Source: Companilactobacillus zhachilii
GTDB lineage: Bacteria; Bacillota; Bacilli; Lactobacillales; Lactobacillaceae
Length of the DNA: 64,000 nucleotides
Assembly: GCF_003606365.2 (NCBI RefSeq)
Contig: NZ_CP031933.2
Span: 1,612,001-1,676,000, forward strand
Direction: 5' to 3'
Shown: positions 1 to 64,000 of the stretch, one piece after another
Layout: every line of letters begins with the position of its first letter
Numbering within the stretch: position 1 is the stretch's first letter
Notes under the pieces: model-generated
Told to the model about the DNA's origin: nothing
The model's database searches: none
What the model saw: only the letters and a program-made list of their open reading frames with translations
Made by a program: the position numbers and the translations under genes

Positions 1-20
1 AATAGGACATCTGCCCTATT
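1..20 (-). terminator. probable terminator hairpin after pepV (window edge)
   Basis: The bases form an inverted repeat (AATAGG and CCTATT arms) just past the pepV stop codon when read on the minus strand. The T-rich tail, if present, lies outside the window, so terminator function is inferred from position only. Confidence 0.45.
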
Positions 21-40
21 TTCTTTCAAAAATAAGAAAC

Positions 41-1378
41 TTATTTGACACAAAGACGATAAATTGCTTCAGCAAAGATTTCCATAGCTTTTCTCATATC
101 AGCCTTACTCCAGTTTTCGTTAGCTTGATGCATGAAATCAGGAGTGGTTGGTAGCATTCCACCAAAAGCCACACAGTTATGCATAGTTCTAGCAAAGGTT
201 GCCCCACCGGAAATAGCAGGTTGTGACTTTGTATCACCAGTCAAATCTTGATATGTTTGCATCAATGTCTTAACTAGCTCGCTATCTCTTGGAACATATA
301 ATGGAGCTACGTAATCAAAGTTTTCATACTTCATATCAAACTTGGCAACAGCATCAGATACTTGTTGAATCAATTGATCATGATCAACTTTAACAGGAAT
401 TCTCATATCAATTTGCATTCTTGACTCTTCTGGTGTGATCTTCAAACTTGAAATATTGAATGTCAACTTACCAGAAACATCATCAGAAACGTCACCCAAC
501 AAGTTTGTCGCATTAGCATCTTCACCAAATGTCTTCAAAAATTGTAAGACTTTAATATCTGGAAAGACTTCAGCCAAAGCCATCCCTAATCTAACAACGG
601 CATTAACACCTTCTGGGGCATTCATAGCATGAACTGACTTACCATGAACTTCAATTTCACCGTCTTTTTGATCAGCATCAAAGCCTAATTTTTGTAAGGC
701 AGCAAAGACCTCAGCTTGTTTAGGACCATCATAAATTGCCTTACCAGGAACCGCATTGAAGGCATTCTCAAGGTCAAGTTTCAATTCATTCGAGCCAGGA
801 CCTGTCAAATATGATTGTTGCAAACCTTTTTCAGCGTAAATCAATGGAAATTCAGCATCAGGAGCAATTCCCAAATCAATTGGGTCTTCCTTCTTGTTAT
901 ATTCGGCTAAACATCTCCATAAAATTTCCTCATCGGTACCAAAGATCACACGAATCTTCTTGTTCAATTTGTAGCCTTTATCCAAAATTGACTTAATAGC
1001 ATAAATAGCTGAAATTGTTGGTCCCTTATCATCTTGAGTTCCACGACCATATAGCTTGTCGTCTTTGATAGTCAGCTTATAAGGTTCAACATCCCAAGCT
1101 TCTAAGTTTCCGGCTGGGACTTCGTCCAAGTGACCAACAATACCAAAGGTTTCATCACCTTCACCAATATCAGCATAGCCATAGTAACCGTCTGGATCTT
1201 CATGAGTTGTATAACCCAATTTTTCCATTAATTCCATCGCCTTATCAAGGGCTGCTTTAGGTCCCTTACCAAAAGGCGCATTAGGTTCGGCCTTGTCATT
1301 GTATGAGGCAATCCCAACTAATTCACCTAAGTCCTTAATAGCTGCATCTTGAATCTCATCTGTAATAAATTGTTCCAT
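41..1378 (-). CDS. pepV: dipeptidase PepV (M20 metallopeptidase)
   Basis: This 445-residue protein looks like the cytoplasmic zinc dipeptidase PepV, which cleaves dipeptides with an unblocked N terminus. Visible M20 landmarks are GHLDEVPAG near residue 82 (metal ligand His and catalytic Asp), GRGTQDDKGP near 111 (bridging Asp), GTDEEILWRCL near 147 (catalytic Glu and metal ligand), a further ligand in IAPDAEFP near 171, and a C-terminal His in the segment around DFMHQANENW. Length is slightly short of the roughly 470 residues usual for PepV. The gene lies 30 bp downstream of a YfcC-type carrier on the same strand, suggesting an uptake-and-cleavage pair. The start ATG is preceded by a GGGGGTTTGAA-type ribosome site. 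Assignment to the PepV subgroup rather than another M20 dipeptidase rests on the WRCL/TPDFMHQANE context. Confidence 0.93.
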   Translation of the reverse strand: MEQFITDEIQDAAIKDLGELVGIASYNDKAEPNAPFGKGPKAALDKAMELMEKLGYTTHEDPDGYYGYADIGEGDETFGIVGHLDEVPAGNLEAWDVEPYKLTIKDDKLYGRGTQDDKGPTISAIYAIKSILDKGYKLNKKIRVIFGTDEEILWRCLAEYNKKEDPIDLGIAPDAEFPLIYAEKGLQQSYLTGPGSNELKLDLENAFNAVPGKAIYDGPKQAEVFAALQKLGFDADQKDGEIEVHGKSVHAMNAPEGVNAVVRLGMALAEVFPDIKVLQFLKTFGEDANATNLLGDVSDDVSGKLTFNISSLKITPEESRMQIDMRIPVKVDHDQLIQQVSDAVAKFDMKYENFDYVAPLYVPRDSELVKTLMQTYQDLTGDTKSQPAISGGATFARTMHNCVAFGGMLPTTPDFMHQANENWSKADMRKAMEIFAEAIYRLCVK

Positions 1379-1408
1379 TATTCAAACCCCCAGAATTATT
1401 TCCAAAAA

Positions 1409-2914
1409 TTATTTAAACATTGAACAAATAACTAAGAATACGGCAATAACCACGAATAAAATGGCAATAAGCTTCCACATGTACTTCCACCATTTAACGA
1501 TATCAACGTGACCAATTGCCAAGGCACCCATAACGATACCAGAAGTTGGTGTAATCAAGTTAACTAGTCCTGAAGCTGATTGATAAGCCGTAATAACTAG
1601 TGAACCGTCAACGCCTGAGAACTTACCAAGTGGTCCCATAATTCCCATTGTAGCGGCAGCAAGACCGGAAGTTGAAGGAATTAAAAATGACATTGGAATA
1701 TAGAAAATGTATGTCAAAACAATGAAGACACCAGCAGAAAGATTTTGCAAACCAGTTTCACCAGCATGCAAGACTGTAGCAGTAATGTAACCATTATTCA
1801 TGATAACTTGAATACCACGAGCAACGGCAACAATAATAGCAACACTAATAAATTCTGTCATACCATTCATGAAAGCACTAATATAGTCTGATTCTTTCAT
1901 GTGGAAAACAAACATGATGATAACTGACATCATAAAGAACAATGTCGTAATTTCTGTAAAGTACCATGTACCTAGTGGAGCAATATCCTTACCAATTAAA
2001 GCGCCAAGGAACGGAATCTTTGTTAGCCACTTTGTAAAGCTTTCGAAGAATGTCCAGTTAGGATTCAAACTTGTCCAAGGAATCAAACTAGTGATCATTA
2101 CAACAAATGTTAAGGCAAATAGCCAAAGAACACTCTTTTGTTTCTTAGTTAGCTTATCGCCAACTGATCTTTCTTCCATGTTGAATTCTTCAAGGTCCTT
2201 CTGACGACGTTCAAAAACAACCGACTGTGAGGGATCCTTCTTAACTTTGTCAGCATAATGCATAACATAAGCGATACTAATACCAGTTACAATAATCAAT
2301 AAAATAAAACGTGGAATCAAACCATCACCAGGTGAAATGTTAATTGTTTGTGAAGCAACACCTGTCGCAAATGGGTTAACTGTTGAAGCTAAACAACCAA
2401 CCTGTGACCCAATCAGAGCTAATGAAATGGCTGTGATCGAATCGTATCCAACACTGATCATAACAGGAATCAAAATTGGATAAAAAGCAATCGTTTCTTC
2501 ACCCATACCATATGTTGAACCACCGATTGCAAATAAGGTCATTAAAATTGGGATAAGAGCTTTTTCTTTACCATGATATTTACGAACTGTCGCACTAATT
2601 CCATCATCTAGTGCTTTAGTTTTATTGACGACCCCTAGGAAACCACCAATAACCAAAATAAAGAGTGAAACTGAAATGGAGCCTTCGGTAATGTCGGTAC
2701 CAACCATCCCATTGATTGGTGCCATAAATACATCCCAAATACCTTGGGGACTGCTAGCACGGGCTTTATAAGTCCCCGCAATAATGTTTCCCGCTTTAGT
2801 AGTTGCGTACTCACCTGCAGGAATAATCCAAGTTAAAATAGCAACTACGATTATTAGGAAGAACAAAATTGTATAAGCCGATGGCATTTGCCATTTTTTT
2901 GCCTTCTTTTCCAT
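1409..2914 (-). CDS. YfcC family membrane carrier
   Basis: A 501-residue integral membrane protein with about 12 hydrophobic segments, starting with a lysine-rich cytoplasmic N terminus and a first helix near residues 13-32. The pattern (early WIIPAGEY, GGFLGVVNKTKALDDGI, GSTYGMGEETIAFYPIL, a late IPSTSGLAAATMGIMGPL and TPTSGIVMGAL) is that of the YfcC/DcuC-like carriers, a family that includes arginine/ornithine and C4-dicarboxylate type transporters. Substrate cannot be read from the sequence. Its immediate downstream neighbour pepV suggests a peptide or amino-acid substrate (inference). A strong AGGAGGG ribosome site precedes the ATG, and a cre-like site lies about 110 bp upstream, hinting at carbon catabolite control. 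Confidence 0.85.
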   Translation of the reverse strand: MEKKAKKWQMPSAYTILFFLIIVVAILTWIIPAGEYATTKAGNIIAGTYKARASSPQGIWDVFMAPINGMVGTDITEGSISVSLFILVIGGFLGVVNKTKALDDGISATVRKYHGKEKALIPILMTLFAIGGSTYGMGEETIAFYPILIPVMISVGYDSITAISLALIGSQVGCLASTVNPFATGVASQTINISPGDGLIPRFILLIIVTGISIAYVMHYADKVKKDPSQSVVFERRQKDLEEFNMEERSVGDKLTKKQKSVLWLFALTFVVMITSLIPWTSLNPNWTFFESFTKWLTKIPFLGALIGKDIAPLGTWYFTEITTLFFMMSVIIMFVFHMKESDYISAFMNGMTEFISVAIIVAVARGIQVIMNNGYITATVLHAGETGLQNLSAGVFIVLTYIFYIPMSFLIPSTSGLAAATMGIMGPLGKFSGVDGSLVITAYQSASGLVNLITPTSGIVMGALAIGHVDIVKWWKYMWKLIAILFVVIAVFLVICSMFK

Positions 2915-3025
2915 AAATCAACCCTCCTATATTTATAATATAGTTTCAGGATATACGATAAAATAAACTATTACAATGCTTTCCAAAGAAATATTTGTAA
3001 ATAAATTTTCCTTTAATATCAGTTG

Positions 3026-3039
3026 TGTAAACGCTTTCT
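3026..3039. promoter_or_regulatory. cre-like site (CcpA operator candidate)
   Basis: TGTAAACGCTTTCT matches the cre consensus TGWNANCGNTNWCA at all fixed positions but the last. It sits between divergent genes, the YfcC carrier (minus) and a small membrane protein (plus), about 40 bp before the latter, so it could act on either. CcpA control is inference. Confidence 0.5.
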
Positions 3040-3080
3040 GAATATTACAATATTATTAGATTCAAGAGGGAGATATTAGA

Positions 3081-3623
3081 ATGCTCGATACGATCGAATT
3101 CGGAAAAAGAATCAATCATCGTCCAATAATTGTAAGTTTTTTAGTCAGCTTTTTGGCTGGGGCCCTAGGATTAACCGCTGACATAAAGACTGGTATATTA
3201 TCATTTTTGATAGTTTTATTTTCACTACTTTGCGTTTATTTTCCAATTTATTTACCAAAATTGTTTGGTCACTGGCAACTAGAAAAACACGGAATTTCTT
3301 ACTATAAAATGACTACTTATTGGGACAAATTAAAATTAATTATCCTTCCCAATCAAGCTGACTTTCAATTTATCAGCTATTCACAAGTTAAAAGTTTTTC
3401 CATTAACGAGGAAAATCACCAGTTTCAGAGTGAAGATATTTTAAAAATCAATCCAGCTAAGCAGTCAATTTTTCCTTGGTTGCGCAAGCCTTTTTTCCTG
3501 AAACTTAATATGAATCAGACCAATGCTAAGTTAGATCTCTCTTTTGACCAATTACACGATCCTCAACACACAATGTATCGTTTAAACAATGCCATTCAAT
3601 TTTTGAATACTAAAATAAATTAA
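3081..3623 (+). CDS. small membrane protein of unknown function
   Basis: I do not recognise this 180-residue protein with certainty. It has two adjacent hydrophobic segments (about residues 17-35 and 38-60) separated by a very short turn, then a soluble C-terminal part of about 115 residues rich in aromatic and polar residues. That layout suggests a hairpin membrane anchor with a cytoplasmic domain. A GAGGGAGAT ribosome site lies eight to ten bases before the ATG. The gene is monocistronic, divergent from the YfcC carrier, and ends in a strong bidirectional terminator shared with the convergent DUF4097 gene. Confidence 0.7.
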   Translation: MLDTIEFGKRINHRPIIVSFLVSFLAGALGLTADIKTGILSFLIVLFSLLCVYFPIYLPKLFGHWQLEKHGISYYKMTTYWDKLKLIILPNQADFQFISYSQVKSFSINEENHQFQSEDILKINPAKQSIFPWLRKPFFLKLNMNQTNAKLDLSFDQLHDPQHTMYRLNNAIQFLNTKIN

Positions 3624-3663
3624 AAAACTGAAACGAAAATATAATTTTCGTCTCAGTTTTTTT
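3624..3663. terminator. bidirectional intrinsic terminator
   Basis: An imperfect stem (AAACTGA, then ACGAAAAT pairing with ATTTTCGT) is followed by seven Ts on the plus strand and flanked by As that give a U tract on the minus strand. It separates two convergent genes. Confidence 0.85.
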
Positions 3664-5008
3664 AATTTACTTTAATTGTTCCGGAAACTGCTCTAACTGA
3701 CAAATTATATTGGGGATTGGCTCCGACAGTTCCTTCTTTAAGACTTTGAACATCATGTTTGTAGTTAGCAGCATGGTTCATCTTGACAGTTCCACTCTTA
3801 GCTTCCAAATCAAAATTATATGAATCATGTTCAGGCATGGTTAATCTGACCGTTCCACTAGTATTTGTTACATCGACATCGCCCGTCACTCTAGCAAACT
3901 CCAATTTGATTGTCCCTGATTTAGCCACGATTTTACCGCCACCACCAAGGTCAACTCCCTTAATAGTTCCACTACGAGCAAGGATATTATAATTGGGACT
4001 ATAAATATTATCTAACTTAATCACACCACTTCTAGCTTCAACCGATAAGTCACCTGTAACATTCAAATCTTCCATGACTACTTTTCCTGAATTGGCATTA
4101 ATCAATAATTGATTAATCTTAACATCTCTAACATTGACTAAACCACTTCTGACATTGATTAAAGCTGCTTCCAGTTGGCTCAAATTTTGCATCAGTAAGT
4201 TACCATTACGATTATTTACTCGTAATTTTCCAGCAAAATTCTCTGGTAATAAGATTTGTACTTTAACTTTTAGTGGTAAAAAGTGTGGCCAACGACCTTG
4301 TTTGATGACTAGAGTCCAGTCTACCAAATCAGTTTTAACTTGATAGTCAGGATTCGTGCGAGACATATACTCACGAACTAAAATTTTTGCACCCTTAGTA
4401 GGTAAAATCTTAACGTCTGCATTCTCGTAAGTAACATCTACTTTTTCAACATCCTCAACAGAAAATTCATTCTCATCTGTCAAAGGTAAAGATTCCACAT
4501 GGACTTCAGTATCATAATCATTATTGTTAAATTTAGCATTGAATTCGTCAAAGGAAGTTTCAGGTTGTGGTTGCCCGTGAAAATTAATCCCATTTTCGTT
4601 AATAATCATGTTCCCTAATTTCACACCATTACCGTCAATCCGAACAGTTCGACCATTGTTGATTGTTAAACCATCTTCATCAATATTCAAAACTTTTCCG
4701 TTGTCGATTCGAACACCATCATCGTCCAAATCAATATGATGTTCATGGATCGTTTTGTGATAATGATTGTCAGACTGGTCATCTTCATGCAAGACTTGAT
4801 TAATAACCTCATCAATATCACCAAATTCTTGAAAGGCCTTTTCAACTGCCGCCTGATCACTCATTTCAGAAGTTTTCTTATCTTCTGCTGAAGCAATTAA
4901 GTCGGAGGCCAACTCTTCCTGTAATTCTTTTAAGTTATCAGTTGTTGGGTAATCTGCAAAAATCTTAGTTAATTTTTCATCTACTAATTCATTTATCATT
5001 TCACTCAT
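3662..5008 (-). CDS. DUF4097 beta-strand repeat protein with helical N-terminal domain (LiaX-like)
   Basis: This 448-residue protein has three parts. Residues 1-75 are helical and acidic and resemble the N-terminal domain of DUF1700-type proteins. Residues about 85-145 are short repeats of a DDDGVRIDNGK / DEDGLTINNGR / DGNGVKLGN type. From about 195 to the end is a DUF4097 beta-solenoid with recurring SGTIK, SGVIK and SGTVK turns. No signal peptide or membrane helix is seen. The annotated start is the ATG in ATGAGTGA, which overlaps the padR stop by eight bases and has GGAAGG ten bases upstream; a TTG nine bases earlier is too close to that site. PadR plus DUF4097 pairs, and LiaX of enterococci, act in envelope-stress responses (family knowledge); the same role here is inference. 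Confidence 0.85.
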   Translation of the reverse strand: MSEMINELVDEKLTKIFADYPTTDNLKELQEELASDLIASAEDKKTSEMSDQAAVEKAFQEFGDIDEVINQVLHEDDQSDNHYHKTIHEHHIDLDDDGVRIDNGKVLNIDEDGLTINNGRTVRIDGNGVKLGNMIINENGINFHGQPQPETSFDEFNAKFNNNDYDTEVHVESLPLTDENEFSVEDVEKVDVTYENADVKILPTKGAKILVREYMSRTNPDYQVKTDLVDWTLVIKQGRWPHFLPLKVKVQILLPENFAGKLRVNNRNGNLLMQNLSQLEAALINVRSGLVNVRDVKINQLLINANSGKVVMEDLNVTGDLSVEARSGVIKLDNIYSPNYNILARSGTIKGVDLGGGGKIVAKSGTIKLEFARVTGDVDVTNTSGTVRLTMPEHDSYNFDLEAKSGTVKMNHAANYKHDVQSLKEGTVGANPQYNLSVRAVSGTIKVN

Positions 5009-5357
5009 AATCTTCAATCCTTCCTAAAATCAAGTCATCAATGACTTCTTTAGCAAAATTCCAAGCTTTAATATTATCCGTCAAAGTTTGTTTACCTTGG
5101 TCGGTTATTTGATAGTATTTTCGACGACCACCTTGACTTTCATCACCCCAGTAACTAGTGATATCACCGTTTTTTTCCAGTCGACGGAAAACTGTGTACA
5201 AAGTTGCTTCATTCAACTCATAAGCATCACGACTCAAAACCTTAACCATCTTGGCAATCTCATAACCATAGCTATCACCTTGACTAAGAATATTTAAAAC
5301 GATGGTTGTCGTATGGCCACGAATAATATCTTTAGAAATTAGTGGTTTCACATTCAT
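5001..5357 (-). CDS. PadR family transcriptional regulator
   Basis: A 118-residue winged-helix protein with the PadR core: ILSQGDSYGYEIAKMV near residue 24, LNEATLYTVFRRLEKNGDI near 48 (recognition helix) and GGRRKYYQIT near 76 (wing). The C-terminal helix is short, as in subfamily 2. It is translationally coupled to the DUF4097 gene through an ATGAGTGA overlap, so it probably autoregulates the pair (family behaviour, inferred here). A near-consensus promoter lies just upstream. Confidence 0.92.
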   Translation of the reverse strand: MNVKPLISKDIIRGHTTTIVLNILSQGDSYGYEIAKMVKVLSRDAYELNEATLYTVFRRLEKNGDITSYWGDESQGGRRKYYQITDQGKQTLTDNIKAWNFAKEVIDDLILGRIEDYE

Positions 5358-5382
5358 CCCTACCTTCTATTTCCATGACAAT

Positions 5383-5411
5383 AATGTATCACCAATTACT
5401 GTGTGTGTCAA
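5383..5411 (-). promoter_or_regulatory. sigma-A promoter of padR-DUF4097
   Basis: On the minus strand TTGACA and TACATT are separated by 17 bases, about 25 bases before the padR start. A PadR operator would be expected to overlap it, but I see no clean ATGT-N8-ACAT palindrome. Confidence 0.7.
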
Positions 5412-5475
5412 AGTAATTTATCTAAAATAGTATTTTATTTGCTAACATCGGGTATTCCCGGGTAAAAAACAAAAA

Positions 5476-5510
5476 TACCCATGAACAACTTTTTTTGTTG
5501 TTCACGGGTA
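5476..5510 (-). terminator. terminator of the acyl-CoA thioesterase gene
   Basis: On the minus strand TACCCGTGAACAAC pairs with GTTGTTCATGGGTA around an A-rich loop and is followed by TTTTTGTTTTTT, directly after the thioesterase stop codon. Confidence 0.88.
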
Positions 5511-5517
5511 CAAAGTT

Positions 5518-6015
5518 CTAATCTAATGTTAAATGGCTTAAAAAGTCATCTTTATTACTACGTTCTTCTTCTCTAGCAGCCAATCGATCAGCGAAGCCCG
5601 CACAGAGATACTTTTCCTCATCAGTTTCTGGTACTAATTCTGGCAATTCAATTTGTTGGGCTGAACGTAAAACTACCAATGTACAAAAACTCGTAAAGGC
5701 CACTTCAGTAATATCTGTTTTCAAATCGTGGCTGATAACTTTCGTAAAAACTTCGATTTGCCGACCAGAAACACCAGTCACAAAAGATTCGAATTTGACA
5801 TACTTATCAGTTGTTATAGGTCGCCAAAAGTTAACATGATCGTAACTAGCTGTTGCAATTTTAGCATGGACTAATTTAAAACTAGCCAAACCAGCATTTT
5901 CATCCAAAAGGCTCAACGTTTTGCCACCAAAGAGTGTCTGTTTATCGTTTAAATCTCCATCAAAAATAATGCGCTCACTTATCGTACGTGTTTGTTGACA
6001 TGTAATTTGTTTCAT
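5518..6015 (-). CDS. acyl-CoA thioesterase, hotdog fold (YciA/BACH-like)
   Basis: A 165-residue single-hotdog protein. NDKQTLFGGKTLSLLDENAG near residue 22 carries the family motif with the catalytic Asp, ATASYDHVNFWRPI near 54 is the typical second strand, and VSGRQIEVFTKV near 82 follows. It should hydrolyse acyl-CoA to free acid and CoA in the cytoplasm, with chain-length preference unknown. The start ATG has GAGGTAG seven bases upstream. It is monocistronic and divergent from a small unknown gene. Confidence 0.88.
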   Translation of the reverse strand: MKQITCQQTRTISERIIFDGDLNDKQTLFGGKTLSLLDENAGLASFKLVHAKIATASYDHVNFWRPITTDKYVKFESFVTGVSGRQIEVFTKVISHDLKTDITEVAFTSFCTLVVLRSAQQIELPELVPETDEEKYLCAGFADRLAAREEERSNKDDFLSHLTLD

Positions 6016-6148
6016 AATCTACCTCACCCATTAATTGTAACTTGCCATAATTTAATTGCCCACCCGTTTTTAAAATACAACAAGTCAATCTGATTATTTT
6101 CATCGAAAATATTATATGATAAGAATAACAAAATATGGGAGGAAAATT

Positions 6149-6412
6149 ATGGCATTTCAACTTTGGTATACAAATTATTTCGTCGACATTGCTTCAGATG
6201 AAGTCGTCGACCCTAAAACCCTTAAAGGCATTTCAGATTTAGGTCAAGTCTCCGCTAATGGAAATCTATCCGCTTGGCACGTTAAATCACAATTACAAGA
6301 AGAAGATTTCAAGAGACATTTAAATCAATTGTTAAGTGAGCAAACTAAAATCAACCCTGACGACGTCGTCGTTACAAAAGGAATTAATGGTGGGCCACTT
6401 TCAATGCTTTAA
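6149..6412 (+). CDS. small conserved-looking protein of unknown function
   Basis: An 87-residue soluble protein starting MAFQLWYTNYF, with an internal VDPKTLKGISDLG segment and a C terminus NGGPLSML. It has no membrane segment or recognisable motif. The ATG has a strong GGGAGG site six bases upstream, which decides the start over an upstream ATG without one. It is alone on the plus strand between the thioesterase (divergent) and the lactate permease. I do not recognise the family. Confidence 0.7.
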   Translation: MAFQLWYTNYFVDIASDEVVDPKTLKGISDLGQVSANGNLSAWHVKSQLQEEDFKRHLNQLLSEQTKINPDDVVVTKGINGGPLSML

Positions 6413-6540
6413 TTTTCATCTATGTGTGGTGCTAGTCGATATTTTTACTATGAAAGCTCCAATATACTCCGTATCCTATAACTCTAGTCATCAATTACAG
6501 AATAATACTTAAAATTATTCACTATCGATTCAATAAACTA

Positions 6541-6716
6541 GCCGGAAAGAGCAAGAAATTTTTGGTCGCTGTGAAGGTGATGTTAGGGATTTATCCCTTA
6601 CATCACGGGACGAGTTTTGAAACTCGCGATTTGTGCGAGGTTCAAAATCGAGCCGAAAGACCTTGGCTTTCGGCGGTCCCTATAGCGACCAAAAATTTCT
6701 TACTCTTGGAGGCGGC
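6541..6716 (+). repeat. family A structured repeat, copy A1
   Basis: About 176 bp lying between two plus-strand genes, in an otherwise gene-free stretch (6413-6839). A closing stem (AAGAAATTTTTGGTCGCT with its exact complement, plus AGAG/CTCT) encloses three hairpins: GTGATGTTAGGGA-TTTA-TCCCTTACATCAC, TTTTGAA-CTCGC with GCGAG-TTCAAAA, and GCCGAAAG with CTTTCGGC. The 5' flank AATAAACTA is shared with copy A2. The stem bases differ from other copies while pairing is kept. Confidence 0.9.
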
Positions 6717-6839
6717 ACATTTACCCAGCACCATACGTATTTCTATCATTATTCAATAAAATATTTTTAAGAATCTTATTCACAACCATAAGTCAAAAAT
6801 TATATAATGTATAAAATTGATTTAAGAGGGAGTTATTTT

Positions 6840-8426
6840 ATGATTCTAATTGCACTATCAGCGGTCATCTTGCCACTAGTTTTACTAGGCATCCTCAACA
6901 TGCCAGCCACTAAGGGCATGTCGATCAGTGCATTCATTGTTTTATTAGAGGGATTTTTCTTTTGGAAAATGCCCACAACCGTTCTACTGGCTTCAATTAT
7001 GCAATCAATTCATAAGGCGTTACCGATCTTATGGATTTTGTTTGGAGCCTTGATGATGTTAAATATCTTACAGCACACTGGAGCGATTGAACGCATTAAC
7101 GCCGGGTTCCATACTATTTCTGCTGACATGCGGTTACAAGTTTTATTAGTTGCCTTTTTATTCGGTGGACTAATCGAAGGTGTCTCCGGATTCGGTACTC
7201 CAGCAATGGTTACAGCTCCATTAATGATTGCTTTAGGTTTTTCACCAATGGCAGCTGTAACTTTGGCATTAGTTGCTGACTCAACTCCAGCCGCTTTTGG
7301 GGCAGTTGGTACACCATTAACCGTCGGACTTAGTAACGTTAGTGAAAAAGCCGACTTTCTTAATGCTATCGGTCAACGTATTACCCAGTTAGACTTATTT
7401 GCAGGGACATTCATGCCCTTGATTTTAGTTTTGATGTTAACTTTTCTATTCGGCAAAAAAGATACCAATCATCTGAAAGACTTTTTAACGCTAGTACCTT
7501 GGTCGCTCTTTATCGGCATCACTTATAGTCTGTTTGCACTTTTAGTATCATTTACAATCAGTTATGAATTCGTAGCAATCTTAGCACCATTTGCCACAAT
7601 TATTATTGCTATTATTTCAATTAAACTTAAATTCTTACTACCAAAATCAGTCTTTGAACATCCCTGGACCACTTCAACACAAACAGTTAAGTCAGACAAT
7701 AAGATGTCACTCTTAACTGCTTGGTCACCATACATTGTCGTTATTTTGATGCTATTGGCGACTCGTACAATTAATCCACTTAAAAATTTCTTAGTCACAA
7801 ATGTCAATTTATCGTGGAAAAATATTCTCGGATTCTCACAAATTAATTCAGACTGGGAATTCCTTTATTCACCCGGAACCCTATTAACAATTGCGGTTAT
7901 CATTGGTCTGTTGCTCCAAGTTAAATCACTCAAAAGTTTCTTGCCAATTGCCAAAAGAGTGGCTTTCTCAATGAGATCAACTGCCTTAGCCTTAATCGTA
8001 ACTTTAATAATGGTACAAATTTTCACCAACTCTGAATTGAATAATGCTAATTTACCCAGTATGCCCATGTTTATAGCAAAAGTTATCTCCAAATACTTAT
8101 CATCAGTTTGGATTATCATTGCCCCATTCCTTGGCCAACTAGGATCATTCGTTACAGGAAGCACGACCGTTTCAACCTTGACCTTTGGCCAAATCCAAGC
8201 TGATATTGCTGCTAAAGCGGGTGTCGGTAAAGATTTAGTCTTGGCAGCACAACTAATCGGTGCTGCCGCCGGAAATATGATTTGTGTACATAATATCGTT
8301 TCAGTCAGTTCCGTAGTTGGATTGTCTGGACAAGAAGGAAATATCTTACGTAAAACCGTTGTTCCAGCTTTATTTTACAGTTTACTCGTTGGAATCATTG
8401 GTTTTATCTTCACATTATTTATGTAA
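6840..8426 (+). CDS. lctP: L-lactate permease family transporter (LctP)
   Basis: This 528-residue membrane protein has about 12-14 hydrophobic helices and the LctP signatures GGLIEGVSGFGTPAMVTAPL near residue 105 and DSTPAAFGAVGTPLTVG near 144, with a late FLGQLGSFVTGSTTVSTLTF and AAGNMICVHNIVSVSSVVG. It should move lactate (or glycolate) with protons across the membrane. The start is the ATG preceded by AAGAGGGAG, not the earlier ATG that would add 11 residues. A TATAAT-like box lies at 6803-6808. With D-lactate dehydrogenase elsewhere in the window it fits lactate export or re-uptake. It is monocistronic. Confidence 0.92.
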   Translation: MILIALSAVILPLVLLGILNMPATKGMSISAFIVLLEGFFFWKMPTTVLLASIMQSIHKALPILWILFGALMMLNILQHTGAIERINAGFHTISADMRLQVLLVAFLFGGLIEGVSGFGTPAMVTAPLMIALGFSPMAAVTLALVADSTPAAFGAVGTPLTVGLSNVSEKADFLNAIGQRITQLDLFAGTFMPLILVLMLTFLFGKKDTNHLKDFLTLVPWSLFIGITYSLFALLVSFTISYEFVAILAPFATIIIAIISIKLKFLLPKSVFEHPWTTSTQTVKSDNKMSLLTAWSPYIVVILMLLATRTINPLKNFLVTNVNLSWKNILGFSQINSDWEFLYSPGTLLTIAVIIGLLLQVKSLKSFLPIAKRVAFSMRSTALALIVTLIMVQIFTNSELNNANLPSMPMFIAKVISKYLSSVWIIIAPFLGQLGSFVTGSTTVSTLTFGQIQADIAAKAGVGKDLVLAAQLIGAAAGNMICVHNIVSVSSVVGLSGQEGNILRKTVVPALFYSLLVGIIGFIFTLFM

Positions 8427-8441
8427 AATACAGTCAGATTT

Positions 8442-8528
8442 TTAGCATTAAAACAATGGCTCCAGTAATCCATTTTGAGATTACTGGAGCCATTTGCTTT
8501 CAATAAAAACTGTTGTTTTGTTGCTTGT
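8442..8528 (+). repeat. family B hairpin repeat, partial copy B5
   Basis: Starts just after lctP. The hairpin ATGGCTCCAGTAATC pairs exactly with GATTACTGGAGCCAT. The flanks TAGCATTAA and TGTTGTTTTGTTGC are degraded versions of the family B flanks. It may also help terminate lctP, although the T tract is weak. Confidence 0.7.
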
Positions 8529-8725
8529 CGATGACTCTTAACCGTAGATAATTTTCTTAAAAGTCTATTTCGACTACATTAACAATCCTTCTTAACAGAT
8601 TTAGGTTATTGAAAGATTCAAGATAGAATTTAATTTATAGTGTTCCGTTTATTCAAAGCACAAATATACTAATTGATGTATATAAAATTCAATATTATTC
8701 TGTATAAAAAACAACGAATAAACTA

Positions 8726-8908
8726 GCCGGAAGGAGCAATAAAATTAGATTGCTGTGAAGGTGGCGTTAGACACTTTAGTGCTTACACCACGGGACGAGC
8801 TTTGAAACTCGCGGTTTTTGCGAGGTTCAAAGTCGAGATTCGAGACCGCTCTCTGACTCGAATCGGTCCCCACAGCGACCTAATCTTATTGCTCCTGGAG
8901 GTGTCGGC
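8726..8908 (+). repeat. family A structured repeat, copy A2
   Basis: About 183 bp in the lctP-ABC convergent gap (8427-9057). Closing stem GGAGCAATAA...TTATTGCTCC. Inner hairpins include CTTTGAA-CTCGC with GCGAG-TTCAAAG, and GATTCGAG with CTCGAATC. Outermost GCCG pairs with CGGC. Three closing-stem positions are A opposite C on the plus strand, which are U-G wobbles on the minus strand. Confidence 0.9.
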
Positions 8909-8938
8909 ATATCACCAATTACAAAGCTAGATAACATT

Positions 8939-8978
8939 AAAAAGGTGTTCAGTTCACTCCGAACCGAACACCTTTTTT
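8939..8978. terminator. bidirectional intrinsic terminator
   Basis: AAGGTGTTC-A-GTTC pairs with GAAC-C-GAACACCTT, followed by six Ts on the plus strand and by TTTTTAATG on the minus strand. It serves the ABC operon on the minus strand and anything read through from lctP. Confidence 0.85.
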
Positions 8979-9057
8979 AATATTTTTTTGATTTCCATAA
9001 TCTATTATAGTCAGACTTGTGCAAGCATGTTTAAACAACGAATCAAAGATAATTTTT

Positions 9058-9837
9058 TTAAACTTCTTTTCTCGAGAAGAAAAATAAACCTATTGCCATA
9101 AATAATACGATATACAGTATATTGCCCATTAACATCTGATTATTACTCAAGTGCGTCAGTCTAGAAAGTAATTCTCCTCTGCTCAATTGGCTGGGATAGT
9201 TTAAAAAATTCAGTGGATTCCATTTTAAGAAATTCCATCTTTCAATTAAGATAAACATCAATGAACTAATAACTTCCAAGGTAAAGTACCCCACGACACC
9301 CACTACGACGGCCAATGCACCCTTCTTCATTACGGCAGCTAATAAGAGTACAACGCTCAAGATTAACCAAAGTGTAATAAAAGTGGCTCCATTACTAATC
9401 AGCCAGCTTTGCCAAACCAAATTAGTACCGCCACTCACCTTATCATTTAGCGAAAAGGTAGTGTTAAAGAAAACAAACTTATCGACCAAACTCAAAATCA
9501 TGGCCAACAAGTAGATTGCCACTGAATAAGTTAAAATAGTTAACCACTTGCTGACTAAAACTTGGCCACGCGAATACGGCTGCATCACTACATTCTTAAT
9601 CGTATTGTATTCAAACTCTGTCGAAATAATCGTGGCACTGGCTGCAATCATGATCAATGAAATAAATGATGTCGAGGCAAAGTCATACTGAAATAATAAT
9701 TTTGCTTCAAAGAATTTTGAATATGATTGGCTAAAAATTGCCATACCAATATTTTGTAACACGATAAATAACAGACAGAACCAGAGACTCCGCTTTTTTA
9801 ACAACTTAAAAATTTCTTGTTTATATAAATAGCCCAT
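9058..9837 (-). CDS. ABC-2 type transporter permease
   Basis: A 259-residue protein with about six membrane segments, starting MGYLYKQEIFKLLKKRSLW as in the permeases of bacitracin/lantibiotic-type ABC exporters (BcrB-like), with the typical STEFEYNTIKNV segment near residue 72. It follows the ATPase gene by nine bases, so they are one operon. Because the ATPase gene is frameshifted, export function may be lost or depend on reinitiation. Substrate is unknown; antimicrobial-peptide immunity is one possibility from the family. Confidence 0.85.
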   Translation of the reverse strand: MGYLYKQEIFKLLKKRSLWFCLLFIVLQNIGMAIFSQSYSKFFEAKLLFQYDFASTSFISLIMIAASATIISTEFEYNTIKNVVMQPYSRGQVLVSKWLTILTYSVAIYLLAMILSLVDKFVFFNTTFSLNDKVSGGTNLVWQSWLISNGATFITLWLILSVVLLLAAVMKKGALAVVVGVVGYFTLEVISSLMFILIERWNFLKWNPLNFLNYPSQLSRGELLSRLTHLSNNQMLMGNILYIVLFMAIGLFFFSRKEV

Positions 9838-9846
9838 AATCTTCTC

Positions 9847-10739
9847 CTATTCTGCAATTAGTTGCAAAATTGATTCTTCTAAATCAGCATCTTCATGCTG
9901 TAAATCAGTCACATTAATTTGCTGTTTCATCAAAATATTCATCAATCTTTCAACGGTATTTTTTTCGGTCAAAGCAAAGCGCAATGGCGATTGTGAGACA
10001 GTTTTAAAACCAACCACCTCTAATAATTCTTGTGCCTTGGTATCATCACTAGTTTTAATTACGATGAAATGTTGATTACTGGCTAATAATTCGTTCATGG
10101 TAGTTCTTTTGATAACTTTTCCATGGTCAATCACGATCAAATCTTCGGCTAATTTTTGTAATTCACCTAAAATATGACTGGATATCAAAACCGTCAAACC
10201 TTGATCTCTTCGTTTCAAAATCATTTCACGTAAATCTTTTGTTGCTTGTGGATCCAAACCATTCATAGGTTCATCAAGGATAACTAGATCAGGCTGGTTG
10301 ACCAAAGCCATCGCAATTCCTAATTTTTGCTTCATCCCTAAAGAGTACAATTTGGCTCTTTGGTCAATATAATCGTTCAATTTCAAATCATTAATAATTG
10401 TTTGAATACGTTCTTGACTATCCTTTGAATCGTTCACAAATAATTTAAGGTGATCTCTTCCACTTAAGTATGGATAAATGCCTGGATACTCAACTAATGC
10501 TCCGACTTTTTGTAAAATGGGATGGTGGTTGAAGGTAGTTTTTTGACCATCAATAGTTATCTGACCTTCACTTTTGATCAAACTTAAAATGGCCTTCATT
10601 ATTGTAGTCTTGCCGGCACCATTAGCCCCAACTAAACCAATGATATGCCCTTTTGACATTCAAAATTAATATCAAATAGCGTCTGTCTGTTACCAAAAGA
10701 CTTATTTAAATTTTTAACTGATAAAATTATTTCTTCCAA
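9847..10739 (-). pseudogene. ABC transporter ATP-binding protein, apparent -1 frameshift near its N terminus
   Basis: The main frame encodes 270 residues with Walker A GANGAGKTT, the LYSLGMKQKLGIAMAL signature, Walker B LVILDEPMNGLDP and a switch His. It begins abruptly at MSKGHIIGLVGANG, lacking the first beta strands every such ATPase has. Those residues (IILSVKNLNKSFGN, then QTLFDINFECQKG) are present just upstream in another frame, starting at a TTG with GGAGG seven bases before it. One extra A in the run at 10651-10654 would join the two into a normal protein of about 298 residues. The ORF's own ATG overlaps a TGA in its frame, so reinitiation could yield a truncated product. It could be a true mutation, a sequencing error in a homopolymer, or rarely a recoding site. 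Confidence 0.8.
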
Positions 10740-10786
10740 AATCTTGCCTCCATTTGAAGTCTCCCTAATCCCCATCTAATCCGATA

Positions 10787-10816
10787 ATTAAAGTCTATCG
10801 AAGTATTGATTTTCAA
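10787..10816 (-). promoter_or_regulatory. candidate promoter of the ABC operon
   Basis: On the minus strand TTGAAA and TTTAAT are 18 bases apart, about 50 bases before the TTG start. The match is moderate. Confidence 0.4.
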
Positions 10817-10902
10817 GATATTCAAATAAGTAATTTTTCAAATTTTTTTCAGAACGTAAAAAAACATGTAACAAAACACAGTTAACCTTCCAGCATAAAA
10901 AT

Positions 10903-10944
10903 AAACAAAACTAGCTATCCTAAACTGGACGACTAGTTTTGTTT
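10903..10944 (-). terminator. terminator of the pyr operon
   Basis: On the minus strand AAACAAAACTAG pairs with CTAGTTTTGTTT, with an inner TCC/GGA, followed by ATTTTTATG. It lies about 70 bases past the pyrD stop. Confidence 0.8.
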
Positions 10945-11011
10945 GTTTTAAGAGGAAAATACTATGTTTCATTACACGTTTAAGTAAAAATCACAGAACT
11001 TCTTCTAATAA

Positions 11012-12160
11012 TTATTCAAGAAATGAAGCGCCTGAATTAGCATCTAATTCAATTTTTTTCTTGTCATCAATATCGGTAACGACAACATCTTCACTAGCTC
11101 GCACTGGAACTTCTGCAATCTTAGGTGAATACGTTACTTTTTGTAAAACATCATTCTTAGAAAGATATTGGTTAATTTGATTGATCATAGTTGGACCATT
11201 ATAAATAAATCCTGTATAAACTTGTACCAAACTTGCTCCAGCCATTAATGCCGCTTGTGCATCTTCGGGTGTAAAAACACCACCGGAAAACATAATTGGC
11301 AAATCTGGGAATGCTTGATGGATAGCCTTTGTTAAGCTCAATGATTTTTTAAAAATTGGCTTCCCACTAAGTCCGCCACCTTCATTCTTATGCTCAGATT
11401 TCAAATTATCATGAACAGAACTAGGATTGGCAGCAGTATTAGTCAAAATCACTCCGTCTATCAAATGACCTACTTCAGTTAACAATTCAATCAGTTTTTC
11501 AGAAGTGATATCATTGCCAAACTTACAAAAAATTGGTTCCTTGATATGCAAATTATGGATTTTTTGAAGTAATTTTTTAGCCACGGGAATTTCTTGTAAC
11601 GTCGTTACACCCTTTTGATTAGGACAACTTTGATTTAACGCAATGTAGTCACCAAATGAGTGAATCTGTGCAATATTATCGACCATTTCATCAATCATAC
11701 TGTCGCTATCTAACCCATGTCCCGGAGCAACGCTGATACCAATCTTAACGTGTTTAGGCGTATTGGCTAGATGTTTTCTAGTTTCTTCCACGCCGACATT
11801 ATTTAAACCCATGCGGTTAATAATTGCTTGATCTTGGGGCAAACGAAAAATTCTCTTTTTCTTGTTACCTGGTTGTTCATTTTTAGTAATACTACCAATT
11901 TCAACAAAGCCAGCGCCTAAAGCACCCAAACTATTATAGAACTCAGCCTTTTTATCAAAACCAGCTGCAATACCAATTGGTGAATCAAAAGTTACACCCT
12001 TAACTGTCACACTCAAATTAGCATAGTTTTTTGTTCGAAACATCGTTCGTAACACTTGTGGCGTTTGATTAAACACTTTTAAACCAGTCGCTACCAAATG
12101 ATGATCAACTTCTGGGTCTACTTTGAAAATTGCCGGACGAACTAATTTGTATAAGTCCAT
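11012..12160 (-). CDS. pyrD: dihydroorotate dehydrogenase, class 2-like
   Basis: A 382-residue flavoprotein oxidising dihydroorotate to orotate. The N terminus (MDLYKLVRPAIFKVDPEVDH, then about 25 more residues) matches the membrane-associated helices of quinone-dependent class 2 enzymes, as do NRMGLNNVG near 115, GGGLSGKPIF, IMFSGGVFTPEDA and LVQVYTGFIYNGP. At the catalytic-base position the sequence reads NQSCPN with Cys179, whereas class 2 enzymes normally carry Ser in SSPN and class 1 enzymes carry Cys. The C terminus runs about 45 residues beyond the barrel. It is the last gene of the operon and overlaps pyrE by one base (TAATG). Confidence 0.93.
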   Translation of the reverse strand: MDLYKLVRPAIFKVDPEVDHHLVATGLKVFNQTPQVLRTMFRTKNYANLSVTVKGVTFDSPIGIAAGFDKKAEFYNSLGALGAGFVEIGSITKNEQPGNKKKRIFRLPQDQAIINRMGLNNVGVEETRKHLANTPKHVKIGISVAPGHGLDSDSMIDEMVDNIAQIHSFGDYIALNQSCPNQKGVTTLQEIPVAKKLLQKIHNLHIKEPIFCKFGNDITSEKLIELLTEVGHLIDGVILTNTAANPSSVHDNLKSEHKNEGGGLSGKPIFKKSLSLTKAIHQAFPDLPIMFSGGVFTPEDAQAALMAGASLVQVYTGFIYNGPTMINQINQYLSKNDVLQKVTYSPKIAEVPVRASEDVVVTDIDDKKKIELDANSGASFLE

Positions 12161-12798
12161 TATTTACCCCAGCTTTCTGGGTCTTGATACCATTGTTTTA
12201 ATAATTCCATATCATTTGCTTCAACATAATTTTGTTCTTGGGCAACTTCAATCATGGTTGGATAGTCTGTCAATGTGAACAATTGCGTATCATAGTCAGC
12301 AAAGTTTTGAGTGCTTTCTGGCAAGCCATATGAAAAAATTGCCACGGTCCCAATCACGTCGCCACCTTCTTCACGAACCGCCTTAACAGCCTTTAAAATA
12401 CTACCACCAGTTGAAATTAAGTCATCAATTAGAACAACTTTATCACCTTTTTGACAACGACCTTCGATTTGACTCTTCTTACCATGATCCTTCTTTTGAG
12501 GACGAACATAGTTTAAAGGTAAATTCAAGATGTTAGACACACCAGTAGCATGAGGAATTCCTGCCGTGGCAACACCACCGATAACTTCAGCATCGGGATA
12601 GTGTTCTTTAATCAATTCAGCTAAATCATGTGCAATTGTTTGGCGGAAATCTGGATAAGCAATCGTTAGACGGTTATCCGTATAAATGGGAGCTTTAATA
12701 CCACTGGCCCATGTGAATGGCTCTTTGGGACTTAATGTAACCGCCTTAATTTTTAATAATTGTCCGGCAATATTATTTGCAACTGCTAATTCATCCAT
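12160..12798 (-). CDS. pyrE: orotate phosphoribosyltransferase
   Basis: A 212-residue type I phosphoribosyltransferase converting orotate and PRPP to OMP. The PRPP-binding loop is VVLIDDLISTGGSIL near residue 120. PFTWASGIKAPIYTDNR near 24 and VIGGVATAGIPHATGVS near 77 are typical of PyrE. Start and stop both overlap neighbours by one base in TAATG, giving tight translational coupling between pyrF, pyrE and pyrD. Confidence 0.96.
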   Translation of the reverse strand: MDELAVANNIAGQLLKIKAVTLSPKEPFTWASGIKAPIYTDNRLTIAYPDFRQTIAHDLAELIKEHYPDAEVIGGVATAGIPHATGVSNILNLPLNYVRPQKKDHGKKSQIEGRCQKGDKVVLIDDLISTGGSILKAVKAVREEGGDVIGTVAIFSYGLPESTQNFADYDTQLFTLTDYPTMIEVAQEQNYVEANDMELLKQWYQDPESWGK

Positions 12799-13490
12799 TA
12801 TTTATTCCACTCCTTACAAATATTCATGTATGCTTGATGACCATTTTCTGCTTGAGTAATCGGACGACCGACAACGATAGCATCACTACCTAAACTTCTC
12901 GCATGAGCCGGTGTTGCAACACGCTTTTGGTCGCCAACTTGGGCTGATTTAGGTCTAATACCTGGAGTTACACATAAGAAATCAGTACTAGTAGCATCTT
13001 TGATCATTGGAACTTCAAGTGCTGATGAAATAACACCATCGGCACCATTTTGATAAGCCAATTTTGCTAGATGTGTCACGTAATCTTGTGACTTTAAAGG
13101 TACTTGTAGTTCATTAGCTAATTCACTTTGTCCAAGTGATGTCAATTGTGTGACCGCTAATAATTTAGTTTGAGAACCGTCCAAACCTTTTTTAGCAGCT
13201 TCAATCATCTCGGCACCACCAGTGGCATGAACCGTCAACATCTGAACATCCCATTTAGCAATCATTTCACACGTTCTCTTAACGGTATTGGGAATATCAT
13301 GCAACTTCAAATCTAAGAAAATATTGTAACCACGTTCTCTCAAATTTCTGACAAATGGATAACCAAATTGACAAAACATTTCCAAACCAATCTTTAAAAA
13401 CAATTTTTCATCCTTAGGAAATTGGTTTAAGAAGTTAATACATTCAAAATCATCTGCAAAATCTAGCGCTACTATTACTGGTTTACTCAT
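12798..13490 (-). CDS. pyrF: orotidine 5'-phosphate decarboxylase
   Basis: A 230-residue TIM-barrel enzyme making UMP from OMP. The catalytic Lys/Asp cluster is in IFLDLKLHDIPNTVK near residue 57. ALDFADDFE at the N terminus, VTPGIRP near 175 and DAIVVGRPIT near 204 (phosphate binding) are also present. It is 16 bases after pyrC and couples to pyrE by TAATG. Confidence 0.96.
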   Translation of the reverse strand: MSKPVIVALDFADDFECINFLNQFPKDEKLFLKIGLEMFCQFGYPFVRNLRERGYNIFLDLKLHDIPNTVKRTCEMIAKWDVQMLTVHATGGAEMIEAAKKGLDGSQTKLLAVTQLTSLGQSELANELQVPLKSQDYVTHLAKLAYQNGADGVISSALEVPMIKDATSTDFLCVTPGIRPKSAQVGDQKRVATPAHARSLGSDAIVVGRPITQAENGHQAYMNICKEWNK

Positions 13491-13506
13491 TTTTACCCCT
13501 CATTTT

Positions 13507-14778
13507 TTATTTTGAATAGACACATTCTCCATCAATATACGTTTGTTCGACTTGCCCATAAACATTTTGGCCGATAAAAGGACTGTTTTTCCCTTTTGAT
13601 AAGAAATCAGTTGTTTTGATCTCGTATTCATCTGCCAAATTAATAATGGCAAAATCGGCAGCTTGATTCAGTTTAATAATGCCGGCATTTTTTAAATTAA
13701 AGAGCTGTGCTGGTTTTTCAGTCATTAAATTCAATAATTGCTCCAAACTGATAATTCCAGTCTTAACTAAACGACTGTACATTAATGGGAATGACGTTTC
13801 GATGCCCGTGATACCAAACGCACTCTTTTCAAAGCCTTGATTCTTTTCATTTTCAGCATGTGGTGCATGATCAGTTGCAATCATGTCAATCGTACCATCC
13901 TGCAGTCCGGAAATTAATGCTTGGCGATCTGCTTCACTACGAAGCGGTGGATTCATCTTAAAGTTAGCATCATCAGTTAAAATATCGGCATCACTTAATA
14001 ACAAATGATGTGGTGACACCTCACAAGTGACATTAATACCAGCATCCTTGGCCATTCTGACTAGTTCAATACCATCTTTAGTTGAAATATGACAGACATG
14101 ATAGTGTACACCAGTCTCTTTAGCTAAAACCAAATCACGAGCAAGTTGTGAAGTTTCGGCGACCTGTTTGATTCCTGGCAAGCCTAAACGTTGTGACGCT
14201 GAGCCAAAATTAATTACACCGCGATTGAAAAGATTCTTATCTTCAACATGTGCTGCTAAGTGACTATCGATAGCGGCGATTCGTTCCATGGCCTCGTACA
14301 TGGATTGTGCGTTCATAATTCCATGACCATCATTTGAGAAAGCAAAAGCTCCTAACTTAGCCAGCCCTTCAATATCAACCAATTCATCACTAGTTTCGTT
14401 CACAGTAACGGGTGCATACTGCAATGTGTGAATTAGCGAATTAGCCTGATTCAAGGCTACTTGTTGTTGAAACTTTTTGGCATCATCTGGTACGGGAGTT
14501 ACATTTGGCATTGCTCCAACAGTCGTAAACCCACCATGAGCTGAAGCTAAGGTGCCAGTTCTAATAGTTTCCTTATGAACTTGACCTGGTTCTCTAAAAT
14601 GAACGTGGACATCAACTAATCCTGGCGTAACCAATTGAAATTTAGCATCAATTATTTTAGCATCAGTTGCCACAATATTTTCGGCAATTTGTTTGAACTT
14701 ACCGTCTTCAACTAAAACGTCACAGTTAATTAATTTATTAGTGTAAAACAACTTGGCGTTTTTGATCAGCAGTTTCAT
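13507..14778 (-). CDS. pyrC: dihydroorotase
   Basis: A 423-residue amidohydrolase of the class I type, interconverting carbamoyl-aspartate and dihydroorotate. Metal ligands are seen in VDVHVHFREPGQVHKE near residue 55, and in the conserved HVED, HYHVCHIST and MIATDHAPHAENEK segments. The start overlaps the 3' end of pyrB by 41 bases, which is unusual in length but the pyrB stop and pyrC ribosome site are consistent with coupled translation. Confidence 0.95.
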   Translation of the reverse strand: MKLLIKNAKLFYTNKLINCDVLVEDGKFKQIAENIVATDAKIIDAKFQLVTPGLVDVHVHFREPGQVHKETIRTGTLASAHGGFTTVGAMPNVTPVPDDAKKFQQQVALNQANSLIHTLQYAPVTVNETSDELVDIEGLAKLGAFAFSNDGHGIMNAQSMYEAMERIAAIDSHLAAHVEDKNLFNRGVINFGSASQRLGLPGIKQVAETSQLARDLVLAKETGVHYHVCHISTKDGIELVRMAKDAGINVTCEVSPHHLLLSDADILTDDANFKMNPPLRSEADRQALISGLQDGTIDMIATDHAPHAENEKNQGFEKSAFGITGIETSFPLMYSRLVKTGIISLEQLLNLMTEKPAQLFNLKNAGIIKLNQAADFAIINLADEYEIKTTDFLSKGKNSPFIGQNVYGQVEQTYIDGECVYSK

Positions 14779-15685
14779 TTTTCACCTTGTCCCCTTCCAA
14801 AACAGCTTCAATCATGGCCATTCTCATGAATACTCCGTTAGCCATTTGTGGGAAGATGTATGACTTTTCACATTCTACAACGTCATCAGCAATTTCAGCT
14901 CCACGATTTACTGGTGCAGGGTGCATAATCATAGCATCTGGTTTCATCATTTTGACGCGGTCACTATTCAAACCATATTTAGCAAAATAATCTGCTTTAG
15001 AGAAGTTCTTATTTTCTTCTTCAGAAAGACGTTCGTGTTGAACTCTCAACAACATAACAACGTCCATTTCTTGGCAAAGTTCATCAACGCTCATATGTTG
15101 ACCAATTTCAGCAAATTCTGGAGTATACCAAGCATCTAGACCACCGAAGTTCACTTGAGCTCCTAGACGTGTCAAAATTTCGGCATTAGAATGGGCCACA
15201 CGTGAATGACTTAAATCTCCGATAATACCAATCTTCAGACCTTCAAACTTACCGAAGTGTTCGTAAATTGTCATCAAATCTAATAATGATTGTGAAGGAT
15301 GTTGACCAGTTCCGTCACCACCGTTAATGATATGGATATTTAAATTATGATTATTTACAAGGTCTTCATAGTATTTATCTTGGCTGTGACGAATGATTGC
15401 TACTGAAGCTCCGATACTTTCTTCAGTCTTAACAGTGTCATAAAGGCTTTCACCCTTAGTTGTTGATGAAGTTGATGCTTCAAATTCGATTTCTTTCATA
15501 CCAAGCTTCATTTCAGCTACTTGGAAACTTGATTTAGTTCTCGTACTATTCTCAAAGAAAAGGTTGATAGCAAATTTATCAGCACCAATTGCTGATTTCT
15601 TGCCTTCTTTGAACTCCATAGCTGAATTTATCAAGCTATAGACCTCTTCGTTTGATAATTGTGACATAGAAAGTATATTTTTCAT
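14738..15685 (-). CDS. pyrB: aspartate carbamoyltransferase catalytic chain
   Basis: A 315-residue enzyme joining carbamoyl phosphate to aspartate, the first gene of this operon. Carbamoyl-phosphate binding FFENSTRTKSSFQVAE near residue 48 and the aspartate-side HPSQSLLDLMTIYE and LLRVQHER segments are present. The C terminus carries about 15 extra polar residues where it overlaps pyrC. The ATG is preceded by GGAGGA and lies right after a terminator of the attenuating leader. No pyrR or carAB is in the window. Confidence 0.96.
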   Translation of the reverse strand: MKNILSMSQLSNEEVYSLINSAMEFKEGKKSAIGADKFAINLFFENSTRTKSSFQVAEMKLGMKEIEFEASTSSTTKGESLYDTVKTEESIGASVAIIRHSQDKYYEDLVNNHNLNIHIINGGDGTGQHPSQSLLDLMTIYEHFGKFEGLKIGIIGDLSHSRVAHSNAEILTRLGAQVNFGGLDAWYTPEFAEIGQHMSVDELCQEMDVVMLLRVQHERLSEEENKNFSKADYFAKYGLNSDRVKMMKPDAMIMHPAPVNRGAEIADDVVECEKSYIFPQMANGVFMRMAMIEAVLEGDKVKNETADQKRQVVLH

Positions 15686-15701
15686 TGTTTTCCTCCAAAT
15701 T

Positions 15702-15731
15702 AAAAAGGGCTAGCTTTCATCCAGCTAGTCC
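15702..15731 (-). terminator. pyr attenuator terminator 2
   Basis: GGGACTAGCT pairs with AGCTAGCCC (one A-C mismatch) around GGATGA on the minus strand, followed by TTTTTA, 15 bases before the pyrB ribosome site. Confidence 0.88.
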
Positions 15732-15808
15732 CTAAAAGTTTGGAATTATTCCGACCTTTTAGACCTCACTGGATCCATTTAAAAGTTCCCTGATTTTCTT
15801 TAAGTAAA

Positions 15809-15843
15809 CAAAAAACTTCCTATCCCACAAGGAAAGGAAGTTT
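15809..15843 (-). terminator. pyr attenuator terminator 1
   Basis: AACTTCCT pairs with AGGAAGTT on the minus strand and is followed by a run of Ts (TTTTTTG). It comes right after the first PyrR-type site. Confidence 0.85.
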
Positions 15844-15917
15844 ACACTTTTTTTCGTCATATGTGTAAGTAACCTTCCAAGCCTCACAGGACTTGATTAA
15901 AAGTTTTCGTTGGAAAT

Positions 15918-15946
15918 AATATATACGATTTTGGGGCTAGCGTCAA
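15918..15946 (-). promoter_or_regulatory. pyr operon promoter
   Basis: TTGACG and TATATT separated by 17 bases on the minus strand, placing transcription start near 15911, just ahead of the first PyrR-type site. Confidence 0.75.
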
Positions 15947-15965
15947 TAGTTTTTTCTTTTTTGGG

Positions 15966-16139
15966 GCGGCCGTCGGAAGAGCGGGGAAAAATTAACTGGC
16001 TATGCGGACCGAGCCGAGCCAAGGTCTCGTCTCTCGGTTTGAAGCCTTGCAAGCAAGTCTCCAAACACGCCCGGTGGGGTAAGAGCTAAAGCTCTAACGC
16101 CACTTTCACAGCCAGTTAATTTTTCCCCGCTCTTCCGAC
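15966..16139 (-). repeat. family A structured repeat, copy A3
   Basis: Inverted orientation relative to A1. The closing stem is a perfect 30-bp inverted repeat (15972-16001 with 16110-16139). Inner hairpins read, in family orientation, GTTAGAGC-TTTA-GCTCTTAC, GTTTGGAG-CTTGC with GCAAG-CTTCAAAC, and a GAG/CGAG stem with an ACCTTGG loop. It belongs to the second subtype (linker CACCGGGCGTG), lies just upstream of the pyr promoter, and occupies part of the 778-bp gap 15686-16463. Confidence 0.92.
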
Positions 16140-16284
16140 TAATTTATTTTTAAACGCTCAGATGTTTTCTCAAGTTACTTTGAATAAACTTTGGATATAT
16201 ACAATTTGGCAATTTTTACGAAATTATATCTTAAACTCAAAGTGCCAAACTTCAAAAAAGAAGTTTGGGAAAAACTATTATTAA

Positions 16285-16420
16285 CTTTAAACATGCGGCA
16301 TAAACGTGGAACAAAACATAGCTTTTTCCGCTTAAAACAAATAGCCCAGCAATCCAAAATCGGATTACTGGGGCTATTTGCCTTAATGCTCGAAAGCTGA
16401 ACATGTTTTGTCCCACTCTC
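16285..16420 (-). repeat. family B hairpin repeat, copy B1
   Basis: An approximately 136-bp extended hairpin. The outer stem is GTGGAACAAAACAT with ATGTTTTGTCCCAC. A middle loop region follows. The tip is AAATAGCC(C)AGCAATCC with GGATTACTGGGGCTATTT. It lies 43 bp past the tyrS stop. Confidence 0.88.
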
Positions 16421-16463
16421 TCCCAATATTAATTACACTTATTCAAAAATAAATATTTGATTA

Positions 16464-17708
16464 TTATTTAACTGTTGCCAAGAAATACTTCTTCTTACCA
16501 CGACGGATAACAATGTACTTACCATCAAATGAATCTTTAGGATTGATTTCCATTGTTGTGTCTGTCAATCTTTCGCCGTTGATTCTGATTGCACCATTTT
16601 GAATATCTTCACGTGCTTGACGCTTTGATTTATCGACGTTTGTTGCAATTAATAGATCAACTAAGTTGATTGGATCGGCTGAGATTTCTGCACTTGGTAC
16701 TCCATGGAAGGCTTCAGCTACTTCTTCTGTTGTTAACTCTTGGATTTCTCCTGAGAAGAGTACGTCTGTAATCTTTTCAGCTGTCTTCAAGGCTTCTTCA
16801 CCGTGGACAAACTTAGTAACCTCTTCAGCTAAAGTCTTTTGAGCTAAACGTTTTTCAGGTGCTGTTTTAACTGATTCTGCCAAGTCTTCAATTTGTTCCT
16901 TTGTTAGGAATGTGAATTTCTTCAACAAATTGATAACGTCTTTATCATCTTGATTGAACCAGAATTGATAAAATTCGTAAGGGGATGTCTTCTTAGGATC
17001 AAGCCATACGGCACCACCAGCTGTCTTACCAAATTTAGTACCATCTGCTTTCAACAATAATGGAATTGTCAATGCATAAACTTTAGCATCTTGACCTTCG
17101 GCTTTATGGATCAAATCAAGTCCAGCGGTTAAGTTACCCCATTGGTCACCACCACCAACTTGTAATTGAACGTTATGTTTACGATATAGTGTCAAGAAAT
17201 CTAGCGATTGAAGAATTTGGTATGTAAATTCAGTAAATGAAATACCTACTTCCAAACGGCTTGAAATAATTTCCTTATTAAGCATTGTATTAACGTTGAA
17301 CAACTTACCATAGTCACGCAAGAAGTCCAAAATACCAATAGGTTCTGTCCAGTCATAATTATTAACCATTGTAAAGCCACTGAAAATCTTGTTAGCTTGG
17401 GCACTTAAAGCTTCAACATTATGGTTAACTTGGTCCATTGTTTGCATTGGACGTTCAGCTTTCTTACCACTTGGATCACCAATAGAACCAGTAGCACCAC
17501 CAATAACGATGTATGGATGATGACCAAACTTGCCAAATCTCTCCAATGTCATAAATGGCAATAAATGTCCGATATGCATGGAATCACCTGTTGGATCCAT
17601 ACCACAGTATAGTGAGATATCCTTTGAATCAACTAATTCACGTAAACCTTCTTCGTCAGATTGTTGGTTGATCAGACCACGCCATGATAATTCGTCAATA
17701 ATATTCAT
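16464..17708 (-). CDS. tyrS: tyrosyl-tRNA synthetase
   Basis: A 414-residue class I synthetase attaching tyrosine to its tRNA. The HIGH-type motif is SMHIGHLLPF near residue 44, YGMD-type LYCGMDPTGDS just before it binds tyrosine and ATP, and KFGKT in GTKFGKTAGGAVWL near 230 is the KMSKS loop. A C-terminal S4-like domain (about 350-414) ends the protein. The start is the ATG in MNIIDELSWRG with AGGAGGAA seven bases upstream; a longer ORF reaching into the T-box leader is not translated. It is controlled by an upstream T-box. Confidence 0.96.
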   Translation of the reverse strand: MNIIDELSWRGLINQQSDEEGLRELVDSKDISLYCGMDPTGDSMHIGHLLPFMTLERFGKFGHHPYIVIGGATGSIGDPSGKKAERPMQTMDQVNHNVEALSAQANKIFSGFTMVNNYDWTEPIGILDFLRDYGKLFNVNTMLNKEIISSRLEVGISFTEFTYQILQSLDFLTLYRKHNVQLQVGGGDQWGNLTAGLDLIHKAEGQDAKVYALTIPLLLKADGTKFGKTAGGAVWLDPKKTSPYEFYQFWFNQDDKDVINLLKKFTFLTKEQIEDLAESVKTAPEKRLAQKTLAEEVTKFVHGEEALKTAEKITDVLFSGEIQELTTEEVAEAFHGVPSAEISADPINLVDLLIATNVDKSKRQAREDIQNGAIRINGERLTDTTMEINPKDSFDGKYIVIRRGKKKYFLATVK

Positions 17709-17744
17709 AAATCTTCCTCCTATTTTTAGCCCAGTTATAGAAAT

Positions 17745-17950
17745 AAAAAAAACGCCCCTGCAATAATGCAGGGACGCTTTTTGCGCGGTACCACCCAAAT
17801 TCAAGTTAATTAACTTGCTCTTTACTCCCATAACGTAGGACACGAATTTCAGCCTCGTATTTCACAATTTACCCTGCTTGACTTGCACCAACCGTCAATT
17901 CTCTAAACACTGAAGTAAACCACTACTTAATTAAAACTAAAATCTTACTA
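17745..17950 (-). promoter_or_regulatory. T-box riboswitch (tyrosine) upstream of tyrS
   Basis: On the minus strand the conserved T-box GGGTGGTACCGCGC (17783-17796) precedes a terminator GCGTCCCTGCA...TGCAGGGGCG followed by eight Ts (17748-17776). Upstream is a stem I region with GACGGTTGGTG in its apical part and GTGAAATACGAGG on its 3' side, where TAC (17857-17859) is the likely tyrosine specifier. Uncharged tRNA-Tyr should stabilise the antiterminator. Confidence 0.92.
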
Positions 17951-17958
17951 TAAGTATG

Positions 17959-17987
17959 ATGATACACAGCACATCAATATTTTTCAA
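17959..17987 (-). promoter_or_regulatory. tyrS promoter
   Basis: TTGAAA and TATCAT separated by 17 bases on the minus strand, just before the T-box. It overlaps the region driving the divergent histidine phosphatase, where a TATAAT lies at 18007-18012. Confidence 0.65.
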
Positions 17988-18039
17988 GAGCTTTTTTGAG
18001 TTATTGTATAATTGAATTGTTTTCACTAGGGGGAAAATT

Positions 18040-18609
18040 ATGAAAAAGACACTCTACATTATGCGTCATGGACAAACACTTTTTAATATTCAACACAAAA
18101 TTCAAGGTTGGTGCGACTCTCCATTGACACAAACCGGAATTCAGCAAGCCAAAATAGCCGGTAAATACTTTAAGGACAACAATATAACCTTTGATGCCGC
18201 TTATTGTTCCACAGCTGAACGTGCTAGCGATACTTTAGAACTCGTTACCAAAATGCCCTATACTCGTTTAAAGGGTCTCAGAGAGCTTTCTTTTGGTAAA
18301 TTTGAAGGTGAACCGGAATATCTCCATCCTAAAATCGACCCTAAAAAACATTTTGGAGATTACTACGTTCAATTTGGTGGTGAAGATAATCAAGTTGCCC
18401 AACAACGTGTTAAACAGACTTTAACAAAAATTATGCAACAAGATAATCAAACTGTTTTAGTTGTCAGTCATGCTGGATCCATGATGATGTTCTCCGACCT
18501 TTGGACTGACATGCAAAAATTACGTCAAAGTGGATTTACCAACTGTAGTATTTTGAAATTCACTTATGAAAACAATAAATTTAATTTTGAAAAGATTATT
18601 AATTTTTAG
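18040..18609 (+). CDS. histidine phosphatase family protein
   Basis: A 189-residue phosphoglycerate-mutase-like phosphatase. The catalytic phospho-His lies in YIMRHGQTLFN near residue 8. ELSFGKFEGE near 87 gives the acid/base Glu and VVSHAGSMMMF near 147 the second His. Short members of this family dephosphorylate sugar phosphates or nucleotides; substrate cannot be told. It is a single gene divergent from tyrS with a GGGGGA ribosome site. Confidence 0.88.
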   Translation: MKKTLYIMRHGQTLFNIQHKIQGWCDSPLTQTGIQQAKIAGKYFKDNNITFDAAYCSTAERASDTLELVTKMPYTRLKGLRELSFGKFEGEPEYLHPKIDPKKHFGDYYVQFGGEDNQVAQQRVKQTLTKIMQQDNQTVLVVSHAGSMMMFSDLWTDMQKLRQSGFTNCSILKFTYENNKFNFEKIINF

Positions 18610-18628
18610 TTACTGAACCGTTAAAAAA

Positions 18629-18749
18629 GGTTCTTTCTCAATTTTGGTTATAGAATCGAATATAAAAGGGCTAGATATGTTTTTCTGGTATAAATCCAGA
18701 AAAAACATCTAGCATTTTACTTATGTTCAATTTCAAATAATATAGCACT
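18629..18749 (+). repeat. family C hairpin repeat, copy C1
   Basis: Flank GGTTCTTTCTCAATTTTGG, then a hairpin GCTAGAT...TTTTTCTGG pairing with CCAGAAAAA...ATCTAGC (18670-18713), then TTATGTTCAATTTCAAATAATA. The outer AT-rich parts can also pair (GAATCGAATATAA with TTATGTTCAATTTC). It lies 20 bp after the phosphatase gene and may end its transcript. Confidence 0.82.
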
Positions 18750-18795
18750 CGTTTATCGAATTGGTTACATCGTATTAAAAATAATAAATGTATTA

Positions 18796-18973
18796 GTCTC
18801 TGGATGCAAGAAATGTTGGCAGCAGTGAAGGTGGCGTTGGCGCTTTAGCACCTACACCACGGGACGAGTTTTGAAATTCGCGCACTTTGCGAAGTTCAAA
18901 ATCGAGATTGGAGACCGCACTCCGGCTCCAATCGGTCCCCACAGCGCCAACATTTCTTGCACCCAGAGACGGC
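18796..18973 (+). repeat. family A structured repeat, copy A4
   Basis: Closing stem GTCTCTGG...CCAGAGAC extended by TGCAAGAAATGTTGGC with GCCAACATTTCTTGCA. Inner hairpins are GGCGC-TTTA-GCACC, TTTTGAA-TTCGC with GCGAA-TTCAAAA, and GATTGGAG with CTCCAATC. Its outer end differs from the GCCGG end of A1, A2 and A8. It fills most of the gap 18610-19047. Confidence 0.9.
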
Positions 18974-18998
18974 AACTAACCAAATTTAAGAAAGAACC

Positions 18999-19038
18999 AA
19001 AAAAAGTAGTCATAGGAATTTCCCATGGCTACTTTTTT
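18999..19038. terminator. bidirectional terminator after engB
   Basis: AAAAAAGTAG pairs with CTACTTTTTT, with inner CAT/ATG and GG/CC pairs. T tracts occur on both strands. Confidence 0.85.
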
Positions 19039-19047
19039 GGTATGTCG

Positions 19048-19632
19048 CTATTTCATATGATTTTCGATCCATTCCCAAATTTCATCTTTACCCTTTTTAG
19101 TTTCAGAACTAAATAGTTGTAACGAATCAGTTTGGTTGATCTCCATAGTCTTTTTAACTTGGCTAATAGTCTTATTCCATTGGTTTCCCTTTACCTTATC
19201 CATCTTAGTGGCAACAACTAAGGTTGGGATATGGTAATAGCTGACAAATTGATACATTGATATATCATCATCACTTGGCGCATGACGACCATCAACTAAA
19301 ATGACAACGCCTTTTAAAAGCTTTCTAGTTGTTAAATATTCTTCAATCATGACACCAAATTCTTCACGTTGCTTTTTGGAAACTTTGGCAAAACCATAAC
19401 CCGGAACATCAACTAAATACAATTGATCTTCAATATTATAGAAGTTCAATGTTTGAGTCTTACCGGGCGTACTAGACGTTCTCGCAAAGCTTTTACGATT
19501 GATTAGCGTATTTATCAATGATGACTTACCAACGTTTGAGCGTCCTAACAAAGCGATTTCCGGATAACCTTCATCTGGATATTGCTTTGAACTGACGGCA
19601 CTTAAATTCATAGATACATTATTTACCTGCAT
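19048..19632 (-). CDS. engB: ribosome biogenesis GTP-binding protein EngB/YsxC
   Basis: A 194-residue small GTPase required for 50S assembly in Bacillus-type bacteria. G1 [12 protein letters not shown] near residue 31, G3 DVPGYGFAK near 74, G4 TKMDK near 141 and G5 SSETKKG near 173 are intact. It follows clpX by 48 bases, the usual clpX-engB order, with a short hairpin between them that may reduce read-through. Confidence 0.96.
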
Positions 19633-19663
19633 AATTCACCTCAATGGAGTAATTTTACCATAT

Positions 19664-19689
19664 AAAAAAAAAGCTGCCAATTAGGCAAC
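19664..19689 (-). terminator. weak terminator/attenuator between clpX and engB
   Basis: On the minus strand GTTGCC pairs with GGCAGC (one G-U) and is followed by nine Ts. The stem overlaps the end of clpX. A six-pair stem suggests partial termination. Confidence 0.6.
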
Positions 19690-20928
19690 TTCTCCATTTT
19701 TCAAAATCAATTCTGGTTCTTTAACTTTTCTGACAGCATCTTTAGTTACTTTGACACTTTCAACGTCATCACGTCCAGGAATATCGAACATCGTATCAAG
19801 CATTGTCTCTTCAACGATAGATCTCAAACCACGGGCACCAGTATTTCTTTCAATTGACATCTTAGCAATTTCACGCAATGCACCATCAGTAAAGATCAAG
19901 TTGACACCATCAAGTGCCATCAATTCCTTATACTGCTTGATTAATGCATTCTTGGGCTTTGTAAGGATATCAACCAAATCGTCCTCAGTTAGCTTCTCAA
20001 GAGCTGTAACAATAGGAATACGACCAATGAATTCTGGAATAATACCAAACTTCATCAAATCTTCAGGGATGATTTGTTGCATCAAACTCTTCTCTTCAGC
20101 AACGTTAGCTTTTTGTTCAGCACCAAAACCAATTGTCTTATCACCAAGACGGTTCTTAACGATTGTTTCAATACCATCAAAAGCACCACCCACGATAAAG
20201 AGGATGTTTGTCGTATCGATTTGAATCAATTCTTGTTGAGGATGTTTTCTTCCACCTTGTGGTGGCACACTAGCAATCGTGCCTTCAAGAATCTTCAAAA
20301 GTGCTTGTTGAACACCTTCTCCGGAAACATCACGCGTAATTGAAACATTTTCACTCTTCTTAGCAATCTTATCGATTTCATCAATGTAAACAATACCATG
20401 TTCAGCTTTATCCACATCAAAGTCAGCATTTTGAAGCAACTTCAAAAGAATGTTTTCAACGTCTTCACCAACATATCCAGCTTCAGTAAGTGTTGTAGCA
20501 TCAGCAATGGCAAACGGTACCTTCAAGATACGAGCTAAAGTTTGAGCAAGGAAAGTCTTACCAGAACCAGTTGGTCCAATTAAGGCAATGTTACTCTTTT
20601 GGAGCTCTGTTTCACCATCTTTAAGGTGTTCCATTTTATTAATTCTCTTATAGTGATTATAAACAGCAACTGACAATGCACGCTTGGCATCAGTTTGTCC
20701 GATCACGTAATCGTCAAGGATCTTCTTGATTTCAATAGGTGTAGGAATATTGTCTAAATCTAGTGGTGTAGCTTCATTTAATTCTTCGTCTATAATTTCT
20801 TTGCATAAATCGATGCATTCATTACAAATATAGACCCCAGGTCCAGCAACAATTTTCTTAACTTGATCTTGTGTCTTACCACAAAATGAACAGCTAATTG
20901 TGCCAGTATTTTCTGTACTATCAAACAT
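19681..20928 (-). CDS. clpX: ATP-dependent protease ATP-binding subunit ClpX
   Basis: A 415-residue AAA+ unfoldase delivering substrates to ClpP. The N-terminal zinc domain has CSFCGKTQ and CNECIDLC, Walker A is [12 protein letters not shown] near residue 114, Walker [12 protein letters not shown] near 178, and the IGFGA ClpP loop is present near 261. The start is the ATG of MFDSTENTG with GGAGAAA before it; an in-frame ATG nine codons upstream lies within the ribosome-site region and is rejected. It is followed by engB. Confidence 0.97.
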
Positions 20929-21055
20929 ATGTAATTTCTCCTTCAATAGTTCCAATACTTTAGAAAGTCTAGCATTGTCATAATTAAGAGTAAAGTAATT
21001 AGTTTCTATTGTCCAATTATATTAATAAGAAAGAGTTTTGGACAAAGCTAATATT

Positions 21056-21196
21056 GTCTTTAAACATGCAGCATAAACGTGGAACAAAACATAGCTTTTT
21101 TTGCTTAAAACAAATGGTCCCAGCAATCCAAATTCGGATTACTGGGACCATTTGCCTTAACGCTCGAAAGCTGAACATGTTCTGTTCCACTCTCTC
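21056..21196 (-). repeat. family B hairpin repeat, copy B2
   Basis: Outer stem GTGGAACA-A-AACAT with ATGTT-C-TGTTCCAC, tip AAATGGTCCCAGCAATCC with GGATTACTGGGACCATTT. Compared with B1, the tip pair GCC/GGC has become GTCC/GGAC on both sides. It sits between clpX and tig. Confidence 0.9.
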
Positions 21197-21213
21197 TTTA
21201 ATAACAAAATAGC

Positions 21214-22500
21214 TTACTTTTCAACAGCTGAGTCAACAATCAATTCGATTGCTTTCTTAGCAGCGATGTCATGAGCCAACATATCGTCAGAAAGTGCATT
21301 TCTAACAGCTGATTCTTCCATCTTGTATTCGTCAGCAAGTGACTTGATTTCTGCTTTAATTTCGTCTTCTGAAGGCTTGATGTCTTCTTTAGCAACGATT
21401 GCTTCGATAACTAAGTCAGTCTTAACACGTTCTTCAGCGTCCTTAGCAAATTGCTTCTTCAAATCGTCTTCGCTTGTACCAGTCATTTGGTAGTACAACT
21501 TAGGATCGATACCTTGACGACGTAAGTTAGCTAAGTATTGGTTCAATTGGTTTTCAACTTCTGTATCAATCATAGCTTGAGGAATTGAGTCAATCTTAGC
21601 ATTCTTAACGGCACCAGAAATTGCTTCTTCTTGAATATTTTCTTCAGCAGTTTCTTTCTTTTGATCCTTGATTTCATCATGAAGTTTAGTCTTTAGTTCT
21701 TCAAGTGTATCAACATCTTCATCAACGTCTTTAGCAAAGTCATCATCTAACTTAGGTAATTCCTTTGTCTTAACTTCGTGAAGTTTTGTAGCAAAGACAG
21801 CCTTCTTACCAGCTAATTCTTTAGCTTGGTAATCTTCTGGGAATGTAACGTTAACGTCAACATCTTCGCCAGCAGCATGGCCAATCAATTCGTCTTCGAA
21901 TCCAGGGATGAATGTACCTGAACCAAGTTCTAGTGAGTAGTTTTGTGCGCTACCACCATCGAATTCTTTACCATCAACAGTACCAACGTAATCGATGATT
22001 ACTGTATCGCCTTTTTCAGCTTTACCATCTTTAAGAACAAGTTCAGCTTGTTGTTTTTGTAATTGAGTCAAACGTTCTTCAACGTCAGCCTTCATAACAT
22101 TACGTTTTTGTTTCTTAACTTCGATACCCTTGTAATCACCTAGTTCAACATCAGGCTTTACAGTAATAGTAGCTGTAATTGCCCATGGTTGATCTTTTTC
22201 CATTGATTCAACAGAAATTTGTGGTTGGTCAACAGGTTCTACTTTAGTGTCATCAACAGCTTTTTGGTATGCATTTGGTAGAACGGCGTTAAGAGCATCT
22301 TCGTACAATGCTTCTTCACCATACATACGGTTAAAGATTTGACGAGGTACGCGGCCTTTTCTGAAACCAGGTACGTTCAAACTCTTCTTAACACGGTTGA
22401 ATGCAGTATCCAAACCTTGTTTGATTGTGTCTTGGTCAATTTCAAATTTCAATTCACCAGTATTGTTTTCTTTTTTTGTAAATTTAGCCTTAGCAGACAT
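21214..22500 (-). CDS. tig: trigger factor (ribosome-associated chaperone and prolyl isomerase)
   Basis: A 428-residue protein with the three expected domains. The N-terminal ribosome-binding domain includes [15 protein letters not shown] near residue 43. An FKBP-type isomerase domain lies near 160-245 ([20 protein letters not shown]). A helical, lysine/glutamate-rich C-terminal domain completes it. The ATG has GGAGGGA upstream. The gene is single, downstream of tuf on the same strand but with a terminator between them, and two candidate promoters precede it. Confidence 0.97.
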
Positions 22501-22542
22501 TTATATTATCCCTCCGGTATTTCAACGATCTCATACTTTGTA

Positions 22543-22571
22543 ATATTACCTTAAATAGGCAATATTGTAAA
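22543..22571 (-). promoter_or_regulatory. candidate tig promoter, proximal
   Basis: TTTACA and TAATAT separated by 17 bases on the minus strand, about 40 bases before the tig start. Confidence 0.5.
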
Positions 22572-22614
22572 CATTTGACGTGATTTATAGGTATTTTAAG
22601 ACATCATGTTTTCT

Positions 22615-22643
22615 ATTATAAAATACTTTTCACTATTTTTGAA
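22615..22643 (-). promoter_or_regulatory. candidate tig promoter, distal
   Basis: TTCAAA and a perfect TATAAT separated by 17 bases on the minus strand, starting shortly after the tuf terminator. Confidence 0.55.
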
Positions 22644-22654
22644 CATTATTCCAT

Positions 22655-22690
22655 AAAAAAAAGAGCTGGAATTTATCCAACTCTTTTTTA
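22655..22690 (-). terminator. terminator of tuf
   Basis: AAAGAG-TTGGA with TCCAG-CTCTTT around AAATT on the minus strand, followed by eight Ts, just past the tuf stop. Confidence 0.9.
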
Positions 22691-22708
22691 ATTATTACTA
22701 CTTAGAAA

Positions 22709-23899
22709 TTAGTCTAAGATTTCTGTAACAACTCCGGCACCAACAGTACGGCCACCTTCACGAACAGTAAATCTTGTACCATTTTCAATAGCAACTGGAG
22801 CAATCAAGTCAACTTCGAAAGTAACTTGGTCACCAGGCATAACCATTTCTACACCTTCTGGCAATTCAATAACACCAGTAACATCAGTTGTATGGAAGTA
22901 GAATTGTGGACGGTAGTTTGAGAAGAATGGAGTATGACGTCCGCCTTCTTCTTTACTCATAACATAAACTTCACCCTTGAACTTGTTGTGAGTTTGGATT
23001 GAACCTGGCTTAGCAAGAACTTGTCCACGTTCGATTTGGTCACGGTTAATACCACGAAGAAGAACACCAACGTTATCTCCGGCTTCACCAAGATCCAATG
23101 TCTTACGGAACATTTCTAGACCAGTAACAGTTGATTTTTCAACTTCTGGCTTAAGACCAACGATTTCAACTTCGTCACCGATCTTAACTTCACCACGATC
23201 GATACGACCAGATGCAACAGTACCACGACCAGTGATAGTGAAGACATCTTCAACAGGCATCATGAATGGTTTTGTATTATCACGTTCTGGTGTTGGGATG
23301 TATTCATCAACAACATCAAGTAATTCTTCAACGTGTTTGATTTCTTCTGGGTCACCTTCAAGAGCTTTCAAAGCTGAACCACGGATAACAGGAATGTCAT
23401 CCCCTGGGAAATCGTATTCTGATAGAAGTTCACGAACTTCCATCTCAACTAGGTCAACTAGTTCTGGGTCATCAACAAGGTCAGTCTTGTTCAAGAAGAC
23501 AACGATGTATTCAACACCAACTTGGCGAGCAAGCAAGATGTGTTCACGAGTTTGTGGCATAGGACCATCAGTTGCAGCAACAACAAGGATGGCACCATCC
23601 ATTTGTGCAGCACCAGTGATCATATTCTTAACGTAGTCAGCATGTCCTGGAGCATCAATATGTGCATAGTGACGCTTTTCAGTTTCATACTCAACGTGAG
23701 CTGTGTTGATAGTAATCCCACGTTCTTTTTCTTCTGGGGCTTTATCAATATCAGCGTAATCTTCAGCCTTAGCTAAACCTTTGTCAGCCAAAACCTTAGT
23801 GATTGCTGCTGTTAAAGTAGTCTTACCGTGGTCAACGTGACCAATTGTCCCAATATTTACATGGGGCTTTGTTCTCTCATAATGTTCTTTTTCTGCCAT
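22709..23899 (-). CDS. tuf: elongation factor Tu
   Basis: A 396-residue GTPase that brings aminoacyl-tRNA to the ribosome. G1 [10 protein letters not shown] near residue 19, [12 protein letters not shown] near 82, NKTDLVDD near 137 and [10 protein letters not shown] near 175 are intact, with the two beta-barrel domains following and the usual C terminus [11 protein letters not shown]. It is a single gene with its own promoter, a long leader and a strong terminator, separate from the str operon. Confidence 0.99.
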
Positions 23900-23977
23900 T
23901 ACAAAGAATCCTCCTAAAATTTCATTTCATAAGATTGATCCAAAGAAAATGTTCTTTAGACGACTCTTTACTGAAAA

Positions 23978-24006
23978 ATTATACTACTTTCAGAGGTGAA
24001 AGCAAA
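23978..24006 (-). promoter_or_regulatory. tuf promoter
   Basis: A perfect TATAAT with TTGCTT 16 bases (or TTTGCT 17 bases) upstream on the minus strand. The 5' untranslated leader is about 70 bases. Confidence 0.75.
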
Positions 24007-24034
24007 CTAATTCATAGCAAATCACCGACTAAAA

Positions 24035-24054
24035 ATATACTCTTTGGAGTATAC
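24035..24054 (-). terminator. terminator after the TPR gene
   Basis: GTATACTCC / GAGTATAT hairpin with a three-base loop on the minus strand, then TTTTTAG. It separates the TPR gene from tuf. Confidence 0.65.
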
Positions 24055-24104
24055 AGGCCGTAAACGTAATTGTAAATACTCAAAGTGAAAAAAGTTTAAA
24101 AATT

Positions 24105-25046
24105 TCACTCCTGAAAGGTATTTATCAGCTCATCGAACCTCTTTAACCAAGTTTTTACATCGTCTAAACCTTGATTATCACTTACTTGTGAATCATCTAC
24201 TAAACCATACCTTAAAAGCATGGCTTTTGTCCAGAGTTCCGGTGTTTTTATTATTTCATCACCAAAAGGATAGACAAATGCAGCATATAACGACAATTCA
24301 CCCTTAAAGTTTTCGATTTGCGTTTCGTTTTCATCGGTCAATAATTTTTCTAATTCGTCACACATTTTCAAATAGACATCAGTTGACATAATAGGCATTA
24401 GCTTGCTTGGATTGCAAGTTTTATTTTCACCATAGAATGAAATATCGACATTTTCATCAACGCCTAACTTCAATAGGTTCTCCAAGGCTTCACTCTTCAA
24501 AAGCGGATGTAGCAAGGGATTGCCTAATAAAAGCTTAGCATTTTTGATGTAATCAACTTTGTTAAATTCTCTTAACTTTCTTAACAATTGAATTTGCTCA
24601 GCTGTTGGTTCAGTCACAATTGATAACAAACGTGCCGATATTTTTTCCTTCTCTGGTTTAAAAGAGCGTTCATGCCTATCTTCGGCAATACTGATTCTCT
24701 TAACAAATTCGTCTAAAATATCTGGTCTAATATTTGGTGACGGATTAGTTGCATAAAAATTCAACATCTGATTAGCCAACAAAAAGTCGTTATTCTCTAG
24801 AACAACATCTAAGGCTAATTCAGCTGTTTCCGGTTCACTGAGGTAATAGTTAAAATAATCTAAAATCACAGCTTCGGCATCGCCCGGTCTTTTTTGATTC
24901 AATAAAGAAGCAGCAAGCCCCCTGTTAATATCAAAGGATTGCTGCATCGAATATGCCTGTGTATATAAATCAGTTGCTTCGACCCAATTACCTTGGTCAA
25001 AGGCTTCTTCAGCCTGTTCAATGATTTTTTTTAGATTATCGTCCAT
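24105..25046 (-). CDS. tetratricopeptide-repeat protein of unknown function
   Basis: A 313-residue soluble, acidic, all-helical protein. The N-terminal half has TPR-like helix pairs (AEEAFDQGNWVEATDLYTQAY near residue 11, then two more), and the C-terminal half is an uncharacterised helical domain. The chosen start is MDDNLKK with GAGG five to six bases before it; a TTG five codons upstream lies on the ribosome site. It follows rnjB by 38 bases, an arrangement common in lactobacilli, suggesting co-transcription. No function can be assigned. Confidence 0.82.
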   Translation of the reverse strand: MDDNLKKIIEQAEEAFDQGNWVEATDLYTQAYSMQQSFDINRGLAASLLNQKRPGDAEAVILDYFNYYLSEPETAELALDVVLENNDFLLANQMLNFYATNPSPNIRPDILDEFVKRISIAEDRHERSFKPEKEKISARLLSIVTEPTAEQIQLLRKLREFNKVDYIKNAKLLLGNPLLHPLLKSEALENLLKLGVDENVDISFYGENKTCNPSKLMPIMSTDVYLKMCDELEKLLTDENETQIENFKGELSLYAAFVYPFGDEIIKTPELWTKAMLLRYGLVDDSQVSDNQGLDDVKTWLKRFDELINTFQE

Positions 25047-25084
25047 ACAATACCTCAACAATATTCGAAATAGATTAAACTACT

Positions 25085-26782
25085 CTATTTTCTTGCTTTT
25101 CTATGTCTGTTTTGATTAACTTCCATAATCACTGGCAAAATAACTGGATGTCTATTAGTTTGCTCATACAAGTAATGATTTAACTTGTCTCGAACGCCTT
25201 GTTTCAAGTCTGACCAATCGAAATCTTTACTATTTTGCATATAATCAACAATTGTATTAACGATAATATCGGAACTTTCACTTAACAAGTCACGACTAGC
25301 ACGCATATAAACGAAGCCACGTGCGGTTATTTTTGGCTTAGCGACGACTTTTTTCTTCTTACGGTCAATTGTAGCGACTGCAATAAATACACCGTCTTCG
25401 GCCAATAATTCACGATCTCGAAGAACAATACTTCCAATATCACCGACACCAATACCATCGATCATAGTATCTCCAGCATCAACTGACTTGGCACGATAGA
25501 ATTGGCCGTTTTCATAGTTCAAAACATCACCCTTCTTTGTAAGGAAGATATTTTGATATGGAATGCCAGTTTCATGGGCAATTCTAGCATGTGCATCTAA
25601 AAGACGATATTCACCTTGAATAGGAATAACATTCTCTGGGTTCAATAAGTTGATCATCAATTGCAAATCAGACTTGTTAGCATGGCCAGATGAGTGTTTA
25701 TCATCACTAAGTGCCTTAACCTCAGCGCCAGTACGATAAATAGCATCACGAGCCTTAGCAACAGTTGTATCCATTGCATGTGAAGGTGTTGTAGCGATAA
25801 AGACTAAATCACCCTCTTCAACTTGAAACTTCGTCTTAGCGGCTGGATTGGCCATCTTTTGAAGTAACTTAACAGGTTCACCCATCTTACCAGTTTCAAT
25901 GACAACTAGCTTATTTTTATCAACATTCTTTAATTCCTTAGGTTTCACTAACAATTCCTTGTTATTGATCTTCAAGTAGCCTAATCTCATTGCCGTCTTC
26001 AAAATCTTTTCTGCATCAGTACCTGATAAGAAGACCCGACGGCCAGTTTTATCGGCTGCATCAACAACTTGTTGCATTCTTTGAATGTTTGAAGCCACTT
26101 GTGCCACAATAATACGGCCATTGTGATAACTAAAGGTATCTAAGATATATTCATAAATATCTTTTTCACTAGAATTTTCGTATGGTGATTCAGCATTTGC
26201 AGAATCACTTAATAATGCTAATACTCGCTCACTACCGATTTTAGCAATTCGACCATAATCAGTCTTATATGTAGGTGCAGCGGCTTGGTCAAATTTGAAA
26301 TCACCAGTATAAACAATTTGTCCCTCACTAGTCTTAATTACCGTGCCTAGTGAGCCTGGGATTGAATGTGTTGTCTTGAAGAATGACACTGAAGCTTCTT
26401 CAAAATCAATTGCTGTGTTCTCATCAATAATATGGAAATTATTAAATTTCTTACTACGACGATCATTTGAACAAACAATCTTAGCTAATTCGATGGTCAT
26501 TTCTGAACCAAAGACAGGGATATCATATTCACTGATCAAATATGGCAATGCACCAATAGCATCAGCATGTCCGTGTGATAAGAAAATCCCAACAACTTTA
26601 TCAATGTTTTGCTTGATATAAGTCATATCTGGCACAACAACATCGATTCCGTAAAGATCATTATCAGGGTATTGTAAACCAATATCCAAAATATAGATCT
26701 CATCATTTACTTCAACTGCGTACATATTTTTTCCATTTTCACGTACGCCACTTAACAAAATTATTTTAATTTTTTTGCTCAT
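25085..26782 (-). CDS. rnjB: ribonuclease J2
   Basis: A 565-residue metallo-beta-lactamase/beta-CASP ribonuclease. The first metal motif is SHGHADAIGALPY near residue 70, degenerate compared with [13 protein letters not shown] in the second RNase J of this window (47279-48973), as is known for the less active J2 paralogue. TTHSIPGS, YTGDFKFD and a late SSGHANKSDL (beta-CASP) follow. J2 forms a complex with J1 in mRNA decay and rRNA maturation. I chose the second ATG (MSKKIK) for ribosome-site spacing; the ATG two codons upstream is also possible. Confidence 0.92.
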   Translation of the reverse strand: MSKKIKIILLSGVRENGKNMYAVEVNDEIYILDIGLQYPDNDLYGIDVVVPDMTYIKQNIDKVVGIFLSHGHADAIGALPYLISEYDIPVFGSEMTIELAKIVCSNDRRSKKFNNFHIIDENTAIDFEEASVSFFKTTHSIPGSLGTVIKTSEGQIVYTGDFKFDQAAAPTYKTDYGRIAKIGSERVLALLSDSANAESPYENSSEKDIYEYILDTFSYHNGRIIVAQVASNIQRMQQVVDAADKTGRRVFLSGTDAEKILKTAMRLGYLKINNKELLVKPKELKNVDKNKLVVIETGKMGEPVKLLQKMANPAAKTKFQVEEGDLVFIATTPSHAMDTTVAKARDAIYRTGAEVKALSDDKHSSGHANKSDLQLMINLLNPENVIPIQGEYRLLDAHARIAHETGIPYQNIFLTKKGDVLNYENGQFYRAKSVDAGDTMIDGIGVGDIGSIVLRDRELLAEDGVFIAVATIDRKKKKVVAKPKITARGFVYMRASRDLLSESSDIIVNTIVDYMQNSKDFDWSDLKQGVRDKLNHYLYEQTNRHPVILPVIMEVNQNRHRKARK

Positions 26783-26945
26783 TTTCATCTCTCATTTCAT
26801 TAAAATAGCATAGATCATAATATTCTATTGTGATTTTTAAGTCCTTTTAAGACTATTTAAGCTATACCTGTTTTTTATTCTACCATATCAAGCGAGGTTT
26901 AGAAAAAATATGCGCAAAAAATGAACTTGAGACAAAACTACTATC

Positions 26946-27046
26946 GTCTTTAAATATGCTTTTTGTACAAAATAAATAGCGCCAGCAATCCAAAACCGGA
27001 TTACTGGCGCTATATTCGAAAGCTGAACATTCTCTGTCCCGCTCTC
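26946..27046 (-). repeat. family B hairpin repeat, shortened copy B3
   Basis: About 101 bp. The tip hairpin is ATAGCGCCAGCAATCC with GGATTACTGGCGCTAT, a further compensatory variant (GCGC/GCGC). The left outer arm is eroded. It lies just past the rpsO stop. Confidence 0.85.
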
Positions 27047-27057
27047 AAAAATTATTA

Positions 27058-27327
27058 TTAACGACGTAGACCTAATGACTTGATTAGTTCACGGTAACGT
27101 TGAACATCTTTGTTACGTAGGTAACCTAATAAGTTACGACGGTGACCAATCTTCTTAAGTAGACCAACATATGAATGGTGGTCTTTCTTGTTAACCTTCA
27201 AGTGATCGTTAAGTGCATTAATATCATAAGTTAATACAGCAATTTGTACTTCTGGAGAACCAGTGTCTCCATCTTTACGTGCATATTGTTTAATAATTTC
27301 GTTTTTCTTTGCTTTTGAAATAGCCAT
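27058..27327 (-). CDS. rpsO: 30S ribosomal protein S15
   Basis: An 89-residue protein of standard length with the S15 signature [33 protein letters not shown] read in short pieces ([11 protein letters not shown] near 23, [18 protein letters not shown] near 46). It binds 16S rRNA in the platform. It is a single gene with a long leader. Confidence 0.98.
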
Positions 27328-27728
27328 TTCAATTCACCTTTTCCTTATATATTTAGCCAAACTATGTCTGCGTTGGTGATTCGACAAACAGAGCATGGTT
27401 AACACAATTAATAAATTTACTACAAATTGTTGCAATTTGCAATACTTCTGCTGTAATACATTTCACATAGAGCTTACTTATCCTTTAATGTAAATTTTTC
27501 ATCAGCAAGATCAAAGTAGTAAATCGTGCACAAGAGTATCATATTCAATCAACCAATTGGGAGGTTTAAGAGAATAGGTTCCTATGACGACTTAATTTCT
27601 TAATCTTAGAAGACCCTTAAACAAAAATAATTTACATTAAAATAAATTGAATAATATCATCTTTGCCTTTAATGCAGTATAATATATTTTCGGAAAGCTT
27701 TAATACTGAAAAAAAAGCAGACATTTCA
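27328..27728. other. rpsO leader and rpsO-rpsT divergent gap
   Basis: About 400 bp without a gene. On the minus strand it would be a long rpsO leader, consistent with S15 autoregulation known in other bacteria, but I cannot assign a specific structure. A GGAGG at 27560-27564 (plus) has no following ORF (ATGACGACTTAA only). A weak TTGCAA...ATTAAT box pair exists on the minus strand. Confidence 0.4.
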
Positions 27729-27757
27729 TTGCATTGTGAAAATGAATTATGTATAAT
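27729..27757 (+). promoter_or_regulatory. rpsT promoter
   Basis: TTGCAT and a perfect TATAAT separated by 17 bases, about 48 bases before the rpsT start. Confidence 0.8.
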
Positions 27758-27804
27758 TCTATGTATTGAGTTTTTAGCTTACTATGTAATCGGAGGTGAA
27801 ATTA

Positions 27805-28053
27805 ATGCCACAAATTAAATCAGCTATGAAACGTGTAAAGACTGCAGAAAGCGCAAACCTTCGCAATACTGCACAAAAGAGTTCAATGCGTTCAGCAATT
27901 AAGAACTTTGAAGCATCAGCTGCTAACAACGCTGACAACAAAGAAGATTTGTTCAGAACAGCTGTTCGTGCAATTGATATGGCTAAGTCAAAAGGCCTAA
28001 TCAAGGCTAACAAGGCTGCTCGTGATAAGTCAAGACTTGCTAAGTTGAATTAA
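27805..28053 (+). CDS. rpsT: 30S ribosomal protein S20
   Basis: An 82-residue basic, alanine-rich helical protein ([20 protein letters not shown]...). The start is the ATG with GGAGG seven bases before it; a GTG overlapping that site would wrongly add three residues. Note the N terminus starts [10 protein letters not shown] rather than the longer MANIKS type. It is a single gene with a strong promoter and terminator. Confidence 0.97.
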
Positions 28054-28060
28054 TGAGATA

Positions 28061-28083
28061 AGCAGCCAGAAGGTTGCTTTTTT
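28061..28083 (+). terminator. terminator of rpsT
   Basis: AGCAGCC pairs with GGTTGCT (one G-U) around AGAA, followed by six Ts. Confidence 0.85.
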
Positions 28084-28101
28084 ATTTTGTCTAATAATCA
28101 A

Positions 28102-28236
28102 AGAGTGGAACAAAGCATGTTCAGCTTTCGAGCGTTAAGGCAATGGCGCCAGTAATCCGATTTCGGATTGCTGGCGCCATTTGTTTTAAGCGAAAAAAGC
28201 TATGCTTTGTTGCACGTTTATACTGCATGTTTAAGA
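28102..28236 (+). repeat. family B hairpin repeat, copy B4
   Basis: Opposite orientation to B1-B3. Outer stem GTGGAACAAAGCAT with ATGCTTTGTTGCAC, tip ATGGCGCCAGTAATCC with GGATTGCTGGCGCCAT. Compared with B1 and B2, the outer stem AAAACAT/ATGTTTT has changed to AAAGCAT/ATGCTTT on both arms. Confidence 0.9.
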
Positions 28237-28269
28237 CAAAAACAGTTATGTAACAGCCCCTATCTTTTT

Positions 28270-29283
28270 TTAAGCATATTTAGCAATAAATAAATCAAAT
28301 AATAGTTCTTTATCCCCTTGCCCTGACTTAATTTGATAATCCAAATTAACAATATCGTCATACATTACTTGTAATCTCTTTCGATTCAAAGTGCGTGCTT
28401 GGCGATAAGCATATTTCACTCGGTAGGGATTAAGTTTTAAATTCTTAGCAATTGAAGCTTCGGATAACCCTTTTTCTGACAGGATCTTCACCTGAATCAA
28501 TAAGCGTAATTGAGAAATAATGATTGCTACTAACAAAATTGGATCAATTTTCTGCAAAAGAAACTGATTATATAGTTCCTCAGCCTTATAAACATTTTTA
28601 TTAAGAATCTCAGTCATTAAATCAAACACATTATCTTCAAGTGATTGTGGAACTAATTCTGACACAGCAGCCTGATCAATTTGCTTTGATTTCATTGCAT
28701 AAAGCTTTAATTTATCTAATTGATTCGTGATCAACGAGTAATTACCTTTTGTTTTATTGATTAATAAATCTAAAGCTGCGGGTTCAATTTGATAACCAGC
28801 ATTTTTTAAATCATTCTTAATCGTCCGACTCAAAACTGGACCTTCCATTTGTCCAGCATCAACCATGGCTGCTGACTTTTTCAACTGTTTAACAATTTTC
28901 TTTCGTGAATCTAACTTATCATACGATGCAAAAATCACTAAAATTGTTGACGGCGTTGGATTTTGAATATATTTCAGCAATAAATCAGGGTTTTGCTCAA
29001 CTGCATTTTTTGTTCTCTCACCTGTCAAGAAGAAAGGATGCTCAGCAAACACAAGCCTTCTTTCTCCAAAAAAGGGAGCTGAAATAGCTTCATTAATCAA
29101 ATCGGCTAAAGAAACTTCCTCCAAATCAAAATTAGAAAAATTCATTTCACGTTCTTCTGGTGACATAATATCTTTAAATGATTTTTGAATATCCTTAATG
29201 AAGACACGTTCTTTACCAGTAATCAAATAAACATTGCTCAAATTACCTTGTTTTAAATTCTTTTTTAGTTCTGCTATTTTCAA
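28270..29283 (-). CDS. holA: DNA polymerase III subunit delta
   Basis: A 337-residue clamp-loader subunit. The N terminus MKIAELKKNL, then NVYLITGKERVFI, is typical, as are LEEVSLADLINEA, APFFGERRLVF near residue 71 and the helical C terminus. It opens the beta clamp within the replisome. The start overlaps the 3' end of comEC by 41 bases, so it is translationally linked to the competence genes, a common arrangement in Firmicutes. Confidence 0.95.
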   Translation of the reverse strand: MKIAELKKNLKQGNLSNVYLITGKERVFIKDIQKSFKDIMSPEEREMNFSNFDLEEVSLADLINEAISAPFFGERRLVFAEHPFFLTGERTKNAVEQNPDLLLKYIQNPTPSTILVIFASYDKLDSRKKIVKQLKKSAAMVDAGQMEGPVLSRTIKNDLKNAGYQIEPAALDLLINKTKGNYSLITNQLDKLKLYAMKSKQIDQAAVSELVPQSLEDNVFDLMTEILNKNVYKAEELYNQFLLQKIDPILLVAIIISQLRLLIQVKILSEKGLSEASIAKNLKLNPYRVKYAYRQARTLNRKRLQVMYDDIVNLDYQIKSGQGDKELLFDLFIAKYA

Positions 29284-31513
29284 TCAAGTCACCCTTTAAA
29301 AAAGTTGTTAGTCTTTCCTCATTACTATAGGAAAAATAATACCAAGTAATCATACCATATTCAGCCGTATTAAAATATTGGACCTGATTCTTTCCCAGAC
29401 GTTTCAACGTTTCTTGATTAGGATGACCATAACGATTGTTAATCCCTACTGAAATAAAGCCTATTTTAGGTTGCGCTATTTTTAATAGTTCTTCACTGGT
29501 GGCTGTCTTTGAACCATGGTGGCCCACCTTCAAGTAGTCAATTTTAAACTTATATTTTTGTAAAATCTCCTTTTCACCATTACTATCCAAATCTCCTGGA
29601 AACAGCCAGCGTTTATTTTTGATTTTGGCCAATAACGTCAAAGAGTCACCATTCTCACCTACACTACTGTGATTTGGCCAAAGGACTCGCCAATTAATAG
29701 CCCCTGTTTTGACAACATCCCCTTGCCGTAAATTTTTGAACTTCACTGCGGGATGTTGCTTGATAGCCGACTTAATGCGGGGATTATTTTCCAAACCTAA
29801 ACCGAAACAAACTTCTTTTACCGGAAACTTGGCCAAAATCGTCTCTAAATTGCCAATGTGATCGACATCCTTATGTGATAAAAAGATTTTATCAATTTGA
29901 CTGATCCCTTGCGATTTCAAAAAAGGAATCGTGCTGTTATCCACTTGATTAGAACTAAGCGTCTTTGCCCAGGATGGTTTGGGTAACTTTAATTTTCCGG
30001 CGACATCAATCAAAAAAGTTTGTCGCAAAAGAGGTGTAGTCACTAGAATACTATCCCCTTGCCCAACATCAATGATATGAACCGCTCCGAAAAACGGAAA
30101 TTTATTCATAACGATGCAGACAATAAAAATTGCACCATATTGCCACAAAAACTTATTCCAAACCGTCTTACTTTCGACATAAAATAGCACAATCACAATC
30201 AATAACAAGACAACCCAGCTAGGAAGTGAACCTGTCACAAATGTAAATCTAGCATCAGCCGCTACGATATCTAAAAAGTTATATAATCTATCAAATAAAT
30301 AATTCGGTATCTTCCAACCTGACCAGTTAACCGTTAACGCCGAAACTAAAGCTATCGGTAGAATCACATAAGTAAATAAGGGTACGAATAAAACATTAGT
30401 TAACAACTTTAACCAATTTAGCTGATAAGTATAAAAACATATCACCGGTAAACTTACCAAATTCATCTTCAAGGCCGCTGTTAGTAACCGACTCTCTTTA
30501 TACAAATAAAGAATCGCAAATGACAAGAGGAAACTTAATTGACCTCCCATTTCAGTGACTGCAAACGGATAAATAACTACACAAATCATTATTGTTAGAC
30601 TAAAAACATCTAATTGGCTCCAAGATATTCTCAATTTATTTAAAATTATGCTGACCATGGCCAAAACGATTGCTCGCCAAATCCCACTTTTTGATCCTAC
30701 CAAAATTCCATAACACGGTAATAATATCAGCATAAAATCGTCGACCCACTCCAGAGGAATCTTCAACAATGACGTCAATTTTCGCATAATAGTTAACAAA
30801 ATCAAGACATGTAAGCCTGACAGACTGAATAAATGGATTACCCCTAGGACACTCAAAATTTTGAGAAAGTCCCGTTCGGAGTTCTCTGTATAACCAACAA
30901 TCAAACTTTGTGCATGAATTTTCAGCCATTTTGGTAGTCTCGCTAAGTGATTGATTATATGTATTCGTAAAACATTTATTTTCTCGAATATAGTCTTAGG
31001 TTGGTACCTTCTCACCGACCCTATTTGCTGTAAGGTGGCTATATAATGAATATTTTTATGAATTGAATACTTTTGAAAATTAAATTCCCCAGGATTACGC
31101 GGACCACTTAATTTCTGAATATCTTTAATTTTTACAGGAGCTTGGACCATTTGCTTTTGATTCTGCCAAACTGTCTGCTCAGATTTGGTTTTGAAACGAT
31201 AAATAAATCTCACTGTTTGTTGTTTAATATGCAGTTCTCCACTAAGGATATCGCCATTAACCGATATTTTATCTGGCGCAAATACAGCTTCTGAAAAATG
31301 TGGCACTTTTGCTTGTAAATTATTAGAAACAAATTGGCACCAAATCCAAAAACCACCGGCAATTGTTATTACCAACAATATTAAACGAATATTTCTCAAG
31401 TAAATGATTCGAAGCAATAATAAAATTAATGGTACAACAAAAAATAAAGATTCAAAATAAATAGCTACAATCAATATCGCTGCTACGGCTGGGAAAATCA
31501 ACAATCCCTTCAT
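29243..31513 (-). CDS. comEC: ComEC/Rec2 DNA-uptake channel
   Basis: A 756-residue integral membrane protein with an N-terminal membrane/DUF4131-like part, a central Competence domain of many helices (FSLSGLHVLILL near residue 231, VGSKSGIWRAIVLA near 276) and a C-terminal metallo-beta-lactamase domain (IDVGQGDSILV, LSHKDVDHIGN, FPGDLDSNGE, VGHHGSKTATS). It is full length for the family and has no frameshift that I can see, so the transport gene looks intact. It follows comEA by three bases. Confidence 0.94.
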   Translation of the reverse strand: MKGLLIFPAVAAILIVAIYFESLFFVVPLILLLLRIIYLRNIRLILLVITIAGGFWIWCQFVSNNLQAKVPHFSEAVFAPDKISVNGDILSGELHIKQQTVRFIYRFKTKSEQTVWQNQKQMVQAPVKIKDIQKLSGPRNPGEFNFQKYSIHKNIHYIATLQQIGSVRRYQPKTIFEKINVLRIHIINHLARLPKWLKIHAQSLIVGYTENSERDFLKILSVLGVIHLFSLSGLHVLILLTIMRKLTSLLKIPLEWVDDFMLILLPCYGILVGSKSGIWRAIVLAMVSIILNKLRISWSQLDVFSLTIMICVVIYPFAVTEMGGQLSFLLSFAILYLYKESRLLTAALKMNLVSLPVICFYTYQLNWLKLLTNVLFVPLFTYVILPIALVSALTVNWSGWKIPNYLFDRLYNFLDIVAADARFTFVTGSLPSWVVLLLIVIVLFYVESKTVWNKFLWQYGAIFIVCIVMNKFPFFGAVHIIDVGQGDSILVTTPLLRQTFLIDVAGKLKLPKPSWAKTLSSNQVDNSTIPFLKSQGISQIDKIFLSHKDVDHIGNLETILAKFPVKEVCFGLGLENNPRIKSAIKQHPAVKFKNLRQGDVVKTGAINWRVLWPNHSSVGENGDSLTLLAKIKNKRWLFPGDLDSNGEKEILQKYKFKIDYLKVGHHGSKTATSEELLKIAQPKIGFISVGINNRYGHPNQETLKRLGKNQVQYFNTAEYGMITWYYFSYSNEERLTTFLKGDLIENSRTKKEFKTR

Positions 31514-31516
31514 AGG

Positions 31517-32140
31517 CTAAACTGTCAGTTGATCTTTTAAAGAATCCAGACTCTTCTCACCAATACCTGAAACTTTTGTGAGATCGTGCAACTGTTTAAA
31601 TTCCCCATTTTTCTCTCGAAAGGCAATAATTTTCTCAGCTTTTTTGGGACCAATTCCAGAAACATTTTTAAAATCTTCAGCAGTTGCAGTATTAATATTG
31701 ACCACTTTTTTATCACCACCACCATTACTGCCAGTTGCACCAGAATTATTTGCACTGCCCTTCTCGCCGATAACAGGTACATAAACTTGCATTTGGTCCG
31801 TTATTCGCTTAGCCTGATTCAATTGTTTCAAATCAGCAGTCGATATTGCTCCTCCAGCCATCTTCAGTGCATCTTGAACAATTGCTCCCTTTTTAAGTCG
31901 GTAGACCCCAGGCGTTTTTACCGCTCCTTGAACATCCACGATTAAAATATCAGACTTAGATTCTTTGTTATTTTTCACTTGTGGTTTTTTATCCACCTTT
32001 GGGGATTCAGTCTTAATGTCATTTTTCACTTCCGAATGTTCTTTATGCGTGAAAAAATATCCGCTTCCTAAAAATAACACCATTAATCCCAATAAAATAT
32101 AACCTCGATTACGTTTACAATAATCAAAAACTTCTATCAT
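31517..32140 (-). CDS. comEA: ComEA competence DNA-binding protein
   Basis: A 207-residue protein with a membrane anchor near residues 15-30, a charged linker, an SLBB domain near 67-123 (DVQGAVKTPGVYRLKKGA) and a C-terminal helix-hairpin-helix pair (NINTATAEDFKNVSGIGPKKA and LTKVSGIGEKSLD). It binds incoming DNA outside the membrane. The start ATG has GAGGTGAT seven bases upstream; a GTG in that site is rejected. It heads comEA-comEC-holA. Confidence 0.94.
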   Translation of the reverse strand: MIEVFDYCKRNRGYILLGLMVLFLGSGYFFTHKEHSEVKNDIKTESPKVDKKPQVKNNKESKSDILIVDVQGAVKTPGVYRLKKGAIVQDALKMAGGAISTADLKQLNQAKRITDQMQVYVPVIGEKGSANNSGATGSNGGGDKKVVNINTATAEDFKNVSGIGPKKAEKIIAFREKNGEFKQLHDLTKVSGIGEKSLDSLKDQLTV

Positions 32141-32175
32141 TTTTATCACCTCAATTAGAAAGTACGAAAAAAACA

Positions 32176-32283
32176 GTTCTTTCTCAATTTTGGTTATAAA
32201 AAAAGGCTAGATATTTTTCTGTGGTACACATCCAAAAAAATATCTAGCTTTTTGATTATATTCAATTTTAAATAATACAGCAC
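32176..32283 (-). repeat. family C hairpin repeat, copy C2, doubling as terminator of ylbL
   Basis: Flank GTTCTTTCTCAATTTTGG, hairpin GCTAGATA...TATCTAGC (32206-32248), then TTGATTATATTCAATTTTAAATAATA. On the minus strand the hairpin is followed by seven Ts, ten or so bases after ylbL, so it can end that transcript. Confidence 0.82.
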
Positions 32284-32292
32284 TTTTTATCA

Positions 32293-33339
32293 TCATTTTG
32301 TTTTTTCAAGATAATTAATCGCATCATTGAGACTCTTGACTGGAACAATCTTCATCTTAGTATGCAATTTCTTAGCAGCACGTAATGCTAAATGATAATT
32401 GTTAACGTAATGTGGATCATACTTCTTAATTTCTTTAGTTACTGGATCATCTGGTGCGAAGAAAATCGTTGCTCCCTCCTCTGAAGCAGCATAAACTTTC
32501 TTTTCAATCCCGCCAATTGGACCGACAGTTCCATCTGGATCAATTGTTCCGGTACCAGCAATTGTCCGGCCAGCCTTTAGATCCTTGTTAGCAACTTGAG
32601 AGTAAACTTGCAATGTAAACATCAAACCAGCTGAAGGTCCTCCGATATTACCAGCATTGATCTTAGTTGGCGGATTACCCACCGCCTCGGTATTATCGGT
32701 TAAAGTAATACCCAATCCATAGCGTTTTAAACTTGGCAACTTAACTAATTTACCAGAAGCTGATTTCTGCTTGTCATCACGCATGAAATTTATTTTGACC
32801 TTCGAATGTTTATCTTGTTTCTTAACATACTTAATAAATTGATCAGCATTATTAAAATGATAACCATTAATAGAAGTAATTGTATCGCCAACTTCTAACT
32901 TATTCTTAAAGTCAGAGTTATCTGTAACATTCAATACATAAACACCTAAATACTTTTTGGTAAATTGTTTATCAGCCTTGGAATAAGCTGCCTGAATAGC
33001 GTTATTTTGTGCTGACTTCATAGCATATCTTTGAACCTGAAAATACTGCTGACTATTTTCATCACCCATTAAATCTTGTTGCGAGTAAACTGTTTCAAAA
33101 TTATTTCCTAATGACTTAAGCATCGTAAATGGTGTTCCAGTAACAATACCAACCGTCGTTAATAATAAATTACCCTTTTTCTTATCATGTTTACCAGCAA
33201 CTTTAACGAACTGTGAAGTATCCTCGGCTGTACCAGGAACTTCCAAATAATAGCCAGTTGGCATCATAAAAAAAGCTACGACAATAATAAATATAAAAAT
33301 AGCGCCAAAAACTTTATTTCTTGTTTTATTAAATTTCAA
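32293..33339 (-). CDS. ylbL: PDZ domain Lon-type serine protease YlbL/SepM
   Basis: A 348-residue membrane-anchored protease. One N-terminal helix (about residues 10-27) exports a PDZ domain (KYLGVYVLNVTDNSDF, LEVGDTITSING near residue 150) and a Lon-like catalytic domain with a Ser-Lys dyad (GNIGGPSAGLMF near 233, GGIEKKVYAA near 276). Relatives process signalling peptides at the cell surface (SepM) or act in stress. It lies seven bases after coaD, the usual order. Confidence 0.93.
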   Translation of the reverse strand: MKFNKTRNKVFGAIFIFIIVVAFFMMPTGYYLEVPGTAEDTSQFVKVAGKHDKKKGNLLLTTVGIVTGTPFTMLKSLGNNFETVYSQQDLMGDENSQQYFQVQRYAMKSAQNNAIQAAYSKADKQFTKKYLGVYVLNVTDNSDFKNKLEVGDTITSINGYHFNNADQFIKYVKKQDKHSKVKINFMRDDKQKSASGKLVKLPSLKRYGLGITLTDNTEAVGNPPTKINAGNIGGPSAGLMFTLQVYSQVANKDLKAGRTIAGTGTIDPDGTVGPIGGIEKKVYAASEEGATIFFAPDDPVTKEIKKYDPHYVNNYHLALRAAKKLHTKMKIVPVKSLNDAINYLEKTK

Positions 33340-33345
33340 AATAGG

Positions 33346-33837
33346 CTAGTCCTTCCTATACTTCTCTATCAACGCTTGTGCCACTGCCGGAGGAACAAAG
33401 CCTGAAATATCCCCGCCAAAACTTGCCACTTCTTTCATCATTGATGAAGATATCGTAGCATACTTGCTATTTGCTAGCAGAAATATAGTTTCAATTTTCT
33501 TATCTAAAATCTGATTAATGGCCGCAACACCAGATTCATATTTAAAATCATCCGCTGTTCGCATAGAACGTACCAAGAAGTTGACACCCAGCTTTTCAGC
33601 CAACTTAACAGTTAATTCACCTTTGGCATCAACCACTTCAACGTTGTCCAAATCAGTTATCTCTTTTTCAATGAAAGCTTTTTTCTCTTCATAAGTAAAC
33701 AAGTACTTCTTGGAAGTATTAGTCATTGGTGCAACATACAATTTGTCAAACAACTTGGCTGCTCGACGAATAATATCCAAATGACCATAAGTAATAGGGT
33801 CAAAACTTCCCACAAAAAGTCCAATCTTTTGTGACAT
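33346..33837 (-). CDS. coaD: phosphopantetheine adenylyltransferase
   Basis: A 163-residue nucleotidyltransferase making dephospho-CoA. GSFDPITYGHLDIIRR near residue 9 contains the HXGH-type ATP motif (TYGHLD) and SSSMMKEVASFGGDISGFVP closes the fold. The start is MSQKIG with GGAGG before it; the longer reading overlaps rsmD. It directly follows rsmD by one base, in a conserved rsmD-coaD order. Confidence 0.96.
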   Translation of the reverse strand: MSQKIGLFVGSFDPITYGHLDIIRRAAKLFDKLYVAPMTNTSKKYLFTYEEKKAFIEKEITDLDNVEVVDAKGELTVKLAEKLGVNFLVRSMRTADDFKYESGVAAINQILDKKIETIFLLANSKYATISSSMMKEVASFGGDISGFVPPAVAQALIEKYRKD

Positions 33838-33838
33838 A

Positions 33839-34390
33839 CTATCCTCCAAATTGATACAACGCTACTTTCGTATCCTTATAACGTTTTTCCTTTAATAACT
33901 CGATACCGTCAAAATCACCTAAATCAATATCATAATCAGTCTCATCTACGATAATCGCATCAGGATTTAACAAATTCTGTTCAACCATATCTTTAATGAT
34001 TTGCTCAGTTATTTTCATCCGATAAGGTGGATCTAGGAAAACTAAATCAAATTTAATACCATCAGCCGCAAATTTTTGTAATGCTTCAGTAGCTGCTGTT
34101 TTCATAATGACAAAACTGTCTTCAGCATGGGTCTTTTCAATATTTTCTTTAATTGTATTAATAGCCTTATACGCTTTATCAACTAAATATGCCTTTTCAT
34201 ACCCACGGGACACGGCCTCAATACCTAAACTACCAGTACCAGCGAATAAGTCCAAAGCCACTCCATCAACCATATATGGTGAAATCATACTAAAAACAGC
34301 TTCTTTAACTTTAGCTGAAGTGGGACGGGTATTATTGGTTGGGACTGCTTTTAAATTTAAACCACGAAATTTTCCAGAAACAACTTTCAT
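33839..34390 (-). CDS. rsmD: 16S rRNA (guanine966-N2)-methyltransferase
   Basis: A 183-residue SAM-dependent enzyme. RPTSAKVKEAVFSMI near residue 22, the SAM loop LDLFAGTGSLGIEAVSRG near 48 and catalytic LDPPYRM near 119 are present. It methylates a guanine in 16S rRNA. It shares one base with the upstream ylbG stop and precedes coaD. Confidence 0.96.
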   Translation of the reverse strand: MKVVSGKFRGLNLKAVPTNNTRPTSAKVKEAVFSMISPYMVDGVALDLFAGTGSLGIEAVSRGYEKAYLVDKAYKAINTIKENIEKTHAEDSFVIMKTAATEALQKFAADGIKFDLVFLDPPYRMKITEQIIKDMVEQNLLNPDAIIVDETDYDIDLGDFDGIELLKEKRYKDTKVALYQFGG

Positions 34391-34653
34391 TAATCTTCCT
34401 CATCAGTGCTATTTGATTTTAAAACAAAATGCTCGTCTAGCTCTTTACGATGAGCTAAAGCCACGCGTTTTACATAATTTTTGGCAATCAATTCTTTTTT
34501 AATTTCCGATGCTCGATTTGAATTAACATACAGCATCACATATTTCATTTTTGGAGAAGTGTAATAAATCGTACCGTAACGTTGTAATTTTTTTCTCCAT
34601 TTTAATGAGTAGACCCAGACGTACAATGCCTGACGCTCTACCTTTTTATACAT
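34390..34653 (-). CDS. ylbG: YlbG family protein (DUF2129)
   Basis: An 87-residue basic protein starting MYKKVERQALYVWVYSLK, with the DUF2129 pattern RYGTIYYTSPKMKYVMLYVN and a polar tail. Function is unknown. Its place between ftsW and rsmD-coaD-ylbL is the conserved Firmicutes order. Confidence 0.9.
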   Translation of the reverse strand: MYKKVERQALYVWVYSLKWRKKLQRYGTIYYTSPKMKYVMLYVNSNRASEIKKELIAKNYVKRVALAHRKELDEHFVLKSNSTDEED

Positions 34654-34657
34654 AAAA

Positions 34658-35836
34658 TCACCTTTTTTTCATTTTCTCAAATTTAGCCGTGGTCTCAAGG
34701 TTTAAAACAATCCCTAGAGCAACGGACAAGATCAGCATACTAGAACCACCATAACTAATAAATGGCAAGGTAACACCGGTCAATGGAATCAAGCCGAGCA
34801 AGCCACCGACGTTTAAAATAATTTGGGCCAAGATCATCGTTGCAACACCATAATAAACTAACGAATTGTAAGTCTTCTTAGATCTAAAGCCTAAAGAAAT
34901 CATTCTAAGAATCATAATCAACAACAATCCTAGAATTAATGCCACACCGACAAAACCCAGCTCTTCACTCACAATCGACATAATAAAATCAGTGTGCGGC
35001 TCCGGTAAATAGCCACGCTTTTGGATACTATTTCCCAATCCAACACCGAAAATACCACCGTTACTAATAGCATAAAATGAATTAACTAATTGTGCTCCGG
35101 CCTTTTGTTCCAATAAGAATGGATGTTGCATAGCTAAAAACCGTTGGTACGCATAGTTATGTTTCACAAACCCGGGTGGGAACTTCGTTATTACTACAAT
35201 CATACTAGTAAATAAGACAAGTAAAGTTCCACTTAATTCTGCAATCAAACGACCGGGAATAGTTGATGACGATACTAAAACTAAAGTAATCAATGATAAA
35301 ATCAACGCACCACCAATATCAGGCTGTAATAGAACCATGATAATGATTGAACCAACAACAATCAAAGGTTGAAAAACTTCGCGAAATACTTCACGCCAAC
35401 CTTGTTTTTTAATCAAACGATTTTGCTTATTTGTCAAAACCAGTGCTAAAAACATTATTAAAAACAGCTTAGATAACTCAAGCGGTTGAAAGTTGAAAAA
35501 ACCTAAGTTAATCCATGCCGAAGCCCCATTAATACGACTGCTAGGTACCAAGTAGGCTCTAGCTAACAAATAAAAGAGCGACAACACTGTAACCAGCATC
35601 ACAATGCTCAAAATCCGCTGATTTTTAAGTATTTTCTCTTTTAGCATAAATGTTATGTAACACAGAAAAAGACCCAATACTGCGTAAATGGCTTGTTTTA
35701 TCAAATACTGATCAGTTTTACCACCAGCAACTAAGGCATTATAAAAACTGGCCGAATAAACCATGACGATTCCAATACCCAAAAGCAAGATATATGGAAC
35801 AACTATCCATAAGTCGATTTTCCTTAATTTTTTCAC
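34658..35836 (-). CDS. ftsW: SEDS peptidoglycan glycosyltransferase FtsW
   Basis: A 392-residue protein with about ten membrane helices, polymerising lipid II at the septum with a partner transpeptidase. VMVYSASFYNA near residue 24, INLGFFNFQPLELSKLF near 108, ALILSLITLVL and NVGGLLGLIPLTGVTLPFISY in short stretches are SEDS hallmarks. Neighbours ylbG and the division-linked cluster support FtsW rather than RodA. Confidence 0.92.
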   Translation of the reverse strand: MKKLRKIDLWIVVPYILLLGIGIVMVYSASFYNALVAGGKTDQYLIKQAIYAVLGLFLCYITFMLKEKILKNQRILSIVMLVTVLSLFYLLARAYLVPSSRINGASAWINLGFFNFQPLELSKLFLIMFLALVLTNKQNRLIKKQGWREVFREVFQPLIVVGSIIIMVLLQPDIGGALILSLITLVLVSSSTIPGRLIAELSGTLLVLFTSMIVVITKFPPGFVKHNYAYQRFLAMQHPFLLEQKAGAQLVNSFYAISNGGIFGVGLGNSIQKRGYLPEPHTDFIMSIVSEELGFVGVALILGLLLIMILRMISLGFRSKKTYNSLVYYGVATMILAQIILNVGGLLGLIPLTGVTLPFISYGGSSMLILSVALGIVLNLETTAKFEKMKKR

Positions 35837-35996
35837 ATTGTTCTCCTAAAATCTGATAATAAGATTATACCACCAAGTTAAACCATACAAAAACTGTTGG
35901 CAAAACTTAGATTCACTGTCGAAGTTTCGAAACTTATTTTAATCTCATATCACTTGCAACACTCGTTTGAAAAACAGTTCAACTTTGATTATATCA

Positions 35997-36033
35997 AAAA
36001 AGAGGCTCCAGACTTTCGTCATGGGCCTCTTTT
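35997..36033 (-). terminator. terminator of typA
   Basis: AAAAGAGGC-CCA pairs with TGG-CCTCTTTT, with T tracts on both strands, right after the typA stop. Confidence 0.85.
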
Positions 36034-36043
36034 AATAAACTAA

Positions 36044-37885
36044 TTACTTAGTATTTTTCTTTTGTTTGTCAAACTTCTTACGTTCGTTTGTGTTCAAGAT
36101 CTTCTTACGTAATCTAACACTTTCAGGTGTTACTTCACAAAGTTCGTCTTCGTTTAGGAATTCGATTGATTGTTCTAGTGACATATCCTTAGGTGTCTTG
36201 ATAGCAGCAGCGTGGTCTTTACCAGAAGCACGAGTATTTGTAAGGTTCTTACCCTTTGTAACTGTAACGGCGATATCTTGGTCACGGCTACTTTCACCAA
36301 CAATCATACCTTCGTATACATCAACACCGGCACCGATGAATAATGTACCACGATCTTCAACTGATTGTAGTGAGTATGTAGTTGATGGACCTTGGTTAAT
36401 TGAAACCAAAGCACCAGTTCTTCTACCTGGATTCCAGTTCTTAACAACTGGCTTGTATTCTGAGAATGTATGGTTCAAAATACCGTAACCACCAGTCATT
36501 GAAAGGAATTCTGTTGAGTAACCAATCAAACCACGTGAAGGTGCAGAGAAAATAAGTTTTGTTTGACCATTTCCTGTACTTTCCATGTTAACCATGTCAC
36601 CTTTTCTTTGTGACATTGAATCAATAACTGAACCAACGTATTCGTCAGGTGTATCAATAGTTACCTCTTCAAAAGGTTCACACTTTTGGTTATCAACTGT
36701 CTTGTAAATAACTTCTGGACGTGATAGTTGCAATTCGAAGCCTTCACGACGCATTTCTTCAACAAGGATTGACAAGTGAAGTTCACCACGACCTGAAACC
36801 ATCCAAGCACCAGCTTGGTCAGTATCTTCAACCTTCAATGAAACATCAGTATGTAGTTGTTTCTTCAAACGGTCTTCGATCTTTCTAGCAGTAACTTCTG
36901 TACCTTCACGACCAGCGAAAGGTGAATTGTTTTGTAGGAACATCATCTTCAATGTTGGTTCATCAATACGTAGCAATGGAAGTGCTTCTTGATGATCAAC
37001 TGGTGTAACAGTTTCACCAACGAAAATATCTTCCATACCAGAAACAGCAATTAAGTCTCCGGCTTTAGCTTCATTGATTTCAACACGGTTCAAGCCCATG
37101 AAACCAAATAACTTAGTAACACGGAAGTTCTTTGTAGAACCATCAAGCTTCATAACAGTAACATTGTCACCAACCTTGATCTTTCCACGGAAGACACGTC
37201 CAATACCAATACGACCAACGTAATCGTTGTAATCTAGCAAGGCAACTTGGAATTGTAGAGGTTCGTCTGAGTTGTCGATTGGTGCAGGAATTGTCTTCAA
37301 AATTGTATCAAACAATGGGTTCATTGTGTGTTCTTGATCAGCAGGATCATCTGAGTAACTTGATGTTCCGTTAATAGCTGAAGCATAAATAACAGGGAAA
37401 TCAAGTTGTGAATCGTCAGCACCTAATTCGATAAATAGTTCAAGAACTTCGTCAACTACTTCAGCAGGACGAGCACCTGGTCTATCAATCTTGTTAATAA
37501 CAACGATAGGTGTTAAATGTTGTTCCAAAGCTTTCTTCAAAACAAAACGTGTTTGAGGCATTGTACCTTCATATGCATCAACAACTAGAAGTACACCATC
37601 AACCATCTTCATGATACGTTCAACTTCACCACCGAAGTCCGCGTGTCCTGGTGTATCCAAAATATTGATCTTCTTACCTTGGTAATCAACAGCCGTATTC
37701 TTAGAAAGGATTGTGATACCACGTTCTCTTTCAATAGCATTTGAATCAAGGGCACGATCTTGAATTTCATAGTGCTTTCCTAGTGTGTCTGATTGTTTTA
37801 ACATTTCGTTAACTAATGTAGTCTTACCGTGGTCAACGTGAGCGATGATCGCAATGTTTCTAATATCTTCTCTTCTCTTAGTCAA
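36044..37885 (-). CDS. typA: translational GTPase TypA/BipA
   Basis: A 613-residue elongation-factor-like GTPase. G1 [15 protein letters not shown] near residue 14, [16 protein letters not shown] near 77, [10 protein letters not shown] near 131, then EF-G-like beta-barrel and C-terminal domains. It acts in ribosome assembly and stress adaptation. The start codon is TTG, with GGAAGGAAG seven bases before it; no ATG fits. It is single, before a terminator. Confidence 0.96.
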
Positions 37886-37930
37886 GTTAGTTCTTCCTTC
37901 CGTAAATACGTGTTTAAATTACTTTGCAAT

Positions 37931-37958
37931 AAAAAAACTGTGAATGACTGTCACAGTT
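37931..37958 (-). terminator. terminator of the inositol-monophosphatase gene
   Basis: AACTGTGA pairs with TCACAGTT on the minus strand, followed by seven As on plus (T tract on minus). Confidence 0.85.
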
Positions 37959-37960
37959 CA

Positions 37961-38740
37961 CTAACGCGCTTTAAGTGTCTTTAGTGCTTCAGAAACAACT
38001 TTCTGAGTACCAACTATTACGACTTGTGATTCTAACATATTTATTGGGGCACCGTCAATACTTACGACACTCATCCCTGCTGCCTCACACATAACGCGTC
38101 CAGCGGCTAAATCCCATGGTGCTAAGTATGACATATACATGACTTCTTTGCCAGTCAACAGATGACCGAAAATAATTCCGGCACTACCGTAAACGCGAAA
38201 GCCACTGCTCTTTTTAATGACGTCTTGAACAGCAAACTTATTTGCCAAAGCCATTGGAGCAGATACATCAACCAAACCTTCCACCAAGGGCAAATTCTTT
38301 GGATTATCAATTTTTCGATCATTGATAAACAAACCAATTTCTTTGCCACCGTGATAAATTTCATTACTCATAACGTCTATGATAGCACCATTTAATGGTT
38401 CACCGTCAATGTAAGCGCCAATCATTGATGCAAAATTATCTCCGCGTTTAACAAAATTCATTGTTCCATCAATAGGATCGACAAAGAAAACCAGGCCTGA
38501 CATATCTTTGACCAAATCGCCATAACCCTCTTCACTGACGATTGTAGCCTCAGGATAAGCATCCTTAATTTTACCATTGATATATTGCTCAGTTTTCTTG
38601 TCAAAATTAGTTACTAAGTCGTTACGATTTTTTTTAGTTGCAACTGACATCTTTTTAATTGAGTCTTCTCGAAGAAACTTGCCAACTTTAGTAAGCAATT
38701 CAACTAAAAAAGCATCAATTTCTTTACTATCTACTTGCAT
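37961..38740 (-). CDS. inositol monophosphatase family protein
   Basis: A 259-residue magnesium-dependent phosphatase of the SuhB/IMPase fold. ATIVSEEGYGD near residue 66, DPIDGTMNFVKRGDNFASMIG near 87 in part, and APWDLAAGRVMCEAAG near 211 provide the metal and substrate site. Natural substrates in lactobacilli are unclear. The start ATG (MQVDSK) overlaps the 3' end of the UPF0223 gene by 14 bases and has AGGA upstream; a GTG seven codons earlier is rejected. Confidence 0.92.
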   Translation of the reverse strand: MQVDSKEIDAFLVELLTKVGKFLREDSIKKMSVATKKNRNDLVTNFDKKTEQYINGKIKDAYPEATIVSEEGYGDLVKDMSGLVFFVDPIDGTMNFVKRGDNFASMIGAYIDGEPLNGAIIDVMSNEIYHGGKEIGLFINDRKIDNPKNLPLVEGLVDVSAPMALANKFAVQDVIKKSSGFRVYGSAGIIFGHLLTGKEVMYMSYLAPWDLAAGRVMCEAAGMSVVSIDGAPINMLESQVVIVGTQKVVSEALKTLKAR

Positions 38741-39017
38741 TTCGAATCCTGACTTTCTCACTATTTTTTGCTTGTTGACATTGTTTGAAAACTTGATAAA
38801 TTGAATAACCAGACTCTAGTTCAAATTCCCGATCCAAACGCTTTTGTTCCATTTTCATTGGAACAACCTGTTGAAATGAGCGATACTTCTGCAAAAATTC
38901 ATCCCTCTTAACACCAGACTCATAAGCTTTTTCTACCGCATTATACAATGCAATCACAGTCACAATATCTGCTTGCGTCCAGGCTTCATCAAGTGGATAA
39001 CTATAATTCTCTTGCAT
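38727..39017 (-). CDS. UPF0223 family protein
   Basis: A 96-residue small protein (MQENYSYPLDEAWTQADIV) with the UPF0223 pattern of an acidic N terminus and a VEKAYESGVKRDEFL segment. Function is unknown. The start is chosen by GAGAGGGG eight bases before the ATG. It overlaps the inositol-monophosphatase gene, the usual neighbour in lactobacilli. Confidence 0.88.
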   Translation of the reverse strand: MQENYSYPLDEAWTQADIVTVIALYNAVEKAYESGVKRDEFLQKYRSFQQVVPMKMEQKRLDREFELESGYSIYQVFKQCQQAKNSEKVRIRNASR

Positions 39018-39064
39018 ACAATAAACCCCTCTCATTTTTCAAATACAATCAAAGGTTGAACACT

Positions 39065-39127
39065 GCCGCCTCCAAGAGCAAGGAATTTAGGTCCCCACAG
39101 CGACCTAAATTCCTTGCTCTTTCCGGC
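39065..39127 (-). repeat. family A miniature copy A5 (closing stem only)
   Basis: A 63-bp remnant with a perfect 19-bp stem (39075-39093 with 39102-39120) and only eight loop bases (CCCACAGC). The outer ends GCCG/CCGGC match A1, A2 and A8. All three inner hairpins are gone. Confidence 0.9.
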
Positions 39128-39260
39128 TAATTCATTTTTCAATTTAATAATGAATAATTTTATTATTACATCATTGATTACTCTAGTGCAGGATATAAAG
39201 TAGATATCTATTCATAAGATATCTACTTTTACCAGTATCCCTTTTACAGAATAACCAAGT

Positions 39261-39432
39261 GGAAGAGCTGATAAATAGTCACTGGCTGTGAAAGTGGTGT
39301 TAGTGCTTTAACACTTACAACACCGAGCGCGTTTGAAGACTCGCTGGTTTTGCGAGGCCTCAAACCGAGACTTGAGACATCGGCTCAAGTCAGTCCGCAC
39401 AGCCAGTGACTATTTATCAGCTCTGGAGCCGG
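39261..39432 (+). repeat. family A structured repeat, copy A6
   Basis: A perfect 27-bp closing stem (39264-39290 with 39398-39424). Inner hairpins are GTTAGTGC-TTTA-ACACTTAC, GTTTGAAG-CTCGC with GCGAG...CTCAAAC, and GACTTGAG with CTCAAGTC. It lies in the 536-bp gap 39018-39553 with A5 and a terminator. Confidence 0.92.
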
Positions 39433-39462
39433 AACCCTTAATCAACCTTTAGTCTACTATAC

Positions 39463-39493
39463 AAAAAAAGCGATGTAATTGCATCGCTTTTTT
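39463..39493 (-). terminator. terminator of the pdh operon
   Basis: AAAAAAGCGATG pairs with CATCGCTTTTTT around TAATTG; T tracts on both strands, about 60 bases after pdhD. Confidence 0.9.
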
Positions 39494-39553
39494 GGTTAAT
39501 TAATTCATTTAGTATACGAAACGATATTATTTCGGTTTCTAAATAAGTTTTCT

Positions 39554-40981
39554 CTAAATATGTGTTGGATAACCAATCAAAATATCGGCAGCTTCTTGAA
39601 TTGGTTCGCCTAATGTTGGATGTGGATGAATTGTAAGAGCAATATCTTCCGCATTCAATTGACAATTTACAGCAACACTCAATTCAGAAATCAAATCACT
39701 GGCACCTGGTCCAACAATTTGACCACCCAATAATGTACCGGTATCCTTTTGAGCTACTAATTTAACAAATCCTTCAGCAGCATCCAATGAAACGGCACGA
39801 GCATTACCAGCAAATGGGAATTTAGCTACTTTTACTTCAATATTCTTATCTTTAGCATCTTGTTCTGTCAAACCGACACTAGCTAACTCAGGATCAGTGA
39901 AACAAACGGCAGGAACGCCAATGTAATCATTTGCTGTATTCTTACCAGAAATTGCTCCAGCAACTGTCTTAGCTTCAAAGAAAGCTTTGTGAGCCAAAGC
40001 TGGACCTGGAGTAATGTCACCAATGGCATAAATGTGATCAACTGAAGTCTTTCCTTGTTCATCGACTTCGACCAGACCTCTGTCAGTTGTTTTAACATTT
40101 GTCATTTCCAAGCCAAAGTTATCTGTGTTAGGACGACGACCAACAGTTACCATACAGTAGTCAGCACTAAGAGTTGTTGGTTTACCGTCAACTTCATATG
40201 TAACATCGACGCTATCACCTTTATTTTCACTCTTCTTAGCCATGGCATTAGTAATAATCGTAACGCCTTTTTTCTCAAGGTTCTTTTTAACGATTGAAAC
40301 CATATCTTTTTCAAAATTAGGAATAATGCTTGGTGAGCCTTCAAGAATTGTAACGTGTGAACCAAGGTCGGCATAAGCACCAGCTAATTCAGTTCCGACA
40401 TAACCACCACCAATGATGATGAATTCCTTAGGAACTTCTTTCAAATTCAAACCACCGGTTGAATCAATCACACGATCATCAAACTTGAAACCTCTAATTT
40501 CAATAGGACGACTACCAGTTGCCAAAATCAAATTCTTAAACTTGATGGTTTGACCACCACCGTTATCCATAAATTGTCTAGGACCACTTGGCATAACACG
40601 TAATTGTGTATCACTGTCCAAATATGCTTCACCATTGATTAATTCAACGTGATGTTTCTTCAAAAGCATTTGAACACCGCCAGTCATTCTGGCAACAACT
40701 TTTTCATCTTTCCAAGCTTGCGTCTTGGTAAAGTCAATTGTGGCATCACTTGTGGTAATTCCGTATGTTGAAGAATCTTTAGCTTGTTGAAGTCTGTGTC
40801 CAGCTGTAATTAAAGCTTTTGATGGAACACAACCAACATTTAGACAAACACCACCAACGGTATCAGACTTTTCAATTACGGTAACATCTTGTCCAAGTTC
40901 TGAAGCTCTGATTGCGGCAACGTAACCACCAGGGCCTGAACCAATAATAACGGTATCTTTTTCTATTACGTTTTCTGCCAT
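39554..40981 (-). CDS. pdhD: dihydrolipoyl dehydrogenase (E3)
   Basis: A 475-residue FAD/NAD flavoprotein reoxidising lipoamide. The FAD loop is VIIGSGPGGYVAAIRASELG near residue 11, the redox disulfide GGVCLNVGCVPSKAL near 43 and the NAD loop IIGGGYVGTELAGAYADLGS near 188. The catalytic pair is in TIHPHPTLGE near 451. It is the last gene of pdhABCD, six bases after pdhC. Confidence 0.97.
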   Translation of the reverse strand: MAENVIEKDTVIIGSGPGGYVAAIRASELGQDVTVIEKSDTVGGVCLNVGCVPSKALITAGHRLQQAKDSSTYGITTSDATIDFTKTQAWKDEKVVARMTGGVQMLLKKHHVELINGEAYLDSDTQLRVMPSGPRQFMDNGGGQTIKFKNLILATGSRPIEIRGFKFDDRVIDSTGGLNLKEVPKEFIIIGGGYVGTELAGAYADLGSHVTILEGSPSIIPNFEKDMVSIVKKNLEKKGVTIITNAMAKKSENKGDSVDVTYEVDGKPTTLSADYCMVTVGRRPNTDNFGLEMTNVKTTDRGLVEVDEQGKTSVDHIYAIGDITPGPALAHKAFFEAKTVAGAISGKNTANDYIGVPAVCFTDPELASVGLTEQDAKDKNIEVKVAKFPFAGNARAVSLDAAEGFVKLVAQKDTGTLLGGQIVGPGASDLISELSVAVNCQLNAEDIALTIHPHPTLGEPIQEAADILIGYPTHI

Positions 40982-40987
40982 TTTAAT

Positions 40988-42286
40988 TTAGCCCTCCATT
41001 AATAACATATCTGGATCATGCAACAATTTCTTCAAGAGATTTAAAGCATTTTGGGCTAAGGCACCATCAATCAATCTGTGATCATAGCTCAATGATAACT
41101 TCAACATATTACCTACTTGAATATTGCCATCTTCATCAACATATGGTTCTTTAGCAATCTTACCAACACCAAGAATTGCAACTTCTGGGTAATTGATAAC
41201 TGGTGTGAACCAGCCACCACCGATTGAACCAACGTTACTGATTGTAATAGAACCACCACTCATCTTATCCATGCTTAACTTGTTGTCGTAAGCAGCTTGA
41301 CTATTTTCAGTGATTTCTTTAGCAATTTCAAACATACCTTTAGAATCAACGTTCTTAACATTTGGAACGTATAATCCATGTTCAGTATTTGTTGCAATAC
41401 CGACGTTGTAATAATGCTTGTAGACGATTTCTTCAGTTGAATCATCAATTGAAGCATTTAATTCTGGATATTCTTTCATAACGGCCACTAAGGCTTTGAC
41501 GATATATGGCAAGAATGTCAAATGAATACCTTTATCAGCAGCAATTGCCTTATATTTCTTTCTATTGGCCATCAAAGCTGAAACTTCAACATCATCAAAA
41601 CTTGTAACGTGTGGAGCTGTGTGCTTGCTTGTCAACATTGCCTTTGCAATAGCTTTTCTTGTAAGTGACATCTTTTCACGAGTTTCAAGTTCAGGTGTAG
41701 CTGATTTGTAAGGGGTAATTGGTTGTGCAGGTGCACTGGCATTTGCTGCAGGTGCAGCTGGAGTACTAGCTGAAGCAGGAGCTGCTGCAACTGGATTACC
41801 ACTCTTATAGGAGTCAACATCCGCTTTCGTGACTTGACCATGTTTACCACTTGGTGTAACAGCAGCAAGATCAACTCCTTGATCACGGGCATATTGACGA
41901 ACTGATGGCATTGCTAAGTAGTTTGTATTTGCCGAACCAGTAGCGGGACCAGCAGGTTGTGCAGGTGTTGATGAAGCAGTCTCAGGAGCTTGTGCTGCTT
42001 TCTCTTCTGCCTTTGGAGCTGATGTTTCATCATCGCCACTGTCAGGAGAACCATCGTCAATTACGATCAATGTATCACCGATTTCTACGGTATCTCCTTC
42101 TTTAGCTACAATTTGTTTAACAGTCCCAGCAACAGGAGATGGTAGTTCTTCAACGGATTTATCATTTTGAATTTCTACTAAGGAGTCATCTTCTTTGACA
42201 GTATCTCCCTCTTTTACTAGCCAGCTAGCAATCTCACCTTCGGCCATACCTTCGCCAAGCTCTGGTAATTTAAATTTGTATGCCAT
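40988..42286 (-). CDS. pdhC: dihydrolipoamide acetyltransferase (E2), single lipoyl domain
   Basis: A 432-residue core subunit. The lipoyl domain covers residues 1-77 with the lipoylated Lys in EIQNDKSVEELPSP near 44. A Pro/Ala/Thr-rich linker and peripheral subunit-binding domain (LAMPSVRQYARDQGVDLAAV near 128) follow, with a second Ala/Pro linker and then the catalytic domain ending in SYDHRLIDGALA near 403. It has one lipoyl domain rather than two or three. Very repetitive Gln/Ala codons in the linker give ORFs in other frames. Confidence 0.97.
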   Translation of the reverse strand: MAYKFKLPELGEGMAEGEIASWLVKEGDTVKEDDSLVEIQNDKSVEELPSPVAGTVKQIVAKEGDTVEIGDTLIVIDDGSPDSGDDETSAPKAEEKAAQAPETASSTPAQPAGPATGSANTNYLAMPSVRQYARDQGVDLAAVTPSGKHGQVTKADVDSYKSGNPVAAAPASASTPAAPAANASAPAQPITPYKSATPELETREKMSLTRKAIAKAMLTSKHTAPHVTSFDDVEVSALMANRKKYKAIAADKGIHLTFLPYIVKALVAVMKEYPELNASIDDSTEEIVYKHYYNVGIATNTEHGLYVPNVKNVDSKGMFEIAKEITENSQAAYDNKLSMDKMSGGSITISNVGSIGGGWFTPVINYPEVAILGVGKIAKEPYVDEDGNIQVGNMLKLSLSYDHRLIDGALAQNALNLLKKLLHDPDMLLMEG

Positions 42287-42310
42287 AGTTTTGTCCCTTC
42301 CTTCGATTAA

Positions 42311-43288
42311 TTAGTAGTTGAGAATTTCATTTACTTTTTCTTCAATTTCTTTAGCACGTGGAATCCAGATGTCTTCACCAAGAGCAAATGGATAAACACT
42401 ATTTGGAGCAGCAACTCTACCAACTGGTGCATCGAGAGAAAGAATGGCACCTTCAGCAATAGCTGAAGCAACTTGGGCACCAACACCCGCCATCTTTTGT
42501 GCTTCTTGGACGATTACAACTTTATGAGTCTTTTGAATAGATTTGAAAATTGTTTCGGTATCAATTGGTGAAACGGTTCTCAAATCGATTACTTCAACTG
42601 AAACATTCTTTTCAGCTAAAGTATCAGCCACTTTAAGAGCTTCATTTACTTCGGCACCATAAGCGACAATTGTAATATCGTTACCTTCACGAACAACGTT
42701 TGCTTTGTCCAAAGGTACAGTATATTTGCCATCAGGAATATCGTCTTTCATTGAACGATATAGCTTCAAGTTTTCCATAAATAGCACTGGATCGTTATTT
42801 TCAACTGATGAAATCAACAAGCCCTTTGCATCATATGGGTTACTTGGCATAACAACACGTAAACCAGGAATTCCGGTAAAGAAGTTTTCCAAGTTATCAG
42901 CATGCATTTCAGCTGTATGTGTACCACCACCATAAGGTGTTCTGATTGTTACAGGGGCATTTTTAAGTCCATCAAATCTAAAACGCATTCTAGCTAATTG
43001 ACCAGCAATTTGATCAACCGCTTCAAATGAGAAGCCCATAAATTGAATTTCAGGAATTGGACGCCAACCAGTTAAACCTAAACCAGTTGCTAATCCTAAA
43101 ATACCTGATTCAGCTAAAGGTGTATCGAAGACACGGTCCTCACCATATTTATCTTGAAGTCCTTGAGTAGTTCTGAAAACACCACCATTTTTACCAACAT
43201 CTTCACCGAAGATCAATGTTTTTGGATCGTCTTCCAGAACAATGTCTAAGGCATCTGTAATTGCTTGAATGTAAGTTTTCTTAGCCAT
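42311..43288 (-). CDS. pdhB: pyruvate dehydrogenase E1 component subunit beta
   Basis: A 325-residue thiamine-diphosphate enzyme half (MAKKTYIQAITDALD). FGEDVGKNGGVFRTTQGL near residue 27, PIPEIQFMGFSFEAVDQIAG near 77 and the C-terminal swap motif VIVQEAQKMAGVGAQVAS near 253 are intact. It pairs with PdhA to decarboxylate pyruvate and is two bases after it. Confidence 0.97.
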   Translation of the reverse strand: MAKKTYIQAITDALDIVLEDDPKTLIFGEDVGKNGGVFRTTQGLQDKYGEDRVFDTPLAESGILGLATGLGLTGWRPIPEIQFMGFSFEAVDQIAGQLARMRFRFDGLKNAPVTIRTPYGGGTHTAEMHADNLENFFTGIPGLRVVMPSNPYDAKGLLISSVENNDPVLFMENLKLYRSMKDDIPDGKYTVPLDKANVVREGNDITIVAYGAEVNEALKVADTLAEKNVSVEVIDLRTVSPIDTETIFKSIQKTHKVVIVQEAQKMAGVGAQVASAIAEGAILSLDAPVGRVAAPNSVYPFALGEDIWIPRAKEIEEKVNEILNY

Positions 43289-43290
43289 TT

Positions 43291-44394
43291 TTACTTCGAC
43301 TCCTTTGCTTCAAATTTATCAATTTCTTGTTTCATTTCTGGAGTTGGAATTTCAAATGTACGTTTCAACATATCGGAAACTTTATCAGGAGCAACGTTAT
43401 CTGCTTCCTTAATAGCTTCCTTAAATGAAGCTTTGTATTCATCAACTAATTTATCTTCTTGTTCTTCTGACCAAAGTCCTTTATCTTCAAGAACTTTTCT
43501 CAAACGAATCAATGGATCCTTTTCGAACCAAGGTTGTTCTTGTTCCTTAGTTCTGTAACGCTTAGGATCATCACCAGCACTTGAGTGAGCACCGAAACGA
43601 TATGTCAAGGTTTCAATCATAACTGGACCATTACCAGCTACCATGTAATCACGGGCAGCTTTAGCAACAGCATAACAAGCTAAGATATCCATCCCATCAA
43701 CTTGGACACTTGGAATACCTGCAGCAACAGCTTTTTGAGCTAGAGTTGGAGCAGCAGTTTGTTTAACACGAGGTGTTGAAATTGCAAAACCATTATTTTG
43801 AACAATGAAAAGAACTGGTGCTTGATAGGCACCGGCAAAGTTCATACCTTCGTAACTATCACCTTGAGAAGTACCACCATCACCTGTATAAGTGAAAGCA
43901 ATTGTATCTTCTTCTTTATTCTTCTTAATACCTAAACCAACACCGGCAGCTTCAACATAAGCAGCACCGATAATGATTTGTGGCATCATTGAACGAGCTT
44001 TAAATTTATTACCAACAACGTGGCCTCTTGACCAAAGATATGCTTCAGTCACAGTTGCACCGTGTTGAATCAATTGAGGAACATCACGATAAGCTGGAAG
44101 CAAGTAATCTTGTTTCTTCATTGCCAAAACAGTTCCCATCTCGGAAGCTTCCTCACCTTCAGTAGGTGCATAGAATCCCATACGTCCTTGACGTGAAAAG
44201 TTCATTGTTTGTTCGTGTAGTGCACGCTCCCAAACCATCTTCTTCATAAATTCAACTAAATCATCATCAGAAAAAGTATCAAAGATCTCTTGATCTGTTA
44301 TTTCAGCGTTTTCATTCAAAACTTGAATGGGTTTTGAAACATTCGATAAGTTATTCTTAATTGCTTCAAAATCAACAATTGGTTTATTTGCCAT
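43291..44394 (-). CDS. pdhA: pyruvate dehydrogenase E1 component subunit alpha
   Basis: A 367-residue thiamine-diphosphate-binding subunit. The ThDP motif is GDGGTSQGDSYEGMNFAGAY near residue 166, and the phosphorylation-loop-like GAHSSAGDDPKRYR lies near 275. The start is taken as MANKPIVDFEA with AGGA nine bases upstream; upstream ATGs would add up to ten residues. It is first in the pdhABCD operon, feeding acetyl-CoA. Confidence 0.95.
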   Translation of the reverse strand: MANKPIVDFEAIKNNLSNVSKPIQVLNENAEITDQEIFDTFSDDDLVEFMKKMVWERALHEQTMNFSRQGRMGFYAPTEGEEASEMGTVLAMKKQDYLLPAYRDVPQLIQHGATVTEAYLWSRGHVVGNKFKARSMMPQIIIGAAYVEAAGVGLGIKKNKEEDTIAFTYTGDGGTSQGDSYEGMNFAGAYQAPVLFIVQNNGFAISTPRVKQTAAPTLAQKAVAAGIPSVQVDGMDILACYAVAKAARDYMVAGNGPVMIETLTYRFGAHSSAGDDPKRYRTKEQEQPWFEKDPLIRLRKVLEDKGLWSEEQEDKLVDEYKASFKEAIKEADNVAPDKVSDMLKRTFEIPTPEMKQEIDKFEAKESK

Positions 44395-44545
44395 TCTCCA
44401 CAGTCCTTTCATAAAAAAACTCATCCCTTGTGAACATTGTAAGGGTTTTCATATAATTTTAGTCTAACATTGATCTGCCAAAAAACAAGTGGTTTAGGCA
44501 TTCATCAACGAAAAAAATTTTCCTAATTGCTTGTGAAAAAAGTAA

Positions 44546-45544
44546 CTATTTTTCCAAATTTATTTCATTTTCAGAAGTTCCCTTAGTCAATTCTGACATC
44601 ATGGAATTCAATGAAATAGTAGCCATGTTCTTAACTGCCTTGGTCGTATAGAACGCGATATGTGGCGTTAAAATGAACCTTGGACTTTGAATAACTTTTT
44701 CCAAAAGCTGGTCTGAAAATTCAGCATCCGTTAAGTCAGTATTAAAAATACCCACTTCATTTTCATAAACATCCATCACAGCACCATATAGCTTGCCATT
44801 CGCTACGGCCTCATAGAGATCCTTCGTATTGATCAGATCGCCACGAGCGGTATTTACGACAATGGCGTTATCTTTCATTTCAGAAATGGAATCCTTATTG
44901 ATGACAGTGTGTCCCTTGCCCATACTTGGAATATGCAAAGTGACAACATCCGACTCCTTTAAAAGAGTGTCAAGACTATCAACATAAAGTCCCTCTTTGT
45001 CAATTTCGGGATTGTGAAATTTATCGAAAGCGATTACTTTTGCGCCAAATCCTTGATAAATTTTTATTGCTGCTCGACCAATTCTCCCAGTTCCGGCAAC
45101 CCCGACAGTCAATTGATTTAACTCACGACCAATATCAGGTACCCAACGGAAATCATGTTGGTCCACCTTTCTGATCATATGCTTCATGTTACGTAGCAAA
45201 GCCATCAAACCAGTAACTGAATACTCGGCAATAGCTTCTGGTGAATAACTAGGAACATTGGTTAGACGGATATTATTACGCTTTAAGGCCTCAAAAGGAA
45301 CATTATCAACACCAACATTTCTCAACGAAATAACATGAATCCCATATTCATTCATCGCATCAAAAATCTTTTCATCATATGGCAATTGCTGATAAGCAAC
45401 GATTCCATCAAATCCTTGTGCCATTTTGACTGTTTCAGGGGTCAAAAGATCAGTGACGATTTTTACTTCAACATCATTGTCTTTTGACCATTCTTGAATG
45501 TATTTCTTCTCATCTTCTCTGACACCAAAATCAATTAACTTCAT
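44546..45544 (-). CDS. ldhD: D-lactate dehydrogenase (D-2-hydroxyacid family)
   Basis: A 332-residue NAD-dependent enzyme reducing pyruvate to D-lactate. The NAD loop is GTGRIGRAAI near residue 151. The catalytic triad is Arg234 in NTARGDLI, Glu in MDVYENEVG near 263 and His295 in TPHIAFYTT. The Asp-rich FDKFH segment fits NAD preference. A related D-2-hydroxyisocaproate dehydrogenase cannot be excluded. A promoter lies about 65 bases upstream. It is monocistronic. Confidence 0.93.
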   Translation of the reverse strand: MKLIDFGVREDEKKYIQEWSKDNDVEVKIVTDLLTPETVKMAQGFDGIVAYQQLPYDEKIFDAMNEYGIHVISLRNVGVDNVPFEALKRNNIRLTNVPSYSPEAIAEYSVTGLMALLRNMKHMIRKVDQHDFRWVPDIGRELNQLTVGVAGTGRIGRAAIKIYQGFGAKVIAFDKFHNPEIDKEGLYVDSLDTLLKESDVVTLHIPSMGKGHTVINKDSISEMKDNAIVVNTARGDLINTKDLYEAVANGKLYGAVMDVYENEVGIFNTDLTDAEFSDQLLEKVIQSPRFILTPHIAFYTTKAVKNMATISLNSMMSELTKGTSENEINLEK

Positions 45545-45609
45545 AAGCTAACCTCCAATGATCAACATTTTTATGTAACCTCATGAAATCGGTAACATAT
45601 ACGTTATAT

Positions 45610-45639
45610 ATTTTAGCATGTTGGAGATTATTATCACAA
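45610..45639 (-). promoter_or_regulatory. ldhD promoter
   Basis: TTGTGA and TAAAAT separated by 18 bases on the minus strand, upstream of a leader of about 60 bases. Confidence 0.6.
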
Positions 45640-45657
45640 AGATATAACCTATAGTTT

Positions 45658-45833
45658 CCGTCTCCAGAGCTGAAAAATAGTTACTAGCTATGCGGAACGC
45701 TTCGAGCCAAGGTCTCGAAGCTCGGTTTGAAGCCTCGCAAAAAACGCGAGTCTCCAAACACGCCCGGTAGTGTAATGGCTAAAGCCATAACGCCACTCTC
45801 ACAGCTAGTAACTATTTTTCAGCTCTTCCGACT
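45658..45833 (-). repeat. family A structured repeat, copy A7
   Basis: A perfect 24-bp closing stem (45666-45689 with 45803-45826). In family orientation it holds GTTATGGC-TTTA-GCCATTAC, GTTTGGAG-CTCGC with GCGAG-CTTCAAAC, and GCTTCGAG with CTCGAAGC, loop ACCTTGG. It is nearest to A6, from which it differs by paired changes in the closing stem. Confidence 0.92.
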
Positions 45834-46001
45834 CTTGATATTATTCAGGTCGTAGTATATGAAGAATTTTTTCTTAAAGTCAAAAGTTCCTAAGCAATCT
45901 TTAAATTCTGCCACTACTGACATTTAAAAAGTAAAATTAATATTTACCGTATCTGTTAATATCTATTTTTCAATATTATTCATTAACTAAAAAATCAACT
46001 A

Positions 46002-46174
46002 GCCGGAAGGAACAGAAATTTTGGTCGCTGTGAAGGTGGCGTTAGCACTTTAGTGCTTACACCACGGGACGACTTTTGAAATTCGCGTACCTTGCGAAGT
46101 TCAAAATCGAGGTTCGAGACCTTGGCTCGAACCGGTCCCCATAGCGACCAAAATTTCTTGTTCCTGGAGGCGGC
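46002..46174 (+). repeat. family A structured repeat, copy A8
   Basis: Closing stem GGAACA...TGTTCC with AAATTTTGGTCGCT and AGCGACCAAAATTT. Inner GTTAGCAC-TTTA-GTGCTTAC, TTTTGAA-TTCGC with GCGAA-TTCAAAA, GGTTCGAG with CTCGAACC. It is head-to-head with A7, 168 bp apart, in the 772-bp divergent gap 45545-46316. Confidence 0.92.
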
Positions 46175-46316
46175 ATATTTAAACAATCCCTTGTTGCAAA
46201 CGTTTACTTAACCCAAAACACTAAAAATTTTGTCAATTATTTCTATTTTCAGAGAAAAATAATCTATAATAGATATACTAAGGTATTTTTGTACAATTAA
46301 ACATTTGGAGGAAACT

Positions 46317-46877
46317 ATGTATTTTATGAAAGATATCGTCCGTGATGGCGATCCCGTTTTAAGAAAAGTTGCTAAAAAGGTCCAATTTCCACTAAGTGAT
46401 GAAGACAAAGCATTAGCTGCTAACATGATGGAATATTTGGTTAAAAGTCAAGATGAAGAATACGCTGAAAAGCACCAATTAAGAGCTGGTGTTGGTTTGG
46501 CTGCACCTCAAGTTGGTGTTTCTGAAATGATGGCTTCTGTCCTCGTTCCTAATGAAGACGACCCAGACAAGCCTTTACTAAAAATTACTTTGATCAATCC
46601 GGTTATTGTTCGAAATTCAGTTCAAAGAGCTGCTCTTTCTGAAGGTGAAGGTTGCCTTTCAGTTGATAAAGATGTCCCTGGTTTTGTACCACGTGCTGAC
46701 AGAATTACTATTAAATATGATGATTTTGAAGGTAACTCACAAACATTACGTGTTAGAGACTACCCTGCTATCGTTTGCCAACACGAAATTGATCACTTAA
46801 ATGGTCACTTATACTACGATAAGATCAGTAAGACATCCCCATTTGATCTTGACCCAAGTACAGTCGTTATTTCGTAA
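46317..46877 (+). CDS. def: peptide deformylase
   Basis: A 186-residue metalloenzyme removing N-terminal formyl groups. Motif I is [12 protein letters not shown] near residue 57, motif [11 protein letters not shown] near 108 (metal Cys) and motif [18 protein letters not shown] near 154 (metal His pair). The start is the ATG with GGAGGAA before it; a TTG four codons upstream lies in the ribosome site. A GTAATAC/GTATTAC palindrome at 46874-46900 follows the stop without a T tract. Confidence 0.97.
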
Positions 46878-47062
46878 TACTTCTATATAATATGTATTAC
46901 CGAAAAATCTCAATATACTACTACCAGAACACGTTAAGTATACTTACCTTAATAGATATGGTAGAATTGTGCTATCTATTGATTAATGCGCAAATGGACT
47001 AGAAAAAAAGACAAATGAAACTGACTTGTTTCATTTAATTCGATTAAAGGAGAAATTTAATA

Positions 47063-47275
47063 TTGATTTATAAAGTTTTATATCAAACAAGCGAACTAGA
47101 TAACCCCCGTCGTGAATTTACACATTCACTTTACATGGACGCAGACTCAAGTATTGCCGTGCGTCAAGCAGTCGAAGACAACACTGACTACGACATTGAA
47201 TTTATTCAGGAACTCGATGAACAACACCTCGAGTACGAAAAGAAGAGCCCTGACTTTAAGTTGACGGAGTTTTAA
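47063..47275 (+). CDS. rpoY: RNA polymerase epsilon subunit
   Basis: A 70-residue protein (YkzG/DUF1447) that binds RNA polymerase in Firmicutes. VLYQTSELDNPRREFTHSLY near residue 5 and ALSPEFLEYEK-like QHLEYEKKSPDFKLTEF at the end fit. The start codon is TTG with AAAGGAG upstream. It is three bases before rnjA, the conserved pairing. Confidence 0.95.
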   Translation: MIYKVLYQTSELDNPRREFTHSLYMDADSSIAVRQAVEDNTDYDIEFIQELDEQHLEYEKKSPDFKLTEF

Positions 47276-47278
47276 TTA

Positions 47279-48973
47279 ATGTCGTTTAAAGTAAAAAATA
47301 ATGAAGTTGCCGTTTTTGCCATCGGGGGCCTTGGCGAAATCGGTAAAAATATGTATGGAGTTCAATATCAAGACGAATTGATCGTTATTGATGCCGGAAT
47401 TAAGTTTCCTGAAGACGAACTTCTCGGAATTGACTATGTCATTTCTGATTACAGCTACTTAGTAGAAAACAAGGATAAGATTAAGGGTCTATTTATCACC
47501 CATGGTCACGAAGATCATATTGGTGGTATCCCTTATCTTCTCCAACAGCTTCCTAATATTCCTGTTTATGCTGGTCCACTTGCATGTGCATTAATTAAAG
47601 GTAAATTGGAAGAACATGGTTTACTAAGAACAACTGAATTGCACGTCTTACACGAAGATGATGTTATCAAATTCCCTAAGACAAGCGTTTCATTCTTTAG
47701 AACAACTCACTCAATCCCTGATACCTTGGGTATTGCCGTTCACACACCTCAAGGAATTATCGTTGAAACTGGTGACTTTAAGTTTGATTTGACACCAGTT
47801 GCGGGATTACCTTCCCCAAACTTACAAAAGATGGCTGCACTTGGTGCCAAAGGTGTTTTATGTTTACTATCTGATAGTACAAACGCTGAAATTCCAACCT
47901 TCTCTAAGTCAGAACGTTCTGTTGGTTTAACTATCCATCAAATATTTGAAACAATTCAAGGTCGTATCATCTTTGCTACCTTTGCTTCAAACATTTATCG
48001 TATTTCTCAAGCGGTCGATGCTGCGATTCAACAAGGTCGTAAGATCGCGGTCTTCGGACGAAGCATGGAAGGTGCGATTGAAAACGGTCGTGAACTTGGA
48101 TACTTAAATATCCCTGACGACATATTGATTGATCCTCATGCTTTGAACAAAACACCCGCTAGTGAAACTTTGATTTTATGTACTGGATCACAAGGTGAAC
48201 CATTAGCTGCTTTGAGTCGTATCGCTAACGGTACTCACAGACAAATCACAATTCAACCAGGCGACACAGTTATTTTCTCAAGTAATCCTATCCCTGGTAA
48301 CACAATCAGTGTTAACCACTTGATCAACCAACTTTCTGAAGCTGGTGCCGAGGTCATTCATGGTAAAGTTAATAACATCCATGCTTCTGGTCACGGTGGT
48401 CAAGAGGAACAAGAATTGATGCTTCGCTTGATGAAACCTAAATTCTTCATGCCAATTCACGGTGAATACAGAATGTTGAAGATTCACACTGAATTAGCTG
48501 AATTGTGTGATGTGCCACAAGATCACTCCTTCCTTTTGGAAAATGGTGATGTTCTAGCACTAACTAAAGATTCAGCTCATGTGGCTGGTCACTTCCCTGC
48601 TGGCGATGTTTACGTCGATGGTAAAGGTGTTGGTGACATCGGAAATGTTGTTATCCATGACCGTCAAGTTCTTTCTGAAGAAGGAATGGTTGTCGTCGTT
48701 GCAACAATCGATTATCAAAAACATATTGTCTTAGCTGGACCAGATATTCTTTCACGTGGTTTTGTATACATGCGTGAATCTGGTGAATTAATCAATCAAG
48801 CACAAAAACGTGTCTTCCACTTGATTAAGAATGCTTTTGACAATGACGAGAACGAAAAAGTTACTGAAGCAACATTGAAACGTATCATCATTGAAGGATT
48901 ACAAGAATTCTTGTACAAACGTACAGCTAGAAATCCTGTCATCTTACCAATGTTAATAGGAACTTCAATCTAA
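47279..48973 (+). CDS. rnjA: ribonuclease J1
   Basis: A 564-residue 5'-3' exo- and endoribonuclease. The intact metal motif is [13 protein letters not shown] near residue 73, with [12 protein letters not shown] near 140, ETGDFKFD near 161 and [12 protein letters not shown] near 364. [18 protein letters not shown] near 448 starts the linker and C-terminal part. It is the active paralogue of the J2 gene at 25085-26782. The start ATG is three bases after rpoY and shares its operon. Confidence 0.97.
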
Positions 48974-48999
48974 AGAAGATCATTTGATCTTCTTTTTTT
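48974..48999 (+). terminator. terminator of rpoY-rnjA
   Basis: AGAAGATC pairs with GATCTTCT around ATTT, followed by seven Ts. Confidence 0.9.
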
Positions 49000-49016
49000 A
49001 TTTAAAGGGATTCAAC

Positions 49017-49970
49017 ATGAGTAGAACAAACAAAGTAGAAATCATCCTCAATCATCACGCTGGTAATGGACATGCTCAAAGTGCCTGTCGTAAAGTTACC
49101 AAGTTTCTCGACCAAATCAATTTAAATTACGAAATTCATGCTACTAAAACTGATGGTGACGGCGTTAGAATTGCTAAAATTTTAGCTAACCAACAAGTTC
49201 CAAATGTTAAAATTGTCGTCATTGGTGGTGATGGCACACTTAATCAGTGCGTTAATGGTATTAAACAATCTAATTTTCCTAACACCCCACTAGGTTATAT
49301 TCCTGGTGGTTCTGGTAATGATTTCAGTCGTGGTATCAAACTAAAAATCAAAAATCCAGTTCACTTAATGCAAGCTATTCTTTCCTTAGAGCAGCCACGT
49401 CCAATCGATATTGGTCAAGCAACTGGTCCAAACTTTTCGCATTACTTCATCAATAATATTGGTATTGGTTTTGATGCTAGTACGGTTTACTATACTAACC
49501 ATTCGGCTCGAAAAGAATTTCTTAACAAATTACGTCTAGGGACTTTGTCATATTTAACTAATCTGTTAAAAGCAATTACCCGTCAACCGGCCTTTAAACT
49601 AGATGTCGACTATGACGAACAGTACAAACACTTTGACTCGGCATATATTGTTGTCGCCACTAATCATCCTTATTTTGGCGGCGGTTTCGCTATTGACCCC
49701 ACTGCTAATCCTTTTAATCATCATTTAAATTTAGTGGTCGTTAAAAAAATTACTGGGTTAACTTTTGCCAAACTACTAACGAAGTTGTTGACGGATGGTT
49801 CCCATTTACAAGATAAGAACGTCTGGCATATCGAACGAACAGATTTCACACTCCACAGTTCTCCCAAACAATTTGGACAAATGGACGGCGAGGAACTGGA
49901 TAAACATAACTTTGATTTACACTTCCAAGTTGACCAACATCTCTTTTGGTTGCCGGTTAGTGCAGAATAA
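49017..49970 (+). CDS. diacylglycerol/lipid kinase (DagK/YegS family)
   Basis: A 317-residue cytoplasmic kinase. LNHHAGNGHAQSACRKV near residue 10 and VVIGGDGTLNQCVNGI near 60 form the nucleotide site, and YIPGGSGNDFSRGI near 92 and a late QMDGEE complete the DagK catalytic domain. It phosphorylates diacylglycerol or related lipids for reuse in lipoteichoic-acid turnover; the exact substrate is unknown. The start is chosen by AAAGGGATT before the ATG. Confidence 0.9.
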   Translation: MSRTNKVEIILNHHAGNGHAQSACRKVTKFLDQINLNYEIHATKTDGDGVRIAKILANQQVPNVKIVVIGGDGTLNQCVNGIKQSNFPNTPLGYIPGGSGNDFSRGIKLKIKNPVHLMQAILSLEQPRPIDIGQATGPNFSHYFINNIGIGFDASTVYYTNHSARKEFLNKLRLGTLSYLTNLLKAITRQPAFKLDVDYDEQYKHFDSAYIVVATNHPYFGGGFAIDPTANPFNHHLNLVVVKKITGLTFAKLLTKLLTDGSHLQDKNVWHIERTDFTLHSSPKQFGQMDGEELDKHNFDLHFQVDQHLFWLPVSAE

Positions 49971-49979
49971 AATAATATG

Positions 49980-50154
49980 ACTTAGTTTCATTTTAAAAAA
50001 AGGACTTATACAAAAATATTTAATTTCAAATATTAAATTAGCTTACACAAATCTATACAAGAATGCTTTTGGTTTTGTCGTAGCTTCTGTTCTTTGCACT
50101 ATTTTATTTGAAAAGAAAAAATCAAGAAAGAAGAATAATAATGTAAACAAATAG
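49980..50154 (+). pseudogene. remnant: C-terminal end of an MFS exporter
   Basis: A 58-codon open stretch with no start codon encodes LISNIKLAYTNLYKNAFGF, then VVASVLCTILFEKKKS and a polar tail. It resembles the last helix and tail of the MFS gene at 50959-52686 (there DSFLNLYAIEYPLVLASLVI). It looks like the end of a second, otherwise deleted transporter gene. Similarity is short, so confidence is moderate. Confidence 0.5.
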
Positions 50155-50193
50155 ACAACCATCCGTAAAAATCAACGGCGGTTGTCTATTTGT
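50147..50193. terminator. strong hairpin after the MFS remnant
   Basis: ACAAATAGACAACC pairs with GGTTGTCTATTTGT, with an inner CCGT/ACGG. The T tract is short. It is probably the old terminator of the remnant gene. The rest of the gap 49971-50281 holds nothing else I can support. Confidence 0.65.
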
Positions 50194-50281
50194 CGTTCAA
50201 TCGATAAGCACTTCACTATCCAACGCTTACGAGGATTGCACCATTTCCACTTAATATAGTTAGCCTAAAAAATAAATGTAA

Positions 50282-50854
50282 TCATATTTCTCCACCCAAA
50301 TCATGGAGAATCATCATAACATTTCTAACAATTATTTCACTATCTATTTTGCATCCTGTTGCAACCCATCCTATCAAAACATTTAAAAGACCTCCAGTTG
50401 CAAATTGAACACCCAAACTAATTTGTAAATCGGTTTTCCAATTCCTCCAAGATGCTGGAAATTCATCCATTTTTTCAGCGAAGCTTTTAGTAAAAGCTGA
50501 AGTGAAATAATCAGTCAAGTGTGCTCTGATTAAAACCTTAATAATGCTTTGTTTCTTCTGAAAATAGTCTAAAAAGACCTTTAATATTTCATCAAAGGTT
50601 GTCGTTGTTGTTTCCATAGCAGTTACCGCATATCCCTGGATCATATCATTAATAAGTTCTTCTAAAACTTCTTCTTTGGTGGCGTAGTACCGATAGAAAG
50701 TTGGACGAGATATATCCGCTGTAACAACAATTTGCTTAACAGTAATCTCTTCCAAATCATAATCTTTTAAAAGCTCTATTAAAGAATCCTTTATCCATTG
50801 TTTTGTTTGTTTTTGCATTCGCGTTACATTTTCTACCGATGTGTCTCTATCCAT
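50282..50854 (-). CDS. TetR family regulator of the adjacent MFS exporter
   Basis: A 190-residue repressor. The N-terminal helix-turn-helix is VKQIVVTADISRPTFYRYYA near residue 41. The C-terminal ligand-binding half is variable. It is divergent from the MFS gene with about 104 bp between starts, so it probably represses that gene and itself. The ATG has GAGGTG seven bases upstream; a GTG within the ribosome site is rejected. Confidence 0.9.
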   Translation of the reverse strand: MDRDTSVENVTRMQKQTKQWIKDSLIELLKDYDLEEITVKQIVVTADISRPTFYRYYATKEEVLEELINDMIQGYAVTAMETTTTTFDEILKVFLDYFQKKQSIIKVLIRAHLTDYFTSAFTKSFAEKMDEFPASWRNWKTDLQISLGVQFATGGLLNVLIGWVATGCKIDSEIIVRNVMMILHDLGGEI

Positions 50855-50958
50855 TACACTCACCTCTATTTTATTAAAATCACGGGTTTATTAATGGCTC
50901 TATATAAATATTTGAATAATAATACTCTCGAAACAAACAAGGAACGGGAGTGATAACT

Positions 50959-52686
50959 ATGAAAAATATTAGTTCTGGTAAGAAAACCGCAATAATTATT
51001 ACAATGTCCATTATTGGTTTCTTAGTAATCCTAGATACTAGTATTATGAACATTACTTTACCCAAGATTCAGACAGCCTTTAATGTATCTTTAAACGACT
51101 TATCATGGTCAATTAATATTTACGCAATTCTATTTGCCTCACTGTTAATTCCATTGGGACGTTTAGGTGACATGTTTGGCAGAGTGAAATTACTCAATAT
51201 AGCACTTTTGACTTTCCTGATAGGATCAATTGTCAGTGGAACTTCAAGTAACTTAACTATTTTATTAATTGGTCGAACTATTCAAAGTATTGGTGCTGCA
51301 ACAATGTTACCCGCAGCTATGCTCATTTCTTTAAATATCGCCACTAAAGAAGAACGCTCAAAAGTTGTAGCTATTTTAGGTGTAACACAAGCACTTGGTT
51401 CAGCTATGGGACCAGCTATTGGTGGTATTATCTCACAATTTTTTGACTGGCACTGGGTATTTCTCATTAATATACCAATTGTCATTATTTTACTTATGAG
51501 CACTTTATCAACATTATCAATGAAAAATGAACTAACCAAGAGTGTGAAATTAGATACTATTGGTACATCCCTAATTGTTGGAACACTTCTATTAATGACA
51601 TCCGCTTTAGTAAACGGACGTGACTGGGGTTGGACAAGTTTTAGAACTCTGGGGTGTGGTATCAGTTCCATAGTTTTATTTTTACTATTTATCGTATGTG
51701 AAGTCAGAACCAAAGATCCAATTATTCCAATGAACCTATTCAAAAATCGTGATTTTGTTGCATCAATCGCTAGTATTTTAGTAGCATTTATTACTTTAGC
51801 TAGTTTCATCGGTATTCTACCAACATACTTAACAAAAGTAACAGATGTTTCACAGTTAAAAGCAGCTTTTCTTATAACTCCAATGTCCATTGCACTACTA
51901 ATTTTTAATCCACTGTCTATTGCTCTTATTGGAAAAATATCTAATAGAATTTTAGTTGGAATAGGAATTTTTGCTTCAGGAACAGGTATTTATATGTTGA
52001 GTAATCTGAATGTAACTAATAACTGGAATCAACTGTACATAATAGATATTATTATTGGATTTGGAATTGGATTCATTAGTGGTCCGGCATTGACGGTTGG
52101 TATCGCTGAACTCCAGGGCACCGAGTTAACCGCTGGTCAAAACGTTCTAAATGTTATGAGAAATATCGGTATTATTATTGGTATGGCATTCTTCCTTTCC
52201 ATGTTAAGTGGTAATATAACCGATGCTAAACACGAAACTTACAATTATGCAGTCGGACAAGTTAATAAAATTGATTTACCACATAGCTCCAAAACAAAAA
52301 TAAAAAACAAATTACACGATAAATTAATTTCAAGTGATAATAATAATGTAAATACGCCTAGCAAGGTTGAAAGCAATACAATCAATGATTCTAAGAGAAA
52401 TGAACTAATTAACGAAACATATACTAAAGTTGTTGCTCAAAAGCAAATGGCACTTGGCATGAGTTTGCCACCAGCAGCCAAAGCAGAAATTCGTCAAACA
52501 GTCACCACCGCAGTTAATAAGAAAGTAAACAAACTTAATAGAGAAATTAGACATACGACAAGACGCATAAAAAATCACTTGCATGATAAGTTAACAGATT
52601 CGTTTCTTAACTTATATGCAATTGAATATCCTTTAGTTCTAGCTAGTCTTGTTATTGTATTTATCTTTAAAAGAAAACACGCTTAA
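50959..52686 (+). CDS. MFS multidrug exporter, EmrB/QacA (14-helix) type
   Basis: A 575-residue proton-driven exporter. Motif A-like GRLGDMFGRVKLL near residue 70, motif C-like LGVTQALGSAMGPAIGGI near 145, and 14 hydrophobic segments. Between the 13th and 14th is a polar loop of about 130 residues, predicted outside the cell. Near its ends are two similar pieces, KIKNKLHDKLISS and RIKNHLHDKLTDS, suggesting an internal duplication. The start ATG has GGGAGTG upstream. It is regulated with the divergent TetR gene. Confidence 0.9.
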   Translation: MKNISSGKKTAIIITMSIIGFLVILDTSIMNITLPKIQTAFNVSLNDLSWSINIYAILFASLLIPLGRLGDMFGRVKLLNIALLTFLIGSIVSGTSSNLTILLIGRTIQSIGAATMLPAAMLISLNIATKEERSKVVAILGVTQALGSAMGPAIGGIISQFFDWHWVFLINIPIVIILLMSTLSTLSMKNELTKSVKLDTIGTSLIVGTLLLMTSALVNGRDWGWTSFRTLGCGISSIVLFLLFIVCEVRTKDPIIPMNLFKNRDFVASIASILVAFITLASFIGILPTYLTKVTDVSQLKAAFLITPMSIALLIFNPLSIALIGKISNRILVGIGIFASGTGIYMLSNLNVTNNWNQLYIIDIIIGFGIGFISGPALTVGIAELQGTELTAGQNVLNVMRNIGIIIGMAFFLSMLSGNITDAKHETYNYAVGQVNKIDLPHSSKTKIKNKLHDKLISSDNNNVNTPSKVESNTINDSKRNELINETYTKVVAQKQMALGMSLPPAAKAEIRQTVTTAVNKKVNKLNREIRHTTRRIKNHLHDKLTDSFLNLYAIEYPLVLASLVIVFIFKRKHA

Positions 52687-52700
52687 ATTATCTAAAATAA

Positions 52701-52800
52701 GGTTATTTCTCAAGTTTGGTTAGAATATAAATGGTAAAAAAAATAAGAATTAATAAATACCGATGTTACAGGAATTTATTAATTCTTATTTGCTGTCTCA
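52701..52800 (+). repeat. family C hairpin repeat, copy C3 (divergent hairpin), terminator of the MFS gene
   Basis: The flank GGTTATTTCTCAAGTTTGG, with AATATAAATGG following, matches C1 and C2. The central hairpin is different: AATAAGAATTAATAAA pairs exactly with TTTATTAATTCTTATT (52742-52757 with 52775-52790). Confidence 0.7.
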
Positions 52801-52894
52801 TTATAAGCAAGCACCTAATAACCGACCGTGTTGAAAAGTAAAAATACGAAAACTAATCATAATTTTTTTCCTTTAATTTAGTTATTTTTTCGAA

Positions 52895-54661
52895 TTAATT
52901 ATTTTTAGCATTTAAATCATTTGGTTCATTTATATCAGTTAGAATTTGATTTAGCCACTCACCATTAGATGTTTCTCGTGTAAATAACACTGGAATCCTG
53001 GTAGGTAACGAAATAAACTTTAATTTTCTAAACTCCAATTGAACCAATATTAAACCAATCACTGTCAGCAAAGATATTATTGCTCCAAATATTTGGATAA
53101 ACGTATTCCTATACTGAATAGTAATAACACCATTACCCTTCAAAGAAATTTCTGTCAATCCATTGCTGGACAGCTTCGGAACAGTCGACTCTACATTTTT
53201 TCCATATACTGATGATTGATAACCTTTGTAATAGATCAATGGTAATTGAACTTTAGCGACATTTTTATACGTATTAAAATTAAAGGTAATTGATTGATGG
53301 TTTAATGCAACATTACTTATGCGCATTTTATTAGATTTATATTCTATTGGACGTTTCTTATGATTTAAAATATTAGAATACTTTACTTGTTCCGGTAAGT
53401 ATTCGTGCCCTGCACCAATATAGTAACTATCTACATTATCGAATTCACTATACGATTCTAATCGATCTTGTGATTGAATGACAGTCTGCTGACCTAAAGC
53501 AATGGCATTAAAAATAATAAAACTAACCACAGAATATTTGATAACCTTTTTACTAAAAATATGTAAATCATCATTAACAATTAAATATGTAACAAGAAGC
53601 GATATCACTGAGAAAAATCTCCATGGGAATTGGATCATTGCAAAAATGGAATGGTCGAAAAATTTCCATGGAAACAAATCAGTGCACGTCCAAAATAAAA
53701 ATAAAGCAATTAACGTAATATCCATATTCTTATTATGCCGCAAATTATAAAACCCATATATAAACAATGCCAGTAATATAACGATTCCTAAATTGACTGT
53801 CCGGGCATGAAAAACTTGATTACCCAAACTATTAAATAATAAATTCTTTATCGGTATTACTTCATTAGCAATGTTTATCAATGGGTCGGTTGTCAAAGCA
53901 TACTTTTGATTTTTCATTTGCTCTAATATTGGCAAATAAATACCTGCACTAATACTTAGAGTTAACAAAGCAGCTTTAGTAATGGCAAACATACGCTGTT
54001 TATTCAAAAATACTCTAAGATTTATTATCACAAACATACTAGAAAACAAAACCATCATAAATACTGAAATAGTATGTGAACACATGACGCCAGCCATTGC
54101 AAATGCTAGTACATACCACTCATTGGTTTGACCATTTTTCAGCTTTAACATTTCAGATAAAACTAATGGAAAAAACATCATTCCCATCAATTCACCCAAA
54201 TCTTGACGGCTAAACAAAGTTTGCAATCTATAAGCATTCAAAGTATACATTAGCGTAAACAATAATGATTTCTCAGTAGAAAAATCCATTCTATTACCTG
54301 CAATGTAACCTAAAAACAATGTAAAGAAGTTGATTAATACAAGCGTGGATAAATATGACGTTACAGCTGAAGCACCAACCAATTTCAAAAATGCGGCTGG
54401 ATAAAGAAAGACATCAGGATAAAATAAGCTTGACGCATAACCATATCCGCCAACAAAATATCCATTTACCTTAGGTAGAAAATCAAAACTTCTAATGGAA
54501 CTAGCCAAGGCTTCAATTCTATCAAGATGGTAATGAAAATCTCCTGTGGCAAAAATATATCCATAATGCCAGTCGACGATACCAACTATCAAAATACTAA
54601 TCACAAAAAATAAAATTGGTATTAAATATTTTTTTCCTATTGTTTTAATCATAGTTTTCAC
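52895..54661 (-). CDS. large membrane protein, YfhO-like/PTPS-related family
   Basis: A 588-residue protein with about 12 helices and a C-terminal extracytoplasmic domain before a final helix (near residues 528-548). The early loop GDFHYHLDRIEAL near residue 39 resembles the catalytic loop of GT-C glycosyltransferase-like YfhO proteins. It is often annotated as 6-pyruvoyl-tetrahydropterin synthase-related, but has no such enzyme domain that I can see. A sugar-to-polymer transfer role is inference. The start looks like GTG (AGGATAA upstream). It follows the DUF915 gene by 18 bases. Confidence 0.8.
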   Translation of the reverse strand: MKTMIKTIGKKYLIPILFFVISILIVGIVDWHYGYIFATGDFHYHLDRIEALASSIRSFDFLPKVNGYFVGGYGYASSLFYPDVFLYPAAFLKLVGASAVTSYLSTLVLINFFTLFLGYIAGNRMDFSTEKSLLFTLMYTLNAYRLQTLFSRQDLGELMGMMFFPLVLSEMLKLKNGQTNEWYVLAFAMAGVMCSHTISVFMMVLFSSMFVIINLRVFLNKQRMFAITKAALLTLSISAGIYLPILEQMKNQKYALTTDPLINIANEVIPIKNLLFNSLGNQVFHARTVNLGIVILLALFIYGFYNLRHNKNMDITLIALFLFWTCTDLFPWKFFDHSIFAMIQFPWRFFSVISLLVTYLIVNDDLHIFSKKVIKYSVVSFIIFNAIALGQQTVIQSQDRLESYSEFDNVDSYYIGAGHEYLPEQVKYSNILNHKKRPIEYKSNKMRISNVALNHQSITFNFNTYKNVAKVQLPLIYYKGYQSSVYGKNVESTVPKLSSNGLTEISLKGNGVITIQYRNTFIQIFGAIISLLTVIGLILVQLEFRKLKFISLPTRIPVLFTRETSNGEWLNQILTDINEPNDLNAKNN

Positions 54662-54679
54662 ACTTTAATTATCCTATAT

Positions 54680-55492
54680 TTAGAAAAGAGTTTTTTTCAC
54701 TAGATCTACAACTTGTGGATTTTGTGGCAAATCGGAATGCTCTGCGTTACTACCTGTGACAGTTACAACAGTGTAATTTTTTACTACCTCTTGAAAAACA
54801 TACTTTTCAGCCGCGGCACTATTAACTGGTACTAATCCGTCTGTACTGTAATTTTGCGCCCCAGTCACTGCAGTAACTTCTAAGCTCTTAGGTAAATTCT
54901 TTCGATATTTAATAAAATCAGCTAGCATTTGAGTCTGTTCTGTTATGGATTGGTTGTTCAAATTAAATGGAGCTCCCAGCGTCATAAACTTCTGTACCCT
55001 TACTCCTAATCCAAGTGCATCATGCTCTAAAAAATATGTATAAATCAAGCCACCATTAGAATGTCCTAAAGCATCGAAATGATTAAAGTGATAACGAATA
55101 ATTAATTGTTCTAAAGCTACTCTTAACCATTCTGCTTGTTTCTTGATATTCGAATATCCATCTTGATTATCAGCGAATGCAATAACAATTACTGGATGTT
55201 TTCCGTGTAAATTAGTTGTGCCAGAATAAGTTATTTCATTATTCGTCTGCACGGTTAATTTCAATAAATTGTGTTTTCGTCTGGATTTCTTATTCAATAA
55301 TGTAACTAATGAATCAAAACGATTTTGAGTCGCATTACTACCAGGAATCATTATCACCGGATCCATTTTGGAAAAATGTTGCTGCTCTAATTCTTGCTTA
55401 TTTTTCACCGCCCAATTGTGACTTACCAAAAGCAAAATAATTATAAATGAACTAACAATTATCCACCTAAAATCTTCAAATATTTGCTTCAT
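54680..55492 (-). CDS. DUF915 alpha/beta hydrolase, membrane anchored
   Basis: A 270-residue protein with an N-terminal anchor (about residues 10-27) and an extracytoplasmic alpha/beta-hydrolase. VIMIPGSNATQNRF near residue 46 is the oxyanion region, nucleophile ALGHSNGGLIY near 141, Asp in YSTDGLVP near 217, His in SNAEHSDLPQ near 250. Its start overlaps the PTS-IIC stop by four bases (ATGA). Lipase or acyl-ester hydrolase activity is likely; its partner genes suggest cell-surface polymer work. Confidence 0.85.
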   Translation of the reverse strand: MKQIFEDFRWIIVSSFIIILLLVSHNWAVKNKQELEQQHFSKMDPVIMIPGSNATQNRFDSLVTLLNKKSRRKHNLLKLTVQTNNEITYSGTTNLHGKHPVIVIAFADNQDGYSNIKKQAEWLRVALEQLIIRYHFNHFDALGHSNGGLIYTYFLEHDALGLGVRVQKFMTLGAPFNLNNQSITEQTQMLADFIKYRKNLPKSLEVTAVTGAQNYSTDGLVPVNSAAAEKYVFQEVVKNYTVVTVTGSNAEHSDLPQNPQVVDLVKKTLF

Positions 55493-56766
55493 GACTGACT
55501 CACCTTCTCTTCAGACAGACCAGAGGATAGATGATTATCCATTAGTAACTTCTCTTCTAATTTTAAAAACGGCCAATAAATCAACGTCGAGATTCCTAAA
55601 TTAAATATCCCTAAAAATAACGCTAGCCAGTTACCACCTGTTCCTAAAAATACTTGGAGGAATCCTGGGGTCCCCACAGGTACTGGGTAAACCATAGCTG
55701 GAACAATGTGCAAGAGAATTGCGAAAGCAGCAATAAACATACTGAGTAATGGTGCTAAAAAATACGGAATAACGAACGTTGGCAAAAACATAATTGGCAA
55801 TCCAATCATGAGTGGCATATTCAAATTAAAAATCACCGGTAACAACGACCACCTTGCGACTATTCTAAAATCATGTAACTTACTTTCTCTTAGAATCAGT
55901 AGCACTAGAGCCAATAGCATCCCACTACTTCCAAAACTTCCATATGCGATATAGAGACTTTTGATTGTTAATGGAAAAGGAATATTCCATAAACTATGAT
56001 GAATCAAGGCACTATTCAAATTGGTACTATTGTTTGTCGTACTTAAAAAATTCAATTCACTATCATTTAAACCTAAGAAAGTGAGCAGCAATCTCAAAAT
56101 ACTAATGCCAAATATCCAAAATATATGTGAGCGTGTGGTAATTAGATTGGGATTTATTTTTGAAGTTTCAGTAATAATAAAATTAATTATTATGGTACAA
56201 ATCAGTGCCAATAGGAATGACAAATTGACTGAAAAAAATGAAGCAAATACTTTATTTAAAAAAGATGTCGGATTTTTTGGAATGGGTTTACTCCAACTTT
56301 TAAAAATACTGGCAACACAAAAGCCCACTAGTACACCTACAACAACCCCAGTTGATCCAATCCATGACATTGAAAACTGTCTATTGGAAAAACGATAAGA
56401 TAGAATTAAAAGAGACACTGCCCCCACTAATCCTGCTAATTGGTCATCATGGTGTACTTTGGTAGCAAATTTAGCGGTTCCATAAGCGGATAAAATGCCT
56501 AAAATCCCCAACGTTGATTTTGTTAATAACTCAAAAATCATTCCGAACTTTCCGAAGAATCCACTTAATTTATTCAAATAAAGTACCTGACTTGCAAAAC
56601 TATTAGGTGTAAAGAATATTAACTGTACCAACTGACTTAATGTTCCAATTAATACAAATGGAAAGATCAACACTGCAGTTTTTCGAATAACCTCATTGAA
56701 CTGAATTTTCCTATGCCATATCAATAGAAAAGGCTCCAAAGCTCCAATAATCTCTTCAGTGATCAT
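55489..56766 (-). CDS. orphan PTS EIIC-like membrane protein
   Basis: A 425-residue membrane protein with about ten helices and the EIIC substrate-binding motif LNMPLMIGLPIMFLPTFVIP near residue 315 (equivalent of NEPIIFGLP). No EIIA or EIIB domain is present on this protein or nearby, so it cannot be a complete sugar PTS by itself. It may borrow EIIA/EIIB proteins or act as a non-PTS transporter or sensor. The start MITEEIIG has GAGGAGTGA before it. It heads the EIIC-DUF915-YfhO operon. Confidence 0.82.
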   Translation of the reverse strand: MITEEIIGALEPFLLIWHRKIQFNEVIRKTAVLIFPFVLIGTLSQLVQLIFFTPNSFASQVLYLNKLSGFFGKFGMIFELLTKSTLGILGILSAYGTAKFATKVHHDDQLAGLVGAVSLLILSYRFSNRQFSMSWIGSTGVVVGVLVGFCVASIFKSWSKPIPKNPTSFLNKVFASFFSVNLSFLLALICTIIINFIITETSKINPNLITTRSHIFWIFGISILRLLLTFLGLNDSELNFLSTTNNSTNLNSALIHHSLWNIPFPLTIKSLYIAYGSFGSSGMLLALVLLILRESKLHDFRIVARWSLLPVIFNLNMPLMIGLPIMFLPTFVIPYFLAPLLSMFIAAFAILLHIVPAMVYPVPVGTPGFLQVFLGTGGNWLALFLGIFNLGISTLIYWPFLKLEEKLLMDNHLSSGLSEEKVSQS

Positions 56767-56790
56767 CTTTATCACTCCTCGCAAAAACTG

Positions 56791-56830
56791 AAAAATCAAT
56801 CAACTTAATTTGAATTCAAAAGTTGATTGA
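56791..56830 (-). terminator. terminator of the CDF transporter gene
   Basis: TCAATCAACTT pairs with AAGTTGATTGA; on the minus strand it is followed by TTTTTCAGTTTTT, before the next operon. Confidence 0.75.
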
Positions 56831-56880
56831 CTTTTAATTAATAAAACTTGAAGAAACAACTACGAGAATCCTTTTATTCA

Positions 56881-57771
56881 TTAAGCAACATACTGAATAT
56901 CCAATTCAAAAATTCCACATCGCCTTTGTAAATAATTTTGGATAGTCTTTGTTAACCTCATAGTGTCAGATACAGTCAACCCAGAATCAACTTTCACGAT
57001 GGCTGAAATATAAATATCGTTTTCGTATTCCCGTCCATTAATTTTGACTATCCTCTCCACTTGGGGAAATTTAGCTAATTCAAGTTTAACCTGGCTCAAC
57101 GATTCATTACTAAATCCATCAATTAATTTAAATGCACTACTATTCAAAATGAAGAGGCCCGTTCTGAGCATCAAAAGCCCAATAACGATGGCTGTCAACT
57201 TATCAAGCCAAGGAAACCCCAAATCAGACAGCACAATCGCCAATCCAGTCAATATTGCCGTTATTCCATCCCACTTCTGGTCGTTCGATGACGTCAACAA
57301 GGGCTTACTATGGATTTTTTGTGCGAAGTATTTGTTTAATAAGAAAACTATAAAGGTCATAATTCCACAACTAATGCCAACTATTGCTGCTAATGAATCT
57401 GGTCTTGTAGAACTATTACTGATCCAGTTAATTGTTCCTTTCCAAATTACCCAAAAACTAGTTTCTATAATCAAAATAGATGTTATCAAAGTTGAAATAG
57501 TTTCTGCCTTGGCATACCCGAACCTGTGCTCTTGATTCTTAGGTCTTTTTGCAAAGGCAATACCCATAATAATAATTAAGTATGCTAATGTATCGGTTGC
57601 ACCATTATATCCATCTGCCTTTAAGGCTGTGGATTTGGCAACATTTCCAATAATAATTTTTGCTAGCGAAATAATTAAGTAAAATGTGACATTCATTGAT
57701 GCTATAAATTGCGCCTGTTTTAAAACATGAATATCATTTTTTTCAAAATCTTTATAATCCAAATTATTCAT
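56881..57771 (-). CDS. cation diffusion facilitator transporter
   Basis: A 296-residue metal/proton antiporter with six helices. The metal-site motif of helix 2 is ADGYNGATDTLAY (D and D, with N in place of the more usual H), and helix 5 begins TSSNDQKWDGITAIL. A cytoplasmic domain of about 80 residues ends the protein. Metal specificity (Mn, Zn, Fe) cannot be read. The start overlaps the end of the YhgE-type gene by eight bases, so they share a transcript. Confidence 0.88.
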   Translation of the reverse strand: MNNLDYKDFEKNDIHVLKQAQFIASMNVTFYLIISLAKIIIGNVAKSTALKADGYNGATDTLAYLIIIMGIAFAKRPKNQEHRFGYAKAETISTLITSILIIETSFWVIWKGTINWISNSSTRPDSLAAIVGISCGIMTFIVFLLNKYFAQKIHSKPLLTSSNDQKWDGITAILTGLAIVLSDLGFPWLDKLTAIVIGLLMLRTGLFILNSSAFKLIDGFSNESLSQVKLELAKFPQVERIVKINGREYENDIYISAIVKVDSGLTVSDTMRLTKTIQNYLQRRCGIFELDIQYVA

Positions 57772-59081
57772 CACCACCAACTACCATTGGATTTTTCATC
57801 ATTGCTAATTTAAACCTAGCAATAATCAATAAATTAAGACCAATGGTAATTACAACTACTGTCCATAAATTATTCTGGATTGGAACGCTTGTCGAAATGG
57901 TGGCACGTAAAGCATTAATTAGATAGGTCATTGGTAACCACTGATTCATCGCCTTGGCAAATGGACTTAATAATTGTGTAGGATATAATCCACCAGAAGA
58001 TGCTAGTTGCAAAACTAAAACAATCGATACCAACCAAGTTCCAAAACCACCTAAGAGATTTCTCAAGCAAAAAATTAATGATAGGAACAAACTAGAACCC
58101 AACAACAATTCCAAAAATAAAATGGATTGTGATTTAACGACTAAATTATTGAACTTAATGAGTGTAAACCACAAGACAATTGATTGGATTGTTGCTACGA
58201 TTCCAATAACACTAGCTTTTGAGAACCACCAATTAAAAGGCACTTCCCGGATACTTACGAGGATCATAACCATCGTACATTGTTCCCAGAGCAATTCCTC
58301 CAACGTACAAACCAATTGCAATCGCAAATGGCGCCATACCCGTACCATTATTAGGCACCTTAGCAATATCTGTTACATCTTCTTTGATAGGACTTGATAA
58401 TATTTGGGCATTCTTAGTATCAGTACTAATTTGGGCCAATCTTTGAACTCCAGTTGCTAATGAATTGGAAATCTTTTGGTTACCAACCTTTGCGGCCACG
58501 TTTGTATTGGGAATTCCCGCTAATTGATAGTTTCCAGATGCCGCCTGATTCATCCCAACAGTTGCTCCATTTAATGCACTCAAAATAATTTTTGAATACA
58601 ACTGCGTTACTTGCTTAGAGACATTTTGTTTGATTGAAGTAGCTGCACCATTAGTTATTTTAGAAACAATAAAATTCTGACCTGAATTCATCCGATATTT
58701 GATCGTCATCTTTTGAGGATTCTTAGTTAGAATTGTTGTTGCATTTTTGGAAAAATCCTTCGGAATAATAACGGTCATATAGACTTTGCCATTCTTTAAA
58801 TCTTTTTCGGCTTTGTCGTAACCCATTATCTTAAAATTAAGTGAATCACTCTTTTTAAGATTGTTTGCTAAATTATTTCCAATAGCGATATTCTTGCCAT
58901 TATATTCAACTCTTCGATCTCGATTTACTACTGCTACAGGAATATTGTCAGTCTTCCCATAAGTATTCCACATCGAAGATAGATATAAATAGCAGTAAAT
59001 TGCGGGAATCAAAGCAATTGCTATTAAAACTACAATAAACATCTTATTTTTGATTAAATAGGTCCATTCAGCTTTTAGCAT
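57764..59081 (-). pseudogene. YhgE/Pip-type ABC-2 membrane protein, frameshifted
   Basis: The first frame encodes 282 residues (MLKAEWTYLIKNKMF, helix near 15-35, then an extracytoplasmic domain with VVNRDRRVEYNGKN) and stops just after YDGYDPRKYPGSAF. The next frame continues at NWWFSKASVIGIV, followed by four more helices, to DE. The break is in the T run at 58235-58238 on the minus strand (TTT TAA): one T fewer would restore one protein of about 439 residues, the size expected for this family. The TTT-T run before a TAA could also permit +1 slippage. YhgE-like proteins are linked to type VII secretion and phage infection. A second ORF reading from 58366 upstream is not real. Confidence 0.8.
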
Positions 59082-59229
59082 TAGAATCACCATCCATTCA
59101 ATATCTTGTATATTTCATATAATAGAAAGTTTGGCAATTTAAACAATATTCAATATTTCAATATGTGTTGATTTGTATTTAGCCATTTAAATGCAAAAAT
59201 AAGTTATATCAACTTTAAACAATCAACAT

Positions 59230-59248
59230 ATTCAACAAAGTGTTGATT
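59230..59248. promoter_or_regulatory. candidate TetR operator 1
   Basis: ATTCAACAAAGTGTTGATT is a near-perfect palindrome (TCAACA-AAG-TGTTGA) in the divergent YhgE/TetR gap. Confidence 0.6.
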
Positions 59249-59289
59249 ACTTGAATTTATTATTTTTTTCATTATGATTAGCTTCAACA

Positions 59290-59308
59290 AATCAACCAAG
59301 TGTTCAAT
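59290..59308. promoter_or_regulatory. candidate TetR operator 2
   Basis: AATCAACCAAGTGTTCAAT matches operator 1 at 15 of 19 positions and is 12 bp before the TetR start. A weaker half-site (TTCAATATGTGTTGATT) lies at about 59157. Confidence 0.5.
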
Positions 59309-59319
59309 AGGTGTAAATC

Positions 59320-59889
59320 ATGGAAACTGATCTCAAGGTTATTCAAACAGAAATAAAGATACAAAAAGCATTTATCAAACTAGTGAGTTTGAACGGTTTC
59401 GATAAACTATCAGTCAAGGACTTAGTCACTGAGGCTCAAATAAACCGTGGCACTTTTTATTTACATTACTTGGATAAATATGATCTAATTGAAAAATATG
59501 AAAACGAAGTCCTTCTTCAAATCGAGGATATCTTCGAAAAATATCCCAAAGCTTCATCGACTGATATCAAAAATAATAAGTATAATAATGCCTTCTTTCA
59601 ATTATTCAAATACTTATATAGTCAAAAGGAGCTTGCCGTCGTTTTAATGAAAAGTCCCGATTCAGTTATCATTCGAAAAGCTAAATTATTAATATTGCGA
59701 ATCGTGCATGGTGGAACGATGTTTAAAGATAAAGTTCCGACTGATTTTGCTAATGAAATTTTGTCACAGGGAATTATCGACTTTATTCTCTATTGGTTAA
59801 GTCAAGCTCACGTTAAAAGCCCTAAAGATGCATACAATATTTTCTTGAATTCACGAGCACTCAGTCCGGAATTACTTACTCAAGATTAA
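59320..59889 (+). CDS. TetR family regulator divergent from the YhgE-type gene
   Basis: A 189-residue protein with N-terminal helix-turn-helix VKDLVTEAQINRGTFYLHYLD near residue 32 in short pieces (LVTEAQINRGTFYLHY) and a helical C-terminal half (DUF-type TetR_C). Pairing of such regulators with YhgE genes is common. Two candidate operators lie in the gap. The ribosome site before the ATG is weak (AGGTG). Confidence 0.88.
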   Translation: METDLKVIQTEIKIQKAFIKLVSLNGFDKLSVKDLVTEAQINRGTFYLHYLDKYDLIEKYENEVLLQIEDIFEKYPKASSTDIKNNKYNNAFFQLFKYLYSQKELAVVLMKSPDSVIIRKAKLLILRIVHGGTMFKDKVPTDFANEILSQGIIDFILYWLSQAHVKSPKDAYNIFLNSRALSPELLTQD

Positions 59890-59891
59890 AA

Positions 59892-60009
59892 ATGCTATAT
59901 TATTTGAAATTGAATATAATCAAAAACGGCTAGATATTTTTTCTGGATATACCAAAAAATATCTAGCCGTTTTTACATTCATTTCTATAACCAAAGCTGA
60001 GAAAGAACC
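59892..60009 (-). repeat. family C hairpin repeat, copy C4, terminator of tetR
   Basis: Opposite orientation. The central hairpin AAAAACGGCTAGATA pairs with TATCTAGCCGTTTTT (59922-59974). In family orientation it begins GGTTCTTTCTCAGCTTTGG and ends TTTCAAATAATATAGC. Confidence 0.82.
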
Positions 60010-60034
60010 AAAATATGTAAGGATGAGAGCTTTT

Positions 60035-60406
60035 TTACTGAGTAACTTCAACTTTTAATGAACTAATTTTACCTGCATTATCAAACTGATAATAATCAAA
60101 GCCATGCAATGAGAACAAGCTCCCATCACTCTTTAATCCAGCAACGACCCACTCAGTTTGATATTTGTTAGCCACATCTCTAACTGACATAATATGTTTC
60201 AATTGCTCATTGCGGCCAAAAAACACTTTGAAAAAATTTGAAATCTCAGTCTTCCCTGTAAACTCGTCACTTGTAGCCGTTTGAATATGAGCTGTTTCAC
60301 TAAATAAAGATACTATTTCCTGAAAAGCTCGCATATCACTTGAAGCATAATCAGATAGTTTAAAATATTTTTGAATCGTTTTGACATTCATTTCTACATC
60401 AGCCAT
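60035..60406 (-). CDS. nuclear transport factor 2-like (SnoaL) domain protein
   Basis: A 123-residue single-domain protein with the cone-shaped NTF2 fold pattern: helix YFKLSDYASSDMRAFQEIVSLF, then DEFTGKTEISNFFKVFFG and C-terminal strands SLFSLHGFDYYQFDNAGKI. It may be an enzyme or ligand carrier; active residues are not clear. GGAGCGA precedes the ATG. It is monocistronic. Confidence 0.8.
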   Translation of the reverse strand: MADVEMNVKTIQKYFKLSDYASSDMRAFQEIVSLFSETAHIQTATSDEFTGKTEISNFFKVFFGRNEQLKHIMSVRDVANKYQTEWVVAGLKSDGSLFSLHGFDYYQFDNAGKISSLKVEVTQ

Positions 60407-60490
60407 TTCAGTCGCTCCTATTGCTAAATAATAAAATGATTGTACGCCAAAATTAATTTAAAAATACCCCACTATACTGCTCGTCACTAT

Positions 60491-60871
60491 TTAGTTTACT
60501 TTCTTACGCCAAAAAGTCTCACAATCTTTTTTATCTTCAACATTATATTCAATAAGATCTTTTAACAAATCATAGTTAACATCTTGATCGAAACCAATCC
60601 GAAAAATATGACTGCCATGGCCATATCCAGCAGCTTCAACTTTGGAGACAAACTGATCCATCCACTTCTCTTCAGGTGCCACAGCAATATGCTTCTTAGC
60701 GACACTGAAGCCAATAATGAAAGTTCCATGATCAGTAAACATTGGTTGATTCCAAGCAAATCGCTTGTTCAAATTTGGAAAGGTCTTTTCGACCCAATTC
60801 AAAATATCTGCCATACGTTGACGATGTGTTTCATCCTCAATATTATTTAAAAAATCCTCGAATACATCCAT
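60491..60871 (-). CDS. DUF1801 iron-chaperone-like protein (YdhG)
   Basis: A 126-residue soluble protein of the DUF1801/YdhG family. RFAWNQPMFTDHGTFIIGFS near residue 41 and VAKKHIAVAPEE are typical, with a conserved tail YGHGSHIFRIGFDQDVNYDL. Relatives resemble frataxin functionally (Fra). The start is chosen by GGGAGAAA before the ATG MDVFEDF; a longer in-frame reading is rejected. Confidence 0.82.
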   Translation of the reverse strand: MDVFEDFLNNIEDETHRQRMADILNWVEKTFPNLNKRFAWNQPMFTDHGTFIIGFSVAKKHIAVAPEEKWMDQFVSKVEAAGYGHGSHIFRIGFDQDVNYDLLKDLIEYNVEDKKDCETFWRKKVN

Positions 60872-60953
60872 AATTTTCTCCCTGATAATCTGACTTTTAT
60901 TTATTATAACAGTAGCGTTCAACTTTTATAAAAATGAAGTACCCATCCTTATG

Positions 60954-61012
60954 AAAAAAATTCACCATTAAGTTGAAATCTCAAGACTTCAAACTTAACA
61001 GTGAATTTTTTT
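60954..61012. terminator. bidirectional terminator between the DUF1801 and GNAT genes
   Basis: AAATTCAC...GTGAATTT with inner TTAAGTT/AACTTAA-type pairs, T tracts on both strands. Confidence 0.8.
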
Positions 61013-61027
61013 CTAATGATTTATTAA

Positions 61028-61504
61028 CTAAATATCCTTTTGATAAATAAAAAGTTCTCCCAATTTTCCAACTGCTCGACGTTGCGTATCAACAAAGCCT
61101 GCTTTGACATACAAGGCTTGAGCTGGGAGATTATTATGATTAACGGCAATAATAATCCGTTCAATTTCTTTATAATGAAAATAAATGAACTCCGGTAGCT
61201 GTAACAATGCTACTAAAGCAAAATCTTTTCTTCGAAAACGACTATCGATTGAGAAAGCTCGCACCAAAATATCAGTTCCAAAATTGCCGCCGTAAGCCAG
61301 CGGACCATCATTTGTATGCAAACAAAAACTACCAACTAAGCGCTTATCATCTAAAATCATAATTGGCGTCATATTAGAATTACTTTGACTGCGTTTTATT
61401 AAAGACTTAGGTTTACTAATCGGTTCATCTTCATTCAACTGATAATCATCTAGCATCGACTGTGTTATCACAGTTGGATCATATTCTACTAATCTAATTT
61501 TCAT
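61028..61504 (-). CDS. GNAT family N-acetyltransferase
   Basis: A 158-residue protein with the acetyl-CoA-binding pattern ILVRAFSIDSRFRRKDFALVAL near residue 78 in pieces (FSIDSRFRRKDFAL) and IIIAVNHNNLPAQALYVKAGF near 118 in pieces (NNLPAQALYVKAGFV). Substrate is unknown. The start lies at MKIRLVEYD. It is monocistronic. Confidence 0.88.
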   Translation of the reverse strand: MKIRLVEYDPTVITQSMLDDYQLNEDEPISKPKSLIKRSQSNSNMTPIMILDDKRLVGSFCLHTNDGPLAYGGNFGTDILVRAFSIDSRFRRKDFALVALLQLPEFIYFHYKEIERIIIAVNHNNLPAQALYVKAGFVDTQRRAVGKLGELFIYQKDI

Positions 61505-61766
61505 CTTGCGTCACGACCTATTAAGAACAAAACTTAATTAGCTTTCTGCCAAAATATTTTTCACTTAATTTGAAACAAATTTGATGAAAAAATCTTGACA
61601 CCCTGAGTATAACCACTAGCTTTCACTTTGGGTATTAATAAGTCTATCCAACTATTCAACCCAAAGCACCATGACATGTTTAATCAAAAATAATCGAAAG
61701 TAATAACAAAACTTGCTCAGCTTTGTCCTACTTTCGACTATTATTTTAGCCTATGACTAATTTTTT
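61505..61766. other. gene-free stretch with long imperfect hairpin
   Basis: It holds a long hairpin, AAAATAAT-CGAAAGTA with TACTTTCG-ATTATTTT (61687-61748), and inner ACAAAACT/AGCTTTGT pairs. A lone TTGACA at 61594 has no good -10. No ORF is convincing. Confidence 0.5.
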
Positions 61767-62033
61767 TCACATCAACTTTACCCAAAATACAATTACCATC
61801 ACAATCCCCATTGCAATCGTAAGACCGGTAAATTCATTCATGAGTGATTCAATTTTTCCAGTTGTAATCATTCTAAAACCTGTGTATGTCATTAACACCA
61901 TTAGTCCGACCAAAATCCAATTTGACGGTATGCTCAACGATACAATTAACTTAGCAAAAGCAATTGCAGCAATACTTTCAAATATAATCGATTCTAGTGG
62001 ATGTCTGATAACGTTATTTTTCAATTTTCTCAT
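61767..62033 (-). CDS. small membrane protein of unknown function
   Basis: An 88-residue protein with a basic N terminus (MRKLKNN) and two or three hydrophobic segments (about 20-37, 38-55, 67-87). It lies between the GNAT and SLAP genes. The ribosome site is poor, so the exact start is uncertain. An opposite-strand ORF covers the same bases but has no ribosome site and unlikely composition. Confidence 0.55.
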   Translation of the reverse strand: MRKLKNNVIRHPLESIIFESIAAIAFAKLIVSLSIPSNWILVGLMVLMTYTGFRMITTGKIESLMNEFTGLTIAMGIVMVIVFWVKLM

Positions 62034-62083
62034 TTTAAAAATTAATCAATTCCCCATCGCTTAATCATCAAACTAAAAAATGA

Positions 62084-63112
62084 TTAAAAGTTTAATGCAA
62101 AACTTGGTTCTTTAACCGCGATACTTGGAACTGAATCAGCATCACCATATGACATATTAACGAATCGATTCTTGCTATCACTTATCTTAATCCATTCGTT
62201 ATTCGATACTTGACCCCAGTAAACATTATTACTATTAACAACGACTTGACTTACCTTCCATGATGAACCGTTCTGTAACGACCTAGTTAAGGTATTTGAA
62301 GACGTGTCATAAACTTTTTGATTGCCTAATAAAGTTACAGTTATAGAATTATTAACCGGTGTGTATGCTCTTTTAATCCATTGATTAGTGGCAACACGGT
62401 AATATCTAACATTATTGATAACTTTAACTTGATCGGCTTTCCATGATGAACCAACTGGTAAAGTTCTGCCAGTTACTACACCACTGTCGTTAACCACCGC
62501 TGTTTCAGCATTACCAACTGTTACGGTCATATCAACCTTGGCAGTTTCTACGTTGGAACCAGTATTATTATCATTAGACTTTACGATAATAGCTAAAATA
62601 TATTCATTAGTTGCAACTTGATAATAATTATTACCTTGAATCGTTACGAGCTTACCTAATTGCCATGACGAACCTGCGGGAAGAATTACTCCATTAGATT
62701 GTCCATTAATATCGACAACTTTAACATTATAGCCTAATGTGCCAACAACTTTTTGTTGTGTATTAGTAGCTGTACTGCTACCTGTTGAAGTAGTATTTGA
62801 GCTATTGTTATTAATCTTCATTACAACAGCATCGGCATATGCATTTGTGCCCACTTGATAATAGGTATTTCCCTTAATAGTTACCAACTCGCCAAGTCTC
62901 CATGACGATCCGGCTGGTAATATTCTTCCGGTAAAATCTCCATTAGCATCAACTAATTTAACGTCATAACCCAAAGTACCGATTTTGGGCGTCGTGGCAG
63001 CCTTAACTGCGATAGGTTCCTCTACATGAGCGACAGAATCAATTGAATTTAAAATTGAAGGTGCCATTAAAATTGCTAATGAAGTTGCTAATACGATTCT
63101 TTTTTTATTCAT
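62084..63112 (-). CDS. surface protein with four SLAP-type repeats
   Basis: A 342-residue secreted protein. Residues 1-38 are a signal peptide (MNKKRIVLATSLAILMA, cleavage near VKA-ATT). The rest has four repeats of about 65-75 residues resembling the surface-layer-protein A (SLAP) domain, each with a GSSW motif (PAGSSWRLG, PAGSSWQLG, PVGSSWKAD, QNGSSWKVS) and a YYQV/YYRV/VYWGQV strand ending in a Tyr/Asn-rich edge. A Ser/Thr-rich linker separates repeats 1 and 2. No sortase motif. SLAP domains bind cell-wall polymers, so attachment is likely non-covalent. It is next to the response-regulator gene, which may control it. Confidence 0.85.
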   Translation of the reverse strand: MNKKRIVLATSLAILMAPSILNSIDSVAHVEEPIAVKAATTPKIGTLGYDVKLVDANGDFTGRILPAGSSWRLGELVTIKGNTYYQVGTNAYADAVVMKINNNSSNTTSTGSSTATNTQQKVVGTLGYNVKVVDINGQSNGVILPAGSSWQLGKLVTIQGNNYYQVATNEYILAIIVKSNDNNTGSNVETAKVDMTVTVGNAETAVVNDSGVVTGRTLPVGSSWKADQVKVINNVRYYRVATNQWIKRAYTPVNNSITVTLLGNQKVYDTSSNTLTRSLQNGSSWKVSQVVVNSNNVYWGQVSNNEWIKISDSKNRFVNMSYGDADSVPSIAVKEPSFALNF

Positions 63113-63177
63113 AATTTTTTCATCCCTTGAAATAAAAATTTTCTAATATGACAGTGTTATTTATATAAACTCTACTA

Positions 63178-63924
63178 TTACTGTTTATCACCATATAACA
63201 TCTTAATCAAAGTTCGACAGGCCATTACAGAACTCAATAATTTTTCACCATTAATCATCGTAATTTCTCTAGTATGACGGTCAATCGTTTTAATATTTTT
63301 TGTGTTCACCACAAAAGATTTGTAACAACGGAAAAAGGCTGCGTTCTCAGCTTCAATCTCTCTTATTGTACTGTAAAACTCGAACTGTCCATTCATCAAG
63401 TGAACTATCACTTTGTGTGGGACGGTTGAACTCTCAAAAAATAAAATATCAGCCACCTTAATAGAGCGAACGTGATCGGCTGTTTTGATTTGATAAAAAT
63501 CTTCATTGTGAGATTCTTTTTGCTTGAACTGTTCAACCGCGAGATTCATTGCCTTAATAACCCGATTTTGAATTTCATCTGGAAAATCTTTTAAAACAAA
63601 ATCGAGCGCCTCAACTTGATATTTGAAAGTTAAAAAGACAAGTTCCGCATGTGTGGTGATGAAAACTATTTTGCTAGTTAAATCACGTTTACGGATTTTA
63701 GAAGCTAATTCAATGCCATTGATATCAGTTTTTAAATCGATATCCAAAAAGTAAAGACTGTTATTAACTTCGTTATTTTTCAAATACTCTAAAATTTCAT
63801 GCGGACTTTGACTTGCTACTTGAATCTTCATTTCCAAATCTTCAATCAAAATATAATTATTAATATAATTAACTATTTCATTCAATTGTTTAGCGTCATC
63901 TTCACAGACATAAACATCAATCAT
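63178..63924 (-). CDS. LytTR response regulator, AgrA-type
   Basis: A 248-residue regulator. The receiver domain has the acidic pocket VCEDDAKQL near residue 6, phospho-acceptor Asp in LYFLDIDLKT near 58 and Lys in VLKDFPDE near 110. The C-terminal LytTR DNA-binding domain has KVADILFFESS near 156 and FFRCYKSFVVN near 197. The start overlaps the stop of the histidine-kinase gene by eight bases. Such pairs often answer secreted peptides; here a peptide gene is not visible in the window. Confidence 0.9.
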   Translation of the reverse strand: MIDVYVCEDDAKQLNEIVNYINNYILIEDLEMKIQVASQSPHEILEYLKNNEVNNSLYFLDIDLKTDINGIELASKIRKRDLTSKIVFITTHAELVFLTFKYQVEALDFVLKDFPDEIQNRVIKAMNLAVEQFKQKESHNEDFYQIKTADHVRSIKVADILFFESSTVPHKVIVHLMNGQFEFYSTIREIEAENAAFFRCYKSFVVNTKNIKTIDRHTREITMINGEKLLSSVMACRTLIKMLYGDKQ

Positions 63925-64000
63925 TCTGTACCTCCCCGATTTTAATATTCAACTTTTGTAAGAAGTAACCGTTCAACTTCATCGTTTCTAAAGTAACGTT
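63917..64000 (-). CDS. sensor histidine kinase, C-terminal end (partial)
   Basis: Twenty-seven codons and a TGA read NVTLETMKLNGYFLQKLNI, then KIGEVQND. This matches the very end of AgrC-class kinases, where an NxxLET...FLQ.L tail is usual. The gene runs off the window edge and its stop overlaps the response regulator by eight bases (ATGATTGA). Confidence 0.75.
   Translation of the reverse strand, partial: NVTLETMKLNGYFLQKLNIKIGEVQND

Follow-up and report, generated by a model that had tools for sequence, protein, structure and literature searches.

The chromosome of Companilactobacillus zhachilii carries many copies of a folded repeat module of about 175 bases. The copies keep one fold by compensatory changes, their wobble pairs favor one strand, and they often lie in head-to-head pairs. 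In relatives, near-identical units of 200–520 bp occupy unrelated sites, and one site is filled in one genome and empty in another. We interpret the repeat as a non-autonomous, MITE-like mobile element, and we give this account as a whole, with its inferred steps, a probability of roughly 60%.

Copies in the window

The window is a stretch of 64,000 nucleotides from C. zhachilii (NZ_CP031933.2, positions 1,612,001 to 1,676,000). A preliminary description had placed seven full copies of the repeat in it, and we built a covariance model (R1; 175 positions, 68 pairs) from these seven. In the 64-kb window, R1 recovers all of them at 163–188 bits, and the starts given earlier are within 5 bases of those of R1. 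(Seven further matches, at 38–49 bits, are the same loci on the wrong strand.) The copies do share the plan that had been claimed, with a closing stem, three hairpins, and a TTTA loop on the first hairpin in most copies. Besides the first hairpin, the closing stem holds an inner stem of the GGGAC/GTCCC type, which encloses the other two hairpins. The features are as follows.

6541..6715, + strand: A1, full folded module (R1 match)
8726..8904, + strand: A2, full folded module (R1 match)
15970..16139, - strand: A3, full folded module (R1 match)
18796..18972, + strand: A4, full folded module (R1 match)
18629..18998, no strand: probable whole A4 unit, 370 bp, with inverted terminal repeats at its ends that resemble those of units in genome G027
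39050..39152 (about), - strand: "A5" remnant, head-to-head with A6, closing stem retained and three hairpins gone
39258..39432, + strand: A6, full folded module (R1 match)
45658..45832, - strand: A7, full folded module, left half of a head-to-head pair (R1 match)
45833..46001, no strand: AT-rich spacer from A7 to A8, the sequence between the two R1 matches
46002..46173, + strand: A8, full folded module, right half of a head-to-head pair (R1 match)

All copies had been described as intergenic. The ORF list bears this out for the window; genome-wide, a simple ORF caller gives ORFs of at least 600 bp that overlap 4 of the 150 listed copies.

Some copies in the window can be compared with the matching places in related species. 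Around A1, a stretch of about 332 bp (6414–6745) is absent from C. nantensis (L064). A2 has a counterpart at the equivalent place in C. huachuanensis (L065). A3, which sits upstream of a PyrR leader, is shared at the same site with C. nantensis, and the larger stretch that holds it (about 500 bp, including a second repeat) is missing in, for example, C. crustorum (L068).

One fold, kept by compensatory changes

We aligned the 150 listed C. zhachilii copies by sequence only, i.e., they were not fitted to the model. Among these copies, the module runs from about CTA/GCCGGAAGG to GGAGGCGG/CA (slashes mark its ends), and conservation outside the ends is weak, reaching to about -20 and +16. Mean pairwise identity is 74%; the identity to the nearest copy has a median of 85% and is at most 94%.

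Across 57 consensus pairs and these 150 copies, we counted 8,235 Watson-Crick cells, 186 G-T cells, 46 A-C cells, 73 other cells, and 10 gapped cells. A copy has on average 0.79 broken pairs out of 57; independent variation of the two sides would give 7.65. Stem columns depart from the consensus more often than unpaired columns do (13.7% versus 9.4%). As a null for covariation, we simulated 40 alignments on the tree and accepted column pairs with E up to 0.05. All nine significant pairs in the C. zhachilii alignment belong to the structure. So do all 20 in an alignment of 42 copies from across the family, which was fitted to the model and so favors the structure. In each alignment, 48 pairs of the structure fall below significance, and many of these hardly vary. 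The paired base changes noted in the preliminary description are thus real and beyond chance, as shown by both the broken pairs and the significant column pairs.

We also compared 18 copies that lie at the same site in C. zhachilii and C. nantensis. Changes from one pair to another on both sides outnumber one-sided changes by 149 to 60. Five of the 18 site pairs (identity 0.59–0.75) resemble different lineages; without them, the counts are 79 and 31.

This excess of double changes would also be expected if the covariation were made in the DNA, by template switching or conversion that corrects the arms of a quasi-palindrome, and the repeats were otherwise ordinary relics. G-T pairs are scarce, as such correction would predict (about 2%, or 186 of 8,540 ungapped cells in the listed copies). 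A bias in orientation also fits: the 150 listed copies lie against the presumed direction of replication by 100 to 50, if the origin is near coordinate 0, and the bias is clear in single copies (p = 0.0005) and not in paired ones (p = 0.07). However, arm correction should remove mismatches from the stems, and by our reading of the alignments, certain mismatched positions inside them persist from genus to genus (A-G in GAGAC/GGCTC; in the first hairpin, T-T and C-A). It should also be neutral with respect to strand, yet G-T exceeds A-C by 140 to 30 family-wide. We consider it quite improbable as the explanation. The preliminary description had named gene conversion between inverted repeats as a possible source of the covariation, and the evidence on this is divided: the conserved internal mismatches argue against conversion of the arms, while wobble pairs are rarer than selection on RNA alone would suggest. 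Given how few wobble cells there are, palindrome correction at the DNA level may contribute.

The wobble pairs do favor one strand. In the 150 listed C. zhachilii copies, G-T exceeds A-C by 186 to 46, or by 103 to 46 if one mostly G-T pair is set aside. Because G-T is in excess, the strand that folds, whether as RNA or as single-stranded DNA, is more likely the one that reads GTGAAGGTGG...CCCCAYAGC. This supersedes the earlier view that the wobble evidence was mixed.

Abundance and spread in relatives

The C. zhachilii genome (2.715 Mb) has at least 150 copies. The true number must be higher, as 65 full partners adjoin the listed copies and many of these partners are outside the list. Many C. 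zhachilii copies occupy the same place in a sister species, so most of them are not recent insertions. The PyrB protein of C. zhachilii is closest to that of C. nantensis (96%).

A search for further copies in relatives, which had been put forward as a check, found many across the genus, the family, and the order. Within the genus, 34 of 36 genomes have matches. For the family, the figures are 109 of 397 genomes and 11 of 40 genera, and for the order, 43 of 395 genomes and 14 of 80 genera. The family and order searches used stricter filters than the genus search, and 6–7 candidates were scored per genome. Beyond the family, a single match was found in each of ten genomes that belong to one genus (g43, probably Streptococcus). 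One of these copies (L277) lies directly against the stop codon of an infB-like gene, with an rbfA-like gene after it; these gene names were assigned by reading.

No Rfam family covers the repeat, and the preliminary description had likewise put it in no named family. In the whole window, PyrR was the sole match at its gathering score, and a more permissive scan of 6400–9000 found nothing that overlaps A1 or A2. Nine loci from other genera gave a TPP riboswitch alone. Among eleven loci from outside the family, four matched SSRC8_2 below threshold. SSRC8 (RF02616) is a small RNA of Streptococcus, and positions 149–209 of the 281 in its model match the GAGAC...GGCTC hairpin region at these four loci. 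The scores are 30–36.6 bits (33.5 bits in L277), versus a gathering score of 72. By the Rfam criterion, we rejected membership in SSRC8, since the match is partial and below the gathering score.

Head-to-head pairs and genomic setting

A full inverted partner lies upstream, head-to-head, of 65 of the 150 listed copies, at a distance of about 30–530 bp (we examined up to 1 kb). None of the 150 has a full direct partner upstream within 1 kb. Downstream, there were four full direct copies and no inverted ones. Among the matches listed, close pairs were head-to-head in 7 of 7 cases in C. zhachilii (under 700 bp), 26 of 26 in G027 (under 600 bp), and 15 of 15 in G004. Direct neighbors also exist, as at L046. 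At certain sites, one species has a pair and the other has a single copy. Among the 150 listed copies, decay is no greater in singles than in pairs.

We classified the orientation of the listed copies relative to their neighboring genes: 45 are opposite-opposite, 36 are same-same, 36 are opposite-same, 25 are same-opposite, and 8 are open on one side. Copies tend to be near genes on their 3' side, with median distances of 12–112 bp, depending on the context. Over the 140 bases upstream of the copies, promoter-like sequences showed no excess.

These data bear on whether the repeat could instead be a chromosomal family of structured RNAs, in which every copy would be transcribed and under selection of its own, for instance as an element of untranslated regions that acts in processing, stability, or termination, and mobility would be just the mode of spread. 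The proximity to genes on the 3' side is consistent with this, as are the excess of G-T over A-C and the pairing maintained at sites that C. zhachilii shares with C. nantensis (149 double versus 60 one-sided changes in 18 site pairs). Also, the SSRC8 fragment resembles one hairpin region of the single-copy relatives, and SSRC8 was detected on Northern blots of S. pyogenes, according to an excerpt of PMC3675131. But that match is partial and under the Rfam threshold, no promoter-like excess was seen, and orientation to genes is not fixed. Near-identical units at unrelated sites indicate mobility. Overall, we view an RNA family of this kind as unlikely.

Mobility, ends, and targets

Signs that the element has been mobile come from relatives. 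In genome G082, two copies (L288 and L289) share 97% identity across 203 bp, and their surroundings are unrelated. G004 has a unit of about 520 bp, made of two head-to-head halves, at three sites with 91–95% identity. In G027, 15 aligned cores are nearly identical. One locus of G027 (L337) has a single copy within a 264-bp insertion, and the same site is empty in G006, where the flanks join within a terminator loop. At this site, one alignment shows a 5-base overlap of the flanks, and blastn of the same site shows no overlap.

Units in G027 are bounded by a 16-base sequence, TTCTTTCTTAAGTTAG, which has 8 forward and 11 reverse matches in that genome with at most one mismatch, versus none for the reversed control. 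It has 2 forward and 4 reverse matches in G006 (control, 1 and 1) and 4 forward and 2 reverse matches in G005 (control, 0). In C. zhachilii, just one of the 150 listed copies, A4, has a terminal repeat of the G027 type in its 3' flank (with up to 7 mismatches allowed).

The outer flanks of the bounded units in G027 can pair with each other as the arms of a split terminator. For three of six units, the pairing energies are -25.9, -19.7, and -18.6. The others have -13.9 and -11.8 (two units) and -4.5 (one unit), and the mean for mismatched flanks is -10.7. With the doubtful locus L329 (-5.1) included, 1 of 300 permutations was as low. The same test gave no split-terminator signal in the flanks of the 65 pairs of C. 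zhachilii.

The search for a mobilizer

Inverted doublets with a variable spacer are typical of REPINs, as excerpts of PMC3116915 describe them, so the repeat might be a REPIN-type element that is moved by a Y1 transposase (RAYT or similar to IS200/IS605). We found Y1_Tnp (PF01797) in 6 of 13 genomes tested. It was not found in the C. zhachilii genome, nor in the other 7 of the 13, which include G004, G027, and G082. Because these three have near-identical copies, we rejected mobilization of the Y1/RAYT or IS200/IS605 type, and we regard a REPIN-type origin as very improbable.

Other candidates were rejected as well. To test for a derivative of a retroelement or a group II intron, we looked for a reverse transcriptase (RVT_1, PF00078) in the C. 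zhachilii genome and found none. Autonomous copies might lie between widely spaced head-to-head cores, but the ORFs enclosed there look like ordinary genes (read at L023/L188 and, of four wide G027 stretches, at L329 and L330). As far as the terminal repeats of G027 could be paired, no pair spans a longer element. (Near one copy in G027 there is a fragment that carries a TnpB-type helix-turn-helix domain, with no established link to that copy.) MITEs usually have an autonomous relative with the same ends, though lacking one is not strictly disqualifying.

We also compared copies to plasmids and phages by blastn. A2 had no match in either, and L051, L046, the L337 unit, and L053 had no match in plasmids. 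About 64 bases from one end of the L289 form match five plasmid records, and in the three of these that we examined, model R2 finds no element.

A proposed mechanism

Under the MITE-like account, the replicating unit would usually consist of two folded modules of 150–200 bp, head to head, with an AT-rich spacer between them and short inverted repeats at the outer ends. The folded module, in single-stranded DNA or in RNA, would be recognized by a transposase supplied in trans. Preferred sites of insertion may be terminator loops (of the intrinsic type) or other hairpins that directly follow genes. The fold would be kept as the recognition structure, and it may also let the split stem of the terminator close again. 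Single copies would be units without one half, which was lost or was never present.

Several observations count against the MITE-like account. We found neither the transposase nor an autonomous element, and A4 alone among the 150 listed copies has ends of the G027 type. The 65 C. zhachilii pairs lack the split-terminator signal, and the candidate target duplication is a 5-base overlap at one site, which blastn does not show. In addition, single copies do not show the greater decay reported for single REPs, and most C. zhachilii copies are not recent insertions.

A more specific version is tentative, and we think it has less than even odds by some distance. In this version, the element inhabits transcription terminators, and the fold is selected both as a substrate for transposition and for re-closing the terminator. 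Insertion would then be nearly harmless, so that hundreds of modules are retained and compensate in place, and the family would be order-wide, with a mobilizer that is neither a Y1 protein nor a reverse transcriptase.

The repeat is an abundant structured element of food lactobacilli. Its covariation within single genomes is very clean, and a single chromosome offers at least 150 copies in which to compare one fold. Two questions become testable with it. One is by what route miniature elements that bear a fold can move when there is no Y1 transposase. The other is whether such elements stay harmless by inserting in terminator loops whose stem then re-closes. The copies also form a natural test bed for telling selection on a fold apart from palindrome correction as the source of covariation.

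Comparison with known systems

Of the earlier interpretation, the single fold kept by compensatory change, the lack of an Rfam family, and the copies in relatives all stand; it had missed the head-to-head pairs, and we add the mobility and the favored strand. Among the open PMC papers that our searches listed, no title or opening of an abstract describes this repeat family (subscription papers were outside the scope of the search).

EFAR, from Enterococcus faecalis, is a palindromic repeat, often about 170 bp, of variable assembly. It targets stem-loops and leaves their stems at its ends, and its own fold is L-shaped, with two stem-loops. The units of G027, with their flanking terminator arms, are similar to EFAR by its general description. 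Stem-loop arms that are retained as in EFAR are found at the L337/G006 site and, clearly, in three of six well-bounded units of G027, with no such signal at the 65 C. zhachilii pairs. EFAR is mentioned among the bacterial MITEs in the excerpted text of PMC3733652.

Other systems can be compared by description only. YPAL (or RU-2) of Yersinia is a 168-bp palindromic mobile repeat whose targets span or adjoin dyad symmetries, with target duplications of 3–26 bp (PMC2229807, in part). Our repeat may also have dyad-linked targets, but it is from a different host group and shows one doubtful 5-base duplication. BOX, RUP, and SPRITE of Streptococcus pneumoniae are small structured repeats that are likely MITEs and affect co-transcribed genes (PMC3049150, in part). 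They resemble our repeat in being numerous, small, structured, and interspersed. By description, BOX is modular (A-B-C), unlike our repeat. The ends of RUP are related to an IS630 element in the excerpted text of PMC2229807, whereas we found no link of this kind for our repeat.

As for REPINs and REPs, single REP copies are reported to be more decayed, whereas our single copies are not. REPINs are dispersed intergenic doublets in which imperfect palindromes are inverted around a variable spacer, and singles also occur (PMC3116915, in part). The inverted doublet is the usual arrangement in our family too. In contrast to REP sequences of 20–40 bp (PMC3733652, in part), our modules are 150–200 bp and have several hairpins, and in contrast to REPINs, the C. 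zhachilii genome has no detected Y1 protein. By the Y1 criterion, the repeat is not a REPIN. As a working comparison, and as far as these partial sources go, it seems most like REPINs in its inverted doublets and like YPAL in its apparently dyad-linked targets. We file it as a new, structured variant of the miniature mobile repeats of bacteria.

Element copies at orthologous sites

When the genome of Companilactobacillus zhachilii is compared with that of C. nantensis, some orthologous sites are found to hold element copies of different subfamilies in identical orientation (for example, O359907- and O2396108+, whose C. nantensis counterparts lie at loci L040 and L247, respectively). This mismatch suggests exchange or re-insertion at fixed sites.

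In C. nantensis, the region of the A2 site also holds a second dispersed repeat. Three stretches of the window carry this repeat, and all of them match a single place in C. nantensis (L064 17196-17363) at about 80% identity:

Window 16255-16421: second dispersed repeat
Window 21060-21195: second dispersed repeat
Window 28112-28269: second dispersed repeat

Neighbors of the element copies

Copy A3 is adjoined by a PyrR binding site, and the leader that contains it looks like that of the pyr operon:

Window 15807-15907, minus strand: PyrR binding site (RF00515; Rfam match)

In a relative's genome with near-identical cores (G027), terminator-like hairpins lie directly upstream (5') of several of these cores (loci L333-L348). 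The hairpins vary in sequence, with compensated changes, and they seem to move along with their cores. Two other neighbors, the first near a G027 copy and the second separated by about 100 bases from a locus outside Lactobacillaceae that is distantly related to the element, are:

L330 3-326, minus strand: fragment with an IS605 OrfB (TnpB-type) helix-turn-helix domain
L282 1761-1829: Bacillus-plasmid RNA (RF01691; Rfam match)

Lacticaseibacillus and Liquorilactobacillus plasmids (L363-L365, around 4001-4066) carry a stretch of about 64 bases from one end of the element. This stretch is adjoined by an ABC-transporter operon and, on one plasmid, by an IS5-family transposase gene.
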